Under the pieces are notes generated by a model. That model saw nothing but the letters and a program-made list of their open reading frames with translations, did no database searches and was not told where the DNA came from. From contig JADHXR010000017.1 in assembly GCA_016782865.1 (NCBI GenBank), positions 1 through 64,000 on the forward strand: a DNA stretch of 64,000 nt, written 5' to 3'. Source of the DNA: Phycisphaerae bacterium. GTDB taxonomy: Bacteria; Planctomycetota; Phycisphaerae; Sedimentisphaerales; Anaerobacaceae. Positions 1 through 64,000 of the stretch are shown here, one piece after another. Both the position numbers and the translations under genes were made by a program. Within the stretch, counting starts at the first letter, position 1. Each line of letters starts with the position of its first letter.

Positions 1-734
1 AAAATCCATCTCAATACAAGAGAAATGAAATAGTTAGTGACAAGAGGGTCATTAAGGTAACAGAAATGATCATGTATAAAAGATGTAACGCACGTAAGTC
101 CTTGTTATTAAAGGATCCAGACGCTATTTGCATTCATAGCTCTGTTCATCATCATCAACTCCTCCAAAAAACGCACTGTTTTGCCCCTTTAACTTGCCGG
201 AAATCCGTCAAGCACTCATCGCACTGATTCTACAATTCCCCGTTTTGCTGCCATCGCGCACAGCAATGATCGCAGAACCAGATACACGAAAACACCCACT
301 CCGGTTGGGGACTGATACAGGCATGCGTCCGTTGCAAAACCAATCGATGCCGGCGGATGTTCACTCTTTCTCAAAAAGGCTGCTTACATCCAATTAGACC
401 AGCCAGCAACACAAAACCATCGTTAGTATAGGCTAAATGGGTAAAGTAGTCAAGCGAAAAACCACTTATTCTTTGAAACTAAATCACCCCTATCGCCCCC
501 AAAAACGCACATCGAGCATTTTTTTGTCGGATTTTTCAAAAAGAACGTGACATTCGGGGCACATTTCCCGAGGAGACCCAGACTTTCATTTGCACTTTTG
601 GCGGTTGCGTTTACGGGAATCTATCGGGTTCTATTGTGTTTGGAGTTTTCCAAGACTTGATGAGTGCTGTGTGAACCTGGATGTTTCCCTTGAATGGGAT
701 AGTCGGCCGTGTAGCAGAGAGGAGGTACAAGTTC
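1..734. other. Non-coding leader of the integrase module
   Basis: I see no convincing gene in this stretch. The only open frame (194-397, plus strand) has no ribosome-binding site and no recognisable composition. The sequence is relatively AT-rich and precedes the excisionase-like gene, so promoter and attachment sequences of the recombinase module could lie here. I could not identify them with confidence. Confidence 0.5.
717..724 (+). promoter_or_regulatory. Ribosome-binding site fixing the start of the HTH protein
   Basis: AGAGGAGG lies ten bases before the ATG at 735. The longer in-frame start at 681 has nothing comparable, so 735 is preferred. Confidence 0.75.
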
Positions 735-1010
735 ATGATTGAATACCGTAACCATACAATGTGGGGACTGACCGCCACAATGCCTGAGCGAGCGGACGCT
801 TGGCAGCCAGTTCCACAGTTGATGACACAAGATGAACTGGTTCGATTCTTACGCATACCGGAAATCAGCGCAGCCAAAGACCAGCATAATGTCATAGACC
901 ATTTGAAGAGGTGTGGGCACCTGCCGAGGATTCGCCTCTGCAACAAGACGCTCTATCCGTTAAACGCAATTCTCGAATGGATTGAGAGGCAAACCACTAA
1001 TGGCAAATGA
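735..1010 (+). CDS. Excisionase-like helix-turn-helix protein
   Basis: Predicted protein of 91 residues. The C-terminal two-thirds (from about residue 29) has the shape of the MerR-like helix_turn_helix_17/excisionase fold: a helix beginning LMTQDELVRFL, then a recognition-helix region, a short hairpin with CGHLPRIRLCNKTLYP, and a final helix NAILEWIERQ. Proteins of this type bind DNA and often bias a neighbouring tyrosine recombinase towards excision or control its transcription. It lies 83 bases upstream of the recombinase on the same strand, which fits such a role. The first 28 residues match nothing I recognise. An unrelated small regulator is possible; the HTH assignment rests on pattern only. 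Confidence 0.65.
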   Translation: MIEYRNHTMWGLTATMPERADAWQPVPQLMTQDELVRFLRIPEISAAKDQHNVIDHLKRCGHLPRIRLCNKTLYPLNAILEWIERQTTNGK

Positions 1011-1080
1011 ATTGTGTGGCATCGACCTGATGTCTGGCTATAATGGTCCGCGGATTAACCTGGGCCAAGCCAGCATCAGA

Positions 1081-1087
1081 AAGGAGG
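1081..1087 (+). promoter_or_regulatory. Strong ribosome-binding site of the integrase
   Basis: AAGGAGG lies six bases before the ATG at 1094. This favours 1094 over the in-frame upstream start at 1043. Confidence 0.8.
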
Positions 1088-1093
1088 TCAAAA

Positions 1094-2572
1094 ATGAAAG
1101 AACTGGCAAAGCTTTGGGAAAGACCATCATATGATGGCAAGAGGTTCACGTATTACTTGCTCTACACGGACGAGCAGGGAAGAAGAAGGCAAAAGTCCTT
1201 GGGTCATGCAGATCGCCGCAAGGCGGAACGTCAACGGGCACAGTTTGAACGTAGGTTGGTTATGGGTGTTGTTGAGCCAGACTCTATGAATCTCAGGAAT
1301 TTTGTGGAGGACAGCTTGAGAAGAACCGGTGACCAAATTCGAGAAAGCACTCGCAGGGAGTACAGGTCAGCGATGGAGGATTTCATCAGAGTGATCGGCA
1401 ACATTGATTACCGGAAAGTCTGTCTGAAGGACGCTGAGTTCTATCGTCAGCGCTGCCTGGATAAAGGTAACAGCCCGGCAACAGTTGCCAAGAAGCTTAC
1501 TGAGATTAAGTGCGTTTTCAACACCGCTGTTGCACGTAAGCAGCTTGGTGAGAATCCCCTCAAATGTATCAAGAGGCCAAAGTGTCCCAAGAGCGAGATC
1601 AATATCTACCGCGACAGTGAATGTGAACGCATCCTGAAAGCAGCTCAAGACTTCACCAAAAAGTCCAATGAGCAGAGACGTTTGAGGTGGGACTTGTTCA
1701 TTGTTGTTGCCCTCTCGACTGCTCTGAGGCGAGGAGAACTCCTGAATTGCACATGGGGAGATATCGATTTCGAAGAACAGACGATAGAAGTCTCCCCGAA
1801 AGCGAGCACCGCTCAGACTTGGGAATGGCTGATCAAAGATACTGATTGCAGAACGCTCCCTTTGACCGATGGACTTACCCAGCTTCTGGTTGATCACCAG
1901 AGCAGACAACCTGAAGGCCATCCGTATGTATTTGTTCCGCCTGTTAGGTACGATTACATTCAGCATGAGCTTCGTGCCAAGGGCAAGTGGACCTATTCGG
2001 ACTCTCGATTAAAGGTGGTCAACAACTTCTGTCCAGATTTTCGTAAGATTCTACGGAGGGCAAGTGTCAAAGAAGGTCAGTTCGACGATCTTAGAAGAAC
2101 CGCGATCTGTAACTGGTTTAAGGAAGGCATGAGGGAATATGATGTAATGAAGCTTGCAGGCCATGCCGATTTCAAGACAACGCACAAGTATTACCTTCGT
2201 GTCCATGATGATCTGGTCGATCGTGCAAGGCAGGCAACTGCCCGCGGGTTATGCAAGAATCTGTTGCAAAAGTGTTGCAGTGGTGATTTCAGCCCTCTGG
2301 CCGGAAAAGGATGTGGAGCATACCTGCTTGGCAGTCAACACGTTACAAAAATTGGTAGGTGTGGAGTTGAACCGCGCACACACGGAGATTTGATCCGTGT
2401 GCCCTGTCTGCAAAGGATTGTGAATAAATGGTTTATACTTGTCAATTACCATATCCCGGAAATATTTGCAAGGAATGCCATCGCCACGCCTAAAACAATG
2501 TTGCAAAAACCCCTTTTCAGGGGCTCGGACAAAAGGGAGGCGATCAACCCTATAGACCACTTTAACACGTAG
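1094..2572 (+). CDS. Tyrosine recombinase (phage-type integrase) with abnormal C-terminal tail
   Basis: Predicted 492-residue site-specific recombinase. Residues 1-65 form an N-terminal arm-binding-like segment (YYLLYTDEQGRRRQKSLG). Residues 66-160 are the SAM-like core-binding domain, and residues 170-370 the catalytic domain. Visible catalytic positions are R212 (TALRRGEL), K248, R334 (DDLRRT), H357 (LAGHADF) and the tyrosine nucleophile in HKYYLRV (366/367). The usual histidine of the HxLR box is aspartate at 331. The fold should end near residue 380. The remaining 110 residues are low-complexity and contain GVEPRTHG, a string typical of antisense tRNA or tmRNA DNA being translated, so the tail probably runs through attachment-site DNA. 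It is presumably the recombinase of a small integrated element together with the upstream HTH gene. Family confidence is high; whether it is active is unknown. Confidence 0.9.
   Translation: MKELAKLWERPSYDGKRFTYYLLYTDEQGRRRQKSLGHADRRKAERQRAQFERRLVMGVVEPDSMNLRNFVEDSLRRTGDQIRESTRREYRSAMEDFIRVIGNIDYRKVCLKDAEFYRQRCLDKGNSPATVAKKLTEIKCVFNTAVARKQLGENPLKCIKRPKCPKSEINIYRDSECERILKAAQDFTKKSNEQRRLRWDLFIVVALSTALRRGELLNCTWGDIDFEEQTIEVSPKASTAQTWEWLIKDTDCRTLPLTDGLTQLLVDHQSRQPEGHPYVFVPPVRYDYIQHELRAKGKWTYSDSRLKVVNNFCPDFRKILRRASVKEGQFDDLRRTAICNWFKEGMREYDVMKLAGHADFKTTHKYYLRVHDDLVDRARQATARGLCKNLLQKCCSGDFSPLAGKGCGAYLLGSQHVTKIGRCGVEPRTHGDLIRVPCLQRIVNKWFILVNYHIPEIFARNAIATPKTMLQKPLFRGSDKREAINPIDHFNT
2351..2410 (-). 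other. tRNA/tmRNA 3'-end-like sequence, possible attachment-site remnant
   Basis: Read on the minus strand this segment has a T-arm-like core (GGTTCAACTCC) followed closely by ACCA and a run of T. It is preceded by a hairpin, CACGGA...TCCGTG. This resembles the 3' end of a tRNA or tmRNA, but the T stem is mispaired and the acceptor strand is about four bases short, so it is not a functional gene. Integrases often use such 3' ends as attachment sites, and the segment sits exactly at the recombinase gene's 3' end. The identification is tentative. Confidence 0.35.
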
Positions 2573-2857
2573 GGTGCAAAAACTCATCCCGGCATAAACT
2601 CTTGAGCCAAAGAGGGATATATGTCGTTTCATCATGGATGTTGCGCTGCATTTGGGCCTGCTCTCAGGAGCAGCCCTGGAAAGGTGTCTTATACGGATCT
2701 GCATAAGACGCCTGGACAAGTCGCAGAGATTTCTGTATCTTTTTGATAGACAGTGGTTAACGGCTGAATTACGATTTACTCGCTGGGTTCTTATGCTGCA
2801 AAACCAGCGTTGTTTGGGTTCTTATACGGAACCATATAAACATTGCTGGGCCAAAAG
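2573..2857. other. Integrase-cargo spacer
   Basis: No gene is evident in these 285 bases. They contain the inverted repeat at 2684-2711 and two copies of the string TGGGTTCTTAT shortly before the next gene. Confidence 0.5.
2684..2711. repeat. Inverted repeat downstream of the integrase
   Basis: GTGTCTTAT and ATAAGACGC can pair over nine positions (one G-T) around a ten-base loop. No T-run follows, so a rho-independent terminator is unlikely. It could be a recombination or protein-binding site. Confidence 0.45.
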
Positions 2858-4393
2858 ATGAAAACTAAACCTGCAATGCTATTTGTGATTGTCCTGGCAG
2901 TTGCGGCGCCGCCAAGTGCGAGATCGGTGCAATCGGCTACTGCTCCGCCATTGCGCGACTGCGAATTGACAGAACAGCGAGACATTGGTGTATGGGATGA
3001 TGTCTTTCTCAGTGATGACCAAGACGATATTATTCTCCGGCGCGGAGATGCTTTGTTCTCTCTTTCGGTGACTGGAACTACCGATCCAAGGGAATTGACG
3101 AAGGCATCAATCCTAGCAAATTCTGAGATTGTCGCCTGTGCAAGCACAGGCGAAAGGATCTGGCTGTTCCTGCAGTCAACGAAAACCAGTCCTTTTGCCA
3201 TTGATGCACATAGCGGCAAAGTATCCGAGTTCAAGATTCCAAGGCTTAGTATTCCGGGAAATAACACTCCGGGCATACAGTCGCATGTCATCGTTCGACA
3301 TGCTGGTGCGGCCCTCTTGATGATAGCAGGTGGTGACAGTGATACTTGGCCACGGGATGGGAATCGTCCTATCTATTTTTGGATAAGTCTGAAATCCGGA
3401 AGGATCATTCGTTTTCCTGTCGGGTGGGATCTCAATTATTTCTCTCGGGACCAGCGAGTTGCCGTATTCGATACGCCCCAAGAAAATCGTTTCCAGAGAC
3501 GCCCATTGCAGGCGGTTGATATGGAAACAGGTGATTATGTGGAGAGAATCCCTGATCGGAGGAAGGAACTCTGTGTGCCGTTCAACTGGACAGAGACTCA
3601 AGTAGTCAAACCGCTCTATGTGCGACATGCAGAGAGTGGGGATCGGGACCACTTTGCGGGCATCTCCCTGAGGGGATTGGTATTGCCATTCGATCTCCAC
3701 CTAAAAGAGACATCCTACCTCTCCATAGCAAAGGCAGAGGACGACTTCGCCGGCTTCCGACTGAGGCGCGAAGGCGCCACCGCTGTAGAACCAAGCCCGT
3801 TTTGGCTTGTTGGCCTAAAGCAACCCCCAAACCCAGAGCATGTCACACCCGCAATCTCAGGCTTTGCGATGCTCAAGAGGGGAAACTGTGTCTACGCAAC
3901 AACCGGGGATGGGCCGAATGGAGCGTCCTCAGAGGCATTCTTTCGTACTCATAGCGACAAGTCCACTTGGAATGTCCTCGATGGCGTGCAACGGTTGCCT
4001 GAATTGGACAATCAGTTTGTTGATAAGGATTATGTCGAAGACAAGATGACTGTCAACGTGATTGATGGCTTCGGTAGTCATAACTCGCTAGCGCTCTGCT
4101 TATTCAGTCACTTACGGGGAGATATGCGATCTCATGTCCTTTCGTTGCAGGGCAAGAGACCAGGTAAGCCACTAAAACCAATGACGTGGCGACGTGCCAT
4201 CATTCTAACCTCCGACGGCGAGCGCTATATGACAGACGTTTTTCGTGAAGGAAATGTCCCTGATCTCATCTGGCTTCACAACTCGGGCAAGGTGATCATG
4301 GGCAAACACTTTTGGCAAACGTCAGGTTCCACCAGGGAGCGTAAGGTGCAACTCTCTGAAACCACATTGCGACTAGGGCGGAAGCGTGAATAG
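2858..4393 (+). CDS. Secreted protein of unknown function
   Basis: Predicted protein of 511 residues. The start at 2858 gives a normal signal peptide: MKTK, a hydrophobic core (AMLFVIVLAVAA), then a small-residue cleavage region near SARS. The mature part is rich in beta-strand-like stretches, with repeated patterns of the kind 'statement of a value, then turn' (SLSVTGTTDPREL, ISLKSGRIIRFPVG), which suggests a beta-propeller-like or other all-beta fold. I see no catalytic motif, transmembrane segment or C-terminal anchor. It follows the integrase on the same strand and precedes the intron, so it may be cargo of the mobile region. I do not recognise the family. The gene itself is well supported by length, signal peptide and composition. 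Confidence 0.75.
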   Translation: MKTKPAMLFVIVLAVAAPPSARSVQSATAPPLRDCELTEQRDIGVWDDVFLSDDQDDIILRRGDALFSLSVTGTTDPRELTKASILANSEIVACASTGERIWLFLQSTKTSPFAIDAHSGKVSEFKIPRLSIPGNNTPGIQSHVIVRHAGAALLMIAGGDSDTWPRDGNRPIYFWISLKSGRIIRFPVGWDLNYFSRDQRVAVFDTPQENRFQRRPLQAVDMETGDYVERIPDRRKELCVPFNWTETQVVKPLYVRHAESGDRDHFAGISLRGLVLPFDLHLKETSYLSIAKAEDDFAGFRLRREGATAVEPSPFWLVGLKQPPNPEHVTPAISGFAMLKRGNCVYATTGDGPNGASSEAFFRTHSDKSTWNVLDGVQRLPELDNQFVDKDYVEDKMTVNVIDGFGSHNSLALCLFSHLRGDMRSHVLSLQGKRPGKPLKPMTWRRAIILTSDGERYMTDVFREGNVPDLIWLHNSGKVIMGKHFWQTSGSTRERKVQLSETTLRLGRKRE

Positions 4394-4408
4394 CCAGAGA
4401 AGGGAAGA

Positions 4409-5218
4409 GGCCGGATAGGGAGCCCCATCGCTGAGGCCCCCTCCCACACCACCGGACGTGCGGGTCCGCATCCGGCGGTTCGGCTGATCAAGGCAGAGCA
4501 GGAACTGAGTTCTGACAATCCAAGCGACTTCAAGCAAGCATACATCTAATGCAATAATGTCTCATTTGACACAACTTGTTACCGTCTTCATGTTGACTCG
4601 CTCTTGGATAATATCCAAAAGGTGTACCTGTTCTGTCGGGCGTTTGGAGAATCAAGACGCTACAGACATTTCAGAAACTCCTGCGTTATGTCCATAAGAC
4701 TGAAACTCCTACTAACCACTCTCATTTACCCAGACCATTCGGCTGGGGACCGTTCGGGCCTTCAAACACATCCGTTACCAAGGCTACAGGACGATGTTTG
4801 TTTTCTCTGTTAGCCGCCTGCTTTCGCGGCGGTGCCACAATATCTCGTCCATACATTGGGCGTTTTGTGTTCTACTATGCCCTCTGCTGACTTCCGTTAC
4901 GCGATGGGCTCGCCTTGCGGTTCGCTCAGTCCTAAATAGGACACGCAACGGATCTCCCGGGGTAATCCCGGCGACTTTCGATGCACGACTGTCGGATATA
5001 CCCAGATACGCACAACAACGGATAGAGTACTTCGCTGTGTGTTGCCAGCTCGTCCCATCGTATCTGAGCCTGATCCGCTTGCTGTTTCCCTCGGGCAAGC
5101 TCGGGACAGGCTACGCACGCATCTTTGCCTTAGGCTTCTTTCGGGTTGGCGTTACCGTTTCCCCTTGCCCTCGGCTAAAGGCAAGAACACCCCAGGTGTC
5201 GAGCGCCAGACGTGCGCT
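4409..5218 (-). mobile_element. Class C group II intron, ORF-less
   Basis: Read on the minus strand this is a class C (bacterial IIC) group II intron. Several blocks match the pattern of the Oceanobacillus iheyensis ribozyme as I recall it. Domain I contains CGAGGGAAACAGCAAG followed by GGCTCAGATACGATGG. Domains II-III contain CCCCGGGAGATCCG, then GAAGTCAGCAGAGGGCATAGTA. Domain V has the CGC triad and hairpin CGGATGCGGACCCGCACGTC, followed by GGTGGTGTGGGAGGGGG and a domain VI stem ending near CTATCCGG. Domain IV, which normally holds a reverse transcriptase of over 1 kb, is only about 350 bases with no RT reading frame, so the element cannot move by itself. Both boundaries are estimates to within about ten bases. 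The intron is antisense to the flanking integrase and cargo genes. Confidence 0.85.
4448..4482 (-). ncRNA. Group II intron domain V
   Basis: This compact hairpin contains CGC-CGGATGCGG, an ACCC turn and the complementary arm CGCACGTCCGG. The CGC triad, rather than AGC, together with the following GGTGGTGTGGG, is characteristic of class C introns. The core catalytic element therefore looks intact. Confidence 0.85.
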
Positions 5219-5242
5219 TCTGTTGCAAATTCTGTTGCAAAT
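5219..5242 (+). repeat. Tandem 12-bp repeat at the intron 5' boundary
   Basis: TCTGTTGCAAAT occurs twice back to back, directly outside the estimated 5' end of the intron. Eleven of the twelve bases recur at 2260-2270 inside the integrase tail, where they encode part of NLLQK. The copies may be leftover integrase 3'-end DNA or the exon sequence recognised by the intron. Confidence 0.5.
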
Positions 5243-5417
5243 CGTAGGTTCGGGTTAGTCTAATATAGTGATACCCAAATCGAGCGGTGCGCAACGGATT
5301 TGAGTTTATGGATGAAAATGCCGTGAAGATAACTCAGTGCCCTGCGGTTGAATGAACGAGTCTTGTATCTGATGGCTTGAGAAATGGACAGCCATCTGGT
5401 TCACTCATAATCGTTCA

Positions 5418-5738
5418 TCAGGACAATACTCCCCAGACTCCCAGTTCGAAAGTGAATCGCCTCCTGAATGGATTGACGAAATACAGTCTCACCACAACAC
5501 TCTCACCCGGATCCAGAGAGCCATCATCAGTCTCATCGGTAAGGTCCAAACAGTCCTTGCCATCGCTGGTCTGACCATCTGAGTTCGCCAGAGTAACGTC
5601 TGGTGAACTGATTCCGTCCAAGACTAACTGCAGCGGGCCACTAATCATTTGAGCCGAGGTGTTGGTAACGGTCACGTCCAGGAACATCAAACCACCGCGA
5701 CGGTCGTACAGCATGCGATCATGCTGACGTTGATGTAA
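5418..5738 (-). pseudogene. Stand-alone copy of the giant protein's C-terminal domain
   Basis: The frame (98 residues from the first ATG at 5714; the homologous frame extends to a stop at 5739-5741) aligns along its whole length with the last 97 residues of the giant protein. Shared elements are YDRRGG/YNRRTG, TVTNTS/TITNTS, MISG/VISG, LDPGESV/FDPGESV, and NPFRRRFTFE/NPLRRRFTFE. It has no signal peptide, no LEPR motif and no convincing ribosome-binding site, and lies in a different frame from the upstream giant gene. It is therefore either the 3' remnant of a second large surface-protein gene or an old tandem duplication of the terminal domain. Translation on its own seems unlikely. Confidence 0.7.
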
Positions 5739-5799
5739 TCATTCAACTGAACGGATTCAACCGGACCCATAGCCTCTATCTTCCCTTAACGAGCACACA

Positions 5800-6105
5800 C
5801 TAACCGATCCTACCCCATATGTCCCATTCAAAGGTGAAGCGGCGTCGCAGTGGGTTGTAGAAGTCCAGGCGGATGGTGACACTCTCGCCGGGGTCGAAGC
5901 GCCCGTCGTTGAGGTAGGGTGTCAGGTCGAAATAGGTCTGGCCTACACCAGTGGTGCCGTCACCGCCGACTAAACTAACATTGGGATCACTCAGGCTATT
6001 GATCACGAAATGCACATCACCACTGATGACTCGACTTGAGGTGTTGGTGATGGTGATGTAGCTGCTCATCACGCCTGTACGACGGTTATAGCGTAATCCG
6101 GAGGC
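5800..6105 (-). other. C-terminal domain shared with the 5418-5738 fragment
   Basis: The last 97 or so residues run from GLRYNRRTG to RRRFTFEWDIWGRIG. Position at the extreme C-terminus and homology to the separate copy suggest a conserved terminal module, possibly for sorting or anchoring. Confidence 0.65.
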
Positions 6106-9100
6106 CTGCATGGTCACCAGATCACTGGCGAGCTGGGGTTCCTGCCCTGCGGATTCAATGGTGAGTTCATTGACTGTTTCATCCATGCCCACATTGCCCA
6201 CAGTATCTGTTGCCATGACCTGCACATCATAGGTCCCCACTGCCAGGGCCGGACTGATAGTCCCGGCAGCCAAGCTCCAGGTACCGTCATTGTGGGTGAT
6301 CGCATCATAGGTATTGCCATTTAGGCTAACTGTGATTAGCGCGTCCTGATCGTCCACAGTACCGGTCAGGGCCGGACTGCTCGCGGTGGTCGTCTGGGCA
6401 TCGACAGTGACCACCGGGGCGATCGTATCGATGCTCAACTCATTGGTCGTGTTGTCGGTGCCGACATTCCCGGCTGGATCTGTGGCCGCCACGGATACAT
6501 TATAGATATCGTCCGGCAGGGACTCGGCAAAGGCCGTGCCGGGCAGATACCAGGTGCCGTCAGTATTATTCGTGCCGTCATAGGTCTGGCCATTGACGGT
6601 TACGACTACGCTTGCGCTAGGATCATCCACGGTTCCAGTCAGGTCCGGGGTGGCATCATTGGTTTGGAGTGTATCCACCGTGACTACCGGGGCCTGGGTA
6701 TCGGGGATAAGGCCTGCACCGGCAATCGCAAAGTCGTAGGGATTCTCATCCCCATCATTGTTGGCAAGGGTGATCACTGCACTACGCTGCCCGGCGGCAC
6801 TTGGACTGAAAGAAATCTGGAAGGTAGTCTGCTCCCCGGCGGAGATTGATGTCACAGCCTGCAAAGTGACTGCAAAGTCCGAGGCATGGCTGCCATTGAT
6901 GGAGACTGGAGGCGTACCCATAAGCTCCAGGGCTCTGGAACCGGTGTTAACAATGGTGAAGGTGCGCACCACACTATCACCTACGTCTACCGTGCCGAAA
7001 CCAGTATGATCTGTCATACTGGGTGTCATATCGCCATCAGTGATCGAGTTGCCATTACCTTGGACGTCGATCTCGGGCACCGGTATGGGAATAACCGTAA
7101 CAGTCAGGACCGCCATATCCGTGGAGCCATCCTCATCGGTGACGCGGACGGCAACGATGTAGGTCCCATTGATCAGCCACGTGTGCGATTGGGTCACTCC
7201 ACTATCATCGGAGGCATTGAAGGTCGAACCGTTAAAGTTCCAGTCCCATTCGTACAGGGTGATCTCGTCGGGACTTGAGGAAGAGCCGCTGGCGTCAAAG
7301 GATCCGGATTGGCCTTCATTGAGTGTTGTGTCGCCCGTCAGAACGGCTGTGGGGCCAAGGTCATTGACGGTCACGATCAGCGTGTCTTGACCGATACCAC
7401 CGTCTTTGTCGGTTATTGTGACGATTATCGCGTATATCCCATGATCTGAATAGTCATGGTTGAGATTGAAGGTCATTCCAGTCAGGGCCAATGGCTGGGC
7501 GCCTGCGCCGTCATCATAATCAACCGTGGCTGTCCAGGTATCCGCTCCTGGGTCAGTAAAGAAGCCAGAGCCAGTAAAAGTAGTGCCCTCGTCGATAGTG
7601 GCGTCAAGGCCTGCATTAACGGTTGGGGCGACATTGTTGACAGCCAAGTCGAAGGCGGCCTCGGTTGAAAGCCCCGCACTGTCAGTGGCAGTAATAGTGA
7701 CGGTCTGACTCTGCTCCGGACCGTCAGTGGTGGCAAGGGACCAGGTCCAGGTGCCGCTCTGAGATCCGATCTGGGTGATCGTGCCGATCGAAGTCGTGAT
7801 CTCTACTACATCGCCCTGGTCAACGTCCGCGAAGGTGCCTGTGTTGGTGGCTGGATCACCTTCGCTGACGGTAACGCTGGTATGGTCAGTTTCAATTTGT
7901 GGCAGGTCGACAATCTCGTTGATATTAACCGCCACCGTCGCAGTATCAGTGCCGCCCTGGCCGTCAGAGATGATATACCTGAAGCTATCGAGCCCGAAGT
8001 AGTCCTGATGGGGGGTGTAGCTGAACGACCCATCCTCGTCCAGGCTCACTGTGCCATGAGCCGACTCTTCCACAAGGACCGCTTCGAGGACGTCCCCATC
8101 CACATCGCTATCGTTGGCCAACACACCTGGGGCAACCACGGTCAGCGTGTTGTCCTCATTCACGCTGTAGTCATCGTCAGCCGCCACCGGAGCATCATTG
8201 ACCGGATTGACGGTAATTGTCACGGTAGCCTCAGCAGAATCGAACTCGCCATCGCTTGCCGTGTAGGTAAAGCTGTCAGTTCCATTGAAGTCGGCGTTTG
8301 GCACATAGGTAAATGAGCCATCGGAATTTAGGGTCAACACGCCGTCCGAGGAGCCGCTGAGGAGCGATACCGTCAGCGGACCGCCGTCTGTGTCGCTGTC
8401 GTTTCCAAGAACGCCGGAAGCCGCGACTGTAAGCGGAGTATCCTCATCTGTCGTGTATGTATCATCGTCTGCCATCGGGGCGTCATTAACCGGAGTAACC
8501 GCAATCATCACCGTTGCAGCATCCGAGAACAACATACCATCTGTGGAGCGGTAGCTGAAGCTGTCGGCGCCGTAGAAATCGGCATTCGGAGCGTAGCTGA
8601 ACGACCCATCGCCATTGAGCGTCAGAGTACCATTGCTGACGTCGCTCACCAGTGATGCCGTAAAACCGTCGCCCTCTGGATCACTGTCGTTGTCGAGGAC
8701 GCCGGGAGTAGCAACTGTCAGCGGAGTGTCTTCATCGGTTTCATAGGCGTCATCTGCCGCGACAGGAGCGTCGTTCACCGGCGTAACGGAGATACTCACC
8801 GTGGCCACGTTGCTGGCGGCTCCTTCGTTGTCATTGACCGTATAGGTGAATGAATCGCCCGTGGTCTCCGAACCGTCGTGTGCGTAGTCAACCGTGCCGT
8901 CGGCGTTGACCACCAGACTGCCATTGGTCGGAGCAGTGATGATCGTGAGCGTCGCCGCGTTGATAGTACCATCGATGTCAGCGTCGTTGGCCACGACGTC
9001 AACGTTGACCGTCCCACCTTCGGCAACTGACTGGCTGTCATCGTTGGCCTCCGGAGCATCGTTCACCGAATTGACCGTAACCGTAACCGTCGCCGTTTCA

Positions 9101-12100
9101 CCGGCTCCATCACCATCTACGGCGGTATAGGTGAAGCTGTCGACGCCGTTGAAATCGCCATCTGGCGAATAGGTAACCGTGCCGTCAGGATTAATCACTG
9201 CCGCGCCGTTTGCTGGATTGCTCAGAGAAGTTACACTGAGAATATTCCCATCAACATCAGTATCGTTGGCAAGGACATTAACCGTAACTGTAGTATCTTC
9301 GGGCGTTGTCGCCGAATCATCATTGGATACAGGAGCATCGTTCACCGCATTGATCGTGATCGTTACGGTTGCGATATTCGAGTCCAGCAAGCCGTCGTTG
9401 GCATGGTAAGTGAATGAATCAGTCCCGTTGAAGTTGGCGTTCGGTGTGTAGCTGAACGATCCGTCGCCATTCAGCGTCAAAGTGCCATTGGCTGGACCGC
9501 TGTCCTGTACCACCGTCAGAGGATCGCTTTCTACATCATTGTCGTTGCCAAGAACACCGGCAGTGACAACTGCCAGCGGAGTGTCCTCGTCGGTAACATA
9601 GGCGTCATCATCGGCCACAGGGGCATCGTTAATCGGGTTGACCGTGAGCGTAACCGCAACAATGTTAGAATCTGCAGTACCGTCATTGGCATGATATGTG
9701 AAGCTGTCAACGCCGCTGAAGTTAGAACTGGGACTATAGCTGAATGATCCATCCGCATTCAACGCAAGAGTGCCGTTGCTCACATCAGTGTCCAGAACCG
9801 CCGTCAAGGGATCGCCATCCACATCGCTGTCATTGCCCATAACTCCGGGCATTGCAACGTTGAGCGCCGTATCCTCATCAGTGCTGTAGTCATCGTCCGC
9901 CGCAATCGGGGCATCGTTTATTGGATCAACAGTAAATGTAACCGTCGCCGTATCGGTGCCGCCCTTGCCGTCGCTGACTTCGTAAGTGAATGAGTCGGCG
10001 CCGTGGAAATTCAAATCAGGTGTGTATTCAAATGAGCCGTCGTCGTTTAGTGTCAAGGTTCCATGTGAGACATCTGACAACAACGTAACAGAAAGAGGAT
10101 CGTTATCTGGATCGCTGTCATTGCTGAGAACGCCCTGGATCGCATCTATCTGCAGGGGGCTATCTTCGTCAGTCGTATAGGTGTCATCTATTGCCACCGG
10201 CGATCGATTAACGAGTATGCTGACTATCGCAACGTTGGATTCATAGCCTTCGTTGTCACATACCGTATAGCGGAAACTGTCAGATCCGGCGAAGCCGGGT
10301 TCAGGATCATAGGTGACTACCCCGCTCATCGGGTCAATGTCAACGGTTCCATGCTCGGGACCGCTGCCATCGACAATGACCACGGTCGTCGGGTCAATCA
10401 CACCATCCAGATCAACGTCATTGGCAAGGACGTCGATCTCAACCGGCTGGCCAATTCCTGTTTCGGCAGTGTCATCCGAGGCAATCGGGGGGATGGGACC
10501 TTCACCAATAATCATGACGTTGTCAATTACAACCTGACTGTCGTTGTCGCCGAAGCCGAGCAGGTCGAAGTACAATGTCGCAATCGTGCCGGCAGGAACT
10601 CCTGTCAAATCGACTTCAATTGTGATCGGCCCCGCGAGCGACAGAGTCTCACCGGAAGGACCCAGGTCCGGCACGAGAACCTGCGAGCCGAAGTATGTCT
10701 GGCCGGAAGGCTGGATGTTCAAGAATGCATCGGTATTGTTCAAGCCGTCAGCGGTGCCGACCAGAGAAGTCATTGTCTCGGCATTCAGCAACGCGACTTC
10801 AAACGCGTCCGGCGGGTGGCCCTCACTGGCACCCAGTTTGGCGCTGACGATGGTAAAGAGCAGCGTCTGTGCACCGTCAGGCACAATAAAGGTCTGCGAC
10901 ATACCGCTGAAGTACCGCCCACCTTCCCCAAACACGGCCCGGCCGTGCTCAACACCACAAGCACCATGGACGGCCCAGCCCAAGCCAGGATCAGTCATAT
11001 CGCTGATTGAGAACATGCCATTAGTAATCCCAATGTGCAGGTCTTCAGGATCATATGTGTCTTGATGCTGGGCAGCGTCAACAATGTCGCCACCGTCGCT
11101 GGACTCGTAGACCGGAGGAAGAAAATCATCAGAGGGCGTCGTCTGGTACTCAGGCGATGCTTCGTCCTCGGCAGGTTCCTGCGTCTCCGGCAGATGGAAC
11201 AAATCGAACTGCGAAGGTAGCCGGCGGACACCGGCCGGCAGAACGCGCGTCATCAACCGAGTCGGGTCAATGCCCGCCGGCACATCGGCCAAGCCCAACA
11301 CATGGCCCATCTCGTGCATGAGCACTGTCAACAGGTCAATCTTGCCCGCCGCCGGACTGTCAACGTCGGCGTACAGTTCCCAACTGTAAACCGCATTCGC
11401 GAACTCTTCGTCATCCCACGGCGTCTCATCGACAAACCACCCGTAGCCGGCCGCATCCTCGTCAATCGAGATCTCGTCATCAATCGTTAGGGCCACAGTG
11501 TTACCAAGTAGATCGGCCGTCTTGAAAACTACATCATCGAAGACCACAGGTGTAAGGGAATCCCACTCGGTATGAATCCGAGTAACCGATTCCTGTACGA
11601 AATGTTCCAAAGCGGAGACGGTGAGCAAACCTTGCGGCTCTGCGTATGCTTCTTCTGCATTTTCTTGGGGGCGTGTAGTAGAAAGCATGAGAAACGACGC
11701 GGCCGAGTATGCGAGTTCCTGGAGCGATCGGTCGTTTTCCTTCGCACGGCCGGCGGAACCTAAACCACTAATTGCGTTGTCCTCGTAGTCCATCACTCTC
11801 GAAAAGGGACCACTGCCGTAGGATGGGTCATATAGCTGACCATCATACCGCACGATGAAGTGGAGATTGAAGGCCCTGGGTGTATCGTCATTTCCTTGTC
11901 CATCGGCAATATCGAAGTCAACAGCATCGAAATCGATCACGTAGGGAAAATCAGTTCCAGGAAACACGCCGTCCTGGGCTGTATCGTCAACTGCCGGCGC
12001 CGAATCTATGACTCCGTTATCGCCCACCCCAATGTATGCTCTATTAGGCGCTCCCTGACCTATGGGGAAAAGCGGAACATCGTCGCCCAGCTCAGCAGTC

Positions 12101-15100
12101 TGTCGTATGCCATCGGACCCAGTGTGCACCCAAGGAGTCCCAAATCCATCGAAATATACTCCGTCGTCGGATGCCGGTTGACTATCGAGAATTCCATTCG
12201 GACCAGTACCGATACAAGACTGGTTGGGTTGACCGCTTCCTCGGGGAAATAGCGCTTCATCGTCTCCCAGCAGCGTGGTATCGCCAACACCATTCGCGCC
12301 TGTGTGTATGTGCTCGCCGAATTTCCACTCTTTGATCAAAAGGGTGTCGGCAGATGGGTACAGCGAGGTATTCGGTGTCACTGTCAAAATCTCCGAACTG
12401 CCAATACCATTGGCGTCAAGAACTTCATGGAAAAGTTGCGCCCACGCGCTGCAGCGTCCGTCGCTGTTACCGTTTGGATTCAGCATCCCGGAAAGATCCG
12501 TACACGCACCTTGCCCAGTAAGCCAATAACTCATTTCTTTGCCATCAGGCACGTTAAAACCGTCCATGGCCTTGCGTCTGACACCAGGAATCGGACCTTG
12601 GAAGTCCATCCAGACGGCATCGACCGCATCATTCGCACTGCTCATTCCGATCGCGTTGCGCGCGCCAATATCGAACAATGTCTCGTAGTTCGTCTTCGTC
12701 CCGGCGTCGGGAGGCGCGAGCGTAGCGTATACTCGGTTATCTGTGGATCCCGCTGGAATGTAAGACGTTCCACCGTCAAGCGAGAGTTCCCAGTGGACTA
12801 GGAGGGGAGCGTAGAACAGGATCGTGTTCGGCAACAGGGCCGCCGCAGTGGCACTTGCGACAGTCACGATTGCACCGCCGATGTCGAAGTTGCTATCGCC
12901 TACAAATGTCGTGTTGAAAGATGCAACGCTTGAAGGGGAACCTGCAATGTAGTCAAAACCTTCTGCCTCACCTCGCAACTTTGCGCCTCCCTTGTGGACC
13001 TCAGTATCGAATTCAAAGGTCAGATTGTGGACCTCCATCGTGTCGCCTCTCGTGTACGCAATCGGGAACCGACGGTCGGCGACATCTTCAGCATCCCCAT
13101 CTTTGTTCGCATCCAACCAATCCAAACCGTCATACGGCTGACCATTGTCTTGGACTAAGGCATGATTGCCATCGAACTCGAGCTGGCGGATACTCGGCTC
13201 GACGACGAGCAACCTGATGCGATCCTTAACCTTCGTAGTTCCATCTGGGCTTTCAAGGGACACTTCCAATACGACTGGTCCTGGTGTCTTGCCTTCCACA
13301 TACATCTCTTGTGGCGGGGCGAGATTACCCCCGATGATAAACGTATTTGATAAGTCTATCTCTTCTACTTTATCTGCGGCTGTCCAGAGTCTTACGATAT
13401 TCGCCCCCTCTGTCATCTGGATATTAACCTTGTAACCGCTCAGGTCAGCGAGGTTTGGATAGAAACTAAGTGTAACTTGTGTTAGGTCATTCTCTTCCGG
13501 AGGACTTCCTGGCCCCACATCATTGAAATCAGGCACTCCGTTATCGTCGTCATCGTCCTTATTGACACCTACAAACTTGCCAGGATCTTCTTCTTCAATG
13601 TGGTCGTCACTGCCGGATTGAGTGTTGTCCGGATCGATTGAGCCGTCATTGTTCGAGTCGGTATCAATGTCAACCACAGGTGGGCCAAAGGAGATATTGT
13701 CCAGAAGCATCGAGCTGTCTACAGTGTTGAACCATCCGGGTGCCTGCAACTCGAAAGAAAACGCTGCTACAGTATTCCGCGCGCCGGTAGGTACTGCCAG
13801 AACTCTGGTTTCAAATCCTGGTGTTTCGCTGGAGATGTCGACCGTCCCAAGTGAGAAACGTACACCCGCAGCCGTGTCGATAAAGACTTCGAGAAGATCG
13901 TCGCCGCTTGGCTCCAGAAGCTGAATATCGAACCTCAGATATTCTCCATCCCCGGGGATATACAACCGGTTGTGCGTGGCTCGATTGTTCTGGACAAATA
14001 AATCGATGGAGCCAAGCTTCAATGAGTGATTGCCGTCCGATTCTTCCAGATTGCTTATCCCGCTTGAAATTAGACCTCCGACCTTGCCGCCGTGGTATGA
14101 CCAGCCGGGAATTGCGTAGCTAAGTGGTGGGAACCGCGAATAGCTGTGAGTGTCGTACAGAGTCCCCGATTCGAAGTCGCCGTTGAAGACAGATGGAACG
14201 GCCTTTTCACGCGGTGGTGTGTCAGGTCCGTCGAGTTCGGTGTTGTCGTCGTCGACTGATGTACCGTGTGCGCTCGGAGTGCCATAACCGCCGCCGAGTG
14301 CTGAGTAGTACCAACCTTCGCCAATGCCCTCCCATATTGCTCCGGGATCTTGGTAGTTGAAAGGATCAGGATCGCCACCTTCATATGCGAGGTACCACGG
14401 CACTTCATTGTAATCAACCAGAGGATAAAACAATATGGAACGGCTAAATTCCTGGTCTCCTATGGTTCGATAGATTCGATCATCGCCAAATTCGCGCAGA
14501 GCCAGATCAATAGTGCCGGTGTACCAGTTGGTGACGCGACCGTGGGTGCCGCCTTTTCTGTCATCGTACGTGAAACCTGCACGACCGTCAAACCGGCGTT
14601 CGATATCAGCACCTGCAACTGAAGTGCCGTTTGGCGTGAGCGTGCCGGAAGTCATATTTGCGACACGCTGGTAGTAGTTGTCGAAGTAAGTAATGTTCTC
14701 CCACCGTATCACGTTGGGATCATGGAAATCGTCATAGTGAAACATACTGAGTGACTGCTGCTCAAAGTCATGCGGATCCAGCGTCGTCATGTGGATGTCA
14801 TTTGTAGTACCGAGGAAGTAGGTTCCGAGCCGTTGAATGATCTCGCTATTAACGACCGTACCACGACTGTGACCGATGAAGTGCAGAGGTGAGTCGAATA
14901 CCTTTCCACCTTGCTGCTCATTCAACCGCACAAGAGCAGCAAAGATGGCATCAGCCGCTGCCTCGGAGAATCCCGAGTCGTTAATCCAGGACTCCTGCGC
15001 CCAGTTAGAGATGAGCACCAACGGCTTGCCGGCTTGGAGGGCCGATGGACCCACCCAGCCACCGGTGCTCCTGTCATAGGTCAAGATGGTTCCGCCGCCA

Positions 15101-18100
15101 GCCGCGTCAATGATAAGCTCAGCCATTTCAGCCGGCCACGTGGGGACAGCTAAAGTGCCAAGGAACTGAAAGCCGTGGGTGATAATGGTCACGCTATCGA
15201 AGTTGTCGGTGGTAAGATCGACAGGATCAGCGATGAAGGGAGCCGATGAACGAGCCACTCGTCCGTCTTGAGTCGTGACCTCGACGCCCCAGAAGTACAT
15301 CTGGCCGGCGGTCAGTTTGAGATCACTTGGCAGCGTGAACTGGAACACATTCGGGCCCAGGTTCAACTTCGTGAGAATCCGATTGGGATGGCAATCATTT
15401 GGATCCACGCCTACTAATGCCGTGTCGAGAACCCGGTCATGTGGGAACAGGCCCTCGCCCTCGGGGAAGACGCTGACATAGAGCTTGCTTGTGACAGGCT
15501 GCGAGCCGATGATACTGCGGTCGACTTCCCACTCGAATGTTGGGTCCTGAACCGCGCCGCCCACGGTGGGAACGCTGCCTGCGGGTGATAGGAGCGTCAG
15601 GAAATGATTGGTCTGGCAGGACATTCCCTGGGCCGAGCCGCCGATAGTCAGCGGGGTCACATGAATGTCGTACCCGGCGAGTTGGTCGATGGGTGTGATT
15701 TCCAGATCATCGGCAGGGGCGGTTTCAACGGCCCGTATCATCTCACGCGTATCCATAGCGAGGATCTCGCGCGGCCCGATGTAGCTGGCATAGAGGCGGC
15801 TGCCGTCAGGAGTCAGGGCGAGATTGTCCGTGCAGCCGAAGTCAAGCGGAGTCGTCGAACCCAAGAGCTTGGCGTCGGGGCCAAACGGGTCTTTTATCAC
15901 TCCCACCTTGTCGCCCCGCTCGCCCTCGAAGCCGGTCATCAGAAACATCTGCCACTCGGCGACAAATGCGTAGGAGAGATCGGGCGAGACAACCACATCC
16001 CAGGGAGTCAAAAGGCCGAGGTGGTAGCCCTGATAGGATAAGAGGCCCTGACCGAAGGTTAGGGGCAAGCCGCCATGGCTAACGCCCGACAGGATGTGCC
16101 CGAGTCCGGGATAGCCCGTTAACAGATTACGGTCACCGATTTTTGTGCTGACCGTTTTGACATCAGCGTCGAAACTCGCTACGTTATTGTTGGTGACCGT
16201 CAGTGTGCCAAACTCACCCAAGTGTCGCGGCCAGCGACCGATGAACCCTGTCATGTAGATCATATCCCAGTATCGGTACATGCCGCTGATGGGGTACCAG
16301 TACGTGAAGGCCAGCTTGTTTGGATCGGAGGTAGCGAATATTCGGTGTGGAGGGCCATCGGTGTCAATCCGGGCGATGACCTCGCGGTATCTGTTCGGAT
16401 TTGTATTCGGGTCGGTTGGCTGGTCCTCCGGGTCGATATTGATGACCGCGATCCATCCCTCCTCGCTCTGGCGTGTGCAGGCATAAAGGCGCTTGCCGTC
16501 GGCGCCGACCACAAGCTCGGCGCGCCGGGCCCGGTAAGCCGGCACTTGAATTGTCTCGACGACCTGGTGGAAGGCTGGGGAACCCGGCCGGATGTCAATT
16601 ACGTGGATGGCTGGAGCATCGCCAGCGGCATACAAGAAATGATCATCAGGATCGACAGCAAGTTGGGATGCCCCTGCGCCGCCCGGCATCGAGATGAAGC
16701 CCACTTCCGTAAGGGTTATAGCATCGACAACCGCAACACCAGGACGTCCGCTGGGCATTGCCACATAAACGCGCGAGCGATCGTGAGTCGGCATGGAATC
16801 CATCGTAAAACTGTTCAGGTCAATCTGTCTGATCAGTGTGTTGGTATCTGTCGATGCGTCGAATACCGCCAAGCCATTATTGGCGCAGGCAAAGCCAAGG
16901 CCGCCAAGCGGTTCGACCCGCATCGGATTGCTCTCCCCAGCCTCGGGATGGACCACATACACATCGGTCAGGGCCAGTATCATGCTGGCAGGCAAGCTGG
17001 CCGTAATACTTGTGTCGCTCTGTGATGACGGGCTAACCTCGACGTCCTGCAGCCCCATCTTGAAGTGGACCTTTGTGTCCGTGAAGGCCTGCCCCTCAAT
17101 CGTGACCGTTGGCGACCCTGTGAGGACATCATCAGCGCGTATGCTGGTGATGAAGGGCTGCTCCGGCACCGGCGGAAGCGGGAGTGTGACCTCAGTGCGC
17201 ACCGTTGTTCGATCCGCCGGAATCTGTACCTGTACGGTTTGCGCAGCATAGGGCACTGTATCGGGATGATCGCCGCGGTAGCTCCATACCTCAAACTGGA
17301 ATAGCGGAATGTACGGAATGGGCATACCGATCGGGAAACCCATCGACATGAGAGGAACGCCAATTCCGATGAACGTATCAACGGCGGTGTGTAGATCAGT
17401 AATGCCACCGAACCAGCTTATCCCGAACTCAAACGTGATCTTCTTCTCGGGCGAGTCCCATTGAGCACAGAGGTACTGACCGCCGTCGCTGAATCCCGGA
17501 TACGGTGGTGAGGTAGTCCGTGCTATGCCGTCATCGCCAACAACGCCGGTATCGATAAGCATCCATATCTGTTGTGGGTTCCCATCGGGATCCAGCAGTT
17601 CCATGTACTCGAAGAAATAGACTGTCTCACCAGCGCCAACCACAGGATCAACGGGCACGGCCAATTGGGCCGGCTCACTGAGTTTGGCATCACCGAGATC
17701 GAGCTCAAATGCCGCCCCAAACCCAAATGGTCCTGGCACCGCTGTTGGTAGACCCTGCTCGGTGATCGGCTCAACGGAAACTTGGACATCCTCTTCGACG
17801 GCACCCGGACCAATCGCCACAACCGTCCCGCCGGAACCTTGAACAATCCCACCTTCCGACCCGACAAGGACAGTTCCACTCTGGGGAACCTCAACTCTCA
17901 CGGGTATGACCGCTTCGGCAGGCCCGTGAATGATCGTCAGCGTGGTTTCGCCAGACGCCAGTGCCGTGACGAGTCCATCTTCGGCGACTGCAATCACGTC
18001 GGAGTCGCCCACGACGTAGACTGTGCCCGCAGAACCAGCAGCAACATCTATGTCGTCACCGATCTTGACAACGAACTGGCGCAAACCACCACTCGCAGAC

Positions 18101-21100
18101 AGGGCGAGTGTCTCGGGATAAACGTTGAGACCAGCAACATAGAGGTACATATCTGCCACGTTGTCGGGAACACCAACGGTGGCGGTGGTGGCGGCCTGCA
18201 AATGACCCCGCGACGCGGTGATCACTGAGCTACCATCGGAAAGACCGATGACAAGCCCGGTGTCGGAGACGGACACCACCTCCGGATCAGATGAGGTGTA
18301 GCTCACGTAGTCGCCGATCAGCGACACACCCTCTTCGTCGGCGAAATCGCCAAGGATCACGAGTTGGTATGTCTCTCCCGCCTCGATGCGCGGCAGACGG
18401 TTTTGTATCTCGAAGCTGAGCAAAGGCGCATCGCTGATACTAATTTGAACAACAGCCTCGTCTGAGAGATTGAAGCCGTCGTCGGCAACGATGGTAATGC
18501 CTGCCGGTCCCGTGTAGCCTGGATCTGGCGTGAAGACGACCGATGCATTGCCGGCCTTGATCGAACCGGTGCCGTTGTTCACCTCTACAACACGGTACAG
18601 CAGCAAATCGCGATCAGGGTCCGCTGCAATGTCTGCAAAGCTAATCTCAACCGGCAGATCTTCATGTGTGGTGAAGACCGGCAGATCTGGATTTACAACC
18701 GGGGCCTGGTTGGCGACAAATCCAAAGTTGCGAATCAGGATCTGAGTATCCGCTGCGTCGATCAGGCCGTTGCCGTCCAGATCCGCCGCCGGGACATATC
18801 CGGGCTCACCTCGAGCAGTACCTTGAGCATCGGCCACGATCTGGCTGTCGAGGCCATCCACGAAGCCATCGGCGTTGACGTCACCGGCGATGCTGACTCG
18901 TAGTTGATAGTCGCCGGAAGTAAGTTCGTCGATGCCTGACAGGGTAACTACATAAAGGCCTTCATAGTCAACAGCAAAAAGAGACTGCGTTCTTTCGGCG
19001 TCTACCTGTGTTGCGAGCGGGATTAGACCAGCAAGCGCCGGCGCTGCCGGATTCAGGGAACTGCCATCTGCAGTTACGACAACGCGGACCAATAGCTCAC
19101 CGGTAGCGGTAGAGGCAATTTCACTGCTTCGAATACTGAACGCACAGCGGTGAGCAGAACCTGCAACTATGTAGTCGCTGACAGCATAGCCCAAAAAGGA
19201 GCTGACACCTCCCAGATCGGTCATTATCGGCTCGATTGCAGGCACATCGTTGTAGATGATCGCTTCGCCGGCATGCGCGCCAACGGCTGCCGTCAACAAG
19301 TGTGCGTCGGTCCGGCCATATCCGTAGCGGCGTGTTTGGCCAGTGACTAAGTTGCGAACCATTGCCAAGTCGCCAACATTATCATACTGATAAACGATAG
19401 CAGTGCCATCTGGGCCAACGACATGCTGTAGCCGACCCTCCGAGTCGTGGACGAATTGTATGGCTTCGCCGGACACCGTTGTGATACCGCTGTCGGCATA
19501 GTAGATGCGAACACCAACCGGGGTAATTTCTTCGACAACGCCACGCCGCGTATCAATCAGGTACTGGGTACCATCAGGGGCAGTGAGCGTGTAGTCAGCA
19601 CTCTCAAAGAATGGGTTAGCTGGATGGTACGGCTGTCCGGAAGTCAACTCATAGAAGTGGCTGCCGGCCTTCTGCAGCATCGCATCGACGGAATCGAGTG
19701 TATACCCAGCGCCAAGATCGGCCTGCCACGCGGGCCGATAGTACGTGATACCCGGTGTCTCGACGCGCTCAGGCACAAAGGCAAACGCTGAACGCTGCCC
19801 TGAAGGCAAGGTCAGATACAGACGGGTGCCCTCGCGGAAGGCGTTGAAGATACCGAACGCTTCGAGGCCCGTGGCCGGGACGTTGGTTTGAACATCTGTC
19901 TCGCGATTGGCCAAGCGCCAGCCATAACCAAAGCTTCCCTGAGCATGACGAAGCGACGAATCGTACACCCTCCGCACCTCAACTGTCACTCCACCAAGGT
20001 CGACAGCCAGATCGACTTCTTCTCGCAGATAGGAAGCAGCCTTGGCCGCCGTGTTGATCTCGATAGTAACTTCAGTCTGAGAACTGCGTCGGCTCATATC
20101 CCGGGCGCTCAAGCGCAGGCAATAGAAGCCGTTAGGCATAAGGTACGCATTGATCTGAGTCAAGACGTCGTTCTCTACAAGGCTATCGCCAGTTGCCAGG
20201 ACAGTAAAGTCGTTGGAGCCAAATTGAGCTATCTCAAGCTGCCAGTAGTCCAAGTTATCGTCTTGGACTGTGCCGACTACATCAGTTAGATTATCAAGCA
20301 GCCTGAAGGCAAGCTCGTCGGCAAAGGCTACCACGGGTGCGTCGTCGTCTTGGGGATCGCGTACCTTGAGCACCGCCGTGGCCTGACCCACCAGACCGTC
20401 GGCATCAGTGGCGACTGCCTCGACGAGTTGTCTGCCGGGCGCGCCTGCTTCAACCTGGGCCCGACCCATCTCATCGAGGGCAAACGGTTGAGCATCGATG
20501 GTGAGGCTCAAGTCCACAATATCAGCCAGGCTATCGGCGATAACATGTACGAGCACGGACTGGCCTGGTATGGCCGGGAAGCTGGGCGTCAGTTCGATGG
20601 TTACCCGAGGCAGTTCCGGCTCAATTGCTGCCCGGATCAGAATCGCCTGCGAAGAGCTGGCCTCGCCATCGAACGCAGTCAACACGACAACATAGTCACC
20701 CGCCTGGGCCGGACCAGGGGTCCAGAGGAATTCACCAGTTTCGGCACTGAAAGTTGCCCCTTCCGGCAGGCCTTCGGCATGGAACGACAGCGCGGTATTA
20801 AGATCTGGATCGGTGGAGGTCACGAAGAACCGCAATGGCTGGCCCAGAGTCGCCCAGTGATCGGACGTGTGCACTACAGGAGCGCGGTTAACATTGGCGA
20901 CGCGCAGCTCTACGTCTATGGTGTCACTGAGGCCTTCCGGATCATATGCGGCAAAAGTAACAGTATGGCTGCCGGCCTGTTCGTACCCGGGTGTCCAGGA
21001 GAACATCCCTGTACTATGATTGAAATAGGCACCCTGTGGCATTCCGGCCGCCACGCCGTAGACCAGAGCATCACCATCAAAGTCGCCGGCTACGATGGTA

Positions 21101-24100
21101 AACTCCAGCAGCATACCCTCGCGGCCAGACAGCACAGGCATGGGTATGAGTTGTGGAGCCTGGTTCACATTAGTCACTTCAATGTCGATCGTCTGGCTGC
21201 TGCTGCGATGGCCATCGCTTACACTGAGTACAATATCCGGATAAAGGCCGGCCTGCACCAGCATCGGCCTCCAGGTCAGGACCCCGCTCGTCGGGTCAAG
21301 AACCGCCCCCTCCGGAAGATCGGTGGCGGCGTAGGTCAGAACATCGTTATCAAGGTCAGTAGCGGATAAGGTCACCGTCAGCAACTGACCCTCCGCTATC
21401 GCCTGGTTGGCGACGGACTCCAAGACCGGGCCACTGTTGGTTTCACGCACTATGAGGGTTATCTCTTCCGTGTCAGAGGCAACCAGCGTCGGGTTCCCAT
21501 TGCCCGTGTCGGTTGTCTCAAATATGACCGTGTAGGTGCCGGTGTCCATAGACGTTGGTGTCCAGTTGAGTGCGGCCGTACCATAGACGGCACCAGGGGT
21601 AAGTGTGGCGGCCGATGGCAGCCCCGTCATACTGAAGGTTAGCGCGTCCTGATCCAAATCCCTCGCCCGGATAGTTAATTCGAATGGATCCCCTATGACG
21701 GCCACCTTGTCCCCAATGAAGTCCAGAATGGGCGGTTCGTTCTCCGAGACCACGGTCACCACGAAGGAGAAGGACACAACACGTACGTCATCCTCGCCGC
21801 CACCATCGCCATCGTCGGCGGCAGTGAGCACCAGGGTGTGATCACCACGGTCGCCCACGCCGGGGGCAAAGCGAAACAGACCCGTGCCATCACCGTTGTC
21901 TGTGAATGTGACAAAACTTGGCAGCGGATAGCCGGGCAAGGCACTGGCGGCGGTGAGTACGAGAGTGTTTTCGTCAGGATCAGCAGCCTCAACCGCAAAA
22001 TCGAATACCTGATCTCTTTCCACGGTGATGTTGCTGAACTCAGTGATTACCGGCGAGCGGTTGAAGTTCATCACCTCGATAGTAACGTCAGTGGTGGCAG
22101 ACAGCGGTATGCCCGTGCCGTCACCATCGTCTGTGACGGTGAAGGTCACGGTGTACTCACCGACGTGTTCGTAGCCTGGGGTCCAGAAGAACTCAGTTGT
22201 ATCTGCGTCGAACGTTGCGCCGTCCGGCAAGCTGTCAGCGGTATACGTAATAGAGGCATAACTGCCCTCGCGCCATACCAGCGATCCGTCCGACGCACGA
22301 ACGGGTGGCAGGTAACTCGGGTTATCCGAATCGCCGGCCATTGCATATAACATCACAGGCTGACCTTCATAGACAATCCATCCGCCGAACTGATCAAACA
22401 CTGGCGCGGCGTTGGCGTTGAGCACCGTGATAGTCACGGTCTCGGTGGCAATGCTGTGGTCATCGGCCACGCTAAGCGGCACGTCGTAGACTCCGGCCTG
22501 ATAGTATTCCGGCATCCAGTCGAAAAGACCTGTGTTCGGGTCAAGGAAGGCGCCGGGTGGCAACAGGTTACTGAGGAAGACGACCGGTTCACCATCTGGG
22601 CTGCCCCCTTCCAGGTAGAAGCGCAAGCGATCACCTTCCAGGATCGTGCGGTCCGCAGGCCGAGTCAAGGTGAGGGGCTGGTATGCCGGCTCTATGATCA
22701 GGGTCAGGCTGGTACTGGCCTGATTGATCCCGTCACTGACCACAAACGTGACTTGCTCATACGTACCGGCTGACTCATAACCGGGTGTCCAGCCGAATTC
22801 ATGAGTCAACGCATCGAAGCTCGAGCCGGGCGGCAGGTTATCCGCCCAATAGGCCAGTTGGTCGCCATCCGGATCGCCTGCCGGGACAGGAAATTCAATC
22901 CTCTGGCCTTCGCTTCCCTCAACCACTTCGGGCATGACACCGATGATGGGCGCCTGGTTGCCACCCTCGACATCGATGACGTATTCTTGCGCAGCATATC
23001 CTCCCCGCGTATCGTAGACCGCGAGAATCACAGGCGTTTGAGCCGGGCTGGCCGTGGTAGGTAACCACTCCACTAAACCGGTCAGGGCATCAACGTGCAT
23101 CCCTTCCGGGGCTTCATAGAGTATATACACCAGCGCCGCCCCGTCGGGATCACGTGCCTCGACCTGGTAGCTGTAAAGCTGGCCTGCAACCGCCGAGACA
23201 ACAGGCACACTGTCAATAACGGGGGCTTCATTCGCGGTCGGCTGGGCCGAGATACCGGTGCCATAGTCCACGCGCTGGTTGTCGGGATTATTGATTGTAA
23301 TTGTCCGGCCGGTGGTGCTCTCACCTGGCGCCAACCGCACACCGCCGGGAACGGCAAATGATAGATCAACGTACCAGCGACCGTCCGGGGCCTGCCCGAG
23401 CGCATCGACGGGCACACCTTCATATCCTTGGGCAGGATCCAATACCAGAACGAGCGGCAGCAGCAGGTCATAGTCGCCGATGTTGGTGACGGTTACCTCG
23501 TAGGATACGGTCTGGTCGGCGCGGCTGGACCGAGCGGTGGAGAACTCTATTTGAACATAGGGCGAGAAGTCCGAGACGGCAGTAAAGGTGCTGACGTAGG
23601 TCTCAGCCAACGTCAGGCCTTCCAGGCTGCTGATTGTCTCCCGGACATAGAGTTCGTAACTGTCCGGCTCTAACCCGCGGACCGTCAGCAGGATACTGTG
23701 AGTCTCAGGTAAGTAGACTGCCGAGTCAAATGCGACTTCTCCTGCCCTCTCACCGACAATTGAATAATTCGCCAGGTTGACCACGGAGGCGGGGTCGTCC
23801 GGCCCAGCCTCGATCATATCCTGGTCGAAGACGACCGCAAACAGCGTGAAGGGCAGCGCCACGAATCCTTCATCGGGCGGATTTGTGGCCACAACATTGG
23901 GGACGACGGCCGGATTCAGCACGTCGACCTGGTACGACTGGCTGAGCAAGACGCGACCCTCCGACGTTGTGATAACCACATCGCCTCGCGTGCCACCTCT
24001 TGCCACCGCTACCCGGCGCAAGGTCGCCAGATCAACCATGGTCAACTCGCTACCCTCCTCGCCGCTGCCCTCGGTGTGAGAGACAAATAACAAGCCCTCA

Positions 24101-27100
24101 AGTTGCGTGCCGGGCTGACCAAACGCGATCGAATCAATATCCGTGTCGAATTCCAGCACAGTCTCTGCCCGGGCGCGCTCGTTGAAGCGCACGACTTGGC
24201 GCCGGTCAGGCCAGGTTGTGGCCCACAAGGTACCATCCGGGGCAAAGGCGAGGCTGCCCACGCGGAGATTCCGATCACGGCTATAGTGCGCAAATGTCTG
24301 CGTGTCCGGATCGAAGATCTCAATGCCCTTGCCGGAGGACACATAGACCAGGCCTGTATCCGGCTCAACCGCCAGGGCAATCGTCAGGCCGTCGGCAAAC
24401 TCATTCATGATCTCGCCCGTGTCAGGATCGAGTTGAAGCAGCGGTCCTCCACCTGTCGTAGCCCAGAGATTTCCATCGGCGTCAAAGGCCAAGTTGAAGA
24501 TCGGATACTCGAGTTCGGCCCAAGACTCGGTGGCTTGTCCACCCTCGAGATTGAGACGAAACAGTTGATTTCGTGCGTACCCGCCACTGATGATGATGCC
24601 GTCCGGGGTCTCCACCAGCGCCATCGGGCCGATGTTGGCATTACTTTGCTCAATGCCTGTGGCAAAGGCCCTGGCTACGAAGGGCCGCACGACTTCGTCG
24701 AACTCTGATGGTCGATAGACCGGCTCGGCGGCAGGAATGCCCTGCTCAGCCTCGTCGAACAGCGGGTTAGTCGAGGGCTCAGGACCAGGTTCAGGAGCTA
24801 TGCCGAAGTTGGGCGGTGTAGTCTCAGGCACCGTCGCTGGTGCGCCAAGGTTCACGGTCGCTTCCTCTCCGGTCCCGGCCACGCCAAACGGCGGTTGTTC
24901 GCGATTGCCGGCATTGTCGGTGGCCAAGGCCAGGAATTCGTACTCATGACCGTCAGTACCCTCGAACACCGCTGAGCCGGAGCTGCCTTCAACCTGGCGC
25001 TGCCAGATCTCGAAGTTGCCACCATCGGAGGCTACGTAAACGGTGACATGCCCAACACCCGAACCACCTTCATCGTCGGTCGCGTTCCACTCGACGAGGT
25101 AATCATTTGCATGCTCCGAGATATGCTGGACAGTCGAAGAGGTGCTCGGGGCCGCAGCATCGACAACCTGCGTGACTGTCTGGGTATCCTCGGGCGGGGC
25201 GTTGTTGAATAGCACCCGCGCTTCAGCGCTGATTTCCACACCTGTTTCGACATCGTCTGCGGGCAGAACCGTATACGTGACGAACCCTGCGCCGTGGTCC
25301 TGGGCATCGTTGGGAGGTAACAGCCCCCTGCCCGGATCCTGAAGCAATTCTCCGGTCAGAGGATCGATCGCCTGGATCAGCCAAGTGGCTTGATTGGACG
25401 CTACGTCCACGCCGGCACTGATCCGCAGGATAAACCCTTTGGCCTCGGTGAAGTCAAACTCTCCCTGGAACAGGGCACGATCACTGGGGATGTGGACGTT
25501 GATATCACCCACTTTTATGTCACCGAGACGGAACTGACGAGGCTCCAAATCTTCGTCCAGCGCGGTGACAATCCGAACCTCATTCGTATGCGTCGAGGCG
25601 GATGGATCGTTCTGGAAGTGAATCGTGTACGGTAGTGGGTACCCAACCGGCAAGAAGCCATTCGTGTCGACTGTCAACGGGCCGGTCAGAGAAGCAAGGC
25701 TTCCTACAACACCTTCGCCAGCCAGGTAGTGGGTTAGATCAAGTGGATTGAAGTCCTCGCCGTCTACGGGCTCCGGGCCGCTGATCTGGAAGTCCGGCGG
25801 CAGACCGGCTCCGCGATCTTCAAATGGAATCCACGGCACATAAATTCGGAATGCCTCGAAGTGAGTCGGCCGAGACAGGCCAAGGTCGTAGTTCTCAAAC
25901 TCAGGGATCGCCGGAACGGGGATGTCGTACGCCATACCACATTGGTTACTGACGCGGTGGTCCCAGTATTCGATCTCGGCAAGTTGGCCGGGCACATGCC
26001 CGTACCACGTACGGACATGCTCGAAAAAGTCAACCAGGCTGCCGGTTGAGCGAACCTCCTCGCCAGCAGGCCCCACAAGAATCCCAGCGGCTAAAGTGGC
26101 GACGAGGCTGACGATCTGGGGACGTTCGCGAATTGGCGGCGCAGCGCCTTCGGTCCGCAAAAGCTCGGCTTCCTCGAGCGCCGCCAGATACAGTCCCGTC
26201 CAGGCCGCCTCATTAGCAGCCAGCGTCAACAGAGATGGAGAGGCCTGCTGGTCCTGCAGGATTCCCTCTCGCAGTTGAAGGGCCTGCTCTACAGCATGAG
26301 CGACAAACTCATCACGTGACATGGCCGTTGCCGTCGCCAGAACGTGAAACCGGAACGGTATGAACGGGATGCGGCATTTGTCGGGAACGGCACGCGTGCT
26401 GTTCCACAAGTCCGTTAGACTGAAGTTCTCCAGATCGGGACGGAGTTCATCGGCCGTTTCCGGCGGCAACTGCGAGAGAGCCTGTTCGCGGACACTGTCC
26501 CAGAGAACGTCCAGCCCTTGCGGCCCTTCGTCCAGGAGACCCTCGGCGGCCGCCCGGGGGTAGGCACTGTAGATCTGCTGCTTGAACTCTTCCCAGGCCT
26601 TGTCGTGCATCTCTTCCAGGCCTGGGTACGTCGCCACGTTGAAGGTAAAGCCGGTAAATCCGTCTGCATCATGGTCGAACAGATATCCCGGCGCCAGAAT
26701 CTGGCCCGTCGTATTGACAGCGGAGTCCAGGCTGGCCCAGGGCACGTCTTCCACGCCGCCGCCTTCCGGGGCGCCGCGGACGTTAGAGAAGAAATTCACG
26801 TACGGCAGACCATAAACAATCGCATTGATACCCAGTTCCGGGATCCCAACCTCGAAGAACGTGTATGGCGTATCGACATTACTGATGCTCTGCAACGCCA
26901 CACTGTAGGTGCCTACGTCACCGGCCAGGATCACGCGGGGGCCGCCCACGCCGATAGTCACATCAGGCTCCAGCGCCCGCTCGATCTGGAAACGGTAGGC
27001 AATAACGGCCTGGTCGCCGCCAGGGTTGATCACTTTCAGGTCATACAGACCATGCGGTGCGTCGGTTAAATCGAAAGTTGCGATGATCTTTGTGCTATCG

Positions 27101-30100
27101 ATGACCTCATAGACCAACGGCTCATGCTCGGCAAAACCGGGCCGTACGAGCTTGACGATGGCATCTTCGTGGAACCGGGTGCCTCTGATAGTGGTGGTCA
27201 CAAAACGTGCATCACCCCCAGCATCGGTGTGTATGTCGTCGATGGTCAATGGCATCAACTCAGCTAACAGGGTGGCGGATGTATCATCTGCGGGCTCGAA
27301 ATAGCCCCGGAGAAGGATATAGTAGACGCCCGGCTCCGTCCACGGGACCGTCGCCACCTGGACAGGGCTTAGTCCTCCCTCGTAGCTGGCATCGTAGGCT
27401 GCACTGGTCGGGGCCGCCAGATGGCGTACAAAGAGTTCATTAGCGGCTTCCTCATGGCCGGCGGTGAGCGTCACCCGCAAGGTCTGATCCTGTGGCACCG
27501 TCACCTGAAAAAGGCGCTCCTGACCAGTTGAAAGTGTCGTTTCGTGGGGCACCGCGAGCACGATCTCCTCAACACCAACCGTCAGGGTAGCGGGCGAGGC
27601 CGTCTTATTGTTCTGATCTCCCAAGTCCTCCCAGACCTGGTTGAAAATGTCAGTGCGCACAATAATGCGGTACTGGCCCGGCGTAGCGGGTGGCAGGTAC
27701 GTTTCCAGCGCGGAGGTGTAAATCTCGCCCGGCAGCAGTTCCCCAGCAAACGACACCCGACCCATTGGCCGATCGCCAATATCCCAGGTTGCATCAGTAG
27801 ATAGATAGGCTGTATCAGACCAAGTGCCGGCGGCGGGCTCATCACTCACGTTCGCTGCGGTCCACTGGATCTGGATCAGGTCGCCCGGATGGGCCTGGCT
27901 TGGAATCACTACATCTGTGACCAAAAGGTCGGTCGCTGGCGGCAGTTCGATAATCATGGGCACATCGCTGGCCCGGTTGTTATTTCGTTCGGCGTCGTGC
28001 TCGAAAACGCTTCCAATCGCCGTGCTGCGAACTGGGTCGGTGATGACAAAAACATAGTAGGGACCGAGCATATCCGTCGGGACCTGGAACGAAGTCTCGA
28101 TTGTGTAGCTTTGACCGCTGCCCAGACCGTCGGTATGCCTCACCAAACCAAGATACCGATCCGCCCGCAGATCCAGGAACTCATCCCGCGACAGATATAT
28201 TAGGTCGTCCCAGCGTTGCTGTGTTTCGGGGATTGCCCCTCCGAGATTACTTACGGTGTAAGTCATCTGGAACGGTTGACCACGAGGTGTACGTACCGGG
28301 ACCACCAGCGATGTCACCTGCAGATCGGGTGGTGTCGCAAGCGTCACGGACAGCGCGACCGTCGAGATGTTGTTCCCTTCCTCCTGGAATTCACCTACGG
28401 CGCTGCGGGCCAGCAGACGCTGCGCCTCCGAAACGCGATCACCATAGGGCAGCTCATAAGGTTCGGAGAATGCCAGGCCCGGAAGGCCGAAGCCAATGTC
28501 GCCTTGGATGCGATTATAAGCATACGCCGCCGAATCGGCAAACACCAGGATATAGAAATCGCCTTCGATACCATCAGGGAGACGAACATCGACGGTCGCC
28601 TCGTACGAATCGCCCAGCGCCAGTATGCCCTCGCGCTTGAACTGCCTCAGGTAGAGATCGTGGTTGTCCAGGGACGGGTCGCGCGACATGAATACTCCGT
28701 CATACCACTTGTCTTCGCGCGTGTCGCGCGTACCCTCATTGGAGATCGTGAACGTTACGGGGATAGTCTGTCCTGACATGGCCGCGCTGGGCACAGCCAG
28801 GCTCGTTACTGTCAGGTCCGGTTCGTAATAGATGACCGGGAACGCCGTGCGACTGAGGTTGTTGTTGGGATCCTCGAATGCCCACCGGCTGAAATGATCC
28901 AGCCACTCGTCGTTGTAGCCTGTATCTGCGGGCCACCACTCGGTCTTGAGAGTACCTAGTCTTTCATATTCCCGGCCACTGTGGGCGTCCATATGTATGT
29001 AGATGAAGTAGTCGCCACCGATGCCGGTTGGCAACGTAGCTTCTACTTCGGCCGTATAACTATCCCCTGGTTGAAGCGGCTCATCGTTGCTGTGGATGGC
29101 TCTGCCCAGGTACGAGGCGCGGTCCTTGATGAATGTCGGGTCGGCCGAGAGCCAGACATAATCCGCCCAATAGTCTGTTCCAGCCCAGGTTGGGCGGTCA
29201 CCGAGGTTCGTGACCGTGTACCGAATGATCGTTTTCTCGCCCGATAAGTTCTCTGCCTGCAACACAACGTTAGTCACCACCAGATCTGCCGGCACGGGTG
29301 TGACATCCGTGTGGGTCGAAAGCTTATTGTTGTCCTCGTTGCTCTCGGCGACGCGATCACGTCCAGACCATCGCTCTGGAGCGTCTGTAACCACAACGAT
29401 CTGCTGGCCCACCGCCGACGGAGAGAGTGTAACCGTAATCGTCTCGGTATAGTTCTCCCCCGCAGGCAACGCAGTGTCGTGCCGGACCTCGGCCAGCACG
29501 AGGGTATTGTCGATCCAGGGCTCTTCATCGAGTTCAGAGTAGAGATGTATTCGGTCGATCCAACCGGCCGGCTGAGCAGGGCCCGTGCCCTGGTTTTCAA
29601 CAGTCCACGTAATGCTGAATTCATCCCCTCCAAACGCCTGGGGATCGGCAATGACGTTCCGCACTACTAGATCAGGTAACAGCGAGAAGCCAATAATGTC
29701 AATCGCTCTGGCCTTGTAGTTATTGTTGTCGATCTCGTGTGGATCGTCCGGGTTGATGTTGATAGCAAGCGTATCCTCGAGCGCCAAATCGTAGGGATCA
29801 GTCCAGGGCATGATATAATAGGTGCCTGAGTCAAGATGTCCCGGCAATGTGACGGTCACAATCTGATCATAGCCGGCCCCCACCGGTAGCGAACCGGTGT
29901 GTTCGATACTTGCCAACAAGACATCTCCCTGACCTGGATGGGGCCGGTTTTTGTCACGTGTCAGCCAGATCGTATCGGTCCAGCCCGAAACGAGTGTCTC
30001 GCCGCTGCCAAGATTCGTAACGGTATAACGGACTTCAAGCTGGGCCCCCTCCACCGCCTGCTGCGGGCAGACCACATCGCTGGTCACGAGATCTGGCAGC

Positions 30101-33100
30101 GGGAGCGGCTCCACGTACATTGGTACTGCAAGCACATTGTTGGTGTCATTTGGCCACTCGTCCATAGCTCCGTTTGCATCCGTGAAGACCAGGACGAAGA
30201 CCTCCCCCCGGTATCGTAGCGGAACCAGCACCGAATCTGAGACAGACATATAGCTCTCGCCGGGGGCCAGTGCCGACTCGTTCATCATTTCGTCAATAAG
30301 GACATCGTCGTAGCTCACTACGTTGTCGAGCGACAGGTATACCCTGTCGCGCCAGTTCGGTGATGTAGTGGCCACGGTGCCCTGATTGATGACCACGAAG
30401 TCCACACTGAAAGTACCGCCGGCGTCTACTTCGCTCGGAGCAACAACGGATGTAACCTGCAAATCCGGGCGAGGCTTGACTGTGACTGCCATAGCCTCAT
30501 CATCCACCTTGGTGTTGTTGGCGGTGGCGCCATGTTCATAGAGGTCTTCAGTATGGTTATGGTTGGTCGTAACGACAACTTGATATAGATCGCTTATGTG
30601 GGCCGGCAATTGCAGTGCTTCCCAGCGTGTATAGCTCATACCTGCGCCCAGCGGACCTTCATAAGTGAAACGCCCCAGATTGATCTTTGGGCCGGTGGGG
30701 TCTGAGACCCGCTGCAGATAAACCCTATCCTGCCACGACCCCTCCGCCGAACCGGTGCCTTGATTATGAACTGTCCAGGAGACGTCGATCAAGCTACCCT
30801 CCTCAACGGTCTCGGGGGCCACGATGTCAGTGACCACCAAATCCGGTGGGGCAGTTAACTCTACTGCAAAAGCTGCCGAGACCTCACTGTTGTTATCGGT
30901 GTAGACGAACTCAAATGGTCCTCCCGTCGTCACTACAGCATAATAGGTGCCCTCAAGCCCGTTGGGAAGCACCGCAGTGCCTGTTCTCTCATAGCTGCCA
31001 CCGACTGCGAGATGACCATAGTGAGTGAATGGCCCGAGCCACGCAACAGTGTTTTGGCCTGCCGGATCCTCCGCAAGCCAGAGTTGATCGCTCCAACTAC
31101 CTCTATTGGTGGTTCCGATACCCTGGTTCGTGACCGTCCAGATCACGGCCATCGGCTGGCCGCTGGAACCCTGTTCGGGCACCTGGACATCCGTAACGAT
31201 CAGATCCGCATACGGGATCGGCATTACATCTAAAATCTGACCGGATTCGCCGGCGTTGTTTGTCTCGGAACCGTCCTCGAAGACCAGATCCTCGATGTCG
31301 GTCCTCACGAACAAGTGGTATCGGCCGACAAACTCAGCGGGCAGCAGGAATGTTTCACTACGCGCATAGCTCCCGCCAACGTCGAGAGCGCCAATGTGCT
31401 CAAACTGAGTCAGCTCGATGTCGTCGCTGTCGCCGACGACAGTATTCGCAGAGACAATAACAGCATCGATCCAACCGGCAAGTTCGGTAGACCTTGTGCC
31501 CAGGTTCTCCACAGTCCAGGAGATGGTCACTGACGCGGGGTCACCTATTGTTAGCGTGGGTCCGTGGACATCCGTAACCGCCAAGTCAGGATAAGGAGCC
31601 AAGGTTGCCATAACCAGCACAGCCGCGCCGTTGTTGCTCTCGGCATCAGCGGCGACGCTGTACTCAAATATATCATTGGCCGAGTCGCTGGAGACCGATA
31701 TCTCCAGTTGGCCTACGCTCGCGGAGCCATCCGGCACTGTCAGCATGAACTGACGGTCCTGCCATTGCCCGGCGCCGATGACGCCACTAACCGTCGGATC
31801 GTAGATGATTGTTTCGGTCAATAGGATCTCGCTGGTGTCAGTGTTGAACACACTGACCTGTTCGGCGAAGCTGTCCGCTACGGCCACAGCACCTATGTTC
31901 TCTGTGCGCCAGTTGACCGTGACGTCCTCGCCGGTCTGGATGCTGGCCGGATCAGCCGCGAGATTAGTCACAATCAAATCCGGATACGGCGCGAGGGTCG
32001 ACTCCACAGCCAGCGTCGCGGTGTTGTTTTGTTCGGCGCCGCCGGCGGAGGCGTATTCAAAGACCTCGCTGCTTGAGTCTGTAATGACCAGAATCTCAAG
32101 CGGGCCCGCTCCTTCAGGGCCTTCCGGCAAAGTGAAGACGTGCTCGCGAAAAACCGAACTGCCGGGATCGAGCACGCCGTCCATAGCGGGATCACAGACT
32201 ATCTGCGTCTGGAGCACAATCTGTCCACTTGTCACGTTGGTCACAACCAACCGCTCATGAAACACACTGTTCGCAGGGCCGGTGCCTGAGTTGAGCAAGT
32301 TCCAACGAACCGTCATCGGGCCACCTGAGTATAAGCTTGTCTCGACGACACTCAAGCCCGAGATCTCAAGATCAGGAAGCTCCGGATAGGTCAGAACTAT
32401 TGGACCGTCGGCAAGGATATTATTTGTCTCATCGCTCTCCGGCTGGTGGTGCAGACCGTCGGTCTGAACGAGAAGGAAGTACTCGCCCTCGTCGAGTCCG
32501 TGCACTAGAGGCAGCGTTACAGGTACATTAGCCTGCTCGTACTGTTCGCTTGGCTCAAGCGGCGTTGTCGGTGCGGAGATTGTTGCGATAAGGGTATCAC
32601 CGTCACCAAGGGCCGCGTCACGGGACAGCCATATACGGTCGTACCAGTTATGCCTTGTGACACCGTCGCCCTGATTGCGAACGGTCCAGTCGACGCTGAT
32701 TGGCTCCCCAAGCCGGGCAGCTGTGCCGGTCAGGACAGACTCTACCACCAAGTCCGGTGCTCGAATCTCGATCAGATGAGGACCCGAATGGTTATTGCCC
32801 TCAAAATTGAACTCAAATACCGCCTGGTAGACATCGGTAACTACAAATAGATAAGCGGGGCCGCTGGTGTCGGTCGGCAGACTCACTGTGGCTTGTGCTG
32901 TGTAGCTAGCGCCGATAGGCAAGCTGCCATCGTGCCGAACGGTGCTAAGTGTTCTGTCGTCTGCGTCACCATAGATATCGTTGCGGCTCAGAATGACACG
33001 ATCGTGCCAAACAGAAACCGGAGTCTCCGCCGAAGCGTTAGAGGTATTGGTGACTGTCCATTGAACTTCGACCTGCACTCCGATGTCAGTGTCTAAAGGT

Positions 33101-36100
33101 GCATTCATGATCGCAGCAGTAAGATCAGACACCCCAATTGTTATTGGCCAGGCAGAAACATTGTTGTCCTCATTCGACTCATAAACGTAATTGTGAACAT
33201 CGGTCCTTACTAAAACATAGTAGTTGCCGGAAGGAACGTTAGGTACGTAAGCAGTAAGGGTTTCTGAATAATCTGCACCCGCAGCGAGGGGCGCGTTCGA
33301 GCGCGAATACTCACCAAGATAGATGTCTGAACCATCCCAGACATTATCCGTTGAGAGGTGGAGACGATCCGACCAGTATCCGAATAGTCCTATTGCCGTG
33401 CCATCACCTTGGTTTTCTACCGTCCAGGAGACCTCAATCTGCCCCTGTGTGCTCGCAGAAGCCGGGGCATTAGTAACCGTCACCACAAGATCAGGCACCC
33501 TGATTGTCATTGGCCAGGCAAGAATATTGTTGTCTTCATACCGGAATTCGTATACGGCTTCTCTGGCATCGGTGACAAGGAACAGGTAATACGAACCGCT
33601 GATGCCGGTGGGTATCGTTATGATTCCACTTTTGCTATAAGATTCGCCGACCTCCAGAGCACCGTCGTGCAGGAACTCAGCGGCGCTCCAATCGTCGCTG
33701 TTTCCGTAGATGTTGTCCTGACTGAGAACAACGCGATCATACCACTGTCCGACCGGTGTAGTCGTCCATGCGTTCGTGGTGTTCTCAACCGTCCAGGACA
33801 ATTGGACCTGCTCCCCAACAGATGCCGCTCCGGGAGCAACGAGGCTTACCGAGTAGAGGTCGGCAAAGACTTGTGGAGCAACGGCTATCGGTGCACTTCC
33901 GGTGGCAAGATTGGAATAGGTGTCGATGTGCTCGTAAACCGTGTGTTCATAGTCTGAGAATACAAAGACGTTGAAGTCACCGGCAATGCCTGCAGGAAGG
34001 GAACCAGACCAACTGCCATCATAGGATCCGCCGGGAACAAGAGAACCCGAATGCAGAGCGTCGGCCACAAACCGATCGTCTGCATCACCATAAACGGGAT
34101 TGGAGGAGAACACCAAACGATCTGTCCAGCTTTCAACTGTGCCCCCTGGGGTACCGTCGCCGGTGGTACCAATCCCTTTGTTCGTCACCTGCCAGGTGAT
34201 CGTCACTGGCTCATCTGACACCCCTTGGGAAGGCGCTACCACATCGCCGGTAACCAGATCCGCATATGGGGTGAGGTCAATGTGTATCTGAGAGTCGCTT
34301 CGGCCCACGTTGTTGTCCTTCAGGTTGAACTCAAAGACTTGACCGGTGGCATCGGTCTTTACCAGAATCCAGTAGTCGCCCGAGGCTCCAAGTGGAACCT
34401 GCAAGTCTGCCTCGACCGCATACTGCTCGCCCACATCCAAGACGCCCACATGCTCTACAGAACCAAGCAGCAGATCGTCCTCATCACCGTAGGTTTCATT
34501 GACCGAAAGGACCGCCCGATCATACCACAGCTCCTTGTCTGTCACGGCTGTGCCGTAGTTGCCGACTGTCCACTCCAAATGGATCGTCTCCCCGCTCGCG
34601 GCGATTGCCGGGGCTGCAACGCCGGCAACACTCAGATCGGCAAACTGCAACTGGCCAGTCGGAGCAATTGTTACATCCAGCAAGTACTGGCCGAAATGCC
34701 CCTGCCCGTCGAGGGCCAACACCGCGGCGTAATACGGACCTGTCGAAGATATATCCACCCTGGCAACTGTCTCATCGGTGGGATTAGGATTAACTGAGAC
34801 TAAGCTGTTGCTTGCGTCACGAATCTCAATAACTGGCCGTAGTGTACTTGTATCAGGAAGAATAAGACGGCCCAAAATCGTTTCACCTGTCTCGACGGTC
34901 CCAAGATCAAAATAGTCCTCGTCTACATTGCCGGACTCGCCCGCCATCACGGTCCCTGCCACTTGTCCCGTCCGCTGGAGTCCGCTTGTTTGCAGAGTTA
35001 CGGGATTGGCCCCTCCGACTGAGTCGTTGCTATAGTTGGCGTCTGACTCCAGGTCAATCCCGCGGGCCAGCTCCACCCGCAACTGGTAGCTGCCAGCGGT
35101 GCTTGAGTATGAGTAGTGACCCACCCGAACGTAATACGTCCCGTCCGACGGGATCACATAGTGGCTAATATAAGCGTCAGCATCCGGACCAGAAGAATCG
35201 TCTCCGATCAACGAGTTGCCTGAGGAGTCATATAGATAAACTAATGAATTCAAGTCGCTGGTCGGCGTGTCAACGGCCACCGCCACCCGATCCTCCGCAA
35301 CCGCCTCAAAACTCCACCAGTCCGAATCTGTCCATGTATCATAATATACCGCCGGGTCTATCGAGCCTAAACCATGACTCAGAAAATAGCCACTGTCGAC
35401 AGGGTCCTCAGCCAACACCAAGGCTGTTGCCGTAGAAAGACTGTCGTTGCTGCGGCCTTCGAAAACAAACTCAGGTGGAATATTTACACTGAAGAAATGC
35501 TCGTATGCATCGCCGCCGGTTCCATCACCATTTCCATCTAATAGATTACCCACTATATCGGTCAGAGAAGGTGTAACGGTTAATCGGTAGTCACCTTCGT
35601 CCATCGGACCGTCGAAAATCTGCAGGCTAATCGTCGTCCCGCCAGTGTAATCGGGAGAAACCCTCAGGTCGTATACGTCGTCATCAGCCGTATCGAAAAT
35701 ACCATCCGCTCCCGCTTCTCGAAGATCCCAGCCGTCTAATGGGTCCGACGGATGACTATCCAAAACATCCGGCACGCCGTCGGCATCGCTGTCAACATCC
35801 GAATCCAACTCCACTACCAAACTGTAGGACCACGAGTTATGCCGGGCATGCCAGAGACCATCAACGTTGTACACAAATGCCCCATTGTAGCTGGAGCTGC
35901 TTGTAGGCTGGCCACCGGCCCAGTTCGTGTAGGTTACCTCCTCACCGCTGGACCATACCCAAGTACCTTCCTCCTCATAGTCATTTAACCCGTTCCAGAA
36001 ATGTTCCGAACCATACTGAGCGTACAGCCAGTCCTGCTCGGCCTGGTCGTCGACCGTCGCCAAATGGCCACCCAACGACTGGGCATATGCCTCCGCATCC

Positions 36101-39100
36101 TGCCAATACATCGCCGTCGAGTTCAACACGTATGTATGACCATCGTACGTGGCGAAGTCGTACAGCGGTGTGTTCACTGTAGACGGCTCCAACACCTCGC
36201 TCATCGTCACGTTGAATGTCGAGATCATATCTGAGGTAACACCACCGTCCTCCGGCAGCCGGCTCACATCCGTCACCACAGGCGGTACAGGATCTGAAAC
36301 ATCTATGTCCAATAGATACTGCCCCAAAGGCCCCCAAGCGGGTTCGACCAACGACCGACCCTGAACATCCTCCAACTCCACAACACCGTAGTACCCGTAC
36401 CAATAATACTCAGCATACCATAACCCATTGGCCGAGTGCACAATTGCACCATCTTGGTCACCGTAGCTGTACGGCTGACCATCGGCCCAGTTCGTATAAT
36501 CCACCGGCTCACCATCGGACCAGACCCATGTCCCTTCCGCCTCATAGTCATTCAGACCGATCCAGAAGTGACCCAGCCACGAAGCAAACGTAGAATACAG
36601 CCAGTCCTGCTCGGCTTGGTCATTGATCGTCACCAGGTGGCCACCCAGTGATTGGGCAAAGGACTCCGCGTCGGGCCACGTTTGGCCGCCTGTGATAAAG
36701 TAACCACTGCCTTCGTGGACCCAGAACAATCCAATCTGGGCGTAGTAAAAGCTGTCCGATGGGATCGTGGCCAGGAAATGACCATCCAGCAAATCGCCAT
36801 CCTCGTCCGCCACGTAGTTGCCGTCCTCATCCCACAAAAGTACCCGAGGCACCAAAGTGCTCATAGAAGGCAAACGTACGTCCAACTCTACCACGTTACC
36901 CGCGTTGAGCACCCCCAACGCATAGCAGTCTTCGTCGAAGTTCAAACCCTCCGGTGACATGAGCGTTCCTGCCACCGTCGCCCTGCGGTGGATATCATCC
37001 TCTTGAAACGTTACTTGGTCAGCCCCGGAAATCGAATCATTGTTATAGTTGGCGTCTGACTCCAGGTCCATCCCGCGAGCCAGCTCCACCCGTACCTGGT
37101 AACTGCCAGCGGTGCTTGAGTATGAGTAGTGACCCACCCGAACGTAATACGTCCCGTCCGACGGGATCACATAGTGGCTAATATAAGCGTCAGCATCCGG
37201 ACCAGAAGAATCGTCTCCCGTCAACGAATTGCCAGCAGAGTCATATAGATAAACTAATGAATTCAAGTCGCTGGTCGGCGTGTCAACGCTGACCGCTACG
37301 CGGTCACCCGCCAACGCCTCAAAACTCCACCAGTCCGTATCTGTCCATGTATCATAATATACCGCCGGATCGATAGAACCTAAACAACGCCCGATGAAGT
37401 AACCGCTGCTACCGGGGTTCTCAAGTAGGGACAGCGGTGTGGCTGTGGAGCGGCTGTCATTGCTCGCACCTTCAAGGATAAGCTCAGCTGCCAAATCCAA
37501 TGCGAAGAATTGCCGATATGGGTCACCTGCGCTACCGTCCGCATTGCCATCTAATGCGTTGCCAGCGCGATCGGTCAGCGAAGTAGCGGCTGTAAAGCAA
37601 TAATCACCACTGGAAAAAGGCGGGCCATCCTGAAGATACAGCCTGACATTAGTGCCAAACTCTGTGTATACCGTCGACACGAGCAATCCGTAGACCAAGT
37701 CATCTGCTGTGTCGAACAGTCCATCTGCACCGGCAGCCCGTAAGTCCCAAGAGTTGCTATCACGGACCGTTGCGGCGTTCATCTGTTCGCTGAACGTTAG
37801 TAAAATAGAGTTGAGCGGATCTTCGGACGTGCTTGCTCCCTCAGGTAGACCCTGAACGTCAAGGACAACCGGCGGTACGAGATCGATTACGTCAACCTCC
37901 AGCAAATACTGCGCCCAGTTGCCGGCGCCTGCATTGGCCATAACTCTGGCATAGTAAGCTCCGTCCGAGGCAATTGATGTCAGAAAATGTCCATCGCCGG
38001 GTGAGCCATCTTCATCCGTCAATTCGGCCCCACTACCGTCCATCAGCGTGATGTTCGGAACCAGCGCGCTACTTGAGGGGAGCTGGACCGCAAGTTCAAC
38101 AACATTCCCCGCACTGAAGATCCCCAAAGCGAACAGGTCTTCGTCCGTGTTCGTTCCTTCAGGTGTCATAACTGTACCAGCCACAGTTGCCACCTGCTGA
38201 CCGGGAGCATCTTGGCTCAGCACCAGCCAGTTAGCTCCGGAAATAGAGTCATTAATGTAGTTGGCATCACTCTCGATCTGAATTCCCCGGACTAAGTCTA
38301 CACGCAGCCCGTAAGTCCCCGGTGTAGAACTATAGCGATCCTTGCCCGCCCGAACGTAGTAGGCACCACTGCTGGCAATGGTGTAGCGGCTGATGAAGGC
38401 ATCATTGCCCGGCCCATTGTTGTTATCACTTGCCAAGACTCCATCAGCGGAGTTTCGAAGTTCAACGTACGGGTCGAGGTCGCTCCCAGGCGTATCGACG
38501 CTGATCGAGATCACATCTCCCGCAAACGCCTCGAAACTCCAGTAATCTGGGTCGCTCCATGTGTCGTTATATGTAGCCGGCTTGATCGATCCCAATCCTC
38601 TACCCATGAAATAACCACTTCCGATAGGATCCTCCACAAAGGACAAGGCCATGGCTTCCGATAAGACATTGTTACCCTCCACCTCGATGATCACGCCGGG
38701 AGCGTTGGCCACTTGGAACGTCCGGATGAAATCGTCCCCGGCAACACCATCGCCGTTGCCATCCAGGGCATTTCCGGCATAATCCACAACGACCGATGCG
38801 AATGCAGTAAAACGATACCAGCCGGGCGTAAGATGAGAGTCGGTTATGTCGAGCCCAATCGTAGTTCCCGTCGTATACTCAGGGTTGGTGGAAAGGGGAT
38901 AGAGCACGTCATCAACCGAACCAAACGTCTCGTCAGGCCCCGCGCTTCGCAACTCCCAGCTAGCCGGATCGTTAGCCGCGCTCGCGAGAAGATCTTTACT
39001 TACCTCCACCGTCAGCCGGTCAATCGCCGCCGTGACTGATTCGCCATCGGCTGGAAGCGGTGCGAGTTCGCGGATAACGGGGGGACTTGAATCTGCTGCA

Positions 39101-42100
39101 TACCGAGAGTAGTAATGCGCTGCAATACGTTCAGGCGAGAGAGCCGTATTGAAGACAGCTACTTCGTCGATGATACCATCCAATGCCTGGTTTGGATCAA
39201 AACCACCGCCGACCGAATCTTGGTCCTGTCCAATGATGAGGCCACTCTCATTGACCGTAAGCTCGGAGAGTACAGTTGATTGTGCACCGCGAGAAACGCC
39301 ATCTTCATACAGCACAGCTTTATTGTTTGTGCCATCGCGCACTATCGCAAAGTGATGCCACTGGCTGTCGGCAATGGATGGGAACGTCCAGGAAACATAA
39401 CTCCCGACGCTCTCACCGGTATAAAACCTTAAAAAAGAATCAGAGTCGAAATAGATCAGATACTCGTTATTATTGCCACTGTTCGATCCACTGATGATAG
39501 AATGCATACCTGTATCTGAAGTCCTGAGCCAAAACTCAATGGTCACATTCAACACCCCATCTAAAACCTCATTAGGTAACATCACGTAGTCATCAACGCC
39601 ATCAAAAATAGCCGCCGTGTTGAAATCACCCACCAGGGGGCCTGATACGCCAAGTGTAATCCCGTTGACATATCTCCCATCGAGACCATTGCCAGAGAAA
39701 TCTGTGGCAGCAACGCCGGATCGCTCACCCAGCCTGTAGTACGCTATCGGATTGTCCGAAAGTATGGTCTGCTCATATTCCCTACTGGTAACCTCAAATG
39801 TATGGACGAAATCATCTCCGCCTGTCCCGTCAGCATCACCATCCAATAGATAACCGTCAATGTCTGTCAGGGATGAACTAAATGCGGTTAAACGATACCA
39901 TCCAAGTTCGAGCGGGCCACCCGCAATTTCCAGAGTGATAGTCGTACCCGATTCGTACTGTGGGCTTGCCGAAAGATCACGAGTAAAATCGTCAGAGGTT
40001 CCGAACATTTCGTCTGGTCCCGCACCCCTCAGCTCCCAACTTGCTGATTGATTCACTCCGCCGGGCAAGAGGTCTTGGCTCGTCTCTACAGTCAGGTGCT
40101 CGATCGACGCCGTGACGGATTCGCCGTCGGCCGGAAGCGGATCGACGCTTATCACTACAGGCGGACGAGGCGCGCTGGCATAGCGGGCGTCGTAATGCGC
40201 AGCAATACGTTCGGCCGAGAGGGCATGGTCGAAGATGGCAACCTCGTCGACGCTCCCGTTAAAGTTCCTTGTGCTCCCAAATGCCCAGCGACTAATGTTT
40301 AGGGGGCCTGTGTTGTTGACAGGTGTTCCATTAAAAAGAGCCGAGCCCTGAAGAATTCCATCTAAATAAAGTCGTATACTGCTCCCATCAAACACCCCGG
40401 CAACATGATGCCATGTATCGTCCAGAATAGTCTCTTGGGTAGCCACTCCTGGAAACGCGCTGCCATTGCCAATTAGGAACGCAAGCCGGCCAACATCTGT
40501 CTTTCCTTGCATGAGCCAGCCGCTCCAATAGGGGGCAGCTTCAGTGCTCCTGTGGGACTTGTCAATCACGGTGAAATGCATGTCGGGACTTAGCTGGGTT
40601 GGATCGCCTTTCAGCCAAAGCTCAACGGTGAAAGCAGTGTTGACATTTAGGTCCGAGTCGTGTCCAACATAAATATAGTCATCAGCGCCGTCGAAGACTG
40701 CTGCAGTATTGGAATCGTCTACCAGCACACCTGGTACACCAAGCGTCACGCCGTTGACGTATGTCCCATCGAGACCGTTGCCGGAGGAGTCGCGTGCAGT
40801 AGTGCCGGAGGTCTCACCCAGTCGGTAGTATGCCACTGGACTATCAGATATGATGCCGCCCGTCCAGAACGAGCCCAATCCCTGTACGGTCAGTTCCTCC
40901 GTTTTGCCGGTGTAGGCTATGGGTGCCATCCCAGCAACGATCACGGAGTTCCCGCCAAACGTAACTTCGCCACCCCGTGGGTCCAGCGTCAGCTCGTCCC
41001 AGCCAGGTCCTCCATCGAATGATATTGCTACCAGTGCGGACGCAGAACTGATGGTCACGGCGTCATCGCCATCGCCAGTGATGATTGTGAACGTTGCCAG
41101 ACCAGTCGCTATGAGCCCCGCGCTATCGATAGTGATCGTATCTACATCGGTCCCGGAAGAGTCATTCGTGCTGGTATCGATAGTCACATTCGTCACATCG
41201 AAGAATGTGACCGCCTCAAATGCGGTTCCCCCGGTGGTGCCAGATATCCGGTTCTGACCAGGGGCTGGGCTGTCAATCGTGATGATGTCGACACCCGGGT
41301 CCGTCGTAGTGAAGGTGTAATCCGTAACGCCACTGACAGTAGCCGGTTCAAGCCCAAAGAACGATATGCTGATAGTGGCGGATGAACCAGCCAGTTCGAT
41401 GGTGCCCGAACCGGAGCTGATGGGCGTATAGTCCGCAGAAAATGACGGTGTCCCCTCCACATTCAGGCTGTCGTAACCACCTTCCCCACCCCAGTAGGAT
41501 ATGTCGCAACTTATTGAGCCTGACGAATTCAGGTCAATAGTGAGCGTATCATCAGCCTCATCCGAGCCAATGATGTGGACAGCATGAACAGCGGCTGCGG
41601 GCCCACTACCGAGCACTTCTCCCGTGCAGTTGTCCAGCAGCTCAACAATCGCTGAATCGGTGCTTCCGAGGCGAAGCGTGAGATCGTTTTGCTCCGCTGA
41701 GGCTCTGAATATCCACACACTGCCAGAACCTTCTTCAATACCGACAGGGGCACTTGCTGTGATGGCAGTTGCACTGACTGGAGGCCCCCTGATCTCGATG
41801 GATGTGGCATATTCGATGTTCAAATCAGCATCATTTGGATATGTCGGCATACTGCCGTCCTCATCTGGGAGGGCAGGACTATTCGTTGCCAGATTCTCGC
41901 CTGCCGTTAAGTTGACGGTCTCTGTAGCAGCGGCTCGATGATCAATATTTCGATCTGGGTCACCCGAGAAAACACCAAGATCAGCGTTGGTCTGGGAAGG
42001 ACCAACATGGCCAATGTTCAAATCGCCATCCGTCCTATTTAAGTGGTCAGTGGGGGCCAAATCCGTATCGATTGCTTCGCTATTGACATTGCCATCGCCA

Positions 42101-42396: not shown

Positions 42397-42866
42397 CCTA
42401 CCTCACAGTCAAGATTGCCCAAAAGGCAAAATCATCAATCCACAAAAAATGCTAAGACAAATAAACAGGATGAAGCCTCCTCCAAACACATCCAAAGGCC
42501 CACCTGCCGTCACAACAAAGTACCACTATCTCATAAGCGTTGTCAAGGGGAAACTACTTATGTTTTGTTTTTTTTGCAGTGGTCACCCGCTGTTCTGGCT
42601 CAAAAACGAGGGTGGCAGAAAATTTCTTGAAAAAAATCAAGAGCCGGACTTGACAACCCTATTTTCCAATTCGGGAAATGGCACTTATCCAGAGACCCTG
42701 AAAAATCGGGCCACCCGTATGCCAGCGCTGGCGGGGCAGAAAAATGTTGGAATCTCAATGAGATTCTGATATTGTGGGGCTCTAAGTGTGCAGGGGCGTT
42801 TGTGTGTAGTGTAAATGAGAAATACCGGTTCCTATCATTGTAAAGCGTTTTTGGCTCGGTGAGACT
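42397..42866. other. Divergent intergenic region of the giant gene
   Basis: This 470-bp region separates the giant gene (minus) from the Gly/Met-rich protein gene (plus). It is AT-rich and contains the palindromic promoter-like site at 42747-42775. The sequence GAGGTAGG immediately precedes the GTG at 42396 on the minus strand. I could not place a promoter for the giant gene with confidence. Confidence 0.5.
42747..42775 (+). promoter_or_regulatory. Promoter-like site with a palindromic operator in its spacer
   Basis: TTGGAA and TATTGT are separated by 17 bases. A perfect inverted repeat, GAATCTCA-A-TGAGATTC (42750-42766), covers the spacer and overlaps the -35 box. Transcription would start about 85 bases before the gene at 42867. 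The palindrome in this position suggests repression by a dimeric regulator. Confidence 0.5.
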
Positions 42867-43733
42867 ATGGAAAAGAGGCTCAACAAATCTGGACTAAGAC
42901 TAAGTGCTGGTTTTTTTGGTCTGTTAATGCTCTTTGGCACTAATGATTCTTATGCAGTATCTTCTTTCAAAAACACGCCATTATATAGGCATATTGTCAA
43001 TAGACGAAATACTGAACCAGTCAGACTTTATGAAGAGGAATCAATAGGTTCCGATAAACAAGGGGAGGTTGCAGGCAAGTCAAGTGATGAGAAAATCAAG
43101 ATCAACGAGGAAGACAAACATACAGGAGAAATTGAAGGTGGCGGCCTTGAGAAATCCAGGAGAGGTAATGCTGCAAGGAGGAGTATAGATAACTTGATGG
43201 ATCCATCGGCCTTCAAGCGAGATATGCCTTTCAGTGAAGCTATCGATATATTGCGTAATTCAACTTCCCCTAAACTAAATATCGTCGTTTTGTGGAAAGA
43301 TTTGGAGGAAAATGCTGATATATATCCTGAGACGCCAATAGGAATTGACGGTGTAACCGGCGTTTCACTCAATCGACACCTAGAATCTCTAATAGATGGA
43401 GTTTCAGGAGGAGCGCCAGAAAGACTAGGGTATGTTTTCGACGAGGGGGTAATTGTTATTTCAACATTAGGGAATTTACCTAAAAGGATGGTGACTCGCG
43501 TTTATGATATAACCGATTTAGTTGGTCAGCCCTCTAATGGTCTCCAGGGATTTGGCTTTGGCATGGGAGGTATGGGAATGCAGGGCGGGCTGATGGGCGG
43601 TGGAATGATGGGTGGAATGATGCAGGGCGGCGGGATGATGGGCGGTTTAGGTGGGACATATGGAAATTTTGGTGGGGGATACAGTACAAATTCGGGATTA
43701 GGAGCCTTGATTAACACACCACGCAGGCGTTGA
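42867..43733 (+). CDS. Secreted protein with secretin-N0-like segment and Gly/Met-rich tail
   Basis: Predicted 288 residues. Residues 1-31 form a signal peptide (LSAGFFGLLMLFG, cleavage near SYA). Residues 45-100 are charged and probably disordered. Residues about 115-215 (MPFSEAIDILRNSTSPKLNIVVLW, GVSLNRHLESLIDG, GYVFDEGVIVIST, TRVYDITDLV) look like the short N-terminal domain of secretins and TonB partners (STN/N0). After that, residues 222-265 are a Gly/Met-rich stretch with repeated MMGG. No outer-membrane secretin domain follows, so it is not itself a pore. It is divergent from the giant surface-protein gene and may act in its export or anchoring, but that is inference. Confidence 0.65.
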   Translation: MEKRLNKSGLRLSAGFFGLLMLFGTNDSYAVSSFKNTPLYRHIVNRRNTEPVRLYEEESIGSDKQGEVAGKSSDEKIKINEEDKHTGEIEGGGLEKSRRGNAARRSIDNLMDPSAFKRDMPFSEAIDILRNSTSPKLNIVVLWKDLEENADIYPETPIGIDGVTGVSLNRHLESLIDGVSGGAPERLGYVFDEGVIVISTLGNLPKRMVTRVYDITDLVGQPSNGLQGFGFGMGGMGMQGGLMGGGMMGGMMQGGGMMGGLGGTYGNFGGGYSTNSGLGALINTPRRR

Positions 43734-43757
43734 GATAAAGACTGACCAACGAATTCG

Positions 43758-44417
43758 TTAATCCATCGGCGCAGGCGGCACCCTGACCATTATGTTCTTG
43801 TAATGAACGACGCTCTTGGGATCGTGACCCTGCAGGGCGAAGGTGCCTTGCCCGATCCTGCGGCCGGACCGTTCCCAGTCCTCGGGCTGCGTCCAGTCTA
43901 CGGTAGTCTTGCCGTCGATTTGGATGATGACGTGGTTGTCCTCGACCCTGATGTAATAGTGGAACCATTGGTCGTCCACAGAAGGCGCATCGTCAATCAC
44001 GTCCTGGACGTCATAGAGGCCTCCGGTCTTCTTGCGGTCGCTGTGGGTCGTGTTGACCTGGCATTCGAAGCCCTTCGAGGGCCAGCCGGATTCCTGATAC
44101 TCAGTGTGGAAGTATATGCCGGAGTTGGAGCCCTTGGTGGTCATCACGTCGGCTTTGAACTCGAAATTCGTGAAGTTGGCGTCATTGACAGATCCGACAT
44201 AGAACAGGTGACTGCGAGGTCCGGCGACGATAATCTTGCCATCGCTGACAGAGAACGTATCTCCATTCTCACTCGCCTTCCAGCCTTCGAGGCTATCGCC
44301 GTCAAAAAGGCTCTGCCACGGGCCTGCCTGAGAACATGCCTTTTTCTCCGGCGTTGTCTGGCATCCCGCAAGAATCAAACTCGCCAACAGCAATAGTAAC
44401 ACTAACTTCCTGGCCAT
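43758..44417 (-). CDS. DUF1080 lipoprotein (3-keto-disaccharide hydrolase family)
   Basis: Predicted 219 residues. A lipoprotein signal ends LILAGC (Cys 19). The mature part matches DUF1080: SLFDGDSLEGWKASENG, SDGKIIVAG, FTNFEFKADVMTTKGSNSGIYFH, FECQVN, WFHYYIRVEDNHVIIQIDGKTTVDW, and GQGTFALQGHDPKSVVHYKNIMV. The family contains jelly-roll domains that cleave 3-keto-glycosides. AAGGAG lies seven to eight bases before the ATG. It follows the Gfo/Idh/MocA gene by 71 bp on the same strand, a pairing that suits oxidation of a sugar to the 3-keto form and then cleavage. Substrate is unknown. Confidence 0.9.
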   Translation of the reverse strand: MARKLVLLLLLASLILAGCQTTPEKKACSQAGPWQSLFDGDSLEGWKASENGDTFSVSDGKIIVAGPRSHLFYVGSVNDANFTNFEFKADVMTTKGSNSGIYFHTEYQESGWPSKGFECQVNTTHSDRKKTGGLYDVQDVIDDAPSVDDQWFHYYIRVEDNHVIIQIDGKTTVDWTQPEDWERSGRRIGQGTFALQGHDPKSVVHYKNIMVRVPPAPMD

Positions 44418-44488
44418 CTTTACTTCTCCTTAACAAACAGTTTTTGAGAGTTCTGTGCTTCTGCAGAAGCATAAACAGTCGTGATTGC

Positions 44489-45820
44489 TTACAGCGTCCA
44501 TGGACTGCGCATCGGCCTGGAGAGCCTGCGGTTGGCGGCATCGTTATTCACAAACCGCTCGGCCTTCGGGTCCCATTTGAGTTTTTGTTCGAGCCTTATT
44601 GCAATGTCGCTGATGTGGCACAGTATATCGCCCTGCACGGCGTCGTCGATATGGGACACCGTCTTGCCCCTGGTCTTGACGCAATCGAGCAGGTTGCGTA
44701 CGTGATCGCTGCTCTCGGGCAAACGGTCGTCCGATGACCCGAACTCGGTTTGCAGCAACTCCTTCGGATGCGCATTGATTCCGGAACGGTCGACGTGGAC
44801 CCAGCCGTCTGTGCCCTCAAAAGCCGTGCCGTGGCTGGTCGTTCTGCCGTAACGCTGCCGCCATTCATCCGGGAACGGGTCGCCGGTGAAATTCATCGTC
44901 AGAGAGCTGTCGTACTTCATCACAACGTTCCAGTTCATCGCGGTATCGCACACGCCTTTCGTGGGCCATGTACCCTTACCCTCAATCGTCAGCGGCGTAG
45001 TGACTTTCTTTCCGCCGCCCCAGAAGGCGATATCAATCGGGTGGATACCCCAGCCGGCGATAAAGCCGAGCGCGTAGTCGGAGATAAACCACCAGAGCTT
45101 GTTCGAGCAGCGGTCTTCGGTGTAAGGAGTTTGAGGAGCCGGCCCCAGCCACCTTTCGTAATCAAGCCACTCGGGCACGGGCACCGGTGTCGCGTCCCCG
45201 CCCTGGGAGCTGCCTGGTGACCAGACATTAATAGTGTGCAGTTTGCCGAGCCTGCCGTTCAGTGCCAGCTCGCAGGCGAAGCGGAAATTGCGACTCGAGC
45301 GCTGCTGGGTTCCGAACTGAAAGACTCTGCCGTTGCGATGCACTGCGGTGCGCAAAGCCCGGTCATGGGCAAGACTCAAGCCCATCGGTTTTTCCAGGTA
45401 GACGTCTTTGCCCGATTTGACCGCCGCCAGTGCGATCAGCACATGCCAGTGGTCCGGCGGGGCCGCGAGGACCACGTCAATATCGTCGCGCGCCATTACC
45501 TCGCGAAAGTCCTTGTAAGCCTTACATCCGGTGCTGTTGTAGTTCTTGTTCACCAGCTCCTGAGCGGCCTTGAGAACGTGGCTCTTTACGTCGCAGACCG
45601 CCACGACCTGGGCGTCGCTTTGCCTGAGGAAGTTGCGCATCACGCCGCTTCCCTGCGGGCCTACACCGACAGCGCCGACCGTGATTCGTTCGCTCGGTGC
45701 AACCGCTCCCGCGGCGCCCAGCGCCGAAGATGAAACCACATACGGAAAACCCACCGCCCCGGCCGCGGCACCGGCAGCTTGCCTGAGGAACTGACGCCGA
45801 TTAGCTATTTTCTTTTTCAT
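44489..45820 (-). CDS. Tat-exported Gfo/Idh/MocA family oxidoreductase
   Basis: Predicted 443 residues with the ATG at 45820 supported by GAGGAG nine bases upstream; the longer frame from TTG 45943 has no such support. The N-terminus has the twin-arginine motif NRRQFLRQA and a hydrophobic Ala/Gly stretch. The NAD(P)-binding fold follows: ITVGAVGVGPQGSGVMRNFL, VVAVCDV. DVVLAAPPDHWHVLIALAAVKSGKDVYLEKPM carries the EKP motif typical of the family, with WW/DYALGFIAGWGIHPIDIAFW further on. Such enzymes oxidise or reduce sugars and inositols, in this case outside the cytoplasm. Together with the downstream DUF1080 lipoprotein it makes a two-gene operon for keto-sugar processing. Confidence 0.92.
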   Translation of the reverse strand: MKKKIANRRQFLRQAAGAAAGAVGFPYVVSSSALGAAGAVAPSERITVGAVGVGPQGSGVMRNFLRQSDAQVVAVCDVKSHVLKAAQELVNKNYNSTGCKAYKDFREVMARDDIDVVLAAPPDHWHVLIALAAVKSGKDVYLEKPMGLSLAHDRALRTAVHRNGRVFQFGTQQRSSRNFRFACELALNGRLGKLHTINVWSPGSSQGGDATPVPVPEWLDYERWLGPAPQTPYTEDRCSNKLWWFISDYALGFIAGWGIHPIDIAFWGGGKKVTTPLTIEGKGTWPTKGVCDTAMNWNVVMKYDSSLTMNFTGDPFPDEWRQRYGRTTSHGTAFEGTDGWVHVDRSGINAHPKELLQTEFGSSDDRLPESSDHVRNLLDCVKTRGKTVSHIDDAVQGDILCHISDIAIRLEQKLKWDPKAERFVNNDAANRRLSRPMRSPWTL

Positions 45821-46159
45821 GACTTTGAACTCCTCAAATCTTATCAGGTGATCAGAAACCAATAACCATTTCGAAAAATCTTCTAACGTTTCGACCCGCT
45901 CGACGAAGAAACAAAGTGAGCACAAGAAGTTTAACCAAATCAACGGCCCCGGTCAAATCAAAACCTGGGTCCCGCTAAGGCCGCACAAAACAATGGCTTG
46001 CCGATTCTCCATCTCATCTTCAGGGGAGTCTTTGGCCGTTCCTCAATCGCGAAATCCTCACCGTAGGCTCGCTACGCTTGCGGTTTCGCTCAATCGATCA
46101 CGACCAAATCCAACCTAAATCTGAGCGGAGAATTCGGCAACTTATTGTTTTGCACATCC
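45821..46159. other. Intergenic stretch without gene
   Basis: These 339 bp hold the upstream region of the Gfo/Idh gene and the 3' flank of the kinase gene. I see no gene, terminator or clear promoter. Confidence 0.5.
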
Positions 46160-48112
46160 TTACTTTTGCAGCGTGAAGAAGAAGGTGCTTCCTTTGCCGA
46201 CTTCGGATTCCACCCAGGCGTTGCCGCCATTTAGTTCGGCAATTTTCCGCACGATTGAAAGTCCGATGCCTGTGCTCTCAACGCTATTGCACAGCGAAAG
46301 CGTCTGGAATACCTTGAAAATCCTCTCAAAATACCTCTCTTCGATTCCGGGTCCGTTGTCGGCGACGCTGAATCTCCAGAAATTGTCCTCTTCGGCACAA
46401 CCGACTTTGATCTGCCCCTTGGGCTTGTCCATATATTTTACGGCGTTGCTCAGCAAGTTCTGAAAGACCTGCAAGACCTGCGTTTCTTCAAACATTATGG
46501 TTGGTAGATTGTTCTCGACAGCTATTTCAATGTTATCCGGCGGGGCGATCGAGGCAATTATTTCCGATAGAATTGCGTTCAACTCGATCGGTTGCCTTTT
46601 GCGGTTATCCTGTCCGAGCCTGGAGTATTGCAGGATGTCGTCGATCAGAGCGCTCATCTGCCTTGCCTTTCCAACGAGCAGCCTGAGTTGTTCTTTGCCT
46701 TGCTCGTCGAGCTTGTCGCCGTAGCCGGTTGATATCCAGTCAGCGAGGGTTCCCATTACCCTCAGGGGTGTCCTCAGGTCGTGAGCCGCTATATGTGCGA
46801 ATTCCGCAAGCTCCTTGTTCGTACGTTGAAGCTCTCGCACGGCCGATGCCAGGTCTTTGTTCACATTCTCCAGCTTTTCCTCCGCTTCTCTTAGCGCTAC
46901 CAATTCCTTCTTGGCGGTAACGTCGTATACTATGCCCTGACTTCCATTGATCGCGCGACGGATGTCCTTGGTGACGCTGGGGAAGACGGTTACGTATATC
47001 CTGTTGCCCTGGGAAGTCTTCAGAGCCAGCTCCCTGCTCTCGATGCTTCCCTTTTCCAGTTCCCGCAAAAACGTCTCTCTTGCTTGTGAATCAAGGCCAA
47101 AATGCTCGGGCAGAAAAGGCTGGCCAATCAGTTCCTCAGGATTGGAAACCTCCAGCAGTTTCATGAACGCGGGGTTAACATAGGTTATCATGCCATCCAG
47201 GTCGGTTGTGTAAATGTTGTTTTTGGATTCTTCCAATGAACTCAAATTCTGTTCTTCTTCCGCCTTCAGCTTGCTACTAACCGCCATGAAGATGTCCGAT
47301 TGAGTCACTACTCCGGCCAACCGCTTGTCCTCGGTAACCACTAACCTGCGGATGCTCATTTCTTCCATCATTTTGCTGGCACTGACAACCGAACAGTTCG
47401 CAGGGATGCTTGTCACCGGAGAAGACATAACCTCCCGCATCCTGACACGAGCAGGATCTCTTTGCAGTGCAACTACTCGTCTGATCATGTCCTTTTGCGT
47501 GAGGACTCCCGCGGCCTCGCCACCATCCAGGAGCACGATACACGATATCTTCCGCAAGGTCATGATTTCTGCCGCCTCGGCTACGGTGGCATCGTCTGGA
47601 ACTGCCGCCACATTGCGGCTCATGATCTCGGAAACATCTCTCCACAACCCATAAGATGTCAGCGCTCGAACCAGGTCTGTTTGCGTTACAATCCCAACTA
47701 ATTCGCCCTGCTCAATGATTGGCAGCCGCTTGATATGCATCTCGCTCATGATTTCGCTGGCCTCAAGGACAGACATGTCAGGAAATACGCTTTTCACAGA
47801 ATGAGACATGATCTGCCCAAGCTTTGTCTGATAGAAATGCTTGCCATTTCTGGCAACTCTCCTGAGCATGTCCGTTTCGGTGAGGATACCTGCCACCTGC
47901 CCACCGTCCATCACGGCCAAACAGGAAATTCCTCTCTCGGACATCATCTTAGCTGCTGAAACCACCGTTTCATCCGGAGAGATGGTTGCCACATTCTTGC
48001 TCATCACATCGGCTACCGCCAGCCAGGTTCGCGAGCAAGTAATCAAACAATCAGAAGAAACGCCCCTCGCCTCAATTTCGATTAGATCGTTAAGTCGCTT
48101 GTTGCTCTTCAT
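46160..48112 (-). CDS. Soluble sensor histidine kinase with four CBS domains and PAS
   Basis: Predicted 650 residues with no transmembrane segment. Four CBS domains lie at about residues 33-88 (VMSKNVATISPDETV), 97-150 (IMSHSVKSVFPDMSV), 160-213 (IMSRNVAAVPDDATV) and 225-278 (VMSSPVTSIPANCSV). A PAS domain spans 290-400 (IYTTDLDGMITYVNPAFMKLL), a short coiled coil 405-440, HisKA with phospho-acceptor H444 (AAHDLRTPLR), and HATPase_c (NLLSNAVKYMDKPKGQIKV, VADNGPGIEERYFERIF, STGIGLSIVRKI). CBS pairs normally bind adenine nucleotides, so the kinase probably senses energy charge or a nucleotide second messenger in the cytoplasm. No response regulator is adjacent, making it an orphan here. The c-di-AMP synthase operon is the divergent neighbour. 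Confidence 0.93.
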   Translation of the reverse strand: MKSNKRLNDLIEIEARGVSSDCLITCSRTWLAVADVMSKNVATISPDETVVSAAKMMSERGISCLAVMDGGQVAGILTETDMLRRVARNGKHFYQTKLGQIMSHSVKSVFPDMSVLEASEIMSEMHIKRLPIIEQGELVGIVTQTDLVRALTSYGLWRDVSEIMSRNVAAVPDDATVAEAAEIMTLRKISCIVLLDGGEAAGVLTQKDMIRRVVALQRDPARVRMREVMSSPVTSIPANCSVVSASKMMEEMSIRRLVVTEDKRLAGVVTQSDIFMAVSSKLKAEEEQNLSSLEESKNNIYTTDLDGMITYVNPAFMKLLEVSNPEELIGQPFLPEHFGLDSQARETFLRELEKGSIESRELALKTSQGNRIYVTVFPSVTKDIRRAINGSQGIVYDVTAKKELVALREAEEKLENVNKDLASAVRELQRTNKELAEFAHIAAHDLRTPLRVMGTLADWISTGYGDKLDEQGKEQLRLLVGKARQMSALIDDILQYSRLGQDNRKRQPIELNAILSEIIASIAPPDNIEIAVENNLPTIMFEETQVLQVFQNLLSNAVKYMDKPKGQIKVGCAEEDNFWRFSVADNGPGIEERYFERIFKVFQTLSLCNSVESTGIGLSIVRKIAELNGGNAWVESEVGKGSTFFFTLQK

Positions 48113-48561
48113 GAATTGTTCCCAAAATTCGCATAGCGCACTTTACCTTTGAGTTTCCACAGTTTCATTCGGTTATCCTCACATCGGACCGAGGCAGTTT
48201 TGTGTATGCTACCGTGAGCCTCAGATTGTTCCGTGTGTGATAGACGCGATTTGTCCGCAGAACCAATCCTCATGCCAGATCCTTTGCCCTGGCATAGTAT
48301 CGGCACAGATCAGGGTAATAATGAGTAATAAATGCCGCTGTCCCTGAAATCTGTATGGTCCTATATCATTCGACTTGCCCCGACACGGACGGTCACAGAA
48401 AGAACGGGGCTCTGATTACAGCCGGTAGCGTTAAACCGCGCAGACGAGCTTTTTAGTTGACAGCAAGTTCGGCCGCGGGTATAATTGCCTTATGATCAAG
48501 GGCGTCTCTTGTGCTGAACAGATGGTAATGATGCTCATTGCCAATGGAATAAGGAGAAATG
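48113..48561. other. Divergent intergenic region, kinase/c-di-AMP operon
   Basis: This 449-bp region lies between the divergent kinase and lipoprotein genes. It contains one exact sigma-70-type promoter for the rightward operon (48457-48485). I see no other gene; a promoter for the kinase is not evident. Confidence 0.6.
48457..48485 (+). promoter_or_regulatory. Consensus sigma-70 promoter of the lipoprotein-cdaA-ybbR operon
   Basis: TTGACA and TATAAT are both perfect and separated by exactly 17 bases. Transcription should begin near 48492, giving a leader of about 70 bases. Confidence 0.85.
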
Positions 48562-48825
48562 ATGAAGAGCGTTTCTGTACGTAAGGTGGTTATTATGCTA
48601 TGCAGTGAGTCGCTTCGCAGCGCAGTGTTGACTGTTATATTAGGGGCCTTGCTTTCTCTGGCCTGTGGCTGCAGTTCCTATGAGCAGCCCGGTGAGACAG
48701 CCGCTGAAGGGCGTAGAAGGCATGAGCGAGTTGCCAGAATCAATCGTCAGGAAATGATGGCTGATATAGACAGCTTTCTGCTTCTTGACAGGCCCAGCAG
48801 ACTCACCGACAAAAGGATACCGTAA
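48562..48825 (+). CDS. Small lipoprotein of unknown function
   Basis: Predicted 87 residues. The signal peptide has its hydrophobic core at LRSAVLTVILGALLSLACGC, with a lipobox in which LACGC supplies the acylated cysteine. The mature part is short and charged: TAAEGRRRHERVARINRQEMMADIDSFLLLDRPSRLTDKRIP. AAGGAG lies five bases before the ATG at 48562; the ATG at 48559 is only two bases from it and less likely. As first gene behind the consensus promoter, it is co-transcribed with the c-di-AMP synthase. I do not recognise a function; a membrane-associated helix-rich accessory is possible. Confidence 0.75.
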   Translation: MKSVSVRKVVIMLCSESLRSAVLTVILGALLSLACGCSSYEQPGETAAEGRRRHERVARINRQEMMADIDSFLLLDRPSRLTDKRIP

Positions 48826-48836
48826 TTTTTATTTTT

Positions 48837-48878
48837 GATTTTCGATTGCCGATTGCCGATTGTTGCAAATCGAAAATC
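48837..48878 (+). repeat. Intra-operon stem-loop
   Basis: GATTTTCGATT (48837-48847) and AATCGAAAATC (48868-48878) are exact complements flanking CGATTG-type repeats, between the lipoprotein stop and the cdaA start. It could modulate expression of the downstream genes. The sequence looks like a dispersed AT-rich repeat. Confidence 0.6.
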
Positions 48879-48909
48879 GTAAACCGTAAATCGTCAATGG
48901 ATTGGATTT

Positions 48910-49695
48910 GTGGTCACTTTCGTCGATTATCTCCGTCGGGTGGCAACTCATGATTGGTATATTGTTGCCATCGAAATGATCCTTATAGGGTTGGTTGTTT
49001 ACTGGGTGGTGGACTTTCTCGAAGGCACTCGCGGCGAAAGGTTGTTCCGCGCCGTCATATTCATCTTGATTGCCGGCGTTCTCGTCTTAAAACTGATCGT
49101 CAGTCAGTTTCATCTCGAACGGCTGCAGTATCTTTACAACGGCTTTCTGATCGGAGTTTTGATTATTGCGGTTGCAGCGTTTCAGCCGGAGGTGCGAAGA
49201 GCCCTGATGCGAATAGGCCAGAGTCATTTGTGGTCAAGCACGTCCAAACAGTTATCAAGGACGGCAGAAGAGCTGGTTGCGGCTGTGACGGAGCTTTCGG
49301 CCGCCAGAATCGGGGCCATTATTGTTATCGAAAAGCGGGTGGCGCTGGGCGAATTCATAGAGACCGGCGTCAGAATCGACGCTAGGGTGACCGCTGAGCT
49401 GCTCAAGACTATTTTTCAACCCGGCACAGCTCTGCACGACATGGCTGTTGTGATACGAGGCGACAGGATAGTCGCCGCGAGGGTGCAGTTACCGCTGGCT
49501 GAGGCTGTCGGCACGGCCGGCAGAGGCCTTGGCTCACGTCACCGTGCGGCAATAGGCATTACAACCGGCTCGGACGCCGTTTGCCTTGTGGCCAGCGAAG
49601 AGACCGGCATTGTCTCTCTTGCCGAGAACGGAAAACTCATTCGAAACATGCGTGAATCCGAGTTGATAGAGCGTCTTGCAGGCGAACTCTCATGA
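48910..49695 (+). CDS. cdaA: Diadenylate cyclase (CdaA-type)
   Basis: Predicted 261 residues, starting GTG with weak ribosome-binding support. Residues 15-90 contain three hydrophobic helices, as in membrane-bound CdaA. The DisA_N cyclase domain follows: ARIGAIIVIEKRVALGEFIETG, then LHDMAVVIRGDRIVAARVQLPLAE and LGSRHRAAIGITTGSDAVCLVASEETG. The enzyme makes cyclic di-AMP from two ATP. The RHR motif (210-212) is normal. The usual DGA motif reads DMA (177-179) with the metal-binding aspartate kept. The downstream gene is a YbbR/CdaR-type protein, the standard partner, which supports the assignment despite the substitution. Activity should be tested. Confidence 0.9.
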   Translation: MVTFVDYLRRVATHDWYIVAIEMILIGLVVYWVVDFLEGTRGERLFRAVIFILIAGVLVLKLIVSQFHLERLQYLYNGFLIGVLIIAVAAFQPEVRRALMRIGQSHLWSSTSKQLSRTAEELVAAVTELSAARIGAIIVIEKRVALGEFIETGVRIDARVTAELLKTIFQPGTALHDMAVVIRGDRIVAARVQLPLAEAVGTAGRGLGSRHRAAIGITTGSDAVCLVASEETGIVSLAENGKLIRNMRESELIERLAGELS

Positions 49696-49729
49696 GTAGA
49701 ACTACGCTGGATACATGGTACGAAGGGCA

Positions 49730-50770
49730 ATGTCAGGAAAGATCAAATACAGCAAGGTAGCAATCGTGGCGTTCCTGACGGCCCTGATCTGGGTCTGGGC
49801 GGATCTGGCGCTGGATGAGACACTTCTGGTCCCAAATGTTTCTATAAGCATCGTCAAGTCCAGTGATCCCGCACTGTGGGCAACTTTCAAGAGCGAGGAC
49901 GGGCCACCTGTCTCATCGGTATCTATCAAGCATATTGTGCTCAAGGGCCCGACATCCAGAATGGCGGAGGTAAAGCGAGAACTAAGCAGTGGCTTGCTGA
50001 ACCTTGATTTTGCTCTGAATCCCGAGTTGCGAGAAATGGCTACCGCCGGATCATACACTCTGCCCGTCCTGAACTTTCTCAAGAGAATGAGCAGCGAAAT
50101 AAGAGAGCTCACCGGCCTCACGGTCGAATCCTGCGAACCGAATACGCTTGCCGTCAACGTCGAAATGCTCGTCGAAACATCACTGACTGTTAAATGCTTT
50201 GACCAAGGTGGAAGGCTGCAAGAGTTCCAGAGCATCGAACCGGACGCAGTGACCATGTTTGTGCCTGAAGGTTGGGGGCGAGACAAACCGGCCCGGGTTG
50301 CGCTGACGCCCAGCGAAATCAAGCAGGCAAGATCGACATCTGTAGAGAAAAAGCCCTACATTGTTCTGGCCGACAATCACGAACGGCAGTCGGACAAGTT
50401 TGTGCAGGTTAGAATACCGCCGGAAGAAGATATACTTGGCAAGGAGAAGGTACGCGGCGTAACAGTGAAGTATTGCTTCAGCCCCAATACTCAGGGCAAG
50501 TATAAAGTGGATGTAGAAAGCGAGGCTAAAGTACAGAGTGAGATTGACATCAGGGCTACGCCGGAGGCTAAGTTGGCCTACGAGGATGAGGCGTACCAAG
50601 TCAGTTTGGAGATTTACGACCAGGACGTCGATGCCACTGACTGGGTGTCAAGAGAACTCAAGTATGATTTTCCGGATGAGTATGTGGGCAAGGGCGAGAT
50701 CGAACTCGACCAGGATCCGGTTACCGCTAAATTTAAACTAACACGCCTGTCTTCCGGTGACGGTTCGTAG
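49730..50770 (+). CDS. YbbR/CdaR-like membrane-anchored protein
   Basis: Predicted 346 residues from the ATG at 49730; an in-frame ATG at 49715 is possible. A single N-terminal membrane helix (VAIVAFLTALIWVWADLAL) is followed by an extracytoplasmic part with YbbR-type beta-sandwich features (NVSISIVKSSDPALWATF, IKHIVLKGPTSRMAEVKREL, LTVESCEPNTLAVNVEMLV, and another pair later). YbbR/CdaR proteins bind and regulate CdaA at the membrane. It begins 34 bases after the cyclase gene, on the same strand. The C-terminal half is unfamiliar and may hold degenerate repeats of the same fold. Confidence 0.8.
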   Translation: MSGKIKYSKVAIVAFLTALIWVWADLALDETLLVPNVSISIVKSSDPALWATFKSEDGPPVSSVSIKHIVLKGPTSRMAEVKRELSSGLLNLDFALNPELREMATAGSYTLPVLNFLKRMSSEIRELTGLTVESCEPNTLAVNVEMLVETSLTVKCFDQGGRLQEFQSIEPDAVTMFVPEGWGRDKPARVALTPSEIKQARSTSVEKKPYIVLADNHERQSDKFVQVRIPPEEDILGKEKVRGVTVKYCFSPNTQGKYKVDVESEAKVQSEIDIRATPEAKLAYEDEAYQVSLEIYDQDVDATDWVSRELKYDFPDEYVGKGEIELDQDPVTAKFKLTRLSSGDGS

Positions 50771-50861
50771 AGTACTCGCAGTTGACTACGAGAAACTCAC
50801 TTCGCATCCGCAAAGGTCGTTTCTTTCGGCCTTCAAGGATAGCTCGGTTTTTGACCAAGGA

Positions 50862-52547
50862 TCATTTGCTCGTCGCCTCTTGCGGAGCGCCGTTTTTCCT
50901 TACACCTGCTACCGCTACCAACGCGGCATACGCAAGGAAGATCGCGAGCAATACGAGTATCACTGACACAACGGCCAGCAGGATGCTCCGCTGTGAGCCT
51001 TCGGCGGTGGCGAATCCGTATGCCTGGTAGATCAGCGCAGCGACTGTGGTCACGAGCATTATGCAGGCCGGCACGGCGGTGAACAGACAATTGCGTTTGC
51101 GCATCAGCAGATAGACGCTCGCAACAATTAGCACGAGACTGGCGACAAGTTGATTTGCTGCACCGAATACGGGCCATATCGCCTTCCAGTTACCCAACGC
51201 AAGGGCCCCCGAAGAAATGCCGACTAGCGCTACCGCTACGTACTTGTTCTTCAGCGGGGTGATGCCCAGCGTTTCGCCAAGAAGCTCATTGCACAAATAG
51301 CGCGTGATTCGCGTTGCCGAATCGAGGGTCGTCATGATAAAAGTCTTGAGCATTGTGATACCAATCAGGGACCCAAGGGTGCCGAAGAACACTTTCGTAA
51401 GCTGTCCATATCCGGTCCCGAATGCTTTAATGAAGTTTCCACCCGCGGAGACATCCTGAAATACGAGCCCTTCAATACCCTCTGGGGCGCTCTTCCAGTA
51501 CAAACCGGCCGTGACCGCGATAACCGCAAGCACAGCGAGCACACTTTCGAGAATCATAGCCCCGTAGCCGATAGGCCTCGCATCGGACATTCGCTTAACC
51601 TGCTTGGAAGTGGTGCCGCTCGCAACGAGACTGTGAAATCCCGACAGGGCGCCACAGGCTACCGTGACAAACAACATTGGCCACATCCATCCTTTGCTCG
51701 TGCCGAAAGAGATATAAGCCGGGGCTTGCATCTGAGGGCGGGCAATGATTAGGCCGAGAAATCCGAAAAACATACCGAAGTACAGCACCGCCCCGGCCAG
51801 ATGGTCTCTCGGCTGAAGCAGTAAGGTAACCGGAGTTACAGACGCCACCATACCGTAGATGAGCAATATCACGGTCCATATCTTCACTGCGTTTTCGGCA
51901 TTTTCCACGGGCAGCTCAACAGGAAGGTAGTATCCCGCCACAATGAGACCAAAGAGCAGCAGTACTCCCATTATCGAACACAATAGCACGGGCAGTTGAA
52001 CTCGGTACATCAGGAACCCGACTACCAGGGCCACAAGTATCAGCCCGAATGTTGGAATGACCACCTCAGGCGTAGTGGCCAAAGTCTTGCCCGCAATAGC
52101 CGCGAACACTGCGACTACAAGAATCAGGGCCAGGAGGGCGAACGTGCCGAAAAGGATCTTGCTCGTCTTTCCCATCACGGACTCGGTGACGGTGGTAATT
52201 GACTTGCCCTGGTGCCTCAGCGACATGACCAGTGCGATGAAATCATGGACGGCTCCGAAAAGGACTCCGCCGACCACAATCCAGATAAGGGCGGGCAGCC
52301 ATCCCCAGTACAGGCACGCGATTACGGGGCCTATTATGGGCGCCGCGCCGGCAATTGAGGCGAAATGATGACCGAAAAGAATGCTCCAGTGCCTGGCCGG
52401 GACGTAGTCGACGCCGTCGTTGAGTTCGACGGCAGGGGTGATTTGACTGTCATCGAGTCCTATCCATTCTTTGACTTTGCGGCTGTAAAAGACATATCCC
52501 AAAGACAATAGAAAAACGGCGATTCCTGCAACAAACAAAGAATTCAT
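50862..52547 (-). CDS. cstA: CstA-family carbon starvation transporter
   Basis: Predicted 561 residues with about 14-16 membrane helices. The ATG at 52547 has AAGGAG eight bases upstream; the TTG at 52553 in the same frame lacks that spacing. Diagnostic segments are DGVDYVPARHWSILFGHHFASIAGAAPIIGPVIA near residue 45, WGWLPALIWIVVGGVLFGAVHDF, and TTSKQVKRMSDARPIGYGAMILES. The family transports pyruvate or peptides across the cytoplasmic membrane. It ends 92 bases from the convergent ybbR-like gene and is followed upstream by der on the same strand. Confidence 0.92.
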   Translation of the reverse strand: MNSLFVAGIAVFLLSLGYVFYSRKVKEWIGLDDSQITPAVELNDGVDYVPARHWSILFGHHFASIAGAAPIIGPVIACLYWGWLPALIWIVVGGVLFGAVHDFIALVMSLRHQGKSITTVTESVMGKTSKILFGTFALLALILVVAVFAAIAGKTLATTPEVVIPTFGLILVALVVGFLMYRVQLPVLLCSIMGVLLLFGLIVAGYYLPVELPVENAENAVKIWTVILLIYGMVASVTPVTLLLQPRDHLAGAVLYFGMFFGFLGLIIARPQMQAPAYISFGTSKGWMWPMLFVTVACGALSGFHSLVASGTTSKQVKRMSDARPIGYGAMILESVLAVLAVIAVTAGLYWKSAPEGIEGLVFQDVSAGGNFIKAFGTGYGQLTKVFFGTLGSLIGITMLKTFIMTTLDSATRITRYLCNELLGETLGITPLKNKYVAVALVGISSGALALGNWKAIWPVFGAANQLVASLVLIVASVYLLMRKRNCLFTAVPACIMLVTTVAALIYQAYGFATAEGSQRSILLAVVSVILVLLAIFLAYAALVAVAGVRKNGAPQEATSK

Positions 52548-52581
52548 GCACAAAACTCCTTAACAATGTCTCTGCCCGCCC

Positions 52582-53901
52582 CTACTCCCGGTGTCTTCGC
52601 GTAAGCAGCCTTATCGGTACCTCCTCGATCGGCAGCATGGACCGTAGTCGATTTACCACGAATCTGAGATAGTTCTCTTCAAACAGTTCAGGTTTGTTCA
52701 CAAACATTAGTATCGTAATCGGATTAACCGCAATTTGCGTGGCGTAATAGATCTTGGGCCAACCTCTTGTGCTCCTTTTGGCTGCACTTATTCTCTCTTC
52801 CCTTATGATTTCGAAGGCCTTGTTCAATTTGGCCGTTGGTATCCAAGTCGTCGTCTGCTTGAAGATTTCCGTAGCCAGGTCCAAAACGCTCTGGACGTTC
52901 CTGGCCTCGCTTGCGGTCGTAAACGCCAACGGCGCGTATTTCAAACCCGGCAGAACCTTCGTCAAATACTCCTCGTAGTCCTCGGTGACCGCCGACTCCT
53001 TTGCGAGATCCCATTTGTTGACAACGAGCACGCAGCTCTTGTATTCTTCGGATATGAACCTGGCTAATTTCTTATCGACTTGCGACAGCGGCAGAGTAGC
53101 GTCTATCATAAACAGCACAACATCCGCACGATGAATCGATCGAGTCACGCGAACATAGCTGTAGAACTCGATACTGTCGGCCATCTTGTTCTTCTTTCGT
53201 ATCCCGGCAGTGTCAATTACGACGATGGTCTTGCCGTCCTTTTCGAACCGAACGTCCACAGCGTCTCTGGTCGTCCCCGGCGTCTCGCTGACGATCACCC
53301 TCTCGGAACCGACCATGGCGTTGACAAGTGTGCTCTTGCCGGCGTTTCGTTTGCCGGCCATCGCGATCTTCATAACCGGCTTAGCGGGCTCGCCCCGCTG
53401 CGAAGATGAGAACTTCTCAAAAATCTCATCGAGCAGAACGGCTTTGTTGAGATTGTTCTGTGCCGAGATGCACAGGAATTCGCCGAAGCCTAACCTGGAG
53501 AATTCCCCGGCCGCCGGGAACAGTCTTGCCGTGTCGGCTTTGTTGGCGACGCCGATAACGTCAAGATTGTATTTGCGCAGAAGCTGTGCTATTGTCTCAT
53601 CCAACGGCACGATGCCATCGCGAATGTCGACCATGAACAACACCAGATCGGCCGATTCGATCGCCCGGAGGATTTGCTGCTCGATATGGTCGCTCAGCCG
53701 ATCGCTGTCGACTATTCCGTACCCGCCCGTGTCGACAAGCTCGAAGTAGTGGTCGTCTCTTCCAATTATGGTGCTCACGCGGTCTCTTGTGACGCCGGCC
53801 GTCGGCTCGACGATGCTGATCATCTGCCCCGCCAGCGCATTTAACAGACTGCTTTTGCCCACATTGGGCCGACCAATTATCGCAACTACCGGTAACGCCA
53901 T
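52582..53901 (-). CDS. der: Ribosome-biogenesis GTPase Der
   Basis: Predicted 439 residues with the two consecutive GTPase domains that define Der/EngA. Domain 1: GRPNVGKSS (residues 10-18), DTGG, NKAD. Domain 2: GKRNAGKSTLVNAMVGS, ETPGTTRDAVDV, DTAGIRKKNK, VVNKWDL. A KH-like C-terminal domain follows (YYATQIAVNPITILMFVNKPELFEENYLRFVVNRLR). The second P-loop reads GKRNAGKST instead of the usual GRPNVGKSS, but retains the GKS core. The start at 53901 fits the normal MxxPVVAIIGRPNVGKS N-terminus. Der is essential for assembly of the 50S subunit. Confidence 0.97.
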   Translation of the reverse strand: MALPVVAIIGRPNVGKSSLLNALAGQMISIVEPTAGVTRDRVSTIIGRDDHYFELVDTGGYGIVDSDRLSDHIEQQILRAIESADLVLFMVDIRDGIVPLDETIAQLLRKYNLDVIGVANKADTARLFPAAGEFSRLGFGEFLCISAQNNLNKAVLLDEIFEKFSSSQRGEPAKPVMKIAMAGKRNAGKSTLVNAMVGSERVIVSETPGTTRDAVDVRFEKDGKTIVVIDTAGIRKKNKMADSIEFYSYVRVTRSIHRADVVLFMIDATLPLSQVDKKLARFISEEYKSCVLVVNKWDLAKESAVTEDYEEYLTKVLPGLKYAPLAFTTASEARNVQSVLDLATEIFKQTTTWIPTAKLNKAFEIIREERISAAKRSTRGWPKIYYATQIAVNPITILMFVNKPELFEENYLRFVVNRLRSMLPIEEVPIRLLTRRHRE

Positions 53902-53965
53902 AAACCATCCGATCTTCAATCACATATTTCAAAACCTGCATTCTACCAGAAATGGCCGCATTAGC

Positions 53966-54472
53966 CTAACAGAGTTCTTCCCGCCGGACAACCTTCTCCA
54001 TCTTGTAGTCGTCCATCACAAAGCCGTTGCCGATGTCCTGAACGAAGACGCCGAGGTTCGCGAATCCGAATTTCTCATACGACTTTATTGCATCCGTATT
54101 GTTCTTGTTTGCCGTGAGCGTGATCTTGCTCAGTCCCCTTTCTCTGGCAAGGTCTTCGAGAAATCCAATCGCTTTTCTTCCAAAGCCTTTGCCGCGCTGT
54201 GACGCCCTGATATAGAGTTTGCTCAGGAACAATTCACCTTCTTTGGGGCATACTCCCATGTATCCTTCATAATTATCGTCGGCCTTGAGCAGATAATAAG
54301 AATAGTCGCTTTCGATTTGCTCGGATATCGCCTTCTTCGACTGGAACTTCTCCAGCATATAATCGACCTGGGCCTTGCCTATGATAGGAATGAAGTGTTG
54401 ATTCCATATCTCACAAGCCAGCCTCGCGACTGTTTCTATCTGAGTTTCGGTAGATACTTTTTCGATGTTCAT
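53966..54472 (-). CDS. GNAT family N-acetyltransferase
   Basis: Predicted 168 residues. The acetyl-CoA-binding core is GELFLSKLYIRASQRGKGFGRKAIGFLEDLARERG (RGKGFG is the motif A loop), followed by LTANKNNTDAIKSYEKFGFANLG (motif B, NxxAIxxYEKxGF). These are textbook features of the GNAT fold. Substrate cannot be read from the sequence. It stands alone, between der and a membrane-protein gene on the same strand. Confidence 0.92.
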   Translation of the reverse strand: MNIEKVSTETQIETVARLACEIWNQHFIPIIGKAQVDYMLEKFQSKKAISEQIESDYSYYLLKADDNYEGYMGVCPKEGELFLSKLYIRASQRGKGFGRKAIGFLEDLARERGLSKITLTANKNNTDAIKSYEKFGFANLGVFVQDIGNGFVMDDYKMEKVVRREELC

Positions 54473-54499
54473 CGTTGTTTGGATATGTTCATTCCATTT

Positions 54500-55108
54500 T
54501 CACGCACAGTCCGGAGGTAATGGTCCACAGGAAAGTTCAGGTTCGGCTAACTTATCAGATATCAAAGCTATTCCCGCAACGAACATGATCAGCCCGGCAA
54601 CTATGAGTGGACCAAGCACGAAGATGTTGGGCGCTGCGTAAGGTCGTGGTCCGAAGGCCGGGCCGATGACTAAACTCCCATCAGGCATCAGGTATTCCGC
54701 TTCGTAGTATGTAAGCCAGCCCAACCAGCGGAGCCTGGTGCCTCTGCGATACCGAAGAATCTTGCACCCCTCGAACGACTTCGGGCCCTGCACAAACGGA
54801 CGTATGTTCTGGGATGGCTCCCGCCATGATGTGTATCGAAACTTCGCTAGCTTTTCCGCACTTACATCGTCATAAGACAGCCGAAGTTCCATTAGTCCGC
54901 TGTACATCGCACTGGGCAGTAACGACAGTGCGAACAGTCCGATCCCGATAGGAATGAAAAGTATCCCCAGAGTAATGAGTATTATCTTGGTTATCCGACG
55001 CTTGCGCCTGTATCCGCGGGTCACTGCAGCGTCGTTCGCCGAAGATTCTTCTTCCGATCTCGTCACGGATGTTCCCTCAATGTCGTTTCCTTTACAGCTC
55101 TCGACCAT
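54500..55108 (-). CDS. Membrane protein of unknown function
   Basis: Predicted 202 residues from ATG 55108, with a helix near residues 38-60 (IILITLGILFIPIGIGLFALSLL) and a second near 160-185 (IFVLGPLIVAGLIMFVAGIALIS). The segment between them (YDDVSAEKLAKFRYTSWREPSQNIRPFV...YLMPDGSLVIGP) would form an extracytoplasmic domain. The frame is open back to 55261, but that extra part reads into a dispersed repeat (SSEAQRSREIW), so the downstream start is preferred. No family recognised. Confidence 0.65.
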   Translation of the reverse strand: MVESCKGNDIEGTSVTRSEEESSANDAAVTRGYRRKRRITKIILITLGILFIPIGIGLFALSLLPSAMYSGLMELRLSYDDVSAEKLAKFRYTSWREPSQNIRPFVQGPKSFEGCKILRYRRGTRLRWLGWLTYYEAEYLMPDGSLVIGPAFGPRPYAAPNIFVLGPLIVAGLIMFVAGIALISDKLAEPELSCGPLPPDCA

Positions 55109-55205
55109 TATAGCAGAAGACCCGCAACACACAAAGCATTGTGATCGCTTCTGGATCGAATGTGACTGGCCGTCCCCGATTAGCTTTTGCATGCACGCAA
55201 ACCAG

Positions 55206-55242
55206 ATTTCTCGACTGCGCTGCGCTTCGCTCGAAATGACCA
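55206..55242. repeat. Dispersed palindromic element
   Basis: TTTCTCGACTGCGCTGCGCTTCGCTCGAAATGACC-like sequence. In one frame it translates as SSEAQRSREIW, a string I recall from many unrelated bacterial annotations. I read it as a short mobile or REP-like repeat. Confidence 0.55.
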
Positions 55243-55404
55243 GGAGTGCAGTCCTCGGCAATGCGGTTGCTGAGCCGGGACAAGTCGGTTATAATCACTG
55301 CACACCGTGCGGTGTGTCGATTCGAAGGCCGAAACAATTGTCAATTGAAAACTTGTGCCCGCGAAAGCGAGTATCGCAAATCGAAAATATACTGGGTATT
55401 ACAG

Positions 55405-56061
55405 ATGGAACCTCTGATCGTTGTCGGCTTTGTCGCGATATTCATCGTTGTGCTGGTTGCCGGTATCATGAGCGCTCGCAAGCGGCGCGAGGCGATGGTG
55501 TCTCTGGCGGCAAAGCTGGGTCTGCGCTTCGATCCCGCCAAGGATCGGCATCTGGCCAGGCGATATAAGTTTCTCGATAAGCTCCGCAGAGGATCGCATC
55601 GGTACGCCTACAACGTTCTCTCGGGCAGCCACCAGGGACACGAAATCACGGTGTTCGACTACCATTACCAGACAGGCTCGGGCAAGGACACGCACCACCA
55701 CCACTTCTCGTTCTTTATCCTGCACCTGGCGGCCACGTTCCCCGAGCTGATCATCGGCCCCGAGGGCGTGTTCTCGAAAATCGCCCAGGCGGTGGGGTAC
55801 GACGACATCGACTTCGAGTCGCACGAGTTCTCCAAAAGGTTCTGTGTCCGCTCGGCCGACAAGAAGTTCGCGTACGATGTGTGCAACGCCCGGATGATCG
55901 AATATCTGTTGTCGAATCGTGATTTCAGCATAGAGATCGAGGGCAATGTCCTGGCCATCTCATTCAGTCGCAAGCTGGCGCCGGAGTCGATCGAGCCGAA
56001 TCTGAATCGACTTGTCACTGTCAGATCACTAATGCCGGACTATCTGTTTTCAGGGAGATAA
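55405..56061 (+). CDS. Membrane-anchored protein of unknown function
   Basis: Predicted 218 residues. The ATG at 55405 gives a normal N-terminal anchor, MEPLIVVGFVAIFIVVLVAG; the frame upstream of it is repeat-derived. The rest is soluble-looking: RRREAMVSLAAKLGLRFDPAKD, GSHQGHEITVFDYHYQTGSGKDTHHHHFSFFILHL with four consecutive histidines, and EGNVLAISFSRKLAPESIEPNL. The layout resembles small DUF3137-like proteins, but I cannot confirm a family. It ends two bases before lemA and is clearly co-transcribed with it. Confidence 0.75.
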   Translation: MEPLIVVGFVAIFIVVLVAGIMSARKRREAMVSLAAKLGLRFDPAKDRHLARRYKFLDKLRRGSHRYAYNVLSGSHQGHEITVFDYHYQTGSGKDTHHHHFSFFILHLAATFPELIIGPEGVFSKIAQAVGYDDIDFESHEFSKRFCVRSADKKFAYDVCNARMIEYLLSNRDFSIEIEGNVLAISFSRKLAPESIEPNLNRLVTVRSLMPDYLFSGR

Positions 56062-56063
56062 CT

Positions 56064-56621
56064 ATGTGGGTGCCTTTTGCTGTAATCGCCGCTGTCATCT
56101 TCGTTCCGATCATGTACGTCATTCTTACGTACAACACGCTGGTTGCTCTGCGAAACCACATCCGCGATGCGTGGGGCAACATCGACACCGAACTCAAGCG
56201 CCGCTACGATCTTATCCCCAACCTTGTTGCGACGGTCAAAGGCTACGCGGCCCACGAAAAGCAAATCTTCGAGCGCGTCACTCAACTTCGCACCCAGTGC
56301 ATGGCCAGTGAGGGAGCCGTCAACAAGCAGGCCGACGAGAGCCAACTGGTCGACGCCCTGCAAAAGATGCTGGCGGTGGTGGAAAACTACCCTCAACTCA
56401 AATCCGACCGCAATTTCCTCAAGTTGCAGCAGGAACTGGTCAACACCGAAGACCGAATCCAGGCGGCAAGGCGCTTCTACAACGGTAACGTGCGAGACTA
56501 TCGCAACAAGTGCCAGATGTTCCCCAGCAGCATAATCGCCGGAACATTCGGCTTCCAGCACCAGGACTATTTCAACGTACACCCATCCATCCGCGAAGTC
56601 CCTGACGCCGATTTTGGATAG
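56064..56621 (+). CDS. LemA family protein
   Basis: Predicted 185 residues, with GGGAGA-type ribosome-binding sequence before the ATG. An N-terminal membrane helix (VPFAVIAAVIFVPIMYVIL) is followed by the LemA helical bundle: TYNTLVALRNHIRDAWGNIDTELKRRYDLIPNLVATVKGYAAHEKQIFERVTQLR and ELVNTEDRIQAARRFYNGNVRDYRNK. These are the most conserved strings of the family, whose members face outside and often accompany membrane proteases or DUF-type partners. The final PSSIIAGTFGFQHQDYF is also typical. Its partner is the gene immediately upstream. Confidence 0.95.
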   Translation: MWVPFAVIAAVIFVPIMYVILTYNTLVALRNHIRDAWGNIDTELKRRYDLIPNLVATVKGYAAHEKQIFERVTQLRTQCMASEGAVNKQADESQLVDALQKMLAVVENYPQLKSDRNFLKLQQELVNTEDRIQAARRFYNGNVRDYRNKCQMFPSSIIAGTFGFQHQDYFNVHPSIREVPDADFG

Positions 56622-56626
56622 TTGAC

Positions 56627-56679
56627 GTAGGGTGTGCACCGCACACCGCAACAGTATTGGTGGGCAGTGCCCACCCTAC
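56627..56679. repeat. GTAGGGTG inverted-repeat element
   Basis: GTAGGGTG (56627-56634) and CACCCTAC (56672-56679) bracket an inner perfect hairpin GGTGGGC-AGT-GCCCACC (56659-56675). It lies just after lemA. No T-run follows; it looks like a dispersed repeat that may double as a transcript end. Confidence 0.6.
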
Positions 56680-56700
56680 CTGACTTATCCTGCGCCCTGC

Positions 56701-57039
56701 TCATATTGTGTCTAACTCTTCTGTGTCATCGAGGTGATGTAGCAGCAAGTAGTCGTCCCAGCCATGTTCGCCTTCGCAGACTACTATAGATGCTTTAGGC
56801 AGACCTGGGGAAGAATCTCCGCCTTCGTAGAAGCGACTTCTGATCTGACTCCACAAAGCTCCCAAATCACTCGTCATGCAATTTGTGTTTATGTATCCGC
56901 CGTCGTCGAACCCTTCGTCAACATCAACGCCACTTACGCAGGTTGATTTGCCGCACCATTTCTTGAATAGATCAATGAAGCTCTCATTATCCAGATCGGG
57001 AGACCTTTCAGGCTGGATTTGTACACTTAGGCATTTCAT
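56701..57039 (-). CDS. Small protein of unknown function
   Basis: Predicted 112 residues, acidic, without signal peptide or membrane helix. The start at 57039 keeps the gene clear of the upstream amidotransferase gene. Recognisable features are a few CxxxC-like cysteines (WCGKSTCVSGVDVDEGFDDGGYINTNC) and a C-terminal LLHHLDDTEELDTI. I do not recognise the family. It lies 52 bases downstream of the glutamine amidotransferase gene on the same strand and might belong to that operon, but spacing and start support are weak. Confidence 0.5.
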   Translation of the reverse strand: MKCLSVQIQPERSPDLDNESFIDLFKKWCGKSTCVSGVDVDEGFDDGGYINTNCMTSDLGALWSQIRSRFYEGGDSSPGLPKASIVVCEGEHGWDDYLLLHHLDDTEELDTI

Positions 57040-57091
57040 GTTTTCATCGCTAAATGTGATTACATACGTGAAGCATAATACACTGGGTACA

Positions 57092-57994
57092 TCATGGTTC
57101 AAACGGAATCTGTCGGCGCTCGCGGGCACGGTTTACGAAGGTCTTGAAGACTTTGTGCTGGACTTGTTTATCCAGCGTCAATTCGGGGTGCCATTGTATG
57201 CCGATGACCCAGCCCTCGTTGTCGGCGGAGTCGGCTTCGATGGCCTCTACTGTGCCGCCGGGGCCGGTTGCGGCTATCTTGACTCCCGGGGCAGGCTCGG
57301 CGACGCAATTGCCGTGCAGGCTGACGACCCTTTCCAGCCGGGTCACGCCAAAGATTTTCGCAAGTTCACTGTCCGGGGGAAGGTCAACCGCGTGCCCCTT
57401 CAAGACAAAATGCTGCTCCTTGACCTCAGGTTCCAGGCGGAGGTTTCGTACGCGGCCTCCCATCGCGACGTTCAGGATCTGACATCCCCGGCAGATGCCG
57501 AGGATGGGCAGGCCCTTGAGCCTTGCCGCGCGAATCAGGGTGATCTCGAAGTCGTCGCGCAGGCGGTGGACCAGCATGGTGCTGTTCGGGTCGCCTCCGT
57601 AGAGGTTTGGGTCCACGTCACCGCCGCCTGTCAGGAGCACGCCGTCGATTCGTTTGTCTTCGAGCAGGGTCTTCACAGCATCAGGATCGACGGGATCACC
57701 GGCGGCGTTGGGGCGCAGCGTTATGAGTCGCCCACCCGCCGCCTTCATGACACGCTGGTACGTCGCATCGGTTATGCCGACCCGCCCCAGCAGCGTGTTG
57801 TCCAGCAAGAAGGCGATCCGCGGAGCGTCCGCGGGCACGCGAGCGTTTGTCCAGACCGGATAGATCAGGCGGAGCAATACAAAGGTGACGATCAGAATAG
57901 CAAGCGCAAGCGCAATCCGGCGCAACCAGCGTCTCAGGCGTCCGGCCGGTGGCCTTGCCTTAGCGGGACTTCCCTGGGTTTTCTCATTTATCAT
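57092..57994 (-). CDS. Membrane-anchored class I glutamine amidotransferase-like hydrolase (peptidase C26)
   Basis: Predicted 300 residues. A basic N-terminus and one membrane helix (IALALAILIVTFVLLRLIY, residues 27-45) precede a class I glutamine amidotransferase fold of the gamma-glutamyl hydrolase (PuuD-like) type: GVLLTGGGDVDPNLYGG, nucleophile C168 in LGICRGCQILN, and H269/E271 in IQWHPE. These give a complete Cys-His-Glu triad. Enzymes of the family cleave gamma-glutamyl amide or peptide bonds. The stop of the upstream ATP-grasp gene overlaps its start by 11 bases, so the two are translationally coupled. The membrane anchor is unusual for a family that is generally cytoplasmic. Confidence 0.9.
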   Translation of the reverse strand: MINEKTQGSPAKARPPAGRLRRWLRRIALALAILIVTFVLLRLIYPVWTNARVPADAPRIAFLLDNTLLGRVGITDATYQRVMKAAGGRLITLRPNAAGDPVDPDAVKTLLEDKRIDGVLLTGGGDVDPNLYGGDPNSTMLVHRLRDDFEITLIRAARLKGLPILGICRGCQILNVAMGGRVRNLRLEPEVKEQHFVLKGHAVDLPPDSELAKIFGVTRLERVVSLHGNCVAEPAPGVKIAATGPGGTVEAIEADSADNEGWVIGIQWHPELTLDKQVQHKVFKTFVNRARERRQIPFEP

Positions 57995-59363
57995 CTTCGT
58001 CGCCCGGTCCGCCTTCGCCTGTGATCAGTTCGAGGTTCACCTTTCCGTGCTTGAGAAATACCGCCAGGGGGTACAGCACACCAAGCGCCGCGAAAGGATC
58101 GTCGCGCGAGAGGACGTCGTAGATGTTGTCTTTGTGCTCTTCCAGAAGCTGGCGGGCCTTGTTGAATCGAGCCTTGACGTCGAAGTAATCTTTGACACCC
58201 CTAAAGAGTTTGCGGACGCCCTGGCGCTTGGAGCCCGTGCGGAATTCGGCCTTGGCGTGCTGCCACGAGTCGTTGAGGGCCTTCATGCCGCGTTCGTTCT
58301 CGGCGATCTCCTGCAGGGTCGCGAGGAAGGCGAGGATCGGCGTTTCCGTGCGGATATCGGTGCGAATTTCCCTGACGGGATCGATATGTCCCTTGACGGC
58401 GAGCTCAAAGAGCAGCCAGGGGTAGTCCCATCCGGATTCGACCGACTGTATGAGCCCGCCGAAGAAGCGGGGATTGACTTCGATAAGTTGCGGCTGCGCC
58501 TCGGGCGTGCCTTCCCAGCGGAAGTCCAGCTCCGCGACGCCGTGCCAACCGATCGGCCCCATCAGCTCGGCGGCGACCTTTTCCATCTCCGGGGCTTCGA
58601 CAGTCTCGCGCATAACGGTCGCGCCGCGTTCGGCCGGGAAGGCGCGCAGCCCGCGATAGGTCATCGATGCAACCATCTTGCCGTGGTCGAAAAGCGTTGT
58701 CACGCAGTAGTCGTCGCCGCCGACCGCCTGCTGGATGATCGGATAGTCCTTCTCTTTGAGCTTGAAGTACTCGATGAACTCTTTGAAGGTAGATTTCAAA
58801 TCATCGAGCGTCTTGACCTTTCGGATGCCGACGCCCGAGGCGGACTCGCGCAGCTTGACAAACGCAGGCAGCTCCACATCCGAAGCAATTGACTCGAATT
58901 GCGCCATGTCCTCCGGAATCCACGTTCTCGGAGTGGGCAGTCCGCGCTCCATCGCATAAGCGGCAAGAGTCGCTTTGTTGTGCACCTGCCTGATATGCTC
59001 GATCTGCGGCACGGGAACGCGTACGTGCGGCTCGAAACGCTCGCGGTGACGCGCGATCAGATACGTCTCCTTGTGAATCGGCATCAGAACGTAAGGCGTC
59101 GTCTCATCGGCGGGCTTGTGTTCGGTCACCACTTTCTCCAGAACGTCGAGGAATGCCTTCGGCTCCTTCGTCGGATTCGGATAGCGAAAGTCCGCGACGC
59201 TGTACTTCGAGAACGACGCCGCGGTCATTGCGTACTCGTCGCCTGTGATAACCTCTACGCCCCGCCGCCCCAGACTGCGAGTAGCAACCAGCGTCTGCCA
59301 GCCGCGAGAGAAAGTAATAATCGCCCGCCCGGCATTGCCCGTGTTTTCCGTCTGTTCACTCAT
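57984..59363 (-). CDS. ATP-grasp family ligase
   Basis: Predicted 459 residues with AAAGGAGG nine bases before the ATG. The N-terminal domain (AIITFSRGWQTLVATRSLGRRGVEVITGDEYAM) resembles the pre-ATP-grasp Rossmann-like segment. The ATP-grasp core shows AFVKLRESASGVGIRKV (K170), the glycine loop region GGDDYCVTTLFDHGK, WHGVAELDF and the metal-binding LIEVNPRFFGGLIQ (E295, N297). This order fits carboxylate-amine ligases of the carbamoyl-phosphate-synthase-like type, which make peptide or amide bonds through acyl phosphate. A roughly 120-residue C-terminal extension is unfamiliar. It is coupled to a gamma-glutamyl-hydrolase-like gene. Substrate unknown. Confidence 0.9.
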   Translation of the reverse strand: MSEQTENTGNAGRAIITFSRGWQTLVATRSLGRRGVEVITGDEYAMTAASFSKYSVADFRYPNPTKEPKAFLDVLEKVVTEHKPADETTPYVLMPIHKETYLIARHRERFEPHVRVPVPQIEHIRQVHNKATLAAYAMERGLPTPRTWIPEDMAQFESIASDVELPAFVKLRESASGVGIRKVKTLDDLKSTFKEFIEYFKLKEKDYPIIQQAVGGDDYCVTTLFDHGKMVASMTYRGLRAFPAERGATVMRETVEAPEMEKVAAELMGPIGWHGVAELDFRWEGTPEAQPQLIEVNPRFFGGLIQSVESGWDYPWLLFELAVKGHIDPVREIRTDIRTETPILAFLATLQEIAENERGMKALNDSWQHAKAEFRTGSKRQGVRKLFRGVKDYFDVKARFNKARQLLEEHKDNIYDVLSRDDPFAALGVLYPLAVFLKHGKVNLELITGEGGPGDEDDK

Positions 59364-59494
59364 ATCGAATGACCTCCTTTACGTGTGCACACACACCTAA
59401 TCCGGACGAGCCGGATACAAGAGGGTTTGACAAAATGCTCACGCCTCGCCGAAGGCCCCGCCTGCTCTGAAGGAGCCATCTTATTGGCACGACC

Positions 59495-59535
59495 GCAATC
59501 TCCCTCCCCACCCTCTTTCGAGGTAGGGAGATTGC
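59495..59535. repeat. Inverted repeat GCAATCTCCCT
   Basis: GCAATCTCCCT and AGGGAGATTGC are perfect 11-bp complements around a 19-base loop. Confidence 0.6.
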
Positions 59536-59551
59536 TTGACCTGGTCCGTAG

Positions 59552-59573
59552 GGGCGGCCCCGTGTGGCCGCCC
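59552..59573. repeat. Inverted repeat GGGCGGCC
   Basis: GGGCGGCC and GGCCGCCC are perfect complements separated by six bases. The surrounding GTAGGGGCGGCC is similar in style to the element after lemA. Confidence 0.6.
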
Positions 59574-59711
59574 TTGGTCAACCATATGGGGTTGCCCCTG
59601 TATGCGCTGCCGGTGCCGGGCCGATCAAATCTGCCGCCAAATGAAAAACAATTTGTCACCAGCTTTGAAGCAACCCTGCATTTTACAGATTCCATGATCC
59701 TCATTCGTAGG

Positions 59712-59732
59712 ATGGGCAACTGGTTTGCCCAT
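59712..59732. repeat. Inverted repeat ATGGGCAA
   Basis: ATGGGCAA and TTGCCCAT are perfect complements around a five-base loop, flanked by GTAGG. Confidence 0.55.
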
Positions 59733-59838
59733 GCTGTCAATGCCGATCCCGCGATATATAGAGAGACTACAACCCGCCAGAACCATTTTCAAGAAGAAAG
59801 CGAACTAAAGTGATAGGCGGTTCATATTGCGGTTGTGG

Positions 59839-60969
59839 TCATGATGCGCCCCGCTTCACCGCTGGGACGTTTGTTTCTTCGGCATCGGAGAAAGTCTGAC
59901 GGGTGAGCAGCCAGAAAAGCACGCCAACGGCCGCTCCGCCGAGATGGGCGAAGACAGCGACGTTGCCAACGCCTACCGCCTGTTTCATTGCCATTATGAT
60001 TTGAAGCAAGATCCACAGGACAAACATCGCACCTACGGGCATACGGATCCATCGCACCCGGAAGAGTATGATCCCGACTCTGGCACGTGGAAACCGCAGA
60101 CAATAGTAAGCCAGAATGCCCGAGATGCCTCCGCTTGCCCCGACGCATGGAATGGTCGAACTCGGATCGCTCAGGATCTGCACGAAATGACCGGCAAGGG
60201 TCGCAAGCGCGATCAGCAGTAGGTAGCGGCCCTTGCCGAGAATGTCTTCGGAGTTGTCACCGAAGACCACGAGAAAGTACAGATTTCCAAACAGATGGAA
60301 GTACCCACCGTGCAGGAAGAATGACGTGATGAACGTAAGACCGAGATGCCGGCCAAACTCGGCAGGGACCAATCCCCAGTTGGTTACGGCAGGACCCAGA
60401 TTCCTGAAGGCGACGATACTCACCGCCGCGATCACGACGGCCAGAAGCCAAGTCGCTATCGGTCTGTGCCTTAGCGGCGTACGATTGTATTCGATGGGGA
60501 TACCGAACAGGGCCGGAATGATCTCCCACCAGTGGTCCGGGGCCGTCTCCTCGGCGTACTGCTGTTCCTTGACCTCGGCCAGACGCTTCAAGGCGAGAGC
60601 TTCTGTTTCCTTAGCGGAGAGCTTCTTGCGCCGCGGTTTTCTTACACCAGTTTTCGGCAGGGCCTCGAACTCCCCCCGGTCAAACCATATGAAGTGACAC
60701 CCTGTGCAAACGTCGATCTGCTCGGTAGGGCCTCCTGCGCCAAGTGGTATCTCAGTCATTGGGCGCCAGCATGCGGGGCACTGCCTGGCCCCGGTGTGCT
60801 CTCCGGAGCGTGCCGTCTGCCATAGGCTGTTGAACACCTCCCTTGGGATGATCTTCCTGATCGTTTCCAGGGTGAAAGCCCGCCCGCGACACGAGCGGCA
60901 GACCCAGAAGAATCCGAGCTTGCTCGTTCTCCTACTTAGATTCTTCTCACAGCTCGGGCAGGAAATCAT
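59839..60969 (-). CDS. Rhomboid-family intramembrane protease with N-terminal zinc ribbons
   Basis: Predicted 376 residues from ATG 60969; TTG at 60981 in the same frame is possible. Residues below are counted from 60981. Two CxxC pairs (CPSC...CRSC) and a second set (CPAC...CTGC) form TFIIB-type zinc ribbons in the first 100 residues. Six membrane helices follow, with the rhomboid HGGYFHLFGNLYFLVVFGDN motif, nucleophile S283 in GASGGISGIL and H346 in FAHLGGAAVG. The catalytic dyad is complete. The ribbons sit on the cytoplasmic side before the first helix. It is the last gene of the sulfatase-glycosidase run, 28 bases after the sulfatase stop. Confidence 0.93.
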   Translation of the reverse strand: MISCPSCEKNLSRRTSKLGFFWVCRSCRGRAFTLETIRKIIPREVFNSLWQTARSGEHTGARQCPACWRPMTEIPLGAGGPTEQIDVCTGCHFIWFDRGEFEALPKTGVRKPRRKKLSAKETEALALKRLAEVKEQQYAEETAPDHWWEIIPALFGIPIEYNRTPLRHRPIATWLLAVVIAAVSIVAFRNLGPAVTNWGLVPAEFGRHLGLTFITSFFLHGGYFHLFGNLYFLVVFGDNSEDILGKGRYLLLIALATLAGHFVQILSDPSSTIPCVGASGGISGILAYYCLRFPRARVGIILFRVRWIRMPVGAMFVLWILLQIIMAMKQAVGVGNVAVFAHLGGAAVGVLFWLLTRQTFSDAEETNVPAVKRGAS

Positions 60970-60996
60970 GTCTTGTCTCAAGCCTTCTGGTAAAGT

Positions 60997-62442
60997 TTAA
61001 TGGTAATCTTTGCCGTTCAGGCTGCGGACCACGGACCTCTGCCAGGCTTCGAGTTGGGACTTCATGTATTTTGCCCTGTCACTGTCTCGGGCGAACAGAT
61101 CGTCTTGCTCTCCGGTATCTTCCACGAGATTATACAGCTCCCATTTGATCTTTGCATTCTTGTCCTGGATTCGATGAAGCTTCCAGGGCCAATCGATCCA
61201 CGCGGCGTGGCCGTCGAAAGTGTCCTCGGGGTATTGTTTGGTGATTTCGCCCGCGTCCGGGCGAAGGCGGGCCGGGTCGCCGGCTCGGCCGGCCTTCTGC
61301 GATTCGAGAAGCTCGGACATCCACTTGTGACTCGGCACGCTGATGCCGCGCTCAGGATAATCCCAGAATCCCATCGGTTTGGGCCGTCGCTTCATCCCGC
61401 CGGCGATCAGGCCGGTCAGACTGATACCGTCCAAAGGCGGCTGGTTCTCCATCCGCACGCCGACGATTTCAAGAAGCGTTGGATAGATGTCACATGTGTT
61501 GCATGGGACCTTGGTCACCCGGTGGCCGCTGATTCGCGCGGGCCACTCGAGGATCGCGGGTACGCGGAGGCCGCCTTCATAAACGCTGCCCTTATTCGCA
61601 CGGCCGCCTGTCGTGCCGAGATTGGGCAGGCCGCCGTTGTCGCTGCAATACCATAGGATGGTGTTCTCGCGAATCCCGAGGGTGCGCAGCTCGTTGCGGA
61701 GCTTCCCGAACGCACGATCCATGCCGGTGATCTCGCCGTAGAAATGCTGCTGCTTCTGGTTCTGATCGGCGTAGAGCGCGCGATCTTTTTCGATCGCCTG
61801 ATGCGGGCCGTGCGGAGAGCCGAACCAGACCACCGCCAGGAACGGCTGCGGGGTTTCGGCATGCTTGCGAATGAATTCGATAGCTGCGTCCACCGTCACC
61901 ATCGAGCTTTCGCCCTTGGTCTGGACGGCTACACCTTCCCGGCTGAGGATCGGGTCGTTGTCGAAGAAGTTCGGAGCCGAGAGCCATTCGTCGAAGCCGC
62001 TGGCGCCCGGGTTGACGGGGCTGCCTTTGCGGGCCGAGCCCAGATGCCATTTTCCGAAATGCCCCGTGACATAGCCCGCCTTCTTAAGGGCTTCGGCTAC
62101 GGTGATCTCCTGCGGGCGAAGCGTGTGGCCCCATTTGAAGCATCCGAAGCGGTTCGGGTGACGCCCGGTCATGACGCTGCCGCGAGTAGGCGAACAGACC
62201 GGCGCCGCGGCGTAGAAGTGATCGAAACGCAGCGCGTCCGCGGCCATCGCGTCGAAGTTCGGGGTCTTCAGAACCGGGTGGCCGTTATAGGCCATATCAC
62301 CCCAGCCCTGGTCGTCGGCCATGCATAGAACAATATTCGGCCTTCGCCCGGAGGCCCTGCTTGAAGCCGAGACACATCCGGCGGCGACAACACATGCGCC
62401 GGCACCGAAGGCTCTTAAAAACTCACGACGTTTCATTAGCAT
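60997..62442 (-). CDS. Tat-exported sulfatase
   Basis: Predicted 481 residues. AAAGGAG lies seven bases before the ATG at 62442. KRREFLRAFG is a twin-arginine signal. The sulfatase core opens RPNIVLCMADDQGWGDM with metal ligands D43/D44. The formylglycine site is C83-S-P-T-R87, the CxPxR form that an anaerobic or FGE-type enzyme converts. Later strings such as HFGKWHLGS, SPHGPHQAIEKD and YCSDNGG are characteristic of type I sulfatases. It would remove sulfate from a polysaccharide or glycan outside the cytoplasm. It lies between a glycosidase-like lipoprotein and a rhomboid gene on the same strand. Confidence 0.95.
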   Translation of the reverse strand: MLMKRREFLRAFGAGACVVAAGCVSASSRASGRRPNIVLCMADDQGWGDMAYNGHPVLKTPNFDAMAADALRFDHFYAAAPVCSPTRGSVMTGRHPNRFGCFKWGHTLRPQEITVAEALKKAGYVTGHFGKWHLGSARKGSPVNPGASGFDEWLSAPNFFDNDPILSREGVAVQTKGESSMVTVDAAIEFIRKHAETPQPFLAVVWFGSPHGPHQAIEKDRALYADQNQKQQHFYGEITGMDRAFGKLRNELRTLGIRENTILWYCSDNGGLPNLGTTGGRANKGSVYEGGLRVPAILEWPARISGHRVTKVPCNTCDIYPTLLEIVGVRMENQPPLDGISLTGLIAGGMKRRPKPMGFWDYPERGISVPSHKWMSELLESQKAGRAGDPARLRPDAGEITKQYPEDTFDGHAAWIDWPWKLHRIQDKNAKIKWELYNLVEDTGEQDDLFARDSDRAKYMKSQLEAWQRSVVRSLNGKDYH

Positions 62443-62511
62443 CTAATTGCTCCTTTCTTCACCCTGCCGGGTTGATAGCAGAGACGATAGGATTGTCGGA
62501 CATGCGCTTGA

Positions 62512-63870
62512 TCATGTCGGGTTCTTTATCTGTTCCTTTGCCCATTCATGAAACATTTGCACTGCTTTGCCCAGTACGCCCGCGGAGCCTCGAAACGTGC
62601 CTGAGCCGCTTGGTTTGTTGTCGACCGTATACCATTCGAAAAAGCCGTCGTTTTGTCTGACCCTTTCGAACATCGGAAAACATTCCTGATAGGCCTGCTC
62701 GATGTAACCGTAGGCGATAAGCTGCTGGATCATGCGACCGCCGAACCAGGTCCAGTCGCCGCCGTTCTGGTAGGAGAAGGGCCTCATGCCCTTGTTCTTG
62801 AAAAACCCCGCCGGGTAAGCCGGATACACCGTAAGCCCGATCGAGGCTGCGCCGGCGAATTGCTTGTTGTTGACCATATCGTTGAAAACCTGTAAAACTT
62901 CCGGCTTAGAAAGAATGCCAGCTTCTATCGCGATGGCGGTTCCGCCGTGATAGTATATCCTGTGCTCGTCGAAATCTTCGCCGAAAGGCGAACCGTCCAG
63001 ATAGATATGTGGACGGAACTTGTGCAACTGGGCATCCCACAGGTGCTTTCTTGTTTTTGCCTTAATCCCGTTCGCAACCGACTTCCATTTGCCTGTGTCC
63101 CAGGCGTCGGAAGCTGCAAACGACACGTAGTTTTCTATCGCGATGACAAACATTGCGTTGTCGTAAATGTCTACGGCGCGATGGCTCGACGAATCCAGTT
63201 CCACACCCCAGGAATGCTCGGGCTGTACGTCCCCCCAGTCCACGGTCGTTGCGCCCCAGATCAATCCGTACTTCTTGTCGTAGCGATTATCCAGAAGATA
63301 ACGAAGCGCCATAGCCAATCTTTGGCTCACGGCCAGGCCGTTGACTTTTTCGGAAAGGATCGAATCGTCGCCGGTCTTTTTGACGTATTTGTATATTGCC
63401 TGGACCAGCGAGCTTTCCTGGTCGGTCTCGACGGTGTTTTTGTGCCCCAGGAGATTCGGCATCGTTTCGCAATGTATGTATTTGTACGCGACATTTGCCT
63501 TTTCGGCGGGGATGTAGCCGTCGACTATGTTGCCGTCTTTTCCCTGAAAATGAAAGAAGACCAGAAGCGCCCGGCGAAGCTCGGCTTCGTCCTGCACCTC
63601 CAGAGCAATCTCGACGAACGTGTTCAGATCGCGAATCCATACCTCCCCGTACCCGCTGCCTGCGGTCAGCCCCTTTTTCAAGATGGACTTGGCCTTGGCC
63701 AGCACAAGAGGAAAATTGGGATTGTCCAGAATCTTCCTTGCGAGGTCTTCGTTGGAATAACGCGACAAGTTCTCAGCAGACAGAGAAGCATCTCGAGCCG
63801 CACAAGAGACGAGTAACGTCAAGGCGACCAGACACAATGGCAACAGCAATTTGTCAGTATTAACCTTCAT
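62512..63870 (-). CDS. (Alpha/alpha)6-barrel glycosidase-like lipoprotein
   Basis: Predicted 452 residues. A lipoprotein signal ends LLVSC (Cys 23). The mature part is alpha-helical with WIRDLNTFVEIAL near residue 78, NTVETDQESSLVQAIYKYVKKTGDDS, LIWGATTVDWGDVQPEHSWGVELDSSSHRAVDIYDNAMF, and SYQNGGDWTWFGGRMIQQLI. These aromatic and acidic clusters resemble six-hairpin glycosidases such as GH37, GH63 and related families. The exact family and the catalytic acids are not certain. GAGAGG precedes the ATG. With the downstream sulfatase it suggests degradation of a sulfated glycan. Confidence 0.8.
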   Translation of the reverse strand: MKVNTDKLLLPLCLVALTLLVSCAARDASLSAENLSRYSNEDLARKILDNPNFPLVLAKAKSILKKGLTAGSGYGEVWIRDLNTFVEIALEVQDEAELRRALLVFFHFQGKDGNIVDGYIPAEKANVAYKYIHCETMPNLLGHKNTVETDQESSLVQAIYKYVKKTGDDSILSEKVNGLAVSQRLAMALRYLLDNRYDKKYGLIWGATTVDWGDVQPEHSWGVELDSSSHRAVDIYDNAMFVIAIENYVSFAASDAWDTGKWKSVANGIKAKTRKHLWDAQLHKFRPHIYLDGSPFGEDFDEHRIYYHGGTAIAIEAGILSKPEVLQVFNDMVNNKQFAGAASIGLTVYPAYPAGFFKNKGMRPFSYQNGGDWTWFGGRMIQQLIAYGYIEQAYQECFPMFERVRQNDGFFEWYTVDNKPSGSGTFRGSAGVLGKAVQMFHEWAKEQIKNPT

Positions 63871-63942
63871 AGTCCTCTCTCAATAGTCCCGGTCTCAGTG
63901 GGGCAAGCTCCACCCTGCATACTGCGCTCGACATGGCAGTCG

Positions 63943-64000
63943 TTACATACCGAGAAACAGCCAGACGTTGCCGCCCACCGGCTTCTTATAACCGTAGAAG
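63943..64000 (-). CDS. C-terminal end of an unidentified gene
   Basis: An open frame of 18 codons (FYGYKKPVGGNVWLFLGM) ends with TAA at 63943-63945 and runs off the window. It is upstream of, and on the same strand as, the glycosidase-like gene with a 72-base gap, which suits the same operon. The fragment is too short to name. Confidence 0.5.
   Translation of the reverse strand, partial: FYGYKKPVGGNVWLFLGM

What the first reader, a model, noticed from the sequence alone, without database searches (positions are those of the whole stretch)
5800..42396. A 12,198-residue single-frame surface protein carrying three enzyme-like modules
The 36.6-kb frame is open throughout and begins with a planctomycete LEPR motif. 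Most of it is adhesive repeats, but an esterase-like GxSxG segment (Ser 9177), a transglutaminase-like Cys-His-Asp set (9982/10179/10190) and a metzincin-like HExxHxxGxxD (10361-10371) sit in order over about 1,200 residues. Such a cluster inside an adhesin could crosslink, process or de-esterify the chain or its partners.
Basis: partly seen in the sequence, partly recalled or inferred. Interest (0 to 1): 0.7.

Follow-up and report, generated by a model that had tools for sequence, protein, structure and literature searches.

The report
Giant surface protein with swappable enzyme
A single planctomycete gene encodes a 12,198-amino-acid, probably surface-exposed, protein with three enzyme-like domains, and relatives in unrelated bacteria show that one of these positions is a slot where different enzymes are exchanged (a nuclease in some, a transglutaminase-like enzyme here), so it may be a giant effector-carrying protein rather than just a sticky one.

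Summary
The 36.6-kb open frame is real: 12,198 aa, minus strand, GTG start, LEPR motif. The three enzyme-like segments sit at the stated residues and are conserved in relatives. Residues 9061-9400 model as a lipase-like alpha/beta hydrolase, Cys9982/His10179/Asp10190 are invariant in a transglutaminase-like domain family, and 10361-10371 belongs to a matrixin-like metzincin. This is one member of an unnamed giant-protein family found in Planctomycetota, Verrucomicrobiota, Alphaproteobacteria, Burkholderiales and Cyanobacteria, with a fixed order: CARDB, He_PIG, RHS-N-like, dockerin, propeller, hydrolase, variable slot, metzincin, tandem-95. Metzincins align in 153/153 pairs, slots in only 20/153. 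Slots hold transglutaminase-like, Endonuclease_NS, OmpA or RHS modules; one broken copy ends in an ADP-ribosyltransferase. Some cyanobacterial relatives have stand-alone nuclease cassettes, and ten carry an antisense pentapeptide-repeat gene nested inside the slot. The best reading is a polymorphic-toxin-like surface protein with internal exchangeable cargo, transglutaminase-like in this copy. Delivery, catalysis and processing are inferred. The window's genome shows no cassettes or partner gene, so it is not filed as a polymorphic toxin.

The parts
5800..42396 (-). Single open frame, 12,198 aa, GTG start
42256..42321 (-). LEPR-XLL domain, residues 26-47
   Evidence: NF012209 E 3.5e-6
36397..40719 (-). 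LamG/pentraxin, PPC and C-type lectin domains, residues about 560-2000
   Evidence: Pfam
27397..34719 (-). CARDB repeat array, residues about 2560-5000
   Evidence: Pfam, 14 stretches
20587..23499 (-). He_PIG (putative Ig) repeats, residues about 6300-7270
   Evidence: Pfam
19297..20079 (-). RHS N-terminal-like segment, residues 7440-7700
   Evidence: weak DUF6531/RHS matches; about 30% identity to planctomycete giants with RHS repeats
18727..18888 (-). Dockerin type I, residues 7837-7890
   Evidence: Pfam
17467..18429 (-). Big_2/ZU5-like segment, residues 7990-8310
   Evidence: family-wide conservation; ZU5 is a visual resemblance only
15676..17214 (-). TIG plus beta-propeller-like segment, residues 8395-8907
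   Evidence: Pfam TIG and Lactonase, weak; conserved in family
14197..15216 (-). Lipase-like alpha/beta hydrolase, residues 9061-9400; Ser9177, Asp9207, His9285
   Evidence: A3; AF2 model pLDDT 78; PDB lipases Z 13.9
13477..14196 (-). Sandwich-like segment after the hydrolase, residues 9401-9640
   Evidence: conserved with hydrolase in relatives
11692..13014 (-). Slot occupant: transglutaminase-like domain, residues 9795-10235; Cys9982, His10179, Asp10190
   Evidence: A7, A6 model core, sense-frame selection
11977..12318 (-). Two 'TGANGxxDT' repeats inserted between the catalytic Cys and His, residues 10027-10140; absent from the small relatives, more copies in L041
11197..11613 (-). Matrixin-like metzincin, residues 10262-10400, HEMGHVLGLAD plus Met-turn
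   Evidence: A4, PDB profile hits, Pfam Peptidase_M10 just below cutoff
7597..10209 (-). Tandem-95/Big_9/cadherin-like repeats, residues about 10730-11600
   Evidence: Pfam and NCBIfam
6742..7074 (-). Choice-of-anchor D domain, residues about 11775-11885
   Evidence: NCBIfam
5803..6204 (-). Conserved C-terminal domain, 80-90% identical in three paralogues

Best explanation
The gene encodes one member of a cross-phylum family of giant, probably exported surface proteins that works like a polymorphic toxin with its cargo inside the chain. Shown: a fixed scaffold (lectin/LamG head here, CARDB and He_PIG repeats, RHS-N-like segment, dockerin, propeller), a lipase-fold hydrolase, a variable slot, a conserved matrixin-like metzincin, then adhesive repeats and a conserved C-terminal domain. 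Shown: slot content differs between members while both flanks stay homologous; in this copy it is a transglutaminase-like Cys-His-Asp domain. Inferred: the repeats reach and bind another cell or a polymer, the hydrolase and metzincin prepare the target or free the cargo, and the slot enzyme does the work on the target. Not shown: export, cleavage, delivery or any enzyme activity.
For: Slot variability: hydrolase pairs 105/105, metzincin 153/153, slot 20/153 at E<=1e-5. Paralogue C170 is 59% identical over 4834-8481, unrelated in the slot, then 45% from 10278. Slot contents: Endonuclease_NS in six cyanobacterial members scanned, OmpA in a sphingomonad, a long RHS-repeat stretch plus Rhs core and an unknown end in G034, transglutaminase-like here; a broken Oscillatoria copy ends in ART-PolyVal. 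Tox-TGase, Tox-OmpA, nuclease and metallopeptidase domains are cargo kinds in the polymorphic-toxin survey PMC3482391. Stand-alone cassettes in Oscillatoria PCC 7112 and a Microcoleaceae MAG: C-terminal part of the hydrolase plus nuclease, next to convergent pentapeptide-repeat genes. Ten of ten uninterrupted cyanobacterial members carry a codon-aligned antisense pentapeptide ORF in the slot, with sense position 1 the most divergent in about 25 of 27 compared pairs. The RHS-N segment also occurs in a 12,618-aa planctomycete frame ending in a Pput2613-type deaminase. Free-standing transglutaminase-like relatives of about 350-760 aa exist in the class. Transporter genes lie behind two relatives: a C39-type ABC transporter in Calothrix, an adaptor/PqqD/SecA-like set in Pseudosulfitobacter.
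Against: No stand-alone cassette, antisense partner or immunity-like gene was found for the window's gene; the transglutaminase-like region is under selection in the sense frame. Cargo is internal, whereas polymorphic toxins usually carry it at the C-terminus. The window's neighbours show no exporter. A transglutaminase-like enzyme could act on the bacterium's own matrix. The hydrolase-bearing relatives were found with the hydrolase as query, so its apparent constancy is partly by construction. Slot boundaries were set by me.
Confidence: 0.5

Rival explanations
1. A multifunctional surface adhesin-hydrolase: lectin, LamG, dockerin and Ig repeats bind particles or other cells, and the lipase-like, transglutaminase-fold (as protease or amidase) and metzincin domains digest them outside the cell for feeding or predation. 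Slot differences reflect different substrates.
For: Adhesive and carbohydrate-binding-type domains dominate. Giant genes are widespread in Planctomycetota and mostly read as surface proteins (PMC5177795). A giant protein in Omnitrophota was proposed to degrade target-cell polysaccharides (PMC10066038). No immunity gene in the window.
Against: Does not by itself explain nuclease and ADP-ribosyltransferase cargo, stand-alone cassettes or the nested antisense partner genes in relatives.
Confidence: 0.3
2. One reading: the enzymes act on the chain itself or its neighbours, with metzincin self-processing, transglutaminase crosslinking of a coat or stalk, and esterase trimming.
For: Metzincin is constant in the family and always follows the slot. 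LapG, the best fold match of the transglutaminase-like core (Z 5.2), cleaves the giant adhesin LapA (PMC3032545).
Against: Lys is only 0.7% of the chain, so lysine for Gln-Lys crosslinks within it is scarce; the transglutaminase-like domain is absent from all other sampled members but C44; no cleavage site is identified.
Confidence: 0.12
3. Decayed enzyme folds kept as inert spacers or binding modules in a structural protein.
For: The hydrolase nucleophile is Gly in 5 of 23 relatives; C44's transglutaminase-like domain keeps the Cys but shows no clear His/Asp.
Against: In this copy all catalytic residues are intact; HExxH and Met-turn are invariant in 17 metzincins, Cys/His/Asp in 11 relatives.
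Confidence: 0.08

Closest known systems
Polymorphic toxin systems (Zhang et al. 2012, PMC3482391), including RHS proteins
   Same: Constant long scaffold, exchangeable enzymatic domain, RHS-N-like segment, stand-alone cassettes and partner genes in some relatives
   Different: Cargo is internal, followed by a metzincin, adhesive repeats and a conserved C-terminal domain; in cyanobacteria the partner gene is nested antisense within the giant frame; no cassettes or partner in the window's genome
Planctomycete giant genes / LEPR-XLL surface proteins (e.g. Fuerstia marisgermanicae, largest gene 36,239 bp, PMC5177795)
   Same: Size, phylum, LEPR motif, Ig/cadherin/dockerin repeats
   Different: A defined cross-phylum architecture with an enzyme core and variable slot; not found described in the papers searched
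Matrixins/bacterial M10 metzincins (karilysin, snapalysin)
   Same: HExxHxxGxx(D/H) and Met-turn; profile hit to karilysin E 1.3e-5
   Different: Third ligand Asp here, as in snapalysin (from memory); own N-terminal 'AAGxGWFxDxTP' motif; embedded in a giant chain; fold not confirmed
Bacterial transglutaminase-like cysteine proteinases (LapG), PeiW/PeiP, PNGase, NTAQ1
   Same: Cys-His-Asp order and core fold in a weak model
   Different: No Pfam Transglut_core match in this copy; a 110-aa repeat insert sits between Cys and His; in cis in the giant chain, whereas LapG acts in trans
Pancreatic-lipase-like alpha/beta hydrolases
   Same: Fold (Z 13.9), GHSxG, Asp just after the strand that follows the Ser helix, His in an 'HxRV..WY' motif like the lipases' HxRS motif (resemblance from memory)
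   Different: No sequence-profile match to solved structures; extra N-terminal Ig-like domain

Membership tests
Polymorphic toxin system | Variable enzymatic domain on a conserved scaffold | tested here: met
   Slot 20/153 pairs alignable versus 153/153 for metzincin
Polymorphic toxin system | Stand-alone cassettes that can be recombined in, near the main gene | tested here: not met
   None in the window's draft genome; present in two cyanobacterial relatives
Polymorphic toxin system | Cognate immunity gene beside the cargo | tested here: not met
   No candidate in the window; pentapeptide partner in cyanobacterial relatives
Polymorphic toxin system | Toxin domain at the C-terminus | tested here: not met
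   Slot ends about 1,960 residues before the C-terminus
Polymorphic toxin system | Cargo toxic to a target cell | not testable with these tools
   needs bench work
LEPR-XLL planctomycete giant surface protein | LEPR-XLL domain near the N-terminus | tested here: met
   NF012209 E 3.5e-6
Metzincin/matrixin (M10) | HExxHxxGxx(H/D) and downstream Met-turn | tested here: met
   HExxH and Met-turn invariant in 17 relatives; PDB profile hits
Metzincin/matrixin (M10) | Metzincin fold | tested here: inconclusive
   Model of this part under pLDDT 50
Transglutaminase-like superfamily | Cys at a helix start, His and Asp on following strands | tested here: met
   Invariant in 11 relatives; core model places them so, pLDDT about 70-89
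Transglutaminase-like superfamily | Fold match to a solved member | tested here: inconclusive
   LapG Z 5.2 over 108 residues, all listed hits of the superfamily, but model weak
Alpha/beta hydrolase, lipase-like | Fold and Ser-Asp-His order | tested here: met
   Ser lost in 5 of 23 relatives
RHS protein | YD-repeat barrel and Rhs core | tested here: not met
   Only an N-terminal-like segment in this copy; full RHS in G034

The most novel reading that the evidence does not exclude
An undescribed cross-phylum class of giant (11,000-13,000-residue) effector-carrying surface proteins that display or deliver exchangeable enzymes from an internal slot closed by a conserved metzincin; in cyanobacteria the cognate immunity gene is nested antisense, codon-aligned, inside the giant gene itself.
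Probability: 0.42. Interest if true: 0.82.

Novelty: new variant of a known kind. Interest (0 to 1): 0.64.

Why it matters
Giant bacterial genes are common in Planctomycetota but their purpose is an open question. A family with a fixed scaffold and a swappable enzyme slot, shared by cultured, plasmid-bearing strains (Anabaena cylindrica PCC 7122, Calothrix, Pseudosulfitobacter), makes that question testable in the laboratory: the cargo, the metzincin and the nested antisense partner can each be assayed.

Tried and rejected
Sequence families alone: the hydrolase and transglutaminase-like segments have no Pfam match and the hydrolase has no PDB sequence hit. A joint alignment of transglutaminase-like and metzincin rows (A5) put the C-terminal part of the former on the metzincin, so it was not used for folding. 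A secretion operon beside the gene was looked for and not found; neighbours are 3-keto-disaccharide hydrolase, GFO/IDH/MocA oxidoreductase, CBS-PAS histidine kinase, DisA-like, CstA and EngA/Der GTPase genes. ZU5 autoproteolysis: the segment resembles ZU5, but there is no Pfam ZU5 match and no conserved HFS site. A nested antisense gene in this copy was tested and rejected: the plus-strand ORF 12304-12801 has no Pfam match and divergence from L041 is highest at sense position 3. Misassembly by repeat collapse was considered and found unlikely. The idea that all three enzymes form a conserved cluster was rejected. Paper searches for this architecture found nothing specific.

Full report
Observation. 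The frame lies on the minus strand, 42396..5800, and encodes 12,198 residues with no internal stop. The GxSxG pattern alone is uninformative (9 seen, 8.2 expected), while the extended zinc motif is expected 0.0019 times. The frame is translated and selected: against paralogues and relatives, differences concentrate at codon position 3 over thousands of codons. The assembly is a draft (240 contigs, 84% complete, contig of 65,116 bp), but there are no near-identical internal repeats. Open frames of comparable size occur in relatives: 10,951 aa with LEPR start in G170, at least 11,126 aa in G034. On complete plasmids of cultured strains there are annotated genes of 33,453, 34,794 and 38,214 bp.

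Anatomy. From the N-terminus: LEPR-XLL; LamG, pentraxin-like, PPC and C-type lectin domains; about 14 CARDB repeats; He_PIG repeats; an RHS N-terminal-like segment; dockerin; Big_2/ZU5-like and TIG segments; a propeller-like segment. Then come the hydrolase, a sandwich-like segment, the transglutaminase-like domain, the metzincin, tandem-95 repeats, a choice-of-anchor D domain and a conserved C-terminal domain.

The hydrolase. With 23 sequences (A3) AlphaFold2 gave a model with mean pLDDT 78 and pTM 0.85. Its best PDB matches include many lipases (Z 13.9, rmsd about 4.2 over about 215 residues). The order Ser9177, Asp9207, His9285 fits a lipase triad. The Ser is Gly in five relatives (three Sphingomonadales, L101, L096), so some family members may be inactive.

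The transglutaminase-like domain. Eleven sequences, most from frames of 350-910 aa, keep Cys9982, His10179 and Asp10190 without exception. A 110-residue double repeat is inserted between Cys and His here; it is absent from the small relatives and longer in L041. The combined model is poor (pLDDT 43), but its core of pLDDT 70-89 puts Cys at a helix start and His and Asp on strands. All listed structural matches are transglutaminase-superfamily enzymes: LapG (Z 5.2), PeiW, PeiP, NTAQ1, TgpA. The profile's only PDB matches are peptide:N-glycanases, at E 0.73. Whether it crosslinks, cleaves or deamidates cannot be told.

The metzincin. HExGHxxG and a Met-turn are invariant in 17 sequences, with Asp or His as likely third ligand. 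The profile matches karilysin (1.3e-5), MMPs and snapalysin. Pfam Peptidase_M10 falls just below its cutoff in this copy (22.3 versus 24 bits).

A family with a slot. The hydrolase used as a query found 22 named loci, most with the same surrounding order, in Planctomycetota (e.g. Aquisphaera insulae), Verrucomicrobiota, Sphingomonadales, Rhodospirillales, Burkholderiales and Cyanobacteria. C170, G034 and G170 share the scaffold and metzincin but lack this hydrolase. The metzincin was not used for sampling those, yet it follows the slot in all 18 members compared. Pairwise, metzincins match in 153/153 cases, hydrolases in 105/105 (partly by construction), slots in 20/153. Slot contents are transglutaminase-like (this copy; a divergent one in C44), Vps62-like (weak) plus a second GYSRG hydrolase (C170), RHS repeats with Rhs core and an unknown end (G034), OmpA, and Endonuclease_NS.

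Cassettes and partners in cyanobacteria. In Oscillatoria nigro-viridis PCC 7112 the main gene is broken and ends in an ART-PolyVal domain. Two separate frames follow, each starting inside the hydrolase homology and continuing into Endonuclease_NS, each with a convergent pentapeptide-repeat gene behind it. A Microcoleaceae MAG has a similar array. In ten uninterrupted cyanobacterial members a pentapeptide-repeat frame of 156-250 aa lies antisense inside the giant frame, just before the metzincin, always codon-aligned. Between Anabaena and Nostoc, divergence there is 0.34/0.18/0.24 at sense positions 1/2/3, against 0.09/0.06/0.17 in the hydrolase. Across 27 pairs position 1 is highest in about 25 (pairs are not independent). 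So the antisense frame is under selection. The window's copy and the sphingomonads show no such signal. PLSDB's gene table for Nostoc sp. TCL26-01 lists the nested gene.

How it most likely works. The repeats and lectin-type domains place a very long exported chain against a target; the slot enzyme acts on that target; the hydrolase and metzincin open, prepare or process. The cassette arrays and partner genes make antagonism the best reading for cyanobacterial members, and by homology a plausible one here. For this copy it is an inference: no cassette, partner or exporter was found nearby. A feeding or predation enzyme platform is the main rival.

Comparison. It works like a polymorphic toxin (PMC3482391) but fails the C-terminal-cargo, immunity-gene and local-cassette tests in this genome, so it is not filed as one. 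Giant genes in planctomycetes are long known (PMC5177795, PMC5352709, PMC11573180); the slot architecture and the nested antisense partner were not found in the papers searched. I rate it a new variant of a known kind.

Noticed in passing
L096:13268-14017, L143:21769-22305, L144:21325-21849, L146:21814-22365, L148:21373-21840, L149:11505-12041, L150:11040-11567, L151:11280-11834, L152:11094-11621, L153:10857-11528 (all minus strand): Pentapeptide-repeat genes nested antisense and codon-aligned inside the giant frame's slot in ten cyanobacterial relatives; the substitution pattern shows the antisense frame is selected.
   Followed up: partly
L147:20713-23124 and 24160-26232; L090:14626-21675: Stand-alone cassettes of hydrolase C-terminal part plus Endonuclease_NS (or Endonuclease_NS alone), most followed by a convergent pentapeptide-repeat gene.
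   Followed up: partly
window 5427-5729, minus strand: A second, 48% identical copy of the C-terminal domain, in another frame just behind the stop; paralogues C147 and C170 have similar remnants with the same frame offset.
   Followed up: partly
window 4410-5161, minus strand: Group II intron parts (D1-D4 at 4967-5161, D5-D6 at 4410-4480), too close together for a full reverse transcriptase, just behind the giant gene.
   Followed up: no
window 1043-2572, plus strand: Phage-integrase-type recombinase gene close to the giant gene's 3' end.
   Followed up: no
G746 contig C1, 2.50-2.54 Mb (L129, L121) and 3.31-3.33 Mb (L122): Two open frames of 12,618 and 12,114 aa in one single-contig planctomycete genome with the RHS-N segment; the first ends in RHS repeats and a Pput2613-type deaminase.
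   Followed up: partly
G000 contigs C170, C44, C147, C190, C200: Paralogues with the same N- or C-terminal domains; C170 open for 8,547 aa to the contig edge, C147 a 2,816-aa form with both ends but no enzyme core.
   Followed up: partly
L145:27304-33296: Adaptor, PqqD-type and SecA-like translocase genes behind the 38-kb Pseudosulfitobacter relative, a possible dedicated exporter.
   Followed up: no
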